Of a stretch of 24,390 bases of DNA, positions 1-24,390 are shown piece by piece; the stretch's first letter is position 1, and the number at the start of each line of letters is the position of its first letter. Source of the DNA: a virus. The stretch spans positions 1-24,390 of the IMG/VR virus record IMGVR_UViG_3300037875_000601. The stretch is one strand, 5' to 3'. Below the pieces are notes generated by a model. The model had not been told where the DNA came from. It made no database searches and saw only the letters and a program-made list of their open reading frames with translations. The translations under genes were made by a program, and so were the position numbers.

Positions 1-2494
1 TTTTAATCTTATATACAGTCTTTTCATATTCCTGAATTTGTGTAGTTAAACTACTTGTAGCGGGGTAATTGTTAGCGGCTAGAGATGCACTTGCGGCTAC
101 AGCCGTTTCTATATTTGAAAGTTTAGTTTTGAAGTTTTTCAGTCTTTTATTGACCGATCCAAAATGTACAAAATTCGCGAATTTGGTATAATCGATGTTA
201 AGGTTAACGCTTTCATTACTGGAGCTTAGTATTAAATTTTCCAGAGTTGTAGAAACCGCATCGTCCGATGTAACCAATGTATTTCTAGTAACATACGATG
301 TTTCACCTCCAGCATATGGAGAATCGATATCGTTTAAATTCGGTTGACGCAAAACTACAGCATCAATTTTATCTTCTACGAATGGAATTAAAGTAATCTG
401 ATCTTTATGTGGTGGTGCCATTTCTTTGACAACATAACATAAATCTCCAACTTCTATATCACCAGATAGAGGCTCGTACAATTTATATACAATTGAATGT
501 GGATATTGGGCTACCGATTCGGCGTCCTTTTTATAGTTGGTAGTTAAATATAAGTCGTTATTTCCGAAGTTTAATAGTGTATTCAATTCGGATTTATCGC
601 CAGTTTTATATGTTATATGCCAATCTTCAAATGGCATGGTAGTTATTGGTTCTCCACCAATATGACCAACCGCAATAGCTGCAGCATTCCAATTATCTTT
701 AATTTTAAATTGATTGGTTGTAACGATTTCTTCAATCCCACTAACAAAATCAGCGTAAACTGGTGTAATGATTTCACTATCTGTAAAAAGATATTCTACT
801 TTTACATCAGATACCAAAACCGTTCCCTCGGTATCACCATATTGACCATAAAGTGATAATCTATTTTCACCATCCAAATCAAAATCAGCGGGTATGGTTA
901 TCAAATATTCAAAATCTTGCCATATATCTTTTTCATTGCTAAAATCGCTGGCACGGTTAAAACTTATATATTTAGAAGATTCCTTTTTAACCCATTGACA
1001 TTTCGCCAATGAATAACCACTATTGCCGATTTGCTCGATAAATTCTTTTCATTCCCAAATACCATCGTCTGATAATGTCCCCGCTTGGGATGCTGGGTTT
1101 TGAATATTAAATCCTTGAGGTGGATTAATTGGATTATCACTCAATGCATTCCTCCAATACTGAATATCCCCCACCGGATCATCCTCATCTGGATCATACG
1201 GATACCAATTTCCGGTCGGTGTATAATTTCCATCTGGAGTTTTCCTATCCCACATCCAATTGCCCAGAGGTGAAGTGTCACCAACAACCAAATCGTCGGT
1301 AATCGGTGGAGTATCTTCTACGGCGACATCGTGTTTAAGTAAAGCAACGATCCCCTTATTATAAACCGATGATTTTTGTTTAAAGGTCAATTTAATTTTA
1401 TCACCATGATTAACGCCCTTGGATGCCGGCGTTTTCATATATACAAATATTGGCATTGACCTACCAGCTACTCCAAATTGTGCATTCTGATCAATGAATT
1501 TTAATGCTATCCCTCCATCAGGACCTTCACTATTGACAATTTTAGCATGATTACCAGCCCATGGGTTGGGAACTCATCCAGCGAATCCGTATGAAATAAT
1601 CTCACCGGCGGCCCCAGTTAATTGAATTGCGTCACTTTGCAAACTTTGATCTCATCCTGTTTCATCGGCCGCTGTTCAGGGAGCTCCAGTATCATTAGCT
1701 ACAATACTAGAATCATTAAAATTAAAAGCGGCAATGGATTGATGACTGATTTCTTCACCAATTTTAAATACATTTTTAACAGTTAAAGTTCCACCAATCA
1801 TGGCATCAGAAACGCCCTCGTCAGTACCGTGCTTATCAAATTGCACCAGAGTTTCCAATATATTTGGAAATGTTATCCCGCCAGACCCATCATCTTTTAG
1901 TGACAAATATTTATTTTCATCCGTATATAATCTAGAAAATTCACTCTTATAGGAATCCAAATTAATATTCAATGGGATCAATCGCAATTCCGTTTTATTG
2001 GAAGAAATAGCCTGAATGTAATATTTTAAATCTTGAATTTCCAATTCTTCCACATATTGAGTATCACCCTTTTCTCCAAGATAAATTTTACCATCATCGT
2101 CGACCCAATATGGTTGTGCCGACTGGCCAGTTATTCAACTCGGTCCAGAATATACTTCACCTTCATGATCCTGAGTATTTCTAGTTAATACATACTCATC
2201 ATTTCCAGCAACATATCTCAAAAAATTATACTCAACTTTATAATCACCAGACAAAAATCCCAAGCGCCTTAAATCGTCACCAGGTTTCAACTTGATACCA
2301 TTATTTACATCATAGTCAGAAATCTTGCTAGATTTGATGATATTGTCATCCATATCATACACATGAATTTCCACATGATCTTTATTTGGCAATGATCCAA
2401 ATATAGGGCTGTTCCACAATTGATTTTCACCTACTATGTGGCCACCACCGGCTTTGAGTACCTTAAAATCTTTTTTATTTAAACGAGTTGTCAT
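1..2494 (-). CDS. Long virion structural protein, 3' end beyond window, five in-frame TGA codons
   Basis: The reading frame starts at 2494 and is still open at the left edge, giving at least 831 residues. The standard code would break it at TGA codons 120, 273, 281, 307 and 482 (positions 2135, 1676, 1652, 1574, 1049). With TGA as Trp it is continuous. The protein is rich in Asn, Asp and Gly and predicted beta strand, with no enzyme motif that I recognise. The last visible ~120 residues contain a NIDYTKFANFVHF stretch and a basic, helical NKRLKNFKTKLSNIET stretch. From memory, similar stretches occur in long structural proteins downstream of gp6 in T4-like jumbo phages. Its ATG overlaps the upstream TAA by one base, so it belongs to the late virion operon. 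A role in the baseplate periphery or fibre attachment is inferred from position only. Confidence 0.8.
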
Positions 2495-2799
2495 TACAAT
2501 TCCCTTATTTCACGATCAATAATCAAATCACGTGTTTCACCTGTTTTTATGTTTGGTGTTCTATTTGACACTACAACTTCTTGCCACGGCCCCTGTTTCC
2601 CCAACTGAGTTTCTGGGTCTTCATATGAAATAAACATATCGGCATTATCACGAAGTTCAAATGTCCCATTTGGATTAGACCCCGAAACGGAGTATTGAAT
2701 CCTTTGTTGTTCCATCATATACTCATACTCAACATATTCAGCATTTTCCATCTCTTGGAAATATGGATTATTTTCTAATTCTTTCAATGTATATGGCAT
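2494..2799 (-). CDS. Small virion-module protein, unknown function
   Basis: 101 residues, acidic, with a Tyr/Glu/Met-rich helical N-terminal part (residues about 5-37) followed by a more beta-like C-terminal part. It ends in TAA and its single Trp is TGG. I recognise no domain. Both ends overlap their neighbours by one base (TAATG junctions), so it is translationally coupled between the DNRLRE-type virion protein and the long structural protein. This suggests a minor baseplate or tail-fibre connector or chaperone, but that is inference from position alone. Confidence 0.75.
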   Translation of the reverse strand: MPYTLKELENNPYFQEMENAEYVEYEYMMEQQRIQYSVSGSNPNGTFELRDNADMFISYEDPETQLGKQGPWQEVVVSNRTPNIKTGETRDLIIDREIREL

Positions 2800-3884
2800 T
2801 ATCTAACCACCCGAAAATTCCAGTTTTCATCGAAATATTGAACTGTTTCACCGGCCGTATTACTGCCACTAACTACCTTAAACAGTACCCGGTAATGCCT
2901 CTCAGGTTGCAAACCATCAAGCCACAAGTTGAAGTAGTTACCCGTACTATCGCAACTCACCTTTGAATAATTATCAAACGGAATTATGATGTCTTCGGTA
3001 TATGAATCCCTAATGGAATAATAAGTACTGGCACTTGGTAGTGTCTTTACTATTGTAGAATCAGTAGATGCTGTTGCCCAAGTTCTTGTTGGAAATCGTT
3101 CTTTTCCAACCAATCTAATTTTTGTCTTGCCAGTCTGTTTATATTCTGATCTAAAACTTTTGGTATAAACATTCATGTCGTCCAAATTTGCACCTGTCAA
3201 TGCAGATAATGATCCAGTACTTCAGCTGGAATCATCCCAAGCCACTTCCAATTTTGGAGGATAAACCGAATTGGTATCTCTTGAGAAAAAATTGAAATTG
3301 CCCAATGAAGTCGTGCTGGCTTCATCAGAAACACTTCTTTTCAGCATAAGTCCGGCATTGGGAATAGTACCGTCTAATCATTTATTGACAATATCAGTAA
3401 CATCCATTCTCAAGTCAGTAGTTTCCAAACTAAATGATTGTGAACCTACATAGCCACTACCACTATACCATGTTCCACCACTTGTAAGTGATCCACTTAC
3501 CCACGTACTGCCCCCAGTAAGACCATCCGTATATGCTCAACTTGAACCTTCCGTAGTAACGGGATCATCATATAATGTGCCCTGACCCATAGACCAACTT
3601 TTGCTCACAGGATAGGTGTATAATGATTGCTCCACCTGCAATTCCGTCGGGTTGGCGTCATATAAATTCAAATAAAATTTTCTACTTGAAGGAATAGTAC
3701 CGTTTACTATTGAACTGGAAATTGTGGTTAAATCAAATTGAATTATTGATCTTGAAAGTTTGATAACCGAACCATCTGGGTTCATATCCTTACGAACTTC
3801 CAGCACTTCATCAAGTCCAGTATTCATACTAGCTGATGCTTCATATAGTGTATTGTCTTTAGTTGCGAATGTGAAAAAATGCAT
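2799..3884 (-). CDS. Virion protein with a DNRLRE-like domain, three in-frame TGA codons
   Basis: 361 residues, read through TGA codons at 116, 169 and 221 (3537, 3378, 3222). Under the standard code it would be split into pieces with no proper start. Residues about 1-195 carry features of the DNRLRE (disaggregatase-related) beta-sandwich family: IIQFDLTTI near 48-55, a SWSMGQGT block near 96-103, and a DVTDIVNKWLDG block at 161-172 whose Trp is the TGA codon. The C-terminal half is beta-rich with no family I can name. DNRLRE domains are found in surface and carbohydrate-related proteins, so a receptor- or glycan-facing role at the baseplate is plausible. It ends in TAA and overlaps the neighbouring genes by one base on each side. 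The domain call is from motif memory and not a profile search. Confidence 0.8.
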
Positions 3885-5869
3885 TAAATACTCCCGATTA
3901 CTTTCCCTTGTATATCCGTGTTGGCGAACTTGAGCTCAAAAATGGAAGGGTCAAGGGATGGATATACCACACCATTTTTAGTAGCACTGTCAATGTCATA
4001 TATATTGCCAGAGTAATTGCTAGCCTTATCCCATTTATTAGTAATAACAACGGGTAGTCCCATTGGATTTCCATCGGCTGGAGGAACTATTGATCCCACT
4101 CCCTCTACCAATGATAATAAATAAGTAATATCCGATACGATAATAGGCTGATTCATCTGCCATTTATCTACATCAAAATATCCCTTTACCGCCTCAATAC
4201 ATCTCAACAATACCTCATTTTTATTGTAATTCCGTTTAGTAATAATTGAAAATTTGACTCCAACATTTATTACCCAAGCGGTTTTAATATTAATGGCATC
4301 TGTAATCATTCTATATTGTCCCATATACGTTTTCAAATTTTGCTTAACGGCTTCATTCAGGGGAACTAAATATTTATTATTATCAAATCCCAAAGTGTAC
4401 AAATTCAGCGCCATTGGATTTGGAATTCTATTTGTCATTTTTCTAGCCAAACTTTGTACTGGATTCCCAACGTCATCTTCCGTAATAAGTGAATCCATGT
4501 CTAATGCAGCGTTATTAGCTCCAGTTAATTGATCATCTTGGACAATATAAACTTTAGCAATATTACCATATTTTGCTGGCAATGAATATGCTCTAACAAT
4601 ATAATCTTCCTTTGTTACAGCCCTCTGCTGAGCTTGAAAATACGCCAATGCGTTTTGTCTTATTTCATCAATGGATTCGGCACCCCTACCACCAGAAGCT
4701 GGTTCGGGATTTATAGCAGAAACTGAATCCTTGGCATCTTGTACCAACGCGGACGATAAATTTTCATCGTCTATTTCATAAGTTACCGCGGCAATACTAT
4801 TTATTTCATTTGAAACAACATTGTCTCCAATTCCACCACCATATGCATATTTAATAGTCAATGTAGTATTGGAAGGGGATAATCCGTATGTCCGAGTTGA
4901 TAAGAAATTTGATGGGTCGAATGCCGTATCCAAATAACTTGGACTACCTGGTAATGTAGAACCCACATTCTGCGGATTTGGTATAATTTCTTCATCTGGA
5001 TTATCCGATATTCCGGCTCCAAATTTGATCTCTGTTCTACTGTCCGATCTAATGAATGTAGTAAATCTCCGAGGAGTCTTTAATAATTTTAATAGATATG
5101 GTGCATCGTTATTGTACTGTGATAATTCAGGATCATTAGCGGCTTCATTTTCCATATCTTCAAATACTGTATCTTGGGCTAAAAATGGAACTTCTGTTCA
5201 AGAATTTCCATCACTGTCCGTAACACTAATAATTTCTGTTATATTCTCATTGGCCAAAGCGATTTTTGAATATTTTTCAGCCGTTGTAAATGTGAAGTAT
5301 TCAGTAGTTATATTTCCACTATAAACAGACGTGGATTTCTTCAATAAATATTTTGAAGGTAAATTGGTAGCTCCATCAGTTTCCAATACCGTTATTGTCA
5401 TTGGATCATAAGAACTTGAAAATTTAAAATTAACATCACCACCAGCCCTAAAGGTTATCCCATTACTGGATTTCATTTCAAGTCCAGTCAAATTCAATGT
5501 ATATCTCATATCGGGTGCCACCGTTGTAATATTACCAATAGCGGGAACCGTTTGAAATACATTAACATTGGTCGACGCTGGTGTAACAATTTTAGGTTTG
5601 TAACCCATAGATTGTACAGCTTCATATACAATACGTTTTTCTTCAGCATACGCCAATAATGATTCTTTAAAATTGGAGTCAATATAATATGACAACACAT
5701 CCCCAACATATGATATCAATTCAATGAACATCATTCCCGGATCACTTTCATTAAAATCGTTGTAAGTGTTGGGGAAGTATATTTTAGCAAATTCAATTAG
5801 ATCATTTCTGAATGAACTAAAGTCTTTTGAAAGGTACTTCACATCTTTTGATACATTCTTTTTAGCCAT
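3884..5869 (-). CDS. gp6: Baseplate wedge protein, T4 gp6 / gpJ-like
   Basis: 661 residues, joined across one TGA at codon 224 (5198-5200). The N-terminal pattern (KDVKYLSKDFSSFRNDLIEFAKIYFP, then NDFNESDPGMMFIELISYVGDVLSYYID, residues about 9-65) is typical of the gp6/gpJ family, which builds the baseplate wedge and iris in contractile-tail phages. A later segment resembling QQRAVTKEDYIVRAYSLPAKYGNIAKVYIV also fits gpJ-like proteins. The ATG shares one base with the TAA of the gp25-like gene, the usual 25-6 order in T4-like phages. It ends in TAA. The only uncertainty is the residue at codon 224, where Trp is assumed. Confidence 0.92.
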
Positions 5870-6288
5870 TAATACTCTCCTGTTTCGAACGTAAGCGCGA
5901 TTTGTTCTTCCGTTTCGGGGTTTAATGTTATTGAAAAAGTTAAAACTACTCCAACTTGATTTCCACGCCGTTCGTCAAATTTAACATCTACATTCTGTAT
6001 ATTCACATATGGAAGTCAAACGCTCGTAACATTCAATATTTCTTCTTCAATTGCCAATGACATATCAGATTCAACCATAGGTTCGAATAACAATCTATGT
6101 AAATTCGATCCAAAATTTGGTTGCATTACTCTTTCACCACGTATGGTGAGAAGAAGATTCTTCAAATTTGTTGACGCCTGCTGTAAATTGGTTTTGGTTT
6201 GCTTAAAAGCACTTTGGGTGCCCCTTCCTAATGGAAAAGACAATCCAATTCAAGTATCAGGATTTAAGTCGTTTTCTCTTGCTCCCAT
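5869..6288 (-). CDS. gp25: Baseplate wedge protein, T4 gp25 family, two in-frame TGA codons
   Basis: 139 residues from an ATG at 6288 to a TAA that overlaps the next start. Two TGA codons are read through: codon 13 (6250-6252) and codon 91 (6016-6018). Family features are clear: SFPLGRGTQSAF (17-28), then LLLTIRGERVMQPNFGSNL (45-63), the gp25/GPW signature. Codon 91 lies in a VTSVWLPYVNI context; from memory, related phage proteins have Trp before LPY, which supports TGA = Trp. The protein forms part of the inner wedge that joins the hub and starts sheath contraction. Using the standard code, the first ATG would be at 6243 and both ends would be lost. Confidence 0.92.
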
Positions 6289-6310
6289 TTTAGTTTCCTA
6301 TTTTTAGTAT

Positions 6311-6592
6311 TTATTTTATTTTCTTTTTGCCCATAATAGAACTTTTTATATAATCAAAAACGGCAGGTTCTCGTTTACCTTTCTGTTTTTCCATTACGGC
6401 ATTGAACTCTTTTACGCTGTAATGTTTATTTAACCAATTCAAAATTGGAGCTGGTGCCATTCCAGCCTTTTGCCCAATTTCCTTCGCAATTGATTTAAAA
6501 TCCGATGTATTATCAAGCCCCTCAAAATCATACGCTTCATTCAAAGCTTGAATCTCTTCTCTAACGATTTGCCTTAATTCCGATTTTTTCAC
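6311..6592 (-). CDS. Small MKKSEL-leader protein, unknown function (paralogue-like leader 1)
   Basis: 93 residues, basic and helical, with no Trp, ending in TAA. The first ~20 residues (MKKSELRQIVREEIQALNE) closely resemble the N-terminus of the next gene upstream. The rest differs and contains a KEIGQKAGMAPAPILNWLNKHYSVKEFNAVME segment that could form a small helical domain. From memory, MKKSEL-(K/R)-x-I-(V/I)-R-E-E-I leaders recur at the start of many phage proteins, but I know of no assigned function. It sits between tail-spike and wedge genes in the late operon. Confidence 0.75.
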   Translation of the reverse strand: MKKSELRQIVREEIQALNEAYDFEGLDNTSDFKSIAKEIGQKAGMAPAPILNWLNKHYSVKEFNAVMEKQKGKREPAVFDYIKSSIMGKKKIK

Positions 6593-6602
6593 TTAAATTC
6601 TC

Positions 6603-7094
6603 CTATTTTTTAAATTTTTTCACTAATGCGCTATAATCCCGTGTTAGCGCGTTGGACAGTGCCTCAGGAACTTCTTCACTGGTAGTTCCCATGGATTTTA
6701 AAGTGTGTGCAGCGGCTATATTTCGTTTGGTTTCGTCGTCGGTTCCAACTTGACCAGTTAAACCAGTTAATTCAGCCATACGGCTTCTATCAAATACGCC
6801 ACCACCGAGTGTCTCATATTCATCGGATGGAACGCCCCCATTTGTCTCATTTAAAATTTGATTGAGCACTGGGTCTTCAACATAATTTTCCAGCTTTCTT
6901 TTTGGATTTGGTTTGGGTCGGGTGACATTTTCATCTAATAAAGAATTATTTTCTACGAATGAATCTTTACCCTTATCAATAAATATCTCCGTTAATTGTT
7001 TTCGGACCGCCATATTGACTTGTTTTTTCACATTTGTTTTAATTTCTTTTCGTACCACTTCTCTGATAATTGAAACTAATTCTGATTTTTTCAT
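6603..7094 (-). CDS. Small MKKSEL-leader protein, unknown function (paralogue-like leader 2)
   Basis: 163 residues, ending in TAG, preceded by a strong Shine-Dalgarno site (AAAGGAG about 8 bases before the ATG). The N-terminal leader (MKKSELVSIIREVVRKEI) matches that of the downstream gene. It is followed by a basic helical segment, a low-complexity linker with PKPNPKRKLE, and a Gly-rich patch (YETLGGGVFDRSRMAELTG, about residues 93-112). There is no Trp and no in-frame TGA. I recognise no domain; a minor virion or assembly protein is possible from its location. Confidence 0.78.
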   Translation of the reverse strand: MKKSELVSIIREVVRKEIKTNVKKQVNMAVRKQLTEIFIDKGKDSFVENNSLLDENVTRPKPNPKRKLENYVEDPVLNQILNETNGGVPSDEYETLGGGVFDRSRMAELTGLTGQVGTDDETKRNIAAAHTLKSMGTTSEEVPEALSNALTRDYSALVKKFKK

Positions 7095-7110
7095 AATATA
7101 CTCCTTTGTT

Positions 7111-7563
7111 CTATGATCATGGAAGCGGGACTGGTGTCACCGGAGTTCCTGATAAATAAATTCCTGTTCTAAATCAAACATCAATGATTGTCGCCATACT
7201 GTTGGCAACTACTGATGCGGGTGCTCCACTCATTCCAATTGGAATTATTGGTGCAAATAATAATGGTGTAACTGGAGGAACATTTGGACCTCCCGTTCCT
7301 GGGATTGACGACGCTACTACAGCGAATTGTAAAAATGCCGCTTGTAATAATGGCAATGCTCCAGCTGGTGGAAACTTGGGACCTATCGTTGCAACAAATG
7401 CAGATTTGGCCCCAGCTAGATTACCCCCCGCGATTGGAAATAATGCCTGTTGAAAATATCCACCTAGGGCATCGGCTCAAGCTTGGGGCGTAACGTCTTT
7501 CCCCGCTTCCATTGTCATCAAATCTGTTAAATTCTGTGCTAATATTGGTTGTAATAATGGCAT
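7111..7563 (-). CDS. Small hydrophobic tail-module protein, three in-frame TGA codons
   Basis: 150 residues from an ATG at 7563, two bases after the TAA of the spike gene, to a TAG at 7111. TGA occurs at codons 29, 130 and 149 (7477, 7174, 7117). The central region is rich in Ala, Pro, Gly and hydrophobic residues (for example LPLLQAAFLQFAVVASSIPG and PPVTPLLFAPIIPIGMSG), and the C-terminus is SGTPVTPVPLPWS. It has no signal-peptide-like start. Its place next to the spike suggests a tail-tip or spike-associated part. I do not recognise the family. A plus-strand ORF over the same bases is a shadow. Confidence 0.78.
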
Positions 7564-7565
7564 TA

Positions 7566-8678
7566 TTAAAGTGTCTTATTCTGTGGACTCAACATTTGAG
7601 CCAATCTAGTTTTTATACCCGCAAACTGTGCCGCATTAACTGGAGGACCACTTGGGCCAACACCAGTTGGAACGGTTGTTTGTGTAATAGCATCTATTAA
7701 TTCTTCTAGCAATCCCAACAACGCGTCTCCCAATACAATAGGTTCTGTGGCGTCATCTGATCCCAATTTTATTTCTGGTGATTCAACTACCATCTTAGTA
7801 GTGGCACCAATGACAACATTATTATTGGACAATATTCCAATATCTCCACCGTTCTTAGTATTAAATATCAACTTATCAGAATTTAGTATAATTTGTTTAC
7901 CTTCATTTAGAGCTGGGATTAACGCACTTGGATACCCCTGAATAATCGTACTTTCTTCATCGGATAACATTCATATTGAAGATGCATCGGCGTCTAAATT
8001 TTCATCTATTGGTTTATGCAATACAGACTCGGTATCACTTTTTACGGAGGCCAGTCCAGCATGGTCGGCATCTAATAAATGACCAACTGAAATTTTAATA
8101 TTCGGTGATAGATTCGTTTCTAAACCATTTTTCCCAAAACGGATTCCCTGACCAAATCTGCCATTGAATAGTATGTCACCCTCATACGGTCACAATTGTC
8201 TAATATCCGTATTTACGGTAAAAGTTTCACCAATTGAAAAATCTTCAATATCTTTGAAATTCGAGCTTATTCCGGGGATGGAATTGGCATTAACCGATGC
8301 GTTTATATTTAATTTTTGAGTATAAAATCTAGAATAGAGATAATCTGCAACAATGACATATTCACCCTTTAATGGATATTCCTTGATGTTGGTGTCGAGT
8401 GGATATATTCATTGTAATTCTTCAATATCCTTGCCACGTTCATCGTGAATAAGCCGTGCCTTTATAGAACCCATTAATGAATAATTTTTAGAACCATCTG
8501 GAAAATCGGGAATATCTGCCTCATCTAACAAAACCTCTAATACTTCAGCGACTTCCAATTCATAGAATTCACTGGAAAATTCCCTAGCTTTTTGTAATTT
8601 ATAAACATCATTCAATGTAGTCATGCCCCCGCCGAATGCTGGGAGTGTGAATACTTTATTTGTTTTTCTATGTGCCAT
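7566..8678 (-). CDS. Baseplate hub spike, gp5/VgrG-like C-terminal region, three in-frame TGA codons
   Basis: 370 residues, joined across TGA codons 90, 163 and 236 (8409, 8190, 7971). Residues about 90-110 read WIYPLDTNIKEYPLKGEYVIV, a pattern like the OB-fold start of gp5-type spikes. The C-terminal region has regular beta-prism-like repeats (KQIILNSDKLIFNTKNGGDIGI, then VVIGATTKMVVESPEIKLGSDDATEPIVLGDALL) and ends with an amphipathic ELIDAITQTTVPTGVGPSG tail. This fits the central membrane-piercing spike of a contractile tail. There is no lysozyme domain, unlike T4 gp5. The start overlaps the end of the preceding gene by 11 bases; the stop is TAA. Confidence 0.83.
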
Positions 8679-9078
8679 CTACAAAATCCTTTGGTATTAT
8701 CTGTTCAACGTCCTTCATTGTACTGTCGGCCTTTTTCTTCAATTTATCCAATTCATTTGACGCGTCTTCGATTAATCGTTTCTTTTCATCATCGGATATT
8801 CCAAATTCCATTTCTGATCCGGATTTACCTTCAGCGGATATTAATTTTTGTATGATGCCAGCCAGCTTGATGAGATTTTCATCATTCTTAACTTTGATAT
8901 CAAAATATTCCTTAATGATAGGCACGATTGTAGCCGCGGACGATTTGTCCTTTATTAATTCGGCCACCTTGGCAATTAATAATTCCAGCTGCTGTTTATT
9001 CTCAGTACTATTTGTATAGATGTCCTCAAATAAACTTGACAAAGTTTTGTCTTTAAAAATTTCATATTCATTGTTCAT
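8668..9078 (-). CDS. Helical protein at the head of the late virion operon, unknown function
   Basis: 136 residues, almost entirely predicted helix, acidic and Lys-rich, with coiled-coil-like heptads in about 105-125 (RLIEDASNELDKLKKKADSTMKD). It ends in TAG and overlaps the spike gene by 11 bases. A Shine-Dalgarno sequence (AGAGGACAG) precedes the ATG at 9078. It has no Trp and no in-frame TGA. It is the first gene after the sigma-gene terminator, so it heads the structural transcript. I recognise no named domain. Confidence 0.8.
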   Translation of the reverse strand: MNNEYEIFKDKTLSSLFEDIYTNSTENKQQLELLIAKVAELIKDKSSAATIVPIIKEYFDIKVKNDENLIKLAGIIQKLISAEGKSGSEMEFGISDDEKKRLIEDASNELDKLKKKADSTMKDVEQIIPKDFVDGT

Positions 9079-9100
9079 TTTCTGTCCTCTTAAGATGCGT

Positions 9101-9128
9101 ATTATAACTCAGTAATAAATATAGACAA
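9101..9128 (-). promoter_or_regulatory. Candidate promoter for the late virion operon
   Basis: On the minus strand TTGTCT (9123-9128) lies 16 bases before a perfect TATAAT (9101-9106). The site follows the terminator of the sigma gene and is 22 bases ahead of the first virion gene's ATG. It differs from the three repeated TATCTT promoters elsewhere in the window. It could be used by the host sigma factor or, given the AT-rich -10, by the phage gp55-like sigma. This rests on sequence pattern and location only. Confidence 0.4.
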
Positions 9129-9131
9129 AGC

Positions 9132-9161
9132 AAAAAAAGGGCCTTAAATAAATAAGGCCCT
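9132..9161 (-). terminator. Intrinsic terminator after the sigma factor gene
   Basis: The minus strand carries an 8-9 bp perfect hairpin (GGGCCTTA arms with a six-base loop) directly followed by a run of seven T. It sits 26 bases after the sigma factor stop codon and insulates the upstream transcript from the virion operon. Confidence 0.85.
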
Positions 9162-9186
9162 CAATAATTCCAATTGTTATCAAATT

Positions 9187-10074
9187 TTACAAAAATGACC
9201 CCGTTGTAGCGGTGTCAACATATCCAGTATTATTGAATTGCTTCAATAATTTTTCATTATGTTTCTTCATTATATTGATAATGCGGGTGATATGCTGAGT
9301 CTTGGAACCTGTCAATTCCCTAATCAGTACATACAAATATTTCTTGTTGAAATTCTCAATTTCATCACAGGTTTTCAATAAATATATTACCGAATCCGCC
9401 ACTCCAATATCCTTTTTCCGCTTAAATACTACTGTTAAATTGTTTTCCCAATACTCTATAAGGTAGTTGATAAATTCGGCTTTATCTTCCTTTAGATGAA
9501 CCTGCTTCTGCTCGGTAGTAACATTCCTAACAAAATCAATAACTTCAATACTGTCATGGATTTTCTTTTTAGCATAATTTCTGTTGTTATGCAAAATGAG
9601 ATAATTCTTAACCACTATACTGAAATACGAGAACGCTTTCCCTTTATGTGGTTTGTATTTGTGGATATTCATGATCAAAAATGATACCACTTCAGCCATA
9701 ACATCTTCTACTGGGATGTCAAAATAATAAAATTTGAAAGTGTGAATGATATTCTCTGCCAACTTATCAAATGCTGCAGCAATTTCATTTCTATAAATAA
9801 CATTCCGCTCTGAATGGGTGCGTACGTGATCATACTCGGCTTCCTTCAAGCATACATTACATACGTCGTCGATATTTACACTTTTAATTTCCTTAACCTT
9901 GGAATTAATTTGATCTTCTGTATAACCCATTTTGATTAAAATTTCGGACTTGGTATTGTACCAATCCGCTGGGTGAGAATTACAACATCTACTTAATCTC
10001 TCATTGTACCGGACAACCGCATCTTGGGTGTCCAATGTAAAATACATGTTACTCTTTTTCTTTTTTCTTGCCAT
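9187..10074 (-). CDS. Phage RNA polymerase sigma factor, T4 gp55-like late sigma
   Basis: 295 residues ending in TAA. The middle of the protein (about 95-170) looks like a sigma region 2: FDKLAENIIHTFKFYY, then DVMAEVVSFLIMNIHKYKPHKGKAFSYFSIVVKNYLILHNNR, a pattern shared with gp55-type phage late sigma factors that direct host RNA polymerase to late promoters. A C-terminal helical region (about 240-285) may be a region-4 remnant. The N-terminus has Cys/His pairs (C30, C31, H34; C72, C75) that could bind zinc. The gene ends the middle transcript and sits directly before the late virion operon. No in-frame TGA occurs; its two Trp codons are TGG. The gp55 assignment is from motif memory. Confidence 0.75.
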   Translation of the reverse strand: MARKKKKSNMYFTLDTQDAVVRYNERLSRCCNSHPADWYNTKSEILIKMGYTEDQINSKVKEIKSVNIDDVCNVCLKEAEYDHVRTHSERNVIYRNEIAAAFDKLAENIIHTFKFYYFDIPVEDVMAEVVSFLIMNIHKYKPHKGKAFSYFSIVVKNYLILHNNRNYAKKKIHDSIEVIDFVRNVTTEQKQVHLKEDKAEFINYLIEYWENNLTVVFKRKKDIGVADSVIYLLKTCDEIENFNKKYLYVLIRELTGSKTQHITRIINIMKKHNEKLLKQFNNTGYVDTATTGSFL

Positions 10075-10075
10075 T

Positions 10076-10417
10076 CTATTCCTCTACTAAATCTGATAAC
10101 ATTTCCACCACTTCTTTAATCTCATTAAAAACAAAACCTACTTCATCATCTGCTTCAAAAACTCCGGTGGAATCAATTCGTTCCAACTCCTGTTGGACAT
10201 TAATAATTTTTCCAGTAAATCCCTCGACCCACTGCTCTAAAAATAAATTCTTCTGAAATTGATTATATATGACATACCCCATTGCCATTATTATTAATAG
10301 GACACCAAATATCGCGATGCTCCACCAACCAATTCCTAAATATACGTTTATGACTAATAAATTAACCGCTAAAAATCACACGCCCCCAACACCAATTAAT
10401 ATTTCTTTTAAATTCAT
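10076..10417 (-). CDS. Small two-helix membrane protein, unknown function
   Basis: 113 residues from an ATG at 10417, one base after the stop of the HD gene and preceded by GGAGAAATAAG. One TGA is read at codon 14 (10376-10378) inside the first membrane segment. Under the standard code only the C-terminal 70 residues would be called. Two hydrophobic stretches (about 6-27 and 30-50) precede a soluble acidic tail with a RIDSTGVFEADDEVGFVF motif. From memory, a similar D-x-x-G-x-F-E-x-D-D-E-V-G motif is frequent in phage hypothetical proteins. It ends in TAG, two bases before the sigma start. Its role is unknown. Confidence 0.78.
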
Positions 10418-10418
10418 C

Positions 10419-11204
10419 TTATTTCTCCATTCCTTCAAAAATTTCCGTAAATGTGGCCATTGGATCAACCTTAGTCTTCGGTTTTTTCGATTCGACCTTT
10501 GGTTTGGTCAGTGATTCTTTAATGCTATTAATAGCTTTTTTCTCTTGTTTCGTTTCCAAATTTACTACATTCATACGGGTGTCATATTCCATGCGAGTAG
10601 CCATCCAATCTGCCCAATGGATAATAAATGGTAGATGATTTTTCATCTGCATTGCATCTGTATATGTATTGAAATATGATTTGTTCAATTCCTTAAACAT
10701 TCCATCTGCCAGTCTGATGCCGTACATTTCATTATCCGTAATTTTGATATCGAATTGTTGTAATAAGAATAGTGACCTATCGGTGACATCCATAAAATTT
10801 AGATCGGGGTTGTACTCATATCTGATACCCCGTTTGATTTGCCAATCCTGACTAACTGGTATATAATAATCGTGATTATAATCACCCAATTTTCCTAGAT
10901 CGTGATGCATAGCCGCGAAGATTCTCTCTTCATCTGTAAAGTCCGTTGTTCCTCCAACGTGCCGATACATCTTAGACATTTTATCTGATATATCAATGAT
11001 ATTCAGACAATGCTTTAAATAACCACCAGGTACAGCCAAATGGAAATGATCCTTACCACTAGCGGGAGCCAGTAATAGTCTATCTCCAAAATGCTCATAC
11101 ATTTTAATTAAATTGTTTTTCCGTTCACCCTCAAATGTATCATCGATAACTTCCATGAATTTATCATAACATTCACCTATTTCTTCTGCTGTTAATTTAA
11201 ACAT
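10419..11204 (-). CDS. HD-domain metal-dependent phosphohydrolase
   Basis: 261 residues, preceded by AAGGAATAGG and ending in TAA. The HD signature is visible: H65 in GGYLKHCLNI, the HHD at 100-102 in AAMHHDLGKLGD, and a late Asp in IIHWADWMATRMEYD. HD proteins hydrolyse phosphate esters of nucleotides or nucleic acids with bound metal ions. The substrate cannot be read from the sequence. A nucleotide-metabolism or signal-degrading role would fit a phage. The C-terminal ~50 residues are Lys-rich and probably flexible. It lies just after the tmRNA in the same direction. All Trp codons are TGG. Confidence 0.82.
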   Translation of the reverse strand: MFKLTAEEIGECYDKFMEVIDDTFEGERKNNLIKMYEHFGDRLLLAPASGKDHFHLAVPGGYLKHCLNIIDISDKMSKMYRHVGGTTDFTDEERIFAAMHHDLGKLGDYNHDYYIPVSQDWQIKRGIRYEYNPDLNFMDVTDRSLFLLQQFDIKITDNEMYGIRLADGMFKELNKSYFNTYTDAMQMKNHLPFIIHWADWMATRMEYDTRMNVVNLETKQEKKAINSIKESLTKPKVESKKPKTKVDPMATFTEIFEGMEK

Positions 11205-11229
11205 AACCTATTCCTTCTTTTTGTTTTAG

Positions 11230-11585
11230 TGGAGTTGGGCGGATTCGAACCGCCGTCCGCAACGTAATCTAAATAAGTCATTCACAAGCTTAGTATCCTT
11301 TTTATATTTGATGTCGGATTTGCTAAAAGGTTACAAAATAATTCCGGGGTTTATACCAACACCCGTGGTGATCCAGTTTGAATTCACTCATACTGTAAAA
11401 GTTATCTAATGACGACGTTGATTGCTACTATTAGAATCGTAGGTCAACGCTATAGCGCAATTAAGCTGCTACAGGGTATGCGTAATTTGTGCCAGTTATT
11501 TTCTGTTTGTTTAGTTTTTAGGACTCACTCTGTCCGCTTGCACTTATTGTCAAAAATCATCCCGTCGAATACCAATTACAACCCC
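11230..11585 (-). ncRNA. ssrA: Transfer-messenger RNA with tag GTNYAYPVAA
   Basis: The 5' end (GGGGTTG) pairs with the 3' arm (CAACTCC, one G-U) to form the tRNA-like acceptor. The 5' side continues with the conserved UUCGACGGG block and the 3' side has a perfect T arm (GGCGG-TTCGAAT-CCGCC). CCA is not encoded (the 3' sequence is ACTA). The likely resume codon is GGC at about base 93, preceded by AAAATAACT. The frame then reads GTNYAYPVAA and stops at TAA (11461-11463). The G-x-N-Y-A start resembles Bacteroidota tags such as GETNYALAA, while the AYPVAA end differs. tmRNA rescues stalled ribosomes and tags the product for proteolysis. It is complete and 356 bases long, close to the usual size. 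Confidence 0.93.
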
Positions 11586-11588
11586 GGG

Positions 11589-12062
11589 TTAATCTATAAG
11601 TTTATAGCCCTTATGGCTTCGTTTCCGTTCAACGACTTGTTTATGGAAACTTTTTATATTCATGTCATGTTCACGGCATCATTTACTTAAACCGTGAACT
11701 TCAAATATCAATCCATTTTCATCAATTAACGTATATGTTTTAGCAGTTAATTGATTTCCTTCATTGAAAGGTGTATTTCCATGTTTCCCCAAATTTCAAT
11801 ATCCCCTCGTCCCGACTGGAAATTTTGCATTTGTAACAGAAGAGCCTTTTCTACCACCTTCGATCATTGCTATTTCTTGACATTTATCTCCGTCAATTAG
11901 TCCCGCGAGACCTTTTCATGCTACTTCATCTTGTCACCTACCATGCTCTTCAAATAATTTCTTATGTGCTTCTGCATGATCTTCAGGCGTCAAAGTCTCT
12001 ATATTTTCTGGGTCGTTTGTACCACCCGCATGTGTCGGTATCTTATGATGTTTATGCTTCAT
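11589..12062 (-). CDS. HNH homing endonuclease, four in-frame TGA codons
   Basis: 157 residues once TGA is read at codons 43, 49, 89 and 128 (11934, 11916, 11796, 11679). Under the standard code only fragments remain. The N-terminus matches phage HNH nucleases: KHHKIPTHAGGTNDPENIETLTPEDHAEAHKKLFEEHG (about 4-41), then RWQDEVAWKGLAGLI. From memory, both Trp positions in the last motif are conserved in this family, so they support TGA = Trp. The C-terminus (GLSKWCREHDMNIKSFHKQV) resembles a NUMOD-type DNA-binding helix. It ends in TAA three bases before the tmRNA 5' end. The upstream in-frame codons contain no ATG, so 12062 is the best start, although its ribosome site is weak. Confidence 0.85.
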
Positions 12063-12104
12063 ATATATAACTATCGTCTGATATTCTCAAACGTCTGTAT
12101 TATT

Positions 12105-12293
12105 TTAATCTTCTCTGTAATTGTCATCGGTGTCAAATCCAGCACCACCATTCGGAATATCATCCATATTGTAATCACTATACGGGTCCTCATACTGAGC
12201 AATCAGAATATTGTGTGCTTCTTCAACTTTACCTCAATTAGAATCTTCTATTGCTTCTTCTAGCAAACTGAGAATAATATCTAATTTATCCAT
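12105..12293 (-). CDS. Small acidic protein, unknown function, one in-frame TGA
   Basis: 62 residues (MDKLDIILSLLEEAIEDSN, then Trp from TGA at codon 20, 12234-12236), preceded by a perfect AGGAGG and ending in TAA. The first half is helical; the second half is rich in Asp, Asn and Tyr (QYEDPYSDYNMDDIPNGG). It is in the same frame as the HNH gene, separated by one TAA and 14 sense codons, so a readthrough fusion is conceivable but not supported. No domain is recognised. Confidence 0.7.
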
Positions 12294-12386
12294 GTCATTT
12301 CCTCCTATAATTTGGTGACTCCTGTCATTAATTAAATAGGAAGAACTTAAATTTTTATCGCATTTATTTGTAAATACTTAAATATT

Positions 12387-12539
12387 TTAAGCGGTATCTT
12401 TAAATGTTTTATTGATACCCAATGCTAACAGTATCAGTTGGACTCCAATGAGCCAAAATTTTAAAGTTAGATACGCCATTGGGATGGGTATAATTATAAG
12501 TGGCATTAGCATACATGCTATCATCCATTTGTTGTACAT
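12387..12539 (-). CDS. Very small membrane protein, unknown function
   Basis: 50 residues starting 12 bases after the IMPDH-like stop, with AAAGGA at a good distance from the ATG and a TAA stop. Two hydrophobic stretches (about 5-24 and 27-42) give a short helical hairpin; the tail (NKTFKDTA) is polar. It contains only TGG for Trp. The role is unknown. The 93 bases between this gene and the next hold only AT-rich sequence and a ribosome binding site. Confidence 0.6.
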   Translation of the reverse strand: MYNKWMIACMLMPLIIIPIPMAYLTLKFWLIGVQLILLALGINKTFKDTA

Positions 12540-12551
12540 TTATTTTTTCCT

Positions 12552-13646
12552 TTATTTCATTAAATGGGGCTTGGCTTCAATCTGGCCCGCACTTGTTACT
12601 CGGACAAAATCACAATTGGCCTGAAATGTTTCAATATCAATTGCCCCACAATAACTCATGGCCGATTTTAATCCCTCTACTTGTTCCTTTAAAATTCTCT
12701 TAGCGGAACCTTTAAATTGAACTCGTACACTATTTCCTTCGATGTGGCTATCCTCACCCCTGTCCAATTTAGATGACAACGATGCGGAACCTCTATATTC
12801 CTTATACAGTTGTTCATTTGGATATTTACCCTCACGTTTGAACGTGCCGGGAGTTTCTTTTGTGCCCGCCAATAATGAACCAAGTACAACCGTACTTGCC
12901 CCAGCTCCAATGGCCTTCGCCATATCACCCGGAGTAGTAATTCCACCATTTGATGAAATTGGAACGTGTCCTCCGGCCCACATGGGTTCTCCACCACCTT
13001 GAGTATATACTCTGGTCATGGATTCCACGCATTCCTGTATGGATGAAATCATAGGAATTCCAACACCCGCTCTAATACGTGTTTCACATAATGATCCCCC
13101 ACCAATTCCAACATGAATCCCGTCAGCTCCCCACGCAATCAAGTCCCTAACCGCATCGGCGGTCGCGACCGTTCCCACAAATAATTCAGTTTGAATGCTG
13201 GTTGATTTAAGAAATTTAATCATATTTTTAACACCGATGTGATGCGCGTGTGCAACATCAATCATGAGAATATCAACTCCAGCATTTATCAATCTTAAGG
13301 CCCGCTCTTTGTCGGCATCCTTGGCACCGATTGCGGCACCAATTGGATACTTGTGAATTTCCAATTCTTCATCGGTATAATCGGCAATCAATTGGATGGT
13401 CTTTTCGACTTCCTCAACTTGATCATCAATTGACATAAATCTATGTATGAATCCAACCCCACCCTTTTGATACATTAGAGCGGCCATTCTAGATTCACAT
13501 ATGGAATCCATAGCGGTCGCGATTATTGGAATATCCAATATCCAATTAGTAGTGATGTGGGTCGAAATATCACAATTAGATCGGGAATCAACTTCCGAAA
13601 ATTTCGGTATAATTGAAACATCGTCAAATGTTAAAAATTCTTTCAT
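12552..13646 (-). CDS. IMP dehydrogenase / GMP reductase family, without CBS domains
   Basis: 364 residues. Family features in order: LTFDDVSIIPKFSEV (5-19), the first-strand TAMDSI (44-49), the phosphate loop with catalytic Cys187 in GIGGGSLCETR (181-190), SSNGGITTPGDMAKAIGAGA, a flap with KEYRGSASLSS, and the late SYCGA segment. The Bateman (CBS) pair normally inserted after about residue 100 in IMPDH is absent, so the length is closer to GMP reductase. The flap looks more IMPDH-like, but the RVPY-type catalytic Arg-Tyr motif is replaced by VRVQFKG. Which reaction it runs (IMP to XMP with NAD+, or GMP to IMP with NADPH) is unresolved. It starts one base after the nicotinamidase stop, ends in TAA, and uses only TGG for Trp. 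Confidence 0.87.
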   Translation of the reverse strand: MKEFLTFDDVSIIPKFSEVDSRSNCDISTHITTNWILDIPIIATAMDSICESRMAALMYQKGGVGFIHRFMSIDDQVEEVEKTIQLIADYTDEELEIHKYPIGAAIGAKDADKERALRLINAGVDILMIDVAHAHHIGVKNMIKFLKSTSIQTELFVGTVATADAVRDLIAWGADGIHVGIGGGSLCETRIRAGVGIPMISSIQECVESMTRVYTQGGGEPMWAGGHVPISSNGGITTPGDMAKAIGAGASTVVLGSLLAGTKETPGTFKREGKYPNEQLYKEYRGSASLSSKLDRGEDSHIEGNSVRVQFKGSAKRILKEQVEGLKSAMSYCGAIDIETFQANCDFVRVTSAGQIEAKPHLMK

Positions 13647-13647
13647 T

Positions 13648-14274
13648 CTAAACGCCGTATTTCAGAATTACTTTACTTAGGATAACGTCTCCACCCTTTT
13701 CGGAAACTTCATTAACCGCGGCTTCTGAACCTTCTTGGGTTACGCCGGCCATTGCATCTAAAACCATTACTACTTTGAATCCCTCATCAATTGCGTGTAA
13801 GGCGGTGAATTTGACACAATAATCTGTTGCCAAACCAACCACATAAACCATATCAATCAAATTGGTTCTAAGTGTATCGGCCACTTCCGTAATACCACTT
13901 CCATCATTTTCTCTAAATGCACTGAAAGGATGTAGGTTTTTATCTTCACCTTTTGAAAGTAAAATATGAACATCACCAACATTGAAATCCTTATGAAATT
14001 CAGCACCTTTAGTACCATTAACACAATGGACAGGCCATAGCATTTCTGGAATGCTATTCATAACACCCATTGCATAATCATCTAAACCTTGATTCTTTGC
14101 AAAACTCAATGAATCTTTTGGATGGTAATCCCCAGACGCTAAAATCAAATCAAAATCGCCTTTTTCCATTAATTCATTAATGGTAGGAACGATTGCATTT
14201 GCACCGTTAACACCCATAGCACCACCTTCACAAAAATCATTTTGTAAATCTACAACAAATAATGCTTTTCTCAT
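13648..14274 (-). CDS. pncA: Nicotinamidase (PncA family)
   Basis: 208 residues ending in TAG, with a good ribosome site (AAAGGAG). It would convert nicotinamide to nicotinate, the first step of deamidating NAD+ salvage. The catalytic triad is visible: D9 (VVDLQNDF), K108 (LLSKGED) and C153 (GLATDYCVKFTALHA). D49 and H51 in SGDYHPKDS are likely metal ligands, and PVHCVNGTKGAEFH (81-94) is characteristic of PncA. It lies between the Nudix and IMPDH-like genes and is tightly packed in the same transcript as NadE. Family alternatives (isochorismatase-like hydrolases) are less likely given these matches. Confidence 0.92.
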   Translation of the reverse strand: MRKALFVVDLQNDFCEGGAMGVNGANAIVPTINELMEKGDFDLILASGDYHPKDSLSFAKNQGLDDYAMGVMNSIPEMLWPVHCVNGTKGAEFHKDFNVGDVHILLSKGEDKNLHPFSAFRENDGSGITEVADTLRTNLIDMVYVVGLATDYCVKFTALHAIDEGFKVVMVLDAMAGVTQEGSEAAVNEVSEKGGDVILSKVILKYGV

Positions 14275-14275
14275 A

Positions 14276-14788
14276 TTATTCTCCTTTACCTATCATGTAG
14301 GCTATTACTCTTGAACTTATCTTAAATCCAATTCTTTTATAGTGATCAATTGTCGCTTCAAGTCGATCTTGTGCAACAATTAAAACTTGTATCTGTTCAC
14401 CGTCATCCAGCTTCTGAGCACTTACTTTTTCACATCCAGCCATTCTAGCGGCCCAAACTTCTTCATCTGAACCTCCCGAATTACTCATTCCCAGAGGATA
14501 CATTTTGGTGACTGAAGCTTCATATCCAGTTTCTTCAAGCAATTCCCTATCGGCCGTCTCGTATGGGGTTTCCCCTTCATCTACAAGCCCAGCTGGAAAT
14601 TCCAATACTTTACAATCAACTGAATGTCTGAAATTTAAAATCATTATTAGATTATCATCCATGTCCGTTGGTATCATATATACCGCTTTACGACCTCCAA
14701 CACGAGATGTGAATTCATAATCATCGTGCCCTTCAACTTCTCGGGCTCGCATTTCCATCCACTTACCACTATATAAAACTTTAGTCAT
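14276..14788 (-). CDS. Nudix hydrolase, ADP-ribose pyrophosphatase-like
   Basis: 170 residues with a complete Nudix box at 67-89: G-LVDEG-E-TPYETAD-REL-LEETGY. The N-terminal YSGKWMEMRAREVE and the AVYMIPTDMDDNLIMILNFRHS strand before the box resemble ADP-ribose pyrophosphatases of the NudF type, which cut ADP-ribose to AMP and ribose 5-phosphate. A late E..Q segment (GEQIQVLI) is also family-like. It overlaps the NadE end by 8 bases and the ATG for PncA follows one base after its TAA. Its place inside a NAD+ salvage set fits removal of ADP-ribose, but substrate choice among Nudix enzymes cannot be fixed from sequence. Confidence 0.88.
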   Translation of the reverse strand: MTKVLYSGKWMEMRAREVEGHDDYEFTSRVGGRKAVYMIPTDMDDNLIMILNFRHSVDCKVLEFPAGLVDEGETPYETADRELLEETGYEASVTKMYPLGMSNSGGSDEEVWAARMAGCEKVSAQKLDDGEQIQVLIVAQDRLEATIDHYKRIGFKISSRVIAYMIGKGE

Positions 14789-15599
14789 TCTGATATTCCC
14801 TTATGTATGTTGGGGGTAATGTCTTTTTGTGATTGGATGAAATTATCCGAGACATTATTAGGTTTTGCTTTTCATATGAAATGGGACAATCGGCTTTCCA
14901 TTCACTAGATGGAACATCCAAAGATTTTTTATACCACCGTAAAAATGCGTCAAGTTCAACATATGTTAAACCAATCTCATCTTCATCAGTCTGACCTTCC
15001 CATAATCCGGCAGAAGGTGGTTTATTGATAATTGACTTGGGAACTCCTAATTCTCGAGCCAATTCGTATACTTCATCTTTGTAATAGTCACCGAGTGGTT
15101 CAAAATCAACCGCTCCGTCACCCCATTTTGTGAAGTAACCAATAGCGTGTTCTGTTTTGTTGCCAGTTCCAATGACTAGATAATCCAATTCGGATGCTAC
15201 ACCGTAAAGAACTGTCATTCTGATTCTAGCTTGAATATTAGCTAGTGTCATCTGGTTCATTTTACCATTACCATTACTATGCATGGCCGATGGTCTTATA
15301 GCAGATTGAAAATCCATATACATGCCTGATGCATGAATAGTTTGATGATCAACTCCCCTACTTTCATATGCGTAATGCCACATATCAGTCGAATTTCCAT
15401 ATTCTTCTTCAGTATTGGCCAAAATTGGGATACTTATCGCGTGGACATTTTCTTTTCCGAGTGCTCTAATGGCTAGCTCGAAAGAAACGGCGGAATCAAT
15501 CCCGCCGCTCAGTCCAATAACAACCCCAGTTTTGCCAGCACCATGAACATAATCCTTAATCCATTTTTCTAAATGTCTTACTTCTTTTTTAGTATCCAT
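14781..15599 (-). CDS. nadE: NAD+ synthetase, ammonia-dependent
   Basis: 272 residues, the usual length for the single-domain ammonia-dependent enzyme; there is no glutaminase domain. The PP-loop is at 31-36 (GLSGGIDSAVS), followed by ISIPILANTEEEYGNS, TLANIQARIRMTVLY, VIGTGNKTEHAIGYFTKWGDGAVDFEPLGD and KPPSAGLWEGQTDEDEIG, all typical of NadE. It adenylates and amidates nicotinate adenine dinucleotide to NAD+. A repeated promoter lies 22 bases upstream of the ATG at 15599, and GAGGGG gives the ribosome site. It heads the transcript with the Nudix and PncA genes. All Trp codons are TGG; the stop is TAA. Confidence 0.95.
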   Translation of the reverse strand: MDTKKEVRHLEKWIKDYVHGAGKTGVVIGLSGGIDSAVSFELAIRALGKENVHAISIPILANTEEEYGNSTDMWHYAYESRGVDHQTIHASGMYMDFQSAIRPSAMHSNGNGKMNQMTLANIQARIRMTVLYGVASELDYLVIGTGNKTEHAIGYFTKWGDGAVDFEPLGDYYKDEVYELARELGVPKSIINKPPSAGLWEGQTDEDEIGLTYVELDAFLRWYKKSLDVPSSEWKADCPISYEKQNLIMSRIISSNHKKTLPPTYIREYQND

Positions 15600-15620
15600 G
15601 TTACCCCTCTTTCATACCTG

Positions 15621-15649
15621 AAGATACAAGATTTAATTGTAAAAGTCAA
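15621..15649 (-). promoter_or_regulatory. Repeated early-type promoter, copy ahead of nadE
   Basis: Minus strand TTGACT, 17-base spacer, TATCTT. The -10 region and its downstream extension (TATCTTCAGGTATGA) are identical to two other copies in this window. The start point would lie in GGTATGA. TTG-N20-TATCTTCA resembles the TTG...TANNTTTG promoters of Bacteroidota. Confidence 0.8.
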
Positions 15650-15658
15650 GCGTTATTT

Positions 15659-17293
<1,635 letters not shown>

Positions 17294-17299
17294 TTATTT

Positions 17300-18457
17300 T
17301 TATTGTAATCCTAACGTGAATTTGCAATTTTCTATTGCTTCTTGTGAATCACTTGTGTTTTTTCCTACATTGTCTGACAATTTAACCGCGTGAATTTTTC
17401 TTGAATTCCTATCGTAAATGCCACTTAATTTTATAACCATGTTCAATGGTATTACTCCAGTATCGTTGGTAAGGTTAGTACCAATTCCAAATGAAGTTTT
17501 GATTTTATTTCTAAAATGTTCCGTTATTTCTACGGCTTTTGGTACATTCAATCCATCTGAAAATACTATCGTTTTTGACATTGGATCGATTCCCAATGAT
17601 TTGTAATGCTCGATAATCTTCTCACCAAACTCAATTGGGTCTCCACTATCGTGCCGAACTCCATCGAATAATTTAGCGAAATACATATCAAAATCCTGTA
17701 AAAATACGTCTGTTGTATATGTATCTGTTAATGCGATACCCAAGCTTCCTCGGTATGTATCACTCCATTTTTCTAAAGATTTGTATGTAGCTGACTGATA
17801 TCCGTATTTTGCTCCGTGAAACATAAACCATTCGTGGGCGTGTGTTCCAATTGGAGTAATATCGAATTGTTCAGCTAAATGTACATTACTTGTACCAACC
17901 AAAACGTCATGTAAATTCTCAATAACCAATCGATGAATTTCATAAGAACGCCGGCGCCGTGTACCAAAATCAGCCACCTTGATTTCCGAACCTTGAATCA
18001 TATTCCGTTTTGTGAGAATGCTATTCATTGTTTCGGGCATGTTTGGTAGTGATGATCTTAGATATACTTCAGAAATAATAGCCATTAAAGGTACTTCCCA
18101 AAGGATAGTTCTATACCAAGGTCCCATTATTGACAGTTCCAATTCGTTATTTTCATTGGAAGTCATCGTAACTTCACTTGGATCAAATCTATATCCACTT
18201 AAAAAATCAAGATACATTCCATCCAAGTATGGAGCCTTATCTTCTAAGAATTTCCGTTCCTTTTCAGTTAATGACAATGTTGCCATAGCATTAATTTCAC
18301 GCTGAATCTCTTCAACGTGTTCGTGGGTGAATATGTTATTCTCTGGATTTCGATTTTTAAATCGGTATTCTACTATTGTATTTGGATAGTGCTTAACAAC
18401 CGCGTTCTGCATCGTGAATTTGTACATATCATCATCTAAAATAGATTTTATAATCAT
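17300..18457 (-). CDS. pncB: Nicotinate phosphoribosyltransferase
   Basis: 385 residues, ending in TAA 18 bases before groL. N-terminal DDDMYKFTMQNAV (8-20) and VEYRFKNR are typical of PncB. The core has VADFGTRRRRSYEIH (161-175), GTSNVHLAEQFDITPIGTHAHEWFM (188-212, with H206 as the likely phosphorylated His), and the PRPP/phosphate side FDGVRHDSGDPIEF and IVFSDGL. It converts nicotinate and PRPP to nicotinate mononucleotide, the step after PncA. The motifs fit nicotinate PRTase and not NAMPT. AAAGGACAAGG gives the ribosome site. All four or more Trp codons are TGG. Confidence 0.94.
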   Translation of the reverse strand: MIIKSILDDDMYKFTMQNAVVKHYPNTIVEYRFKNRNPENNIFTHEHVEEIQREINAMATLSLTEKERKFLEDKAPYLDGMYLDFLSGYRFDPSEVTMTSNENNELELSIMGPWYRTILWEVPLMAIISEVYLRSSLPNMPETMNSILTKRNMIQGSEIKVADFGTRRRRSYEIHRLVIENLHDVLVGTSNVHLAEQFDITPIGTHAHEWFMFHGAKYGYQSATYKSLEKWSDTYRGSLGIALTDTYTTDVFLQDFDMYFAKLFDGVRHDSGDPIEFGEKIIEHYKSLGIDPMSKTIVFSDGLNVPKAVEITEHFRNKIKTSFGIGTNLTNDTGVIPLNMVIKLSGIYDRNSRKIHAVKLSDNVGKNTSDSQEAIENCKFTLGLQ

Positions 18458-18470
18458 AACCTTGTCCTTT

Positions 18471-19052
18471 TTAATCTTCTATAAATAGTTTCCAATTTCC
18501 TGAAAGTATCAAACTTTCTGCCTTTTTCCATTTTAATTCTCGTTTTTCTTCATCCCTTGTTATTGTCACCTTTTCATTTCTGCCAAACTTTCGCTCGGAC
18601 TTAATTGGTTCCAACTTGACTTCCCGATCAAACATAGTAATTCCATTCAAATGGTCCAATTCGTGTTGAGCGGCGACACATTCTAACATATCAATTTCAT
18701 TTCTACTCAACGATGTAAAACATACACCTGCAGGATAATTATCAGCTGATACTTCTATTGTACTAAATCTTTTTGTTTTTGCTGATTTTCCGGGGAATGA
18801 TAGGCATCCCTCATCGTAATAGATTTCCCCAGACTGATTCGTAATTTTTGGATTGATGAGATAAATAGGTTCTTTTACATTGATAACCACGACATTCTTT
18901 TCAATTCCAATTTGGTTGGCGGCGATTGCCACCCCAGCTTCAGACGTGGATAAAACATCAAATAACTGTGCGGCAATCAGTTCACCTTCTTCAAGTGAGA
19001 CATCCACACATTTATTTCTTAGAAGTTTTTCGTCTGTAATAATTTTATTCAT
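18471..19052 (-). CDS. def: Peptide deformylase
   Basis: 193 residues from an ATG at 19052 that overlaps the end of the upstream gene by 8 bases. A longer ORF start at 19124 is rejected because it lies within the upstream gene. The three deformylase motifs are present: GVAIAANQ (40-47), EGCLS (81-85) and the metal-binding QHELDH (129-134). It removes the formyl group from the N-terminal Met of nascent proteins. The C-terminal ~35 residues are a basic and helical extension (KRELKWKKAESLILSG) past the usual end. Phage deformylases are known; this one sits upstream of pncB in the same transcript. Confidence 0.95.
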   Translation of the reverse strand: MNKIITDEKLLRNKCVDVSLEEGELIAAQLFDVLSTSEAGVAIAANQIGIEKNVVVINVKEPIYLINPKITNQSGEIYYDEGCLSFPGKSAKTKRFSTIEVSADNYPAGVCFTSLSRNEIDMLECVAAQHELDHLNGITMFDREVKLEPIKSERKFGRNEKVTITRDEEKRELKWKKAESLILSGNWKLFIED

Positions 19053-19299
19053 CAATGAATCCCATAATTTTCTGATATTCCAGTACTTTACCATAATAAT
19101 AAATAACCATTTCTCCCAAAACATTTTCCTTGGTTGTAATGATTTTCATATAATCAGCGTGAATATCGTCGGGCACAAAGTCCAAATTGTCCATTACTCC
19201 TGGCAATGTACGGTATGCGGAAAGTACATTGGAATGCATTTTCACATACCATTCATACTTTTCAAAATCCGTTAAATCGGTTTGATCCCAATCAGTCAT
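19045..19299 (-). CDS. Small protein of unknown function
   Basis: 84 residues. I place the start at 19299 (MTDWDQTDLTDFEKYEW), one base after the upstream TAA. The longer start at 19320 would overlap that gene. It is acidic, with aromatic-rich helices (EKYEWYVKMHSNVLSAYRTL and MVIYYYGKVLEYQKI). It ends in TAA that overlaps the deformylase start by 8 bases. Trp codons are TGG. No domain is recognised. Confidence 0.75.
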   Translation of the reverse strand: MTDWDQTDLTDFEKYEWYVKMHSNVLSAYRTLPGVMDNLDFVPDDIHADYMKIITTKENVLGEMVIYYYGKVLEYQKIMGFIDE

Positions 19300-19300
19300 T

Positions 19301-20002
19301 TTATTTCCAAGTCCTTCCATTGGGTCCCACTAATACGATGCCCTTAATATTGTCCTTACCAACTTCTTTTCGGAATTTGGTTTGAGCCTTTTTGGCTTCG
19401 GCAACGGTATCGAATTTTCCCCATGCTCGGTTGTTGTCACTCGCGACAAAGTATTTTTTATTTTTTAATTTATACGGAATTTTAAGTTCACCAGATTTGG
19501 TTTGAACTTTTACCGTTTTCTTGACGGGCTTTTTCTCAGTCTTAGGACGACCCGGTTTTGCTGTACCGGCGGCCTTTTTCAAAGCAGCTTTTTTATTTTC
19601 ATGCCTCTTAATCAATTTGAGACGACGACGTTCGGCCTTTTCCTTAGCGGCCAATTTCTGATCCGCTTTAATTTTCTTAACATCTGATACTGGTAATGTA
19701 CCCTTTAATTTGGTCTGTTCCTCGCCCCTATGAAATACGTTTTTGTCCTTATCAACAAATACTTTCATAAACTGCCATCCCCGCGGGCGACCACTGGCTT
19801 TCTTAGTTTTTACTTCAGTAAATGGAACCCTGCCCATTGTATGTTTATAACAAATTGCACCAACGCTATGTACATCAATTTTTACTTCTTCTGTACATCC
19901 TTCTTCTTTACAAACTACCCATTTGAATGCTACTGATCTTGAATCAAAATCCTTACCAGATGCTTTAGCTTTAGTTCTTTTTGCCAATTTCTTACGTGCC
20001 AT
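19301..20002 (-). CDS. Basic zinc-cluster / AT-hook-like protein, unknown function
   Basis: 233 residues, very Lys-rich. The N-terminal part has Cys and His positions (C31, C36, H45, C51, H54) that could hold a zinc ion. SGRPRGWQFMKVFVDKDKNVFHRGEE (70-95) follows, then a long Lys/Ala helix (about 110-150), an AT-hook-like PGRPKTEKKP segment, and a compact C-terminal domain ending LVGPNGRTWK. GRP cores flanked by basic residues suggest binding to AT-rich DNA, a possible packaging or transcription role, but this is inference. From memory, similar basic proteins occur in large phages. It ends in TAA and is followed one base later by the next gene. Trp codons are TGG. Confidence 0.72.
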   Translation of the reverse strand: MARKKLAKRTKAKASGKDFDSRSVAFKWVVCKEEGCTEEVKIDVHSVGAICYKHTMGRVPFTEVKTKKASGRPRGWQFMKVFVDKDKNVFHRGEEQTKLKGTLPVSDVKKIKADQKLAAKEKAERRRLKLIKRHENKKAALKKAAGTAKPGRPKTEKKPVKKTVKVQTKSGELKIPYKLKNKKYFVASDNNRAWGKFDTVAEAKKAQTKFRKEVGKDNIKGIVLVGPNGRTWK

Positions 20003-20008
20003 TAAATA

Positions 20009-20374
20009 TTACCCTTCATCGCAGATTGCGATTAATTCATCGGGAGTTCTAACCGACCCATTGTCGGCTTCCCATTTTTTCTCTTCATTTTTATTAGCGG
20101 CTTCCGCCAGTTGACGGGTGTATTTTAGAATAATACGCCTCGCGATATTTATCTGTTTTCTACTCAAGAAATTATTCTTAAGATAGAACTTCGAAAAAGA
20201 AGTCATAATCTCAGCGTGTGCTCCAGAGTATCCAACCCCATTCGCTTCGATTGTGTATTCGGAACTTTGTTCATCGGCGGTCTGTAAATCATAAATGACT
20301 AACATTCCACGAACAACTGCGTCATCTCTAACGATTAATAAGTTCCTGATATCTTCTTTTTTCCATATTTTCAT
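20009..20374 (-). CDS. Conserved phage-type small protein, unknown function
   Basis: 121 residues. The start is at 20374 (MKIWKKEDI), preceded by AAAAGGAAAA. An upstream in-frame ATG at 20395 falls at or before the predicted transcription start and is rejected. The core (VVRGMLVIYDLQTADEQSSEYT, then ANGVGYSGAHAEIMTSFSKFY, LSRKQINIARRIILKYTRQLA) is a pattern I recall from many phage and plasmid proteins, but I do not know a proven role. It is the first gene of a transcript starting at the second repeated promoter, so it is likely expressed early. It ends in TAA; Trp codons are TGG. Confidence 0.8.
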   Translation of the reverse strand: MKIWKKEDIRNLLIVRDDAVVRGMLVIYDLQTADEQSSEYTIEANGVGYSGAHAEIMTSFSKFYLKNNFLSRKQINIARRIILKYTRQLAEAANKNEEKKWEADNGSVRTPDELIAICDEG

Positions 20375-20400
20375 TGTGTTTTCCTTTTCTCTCATACCTG

Positions 20401-20429
20401 AAGATACAAGAAAAAAATGACAAAGTCAA
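20401..20429 (-). promoter_or_regulatory. Repeated early-type promoter, copy ahead of the 121-residue gene
   Basis: TTGACT (20424-20429), 17-base spacer, TATCTT (20401-20406) and the same CAGGTATGA extension as the other two copies. It lies 22 bases past the terminator of the ATP-grasp gene and drives a run of genes through at least groL. Confidence 0.82.
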
Positions 20430-20451
20430 GCGTTATTTTGCAATATAGCAA

Positions 20452-20477
20452 GAAAAATGCCTAATAAAATTAGGCAT
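20452..20477 (-). terminator. Intrinsic terminator overlapping the ATP-grasp stop codon
   Basis: Minus strand hairpin ATGCCTAA-TTTTA-TTAGGCAT followed by TTTTT. The first arm contains the TAA stop (20470-20472), so coding sequence and terminator overlap. It separates the ATP-grasp transcript from the next promoter. Confidence 0.85.
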
Positions 20478-21348
20478 CTCTCAGTTTGTTTACTAATTGT
20501 TTGTAGAAAACCAATGGATTAGCACTTGAGGCCAACCCAGATACTTCACCAGCACCAGTTTCTACAATGTGGAAATTAAAATCATTGTCAATTCCAATAT
20601 CAATAGTTAGAAATGGAACATTCAATTCCTTTGCAATTCTGTCCAAATGGATATACATGGAACCATCACCAATATACTTAGGATTTTCACATCCATTGGC
20701 GTTAAACGATGCCATTTTTCCATTGACAAAAAATGCTCGGAATTCCAATGAGTTTCCATTTTCATCTTTTTTGAAATCGATAAATTCCTTAGCGACAATT
20801 CCCTCATTAAATCCATACATTTTACGACCCCTGATCATATTATGAACAGTCATATTTGCGGCCTGATAGTTTGTAGGATCGGTTACAACCAATGCGTTGT
20901 CAATACCCTTAGCTGACTTTACATAATCTTTAACGATATATGGTTTGCCGTCCAATTGAGTTTCAACATATTCTGGATTGAAATATTTAGCTGGAAGTGT
21001 CACCGTTTTTGGTGAGTATTTCCGCAATGTTTTTGATGCCATATATGCATATGGAAAGTAATGTACTTTGGTATAGTCATTGTGATTTTGGAAAAAGGCA
21101 TAACCTTTATCTTCCAATTCGCCCTGAAACCATTTCATTGTAGCGTCATCCATCATCCAGCCACGATAAAGTAATGTACCTTCACCTTCTGGAATTTTTT
21201 GTAACCACCCGTATCCACCAGCGTCCATATCTGCAAAATCGAACAACATGATATTTTGACCCAATAATTTTAGAGCCTCATATTCTTCTTCAAATCCGAA
21301 ATCTGGTTTGTTTTTTTCAAGTGGGTTTTGTGGTAATAAAAAAATCAT
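20470..21348 (-). CDS. ATP-grasp ligase, R2K-like
   Basis: 292 residues. The start is at 21348 (MIFLLPQNP), with AAGGAAAAGAT as the ribosome site. The in-frame ATG at 21363 lies at the predicted transcription start and is rejected. ATP-grasp features: a Lys in PYIVKDYVKS (K140), LEFRAFFVNGK (201-211) and a metal-binding end TIDIGIDNDFNFHIVETGAGEVSGL (248-272). This end is like the R2K clade of ATP-grasp enzymes, predicted amide or peptide ligases reported in phages and mobile elements. The acceptor substrate is unknown. It has its own promoter and terminator, so it is a single-gene transcript. All Trp codons are TGG. Confidence 0.85.
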   Translation of the reverse strand: MIFLLPQNPLEKNKPDFGFEEEYEALKLLGQNIMLFDFADMDAGGYGWLQKIPEGEGTLLYRGWMMDDATMKWFQGELEDKGYAFFQNHNDYTKVHYFPYAYMASKTLRKYSPKTVTLPAKYFNPEYVETQLDGKPYIVKDYVKSAKGIDNALVVTDPTNYQAANMTVHNMIRGRKMYGFNEGIVAKEFIDFKKDENGNSLEFRAFFVNGKMASFNANGCENPKYIGDGSMYIHLDRIAKELNVPFLTIDIGIDNDFNFHIVETGAGEVSGLASSANPLVFYKQLVNKLRDA

Positions 21349-21368
21349 ATCTTTTCCTTTCATACCTG

Positions 21369-21397
21369 AAGATACAAGAAAAAGCCGATAAAGTCAA
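21369..21397 (-). promoter_or_regulatory. Repeated early-type promoter, copy ahead of the ATP-grasp gene
   Basis: TTGACT (21392-21397), 17-base spacer, TATCTT (21369-21374), again with the CAGGTATGA extension. It begins 7 bases after the stop of the upstream small metalloprotease-like gene. Confidence 0.82.
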
Positions 21398-21403
21398 GCG
21401 GTA

Positions 21404-21781
21404 TTATGCTTTTTCTAAAAATAATTTCCGATAACATTTTTCTCAATCCGCTTCGGCAACGGCGTCCGCTTCGATTTCATATGGGCAATTTGGAGCGTTA
21501 TTATACATATTGATATACCGAGACAATCAAACTGGCGATTGATGGTAATGTTTGAATTCGTGTATCATAACAAATATAGTTCTCTGTATATCCATTCCTT
21601 CCGTTTTTGGATAGATAAATACCTCGTTATCCTCAAATACGAATTCTCCATTGCTGGGGTGATCTTTAGTGTTGTCTATAATCAATTCGGGTTCAAATCC
21701 CTGATATTTACTGACACCATATTCTGTGAGGCATCAGTTGAATATGTTCTTAATAACCTTATTTGTAACTTTTGTAGCCAT
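21404..21781 (-). CDS. Small zinc metalloprotease-like (HExxH) protein, three in-frame TGA codons
   Basis: 125 residues, hidden from standard-code gene calling by TGA at codons 16, 85 and 113 (21734, 21527, 21443). With TGA as Trp it is complete and ends in TAA. It has MIHEFKHYHQ (72-81), an HExxH zinc-binding helix, and a downstream EIEADAVAEADWEK (102-115) with an acidic third-ligand candidate, the arrangement seen in small M78/ImmA-like and other phage metallopeptidases. The ATG at 21781 is two bases after the upstream TAA. The substrate is unknown; proteolytic activity is inferred from the motif. Confidence 0.75.
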
Positions 21782-21782
21782 A

Positions 21783-22265
21783 TTAACCTCTAAAGCTCTT
21801 TCCTAATTCTTCAATATAATCTAAAGCATCTTCCTTATTTGGAAATACAATATCAGATTCCATAAGTACAAACGCGTGTCTATGGATATTGCCTTCTTCC
21901 ATCGCTACCACAACGTGTTTGTTGTGCAAATAGGCGGCAGTGATTTCACACACCGACCCAATTGATACTATTTTAGAACCTGTCAAATCCACAAATACAA
22001 TATCCGATTGTTCCACCATCCAATGATCACGACCTACAATTGCCCTATCCGTGGTGATTGGTGATAAATATTTCATCTTCTGACCTTCGGAAGCTTCACA
22101 TTTCATTTCCGGTCTAGTGTATTTGGCTTTGCCAAATAATGGGGACAATATGGTATAGTGTTTTTTTAACCGTTTGATAGTGCCGGCCCACTTTTTTTCT
22201 ACATCTTCAAATGTCCCACCTGTAATGGGACCAGCGATGTATAATTTCATTTTATTTTTAAACAT
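21783..22265 (-). CDS. Nucleoside 2-deoxyribosyltransferase-like protein (DUF4406-like)
   Basis: 160 residues from an ATG directly after the TAA of the GIY-YIG gene. An alternative start is the Met at residue 6 (MKLYIAGPITGG), the usual family start. KLYIAGPITGGTFEDVEKKW at the N-terminus and SDIVFVDLTGSKIVSIGSVCEITAA further on are typical of 2-deoxyribosyltransferase-fold proteins; the Glu in SVCEITAA is the likely nucleophile. Members swap bases on deoxynucleosides or hydrolyse nucleotide N-glycosidic bonds. It may act in nucleotide salvage or NAD-related chemistry. It ends in TAA; Trp codons are TGG. Confidence 0.78.
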   Translation of the reverse strand: MFKNKMKLYIAGPITGGTFEDVEKKWAGTIKRLKKHYTILSPLFGKAKYTRPEMKCEASEGQKMKYLSPITTDRAIVGRDHWMVEQSDIVFVDLTGSKIVSIGSVCEITAAYLHNKHVVVAMEEGNIHRHAFVLMESDIVFPNKEDALDYIEELGKSFRG

Positions 22266-22961
22266 TTATTTTCTTCTACTTTCTCACATCTTTTTATCTG
22301 CACATGGCTTTGAACAAGTCTTTTTGTATCTGCCATTTTTGTATCATCGTGGGTATGTATAAATTTCATATTCCTGTCCACATACAGGGCATTTCAACTG
22401 GAAATATTCTTGGATGGTTTTACCTTTGTTCCAAGTATTAGTCAATTCCCCACTTGCAAATTTTTTCTTTTTTGTAATTTTTTGTTTCTCTGATCCTGCT
22501 TTGATACGGGGATCGTCGGATGTTAATCCTTTGTTCCACGGTTCCTGACCCATGTGGGAATCACTATTCTTTTTCCTAGTTTCGGCCGTTTGTTTATGAC
22601 CAGTTAAAGCGATAGAAACATTCCGATTGCGTTCAGCTGAATGCCATGGTTGTCCGTTGTTATGCCTCGCCTTAATTATTTTCTTGGAAGCTTCTGGTGT
22701 GCATCCACCTTCACCACCAGGATACAAATTATATCCAATATTGACAGCATCGGTCATTTTAATTCAATATATTTCTCTGATATTCAATTGTGTTTCATCC
22801 TCACAATGCTCTATAACTTCTTTAACAAAATTTTCCTTGCCGTATTTTTTTATTGCTTTTTTCAATATGGACCCCGAACCAATATAGTCGGGGTCATCAT
22901 ATTTAGATTTCCCTATGTAGAATTTGCCGTTTAAGGTGTTTGTAGTTTTGTATATAATCAT
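22266..22961 (-). CDS. GIY-YIG homing endonuclease with NUMOD3 and zinc ribbon, three in-frame TGA codons
   Basis: 231 residues, read across TGA at codons 66, 206 and 226 (22764, 22344, 22284). The N-terminal GIY-YIG domain is clear: IIYKTTNTLNGKFYIGKSK, DPDYIGSGSILKKAIKKYGKENF (about 2-50). It continues into GYNLYPGGEGG and NUMOD3-like helices (TPEASKKIIKAR, SIALTGHKQTAETRKKNSDSHMG, WNKGLTSDDPR). The C-terminus adds CPVCGQEYE and CSKPC, a likely zinc ribbon. It starts with a good GAAGGAG site and ends in TAA directly before the next ATG. It is probably an active freestanding homing nuclease; the target is unknown. Confidence 0.88.
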
Positions 22962-23024
22962 TGTCTTTCTCCTTCAATAATAAGTATCATCAAAAAAAGA
23001 AAAACACGCTATTACTTTAGCAGT

Positions 23025-23501
23025 CTATTTACTGAAACGATCAGCAATCTCCATTGCAGCCCAGGAGTCTGGTTTTCCAACCGCTGTGAAACCAGCACCT
23101 GTAATGTAACCAAGACACTCGTTCATAACCGCGTTACTAGCGTGAATTGGATTGCTACTTACATCAGCGTGAATAGCTTCAACGCAATATCCAGCGTCTT
23201 CCAGAATTGGATTCAACCACATTGCTGTTTCTACGGACATGTGAGTTTCTTGAAACAATTTCTGCCTGATAGAAATCTTGTAGCCCAATTTTTCAACGGT
23301 CTCTTTGTAATAACCACGACCACCCTGTCCATCGAACAACACGATAACTGCAGTAATGTACTTAATGCTACCGTTCTTAACTTGACTGTCACTTCCGATA
23401 TACCAAGTCAATTTATCAGTTGGAGCACTTGCAATGTCCTTTAGAATTGTCTGTTCCAAGTCATCGACTTTTTTGCGTGTGAATCTTTGCCATTTTGTCA
23501 T
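23025..23501 (-). CDS. RNase H-fold protein, YkuK/DUF458-like
   Basis: 158 residues, ending in TAG, with AAAGGG before the ATG. TWYIGSDSQVKNGSIKYITAVIVLFDGQGGRGYYKETVEK (32-71) and the later EAIHADVSSNPIHASNAVMNECLGYITGAGF resemble the YkuK/DUF458 group, which is predicted to have a ribonuclease H-like fold. Acidic residues such as D38 and D114 could be catalytic. Biochemical function in the family is not settled as far as I know. It lies after a repeat-rich spacer and tRNA-Ser. Trp codons are TGG. Confidence 0.82.
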   Translation of the reverse strand: MTKWQRFTRKKVDDLEQTILKDIASAPTDKLTWYIGSDSQVKNGSIKYITAVIVLFDGQGGRGYYKETVEKLGYKISIRQKLFQETHMSVETAMWLNPILEDAGYCVEAIHADVSSNPIHASNAVMNECLGYITGAGFTAVGKPDSWAAMEIADRFSK

Positions 23502-23521
23502 TTTATAACCCTTTCTTTAGT

Positions 23522-23575
23522 TTATAGTTGGGTATAATAATTTTTACCCAACCATTATAGTTGGGTATAATAATT
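23522..23575. repeat. Direct repeat pair enclosing an inverted arm (three alternating hairpin arms)
   Basis: A 21-base direct repeat (TTATAGTTGGGTATAATAATT) occurs at 23522-23542 and 23555-23575, 33 bases apart. Between them TACCCAAC (45-52) is complementary to GTTGGGTA inside each copy (27-34 and 60-67). One arm can therefore pair with either neighbour. On the minus strand this follows the tRNA-Ser 3' end. There is no proper T tract, so a simple intrinsic terminator is not well supported; processing or attenuation is possible. Confidence 0.8.
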
Positions 23576-23576
23576 G

Positions 23577-23661
23577 AGGAAGATACTGGAATCGAACCAG
23601 TGTACCCTTACGGACAGCCTTAGGTTAGCAACCTAGCACATTACCACTCTGTCAATCTTCC
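23577..23661 (-). tRNA. tRNA-Ser (anticodon GCU)
   Basis: 85-base class II tRNA. GGAAGAT pairs with ATCTTCC to form the acceptor stem. The T arm ACTGG-TTCGATT-CCAGT is perfect, and the anticodon loop TTGCTAA gives GCU, reading AGC and AGU. The D arm is weak (three pairs) and the long variable arm fits Ser. CCA is not encoded. It is not the UCA-anticodon tRNA that TGA decoding would need. Confidence 0.9.
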
Positions 23662-23701
23662 TTGTTAATAAGTATCTGTTAATATGCGTAAATACAATTA
23701 T

Positions 23702-24364
23702 TTATGCATCAATTGCATGTAATTCTGGTATAAACACCTTTGTAATTTGAACATTTTCAGCGTATGCTAAATCCGTTCCATCTGTTGTCAAAATATCAAT
23801 TGCCATTCGGTGACGGAAATTCATAGTATCTTCAATCTGATAAATGCCATCCCAAATGCCCGCACCTGTTACTTCCACATAATCACCCATTTCGAATATT
23901 CCCTTACCATATGCGGGGTCATCCTCTGGCAATCGGTGACTTAATTTTGTATGCATGTCCCAACTAATTGCAATCCATCTATGTTGTGACGCATTTGGTA
24001 TATCAATTTTTGCACCACTTGCGGTAATATCTGGGTCGGCATCACATTGGGCTTCGACTGGGTAATAATTTGTTACCCTTACCGCCAATGATGTTGGTTT
24101 TTCCAATTCGGTTACTCTCGCTTCCAAATCCACAATGTGCTTTAAAGCATCCGTTAAATCTATATATTGTTCATACGCTACCATTTGTAGTGTATCTATT
24201 TCTCCTTGCAAATGTACTTCCATTGGAAATACTGATATTGCATTGTATGATAATACAACCATTAGGCTGAATATTAATGTTACCGACATTACTATTAAAA
24301 GTAATTTCTTAACGCTCATAATGAGCATTGTCGGTATCTTAATTTCTGGGTCTTCGGTTTTCAT
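23702..24364 (-). CDS. Membrane-anchored 3D-domain protein (double-psi beta-barrel)
   Basis: 220 residues from an ATG at 24364 with AAGGAG before it, ending in TAA. It has a cytoplasmic N-terminus, one membrane helix (about 19-43), a coiled-coil-like region (about 55-90) and a C-terminal domain (about 95-215). That domain contains TNYYPVEAQCDADPDITASG, RWIAISWDM, GDYVEVTGAGIWDGIYQIEDTM and MAIDILTT, typical of the 3D family (the three conserved Asp lie in the last two blocks). 3D domains are found in cell-wall hydrolases of the lytic transglycosylase type. The anchor would place it on the outer face of the inner membrane. A role in lysis or wall remodelling is inferred. Trp codons are TGG. 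Confidence 0.85.
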   Translation of the reverse strand: MKTEDPEIKIPTMLIMSVKKLLLIVMSVTLIFSLMVVLSYNAISVFPMEVHLQGEIDTLQMVAYEQYIDLTDALKHIVDLEARVTELEKPTSLAVRVTNYYPVEAQCDADPDITASGAKIDIPNASQHRWIAISWDMHTKLSHRLPEDDPAYGKGIFEMGDYVEVTGAGIWDGIYQIEDTMNFRHRMAIDILTTDGTDLAYAENVQITKVFIPELHAIDA

Positions 24365-24390
24365 TTTAACTCCTTGTTTTTATTGTAGAA

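What the first reader, a model, noticed from the sequence alone, without database searches (positions are those of the whole stretch)
1..24390. TGA is read as tryptophan across the window
Twenty-nine in-frame TGA codons fall in 11 genes, and each resolves a broken gene into one continuous frame with sensible domains. None of the 31 visible stop codons is TGA (25 TAA, 6 TAG), and the tmRNA tag also stops at TAA. Several TGAs fall at family-conserved Trp positions (HNH RWQDEVAW, gp25 WLPY, DNRLRE NKWLDG), so Trp fits and Gly does not. Code-4 phages are known, but this is an unusually clear case that standard gene callers would shred.
Basis: partly seen in the sequence, partly recalled or inferred. 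Interest (0 to 1): 0.85.

Follow-up and report, generated by a model that had tools for sequence, protein, structure and literature searches.

The report
Phage reads TGA as tryptophan, selectively
This piece of an uncultured phage reads the usual stop signal TGA as the amino acid tryptophan in its tail genes and a few others, while its metabolic genes avoid TGA, which suggests that the phage changes the meaning of the codon late in infection; phages of this general kind are already known.

Summary
I count 29 in-frame TGA in 11 of 31 genes; the 30 visible stops are 24 TAA and 6 TAG. Tryptophan is the meaning: at the 13 TGA sites alignable to 78 non-recoded relatives, 369 of 571 residues are Trp and none is Gly; Trp background 1.0%. 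TGA and TGG swap between two related species.

"Across the window" is not right. The other 20 genes have 0 TGA and 50 TGG. The split is conserved: genes TGA-free in the window's species carry TGA in species B in 1 of 15 cases, TGA-bearing ones in 10 of 10 (p=3e-6). Tail genes and homing endonucleases carry TGA; enzymes and replication genes do not.

The lineage is nested among phages that lack in-frame TGA and use TGA as a stop. Recovered tRNA arrays (31 and 46 tRNAs) hold only tRNA-Trp(CCA), no UCA tRNA, with about a third of the genome recovered.

Most likely: a phage of a standard-code host that switches UGA from stop to Trp for late genes. TGA=Trp phages with structural-gene bias are published, so this is a new member of a known kind; the decoder is open.

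The parts
2..2494 (-). long tail-fibre-like gene, open at the window edge; 5 TGA (2137, 1678, 1654, 1576, 1051), 12 TGG
   Evidence: homologue in species B 56%; 'fibre' is by position and size, no family search was made for it
2799..3884 (-). DNRLRE-type tail protein; 3 TGA (3539, 3380, 3224), 7 TGG
3884..5869 (-). baseplate wedge (gp6-like); 1 TGA (5200), 3 TGG
   Evidence: phrog_6; Trp the commonest residue over 78 relatives at that site
5869..6288 (-). baseplate wedge gp25; 2 TGA (6252, 6018), 0 TGG
   Evidence: PF04965, phrog_261; second site Trp commonest, first site Phe commonest, over 76 relatives
7111..7563 (-). unknown gene; 3 TGA (7479, 7176, 7119), 0 TGG
   Evidence: one TGA is TGG in two other contigs of the same species
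7566..8678 (-). unknown gene in the baseplate block; 3 TGA (8411, 8192, 7973), 0 TGG
   Evidence: no family match
10076..10417 (-). small gene, hydrophobic N-terminus by eye; 1 TGA (10378), conserved as TGA in species B
   Evidence: no PHROGs match
11589..12062 (-). HNH homing endonuclease just upstream of the tmRNA; 4 TGA (11936, 11918, 11798, 11681), 0 TGG
   Evidence: PF01844, phrog_655; no homologue in the recovered species B sequence
12105..12293 (-). unknown small gene; 1 TGA (12236), 0 TGG
21404..21781 (-). small gene with an HEFKH motif (by eye); 3 TGA (21736, 21529, 21445), 0 TGG; all three TGA in species B too
   Evidence: no family match
22266..22961 (-). GIY-YIG homing endonuclease; 3 TGA (22766, 22346, 22286), 3 TGG
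   Evidence: phrog_314; NUMOD3 (the Pfam GIY-YIG match is below its cut-off); TGA/TGG exchange with species B
10419..11204 (-). TGA-free: HD-type phosphohydrolase (0 TGA, 3 TGG)
12552..18457 (-). TGA-free metabolic block: IMPDH/GMPR, isochorismatase-like, NUDIX, NAD synthase, GroEL, NAPRTase (0 TGA, 17 TGG)
   Evidence: GroEL; 0 TGA in species B as well
18471..21363 (-). TGA-free: peptide deformylase, three other genes, ATP-grasp (0 TGA, 17 TGG); the deformylase has 5 TGA in species B
21783..22265 (-). TGA-free: nucleoside deoxyribosyltransferase-like (0 TGA, 2 TGG)
   Evidence: below Pfam cut-off
23025..24364 (-). TGA-free: RNase H-like protein and an unknown gene (0 TGA, 7 TGG)
11229..11585 (-). 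tmRNA, tag GTNYAYPVAA ended by TAA
23576..23661 (-). tRNA-Ser(GCT), the last tRNA of a long array that lies upstream of the window

Best explanation
The window is part of a large T4-type (Immutovirus-like) phage in which UGA means tryptophan in one set of genes and is avoided in another. Shown: the Trp meaning, the two gene sets, and their conservation between two species. Inferred: the phage infects a bacterium in which UGA is a stop; early in infection UGA still terminates, so enzymes, the chaperonin and replication genes keep only TGG; later a phage-supplied tRNA reads UGA as Trp against the host release factor, so tail genes and homing endonucleases can drift freely between TGG and TGA, and late proteins are not completed too soon. 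The tRNA is most likely a Trp-inserting UCA tRNA in the unsampled part of the genome; the phage's own Trp(CCA) tRNA is the alternative.
For: Trp at 369 of 571 aligned residues at TGA sites, Gly at 0. All 25 window TGA that can be aligned to species B meet a Trp codon there (the four of HNH have no B match; 28 of 31 if upstream ORFs are added). Gene-level heterogeneity of TGA versus TGG: chi-square 63 against a permuted mean of 28, 0 of 20000 permutations as high. Cross-species prediction of the gene set: 1 of 15 against 10 of 10 genes, p=3.4e-6. Four tail genes 11 TGA/22 TGG, eleven enzymes (GroEL included) 0/35, p=1e-4. Primase 0/4 in both species and SbcC-like 0/7 and 0/6. A-ending bias of Lys, Glu, Gln and Leu codons is alike in both gene sets, so base composition does not explain it. 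Relatives 54-61% identical in gp6 have no in-frame TGA (78 of 78 loci) and use TGA as a stop (42 of 467 gene ends).
Against: No UCA tRNA and no TrpRS-type or release-factor domain in the 12 recovered records of lineages A, B and C. Host unknown. Which genes are early or late is inferred from function; the T4-type late promoter word TATAAATA is absent from the coding strand of the window. The deformylase changed sets between the species (5 TGA in B).
Confidence: 0.62

Rival explanations
1. The host itself uses code 4 and supplies tRNA-Trp(UCA); the phage is adapting and TGA has not yet spread to all genes.
For: No UCA tRNA found in the phage. A distant lineage (G024/G025) uses TGA at most Trp positions, also in primase and SbcC-like genes, as expected in a code-4 host.
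Against: Third positions of Lys, Glu and Gln codons have exchanged at 24-34% of A/B columns in both gene sets, yet Trp columns stayed TGG in every TGA-free gene (67 of 67; labels chosen by absence of TGA, so this count is circular); the non-circular cross-species test agrees. Recency does not readily explain a split by function.
Confidence: 0.2
2. UGA is read by the phage's own tRNA-Trp(CCA) through a C:A mismatch at the third position, with no UCA tRNA at all.
For: The only Trp tRNA in a 31- and a 46-tRNA array is CCA. The species B copy is odd: 83 nt, extra arm, best Rfam match tRNA-Sec at 30.6 bits, below its cut-off of 47, and U at position 43 by my numbering. PMC13092985 (abstract, sections 19 and 20, passages) reports that tRNA-Trp(CCA) with a shortened anticodon stem raises UGA readthrough in E. 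coli and cites hinge mutations that do so.
Against: The species A copy looks ordinary (75 nt, 5-bp anticodon stem); its U11-A24 pair is common (recalled). The species B fold is uncertain (MFE frequency 0.05, centroid different). About two thirds of the genome is unseen.
Confidence: 0.15
3. The TGA-free genes are recent imports from standard-code organisms and have not had time to gain TGA.
For: Many are cellular-type enzymes.
Against: Their orthologues in species B are 47-96% identical and TGA-free apart from the deformylase, and the set includes phage genes such as HD, primase and SbcC-like.
Confidence: 0.05
4. TGA is Gly or selenocysteine, or the frames are broken genes or assembly errors.
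For: Under table 11 the frames break.
Against: 0 Gly in 571 residues and Trp enriched about 60-fold; same codons in other contigs; TGA/TGG exchange between species.
Confidence: 0.01

Closest known systems
TGA=Trp (table 4) phages, e.g. crAss-like phage Lera (PMC12386605, passages read) and those surveyed in PMC11210395 (passages read)
   Same: TGA is Trp; only part of the genes carry it (41 ORFs in Lera, mostly structural among those with a predicted function); a close relative is not recoded; a UCA suppressor tRNA is often not found (11 of 73 table-4 genomes had one in PMC11210395).
   Different: Not crAss-like; T4-type gene set; no UCA tRNA seen although a large tRNA array is present (Lera has one); TGA-free set tested across two species.
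Late code switch in TAG=Gln phages (PMC9523058, passages read; Borges 2022 not held, known only through citing passages and recall)
   Same: Recoded stops in structural genes, standard-compatible early genes.
   Different: Other codon and amino acid; proteomic evidence there, none here.
Flavobacterium phage vB_FspM_immuto_2-6A (Immutovirus) and Microcystis phage Mel-JY01
   Same: Immutovirus has phosphohydrolase, gp25, gp6, a long gene and primase in the same order; gp6 40.8% (immuto) and 46.5% (Mel-JY01) identical.
   Different: Their gp6 aligns over 98-99% in one piece under table 11; no tRNA was found in the 100 kb of Immutovirus scanned.
tRNA-Trp(CCA) that reads UGA (Blastocrithidia, Ca. 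Zinderia; PMC13092985, abstract, two sections and passages)
   Same: Only a CCA Trp tRNA seen alongside in-frame UGA.
   Different: Those have a 4-bp anticodon stem; the phage copies have five pairs, with a top G.U pair in species B.

Membership tests
TGA=Trp (table 4) recoded phages | many in-frame TGA that restore full-length genes | tested here: met
   29 in 11 genes
TGA=Trp (table 4) recoded phages | TGA columns are Trp in homologues | tested here: met
   369 of 571, 0 Gly; Trp commonest at 9 of 13 alignable sites
TGA=Trp (table 4) recoded phages | TGA not used as a stop | tested here: met
   0 of 30 in the window, weak alone (p 0.06); one small gene upstream (G011:9489-9809) has TGA five codons before TAG in both species, ambiguous
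late-switch recoded phages | recoded codon concentrated in structural genes | tested here: met
   homing endonucleases and some unknown genes carry it too
late-switch recoded phages | phage-encoded suppressor tRNA with UCA anticodon | tested here: inconclusive
   none in the 12 recovered records of A, B and C; genomes incomplete
late-switch recoded phages | phage TrpRS or RF1 (reported for some members, PMC10746230 passages) | tested here: inconclusive
   PF00579 and PF00472 absent from all 12 recovered records of A, B and C; genomes incomplete
late-switch recoded phages | standard-code host | not testable with these tools
   host unknown; related gp6 genes in two MAGs may be misbinned
genus Immutovirus | close genome-wide similarity | tested here: not met
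   no megablast match of the window in the phage collection; gp6 40.8%
code 25 (TGA=Gly) phages | Gly at TGA columns | tested here: not met
   0 of 571

The most novel reading that the evidence does not exclude
The phage switches the code without any UCA suppressor: it replaces the host tRNA pool with its own near-complete set, in which a modified tRNA-Trp(CCA) (Sec-like in species B) reads both UGG and UGA, so that one tRNA array both sustains late translation and turns UGA into Trp for late genes only.
Probability: 0.12. Interest if true: 0.8.

Novelty: new member of a known kind. Interest (0 to 1): 0.5.

Why it matters
It adds a T4-type phage lineage to the TGA=Trp phages and gives a clean comparative test of the idea that recoding separates early from late genes: in two species the same genes, with one exception, exclude TGA. 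Because the lineage is nested among phages that use TGA as a stop, and a distant lineage is recoded almost throughout, it offers stages of code change to compare. Reading with the standard code breaks these tail genes, so such phages risk being under-annotated.

Tried and rejected
Gly, Sec, broken genes and assembly error were rejected. TGA stops inside TGA-free genes were sought; I saw one ambiguous case. A degenerate tRNA at G011:3109-3194 was checked as a hidden suppressor and reads as Leu(UAA)-like; the B 'tRNA-???' has a 6-base anticodon loop and no clear UCA. A T4 late promoter word gave nothing useful. Host search through gp6 in genome contigs gave two MAG contigs, uninformative. Walking further along the genome gave no new contig of the clade from one end and none beyond G019 from the other. 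A terminase pattern with TGA at the first Trp found a different, more fully recoded lineage, with TGA at the second Trp nothing. The Gp23 search matched nowhere, controls included, and says nothing. In a wider count with mechanically called ORFs as queries, 24 of the loci outside the clade showed 1-2 in-frame TGA; inspected, all 31 of these TGA lie in the last 6 codons of primase alignments or in the first 26 codons of over-long upstream extensions, so none is a true in-frame TGA. ORFs from greedy calling include spurious frames, and the gene-end count used some of them as queries; for the window I rely on the curated genes.
Full report
Observation. The window is the whole of a 24,390-base virus record from IMG/VR. 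The genes I call lie on the minus strand. With TGA read as Trp, 31 genes cover it; 11 of them hold 29 TGA, all 31 together hold 78 TGG, and the 30 visible stops are 24 TAA and 6 TAG (gene starts are mine, one gene was counted from three codons upstream of its ATG, without effect on the Trp counts).

Meaning of TGA. A search with the gp6-like protein gave the best 80 of 192 relatives. Two of the 80, L001 and L041, have in-frame TGA; the other 78 (gp6 54-61% identical) have none in 952-3247 aligned codons each. In those 78, 13 of the 29 TGA sites can be aligned: Trp makes up 369 of 571 residues and Gly 0, against 70.8% Trp at the window's TGG sites and 1.0% overall. At 4 of the 13 sites another residue is commonest (Arg, Lys, Tyr, Phe).

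Two species. A search with the protein at 23025-23501 found contigs that extend the window: species A (G011, G015; G002 is L001; later G019) and species B (G012, G013, G014; G001 is L041; later G020). DNA matches over 300 bases between A and B are mostly 66-80% identical, at most 91%. For the window genes plus 15 upstream ORFs, aligned Trp columns A/B are TGG/TGG 94, TGA/TGA 13, TGA/TGG 15, TGG/TGA 10; 3 of 31 A TGA, all in one poorly matched upstream ORF, and 6 of 29 B TGA meet a non-Trp codon. Of the window's own TGA, 25 of 25 alignable ones meet Trp.

Two gene sets. TGA is not spread evenly. Eleven genes have 29 TGA and 28 TGG; twenty have 0 and 50; two of the twenty have no Trp at all. Lys, Glu, Gln and Leu codons end in A about as often in both sets (0.74/0.83/0.67/0.52 and 0.70/0.83/0.62/0.52). 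The unevenness exceeds all 20000 permutations. Labelled by species A alone, TGA-free genes carry TGA in B in 1 of 15 cases (the deformylase) and TGA-bearing genes in 10 of 10 (p=3.4e-6; the other six of 31 genes had no B match or no Trp there; by codons 5 of 48 against 22 of 56, p=8e-4). By function, four tail genes (gp6 and gp25 by family match, fibre and DNRLRE by position and label) have 11 TGA and 22 TGG, eleven enzymes 0 and 35, two homing endonucleases 7 and 3. Beyond the window the primase (0/4 in both) and SbcC-like gene (0/7, 0/6) follow the enzymes, and a 2113-codon open frame in A has 5 TGA and 23 TGG. In TGA-bearing genes the Trp codons exchange A and G at the third base in 23 of 63 columns, like Lys, Glu and Gln (24-33%); in TGA-free genes 0 of 67, though that set was chosen by lacking TGA.

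History. In a quick-method tree of the SbcC-like protein (62 rows) the three recoded A/B rows form one clade (SH-aLRT 100) nested among other contigs without true in-frame TGA in their aligned genes. Close relatives end genes with TGA in 42 of 467 cases, 34 of 105 loci having at least one. A pattern for a terminase motif with TGA at its first Trp found two contigs (G024, G025), 99.7% identical over 23.8 kb, of a far lineage whose genes mostly use TGA for Trp, replication genes included. It sits outside on a very long branch, so recoding probably arose at least twice; the long branch makes this unsure.

Decoder. Upstream of the window lie long tRNA arrays, 31 tRNAs in G011 (cut by the contig end) and 46 in G013. 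Each has one tRNA-Trp, anticodon CCA; no UCA tRNA was found by ARAGORN with or without introns or by a motif scan, and the one Rfam match that ARAGORN missed in the part looked at reads as Leu. The A copy is ordinary; the B copy has an extra arm and matches the tRNA-Sec model best, below its cut-off, with an uncertain fold. No TrpRS-type or release-factor domain was found in the 12 records of A, B and C. I recovered roughly 56 kb of A and 64 kb of B; the nearest cultured relatives have 160-190 kb, so this absence is not proof.

Mechanism. The exclusion of TGA from enzymes, chaperonin and replication genes in two species is what one expects if UGA is a stop when those genes are translated and Trp when tail genes are. 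This late-switch idea is published for TAG phages with proteomic support (PMC9523058, passages) and for TGA phages as an inference (PMC10746230 and PMC12386605, passages; Borges 2022 not held, cited through them). A code-4 host is the main rival; it does not readily explain the split by function.

Known or new. Searches for this in print (listings only, capped at 10-25 titles) showed no paper on an Immutovirus-like TGA-recoded phage; that covers only the open-licence library and those terms. The kind is known; I found no description of this lineage.

Noticed in passing
L168:2630-3102 and L171:8364-8834: GOLLD RNA (RF02032, 190 and 192 bits) inside the tRNA arrays of both species, with a tRNA-Arg gene lying inside it.
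   Followed up: partly
L171:7865-7947: Species B tRNA-Trp(CCA) with a long variable arm, scoring best with the tRNA-Sec model.
   Followed up: partly
G024/G025 (L269-L272): Separate phage lineage with TGA at most Trp positions in most genes and no tRNA genes in the recovered sequence.
   Followed up: partly
11229-12062: An HNH homing endonuclease gene ends 3 bases before the tmRNA gene starts; not found in the recovered species B sequence.
   Followed up: no
13648-18457: NAD salvage and synthesis genes (isochorismatase-like, NUDIX, NAD synthase, NAPRTase) together with GroEL.
   Followed up: no
18471-19124: Peptide deformylase: 0 TGA/6 TGG here but 5 TGA/2 TGG at aligned columns in species B, the only gene of the 15 tested to change set that way.
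   Followed up: no
G011:9489-9809 (L168): Small gene with TGA five codons before TAG, the same in both species; could be a true TGA stop with a backup or a C-terminal Trp.
   Followed up: partly
L185, L208, L199, L200, L251, L256, L260: In these non-recoded relatives a TGA ends or nearly ends the primase alignment, as a true stop would; the primase of A and B ends in TAA.
   Followed up: partly
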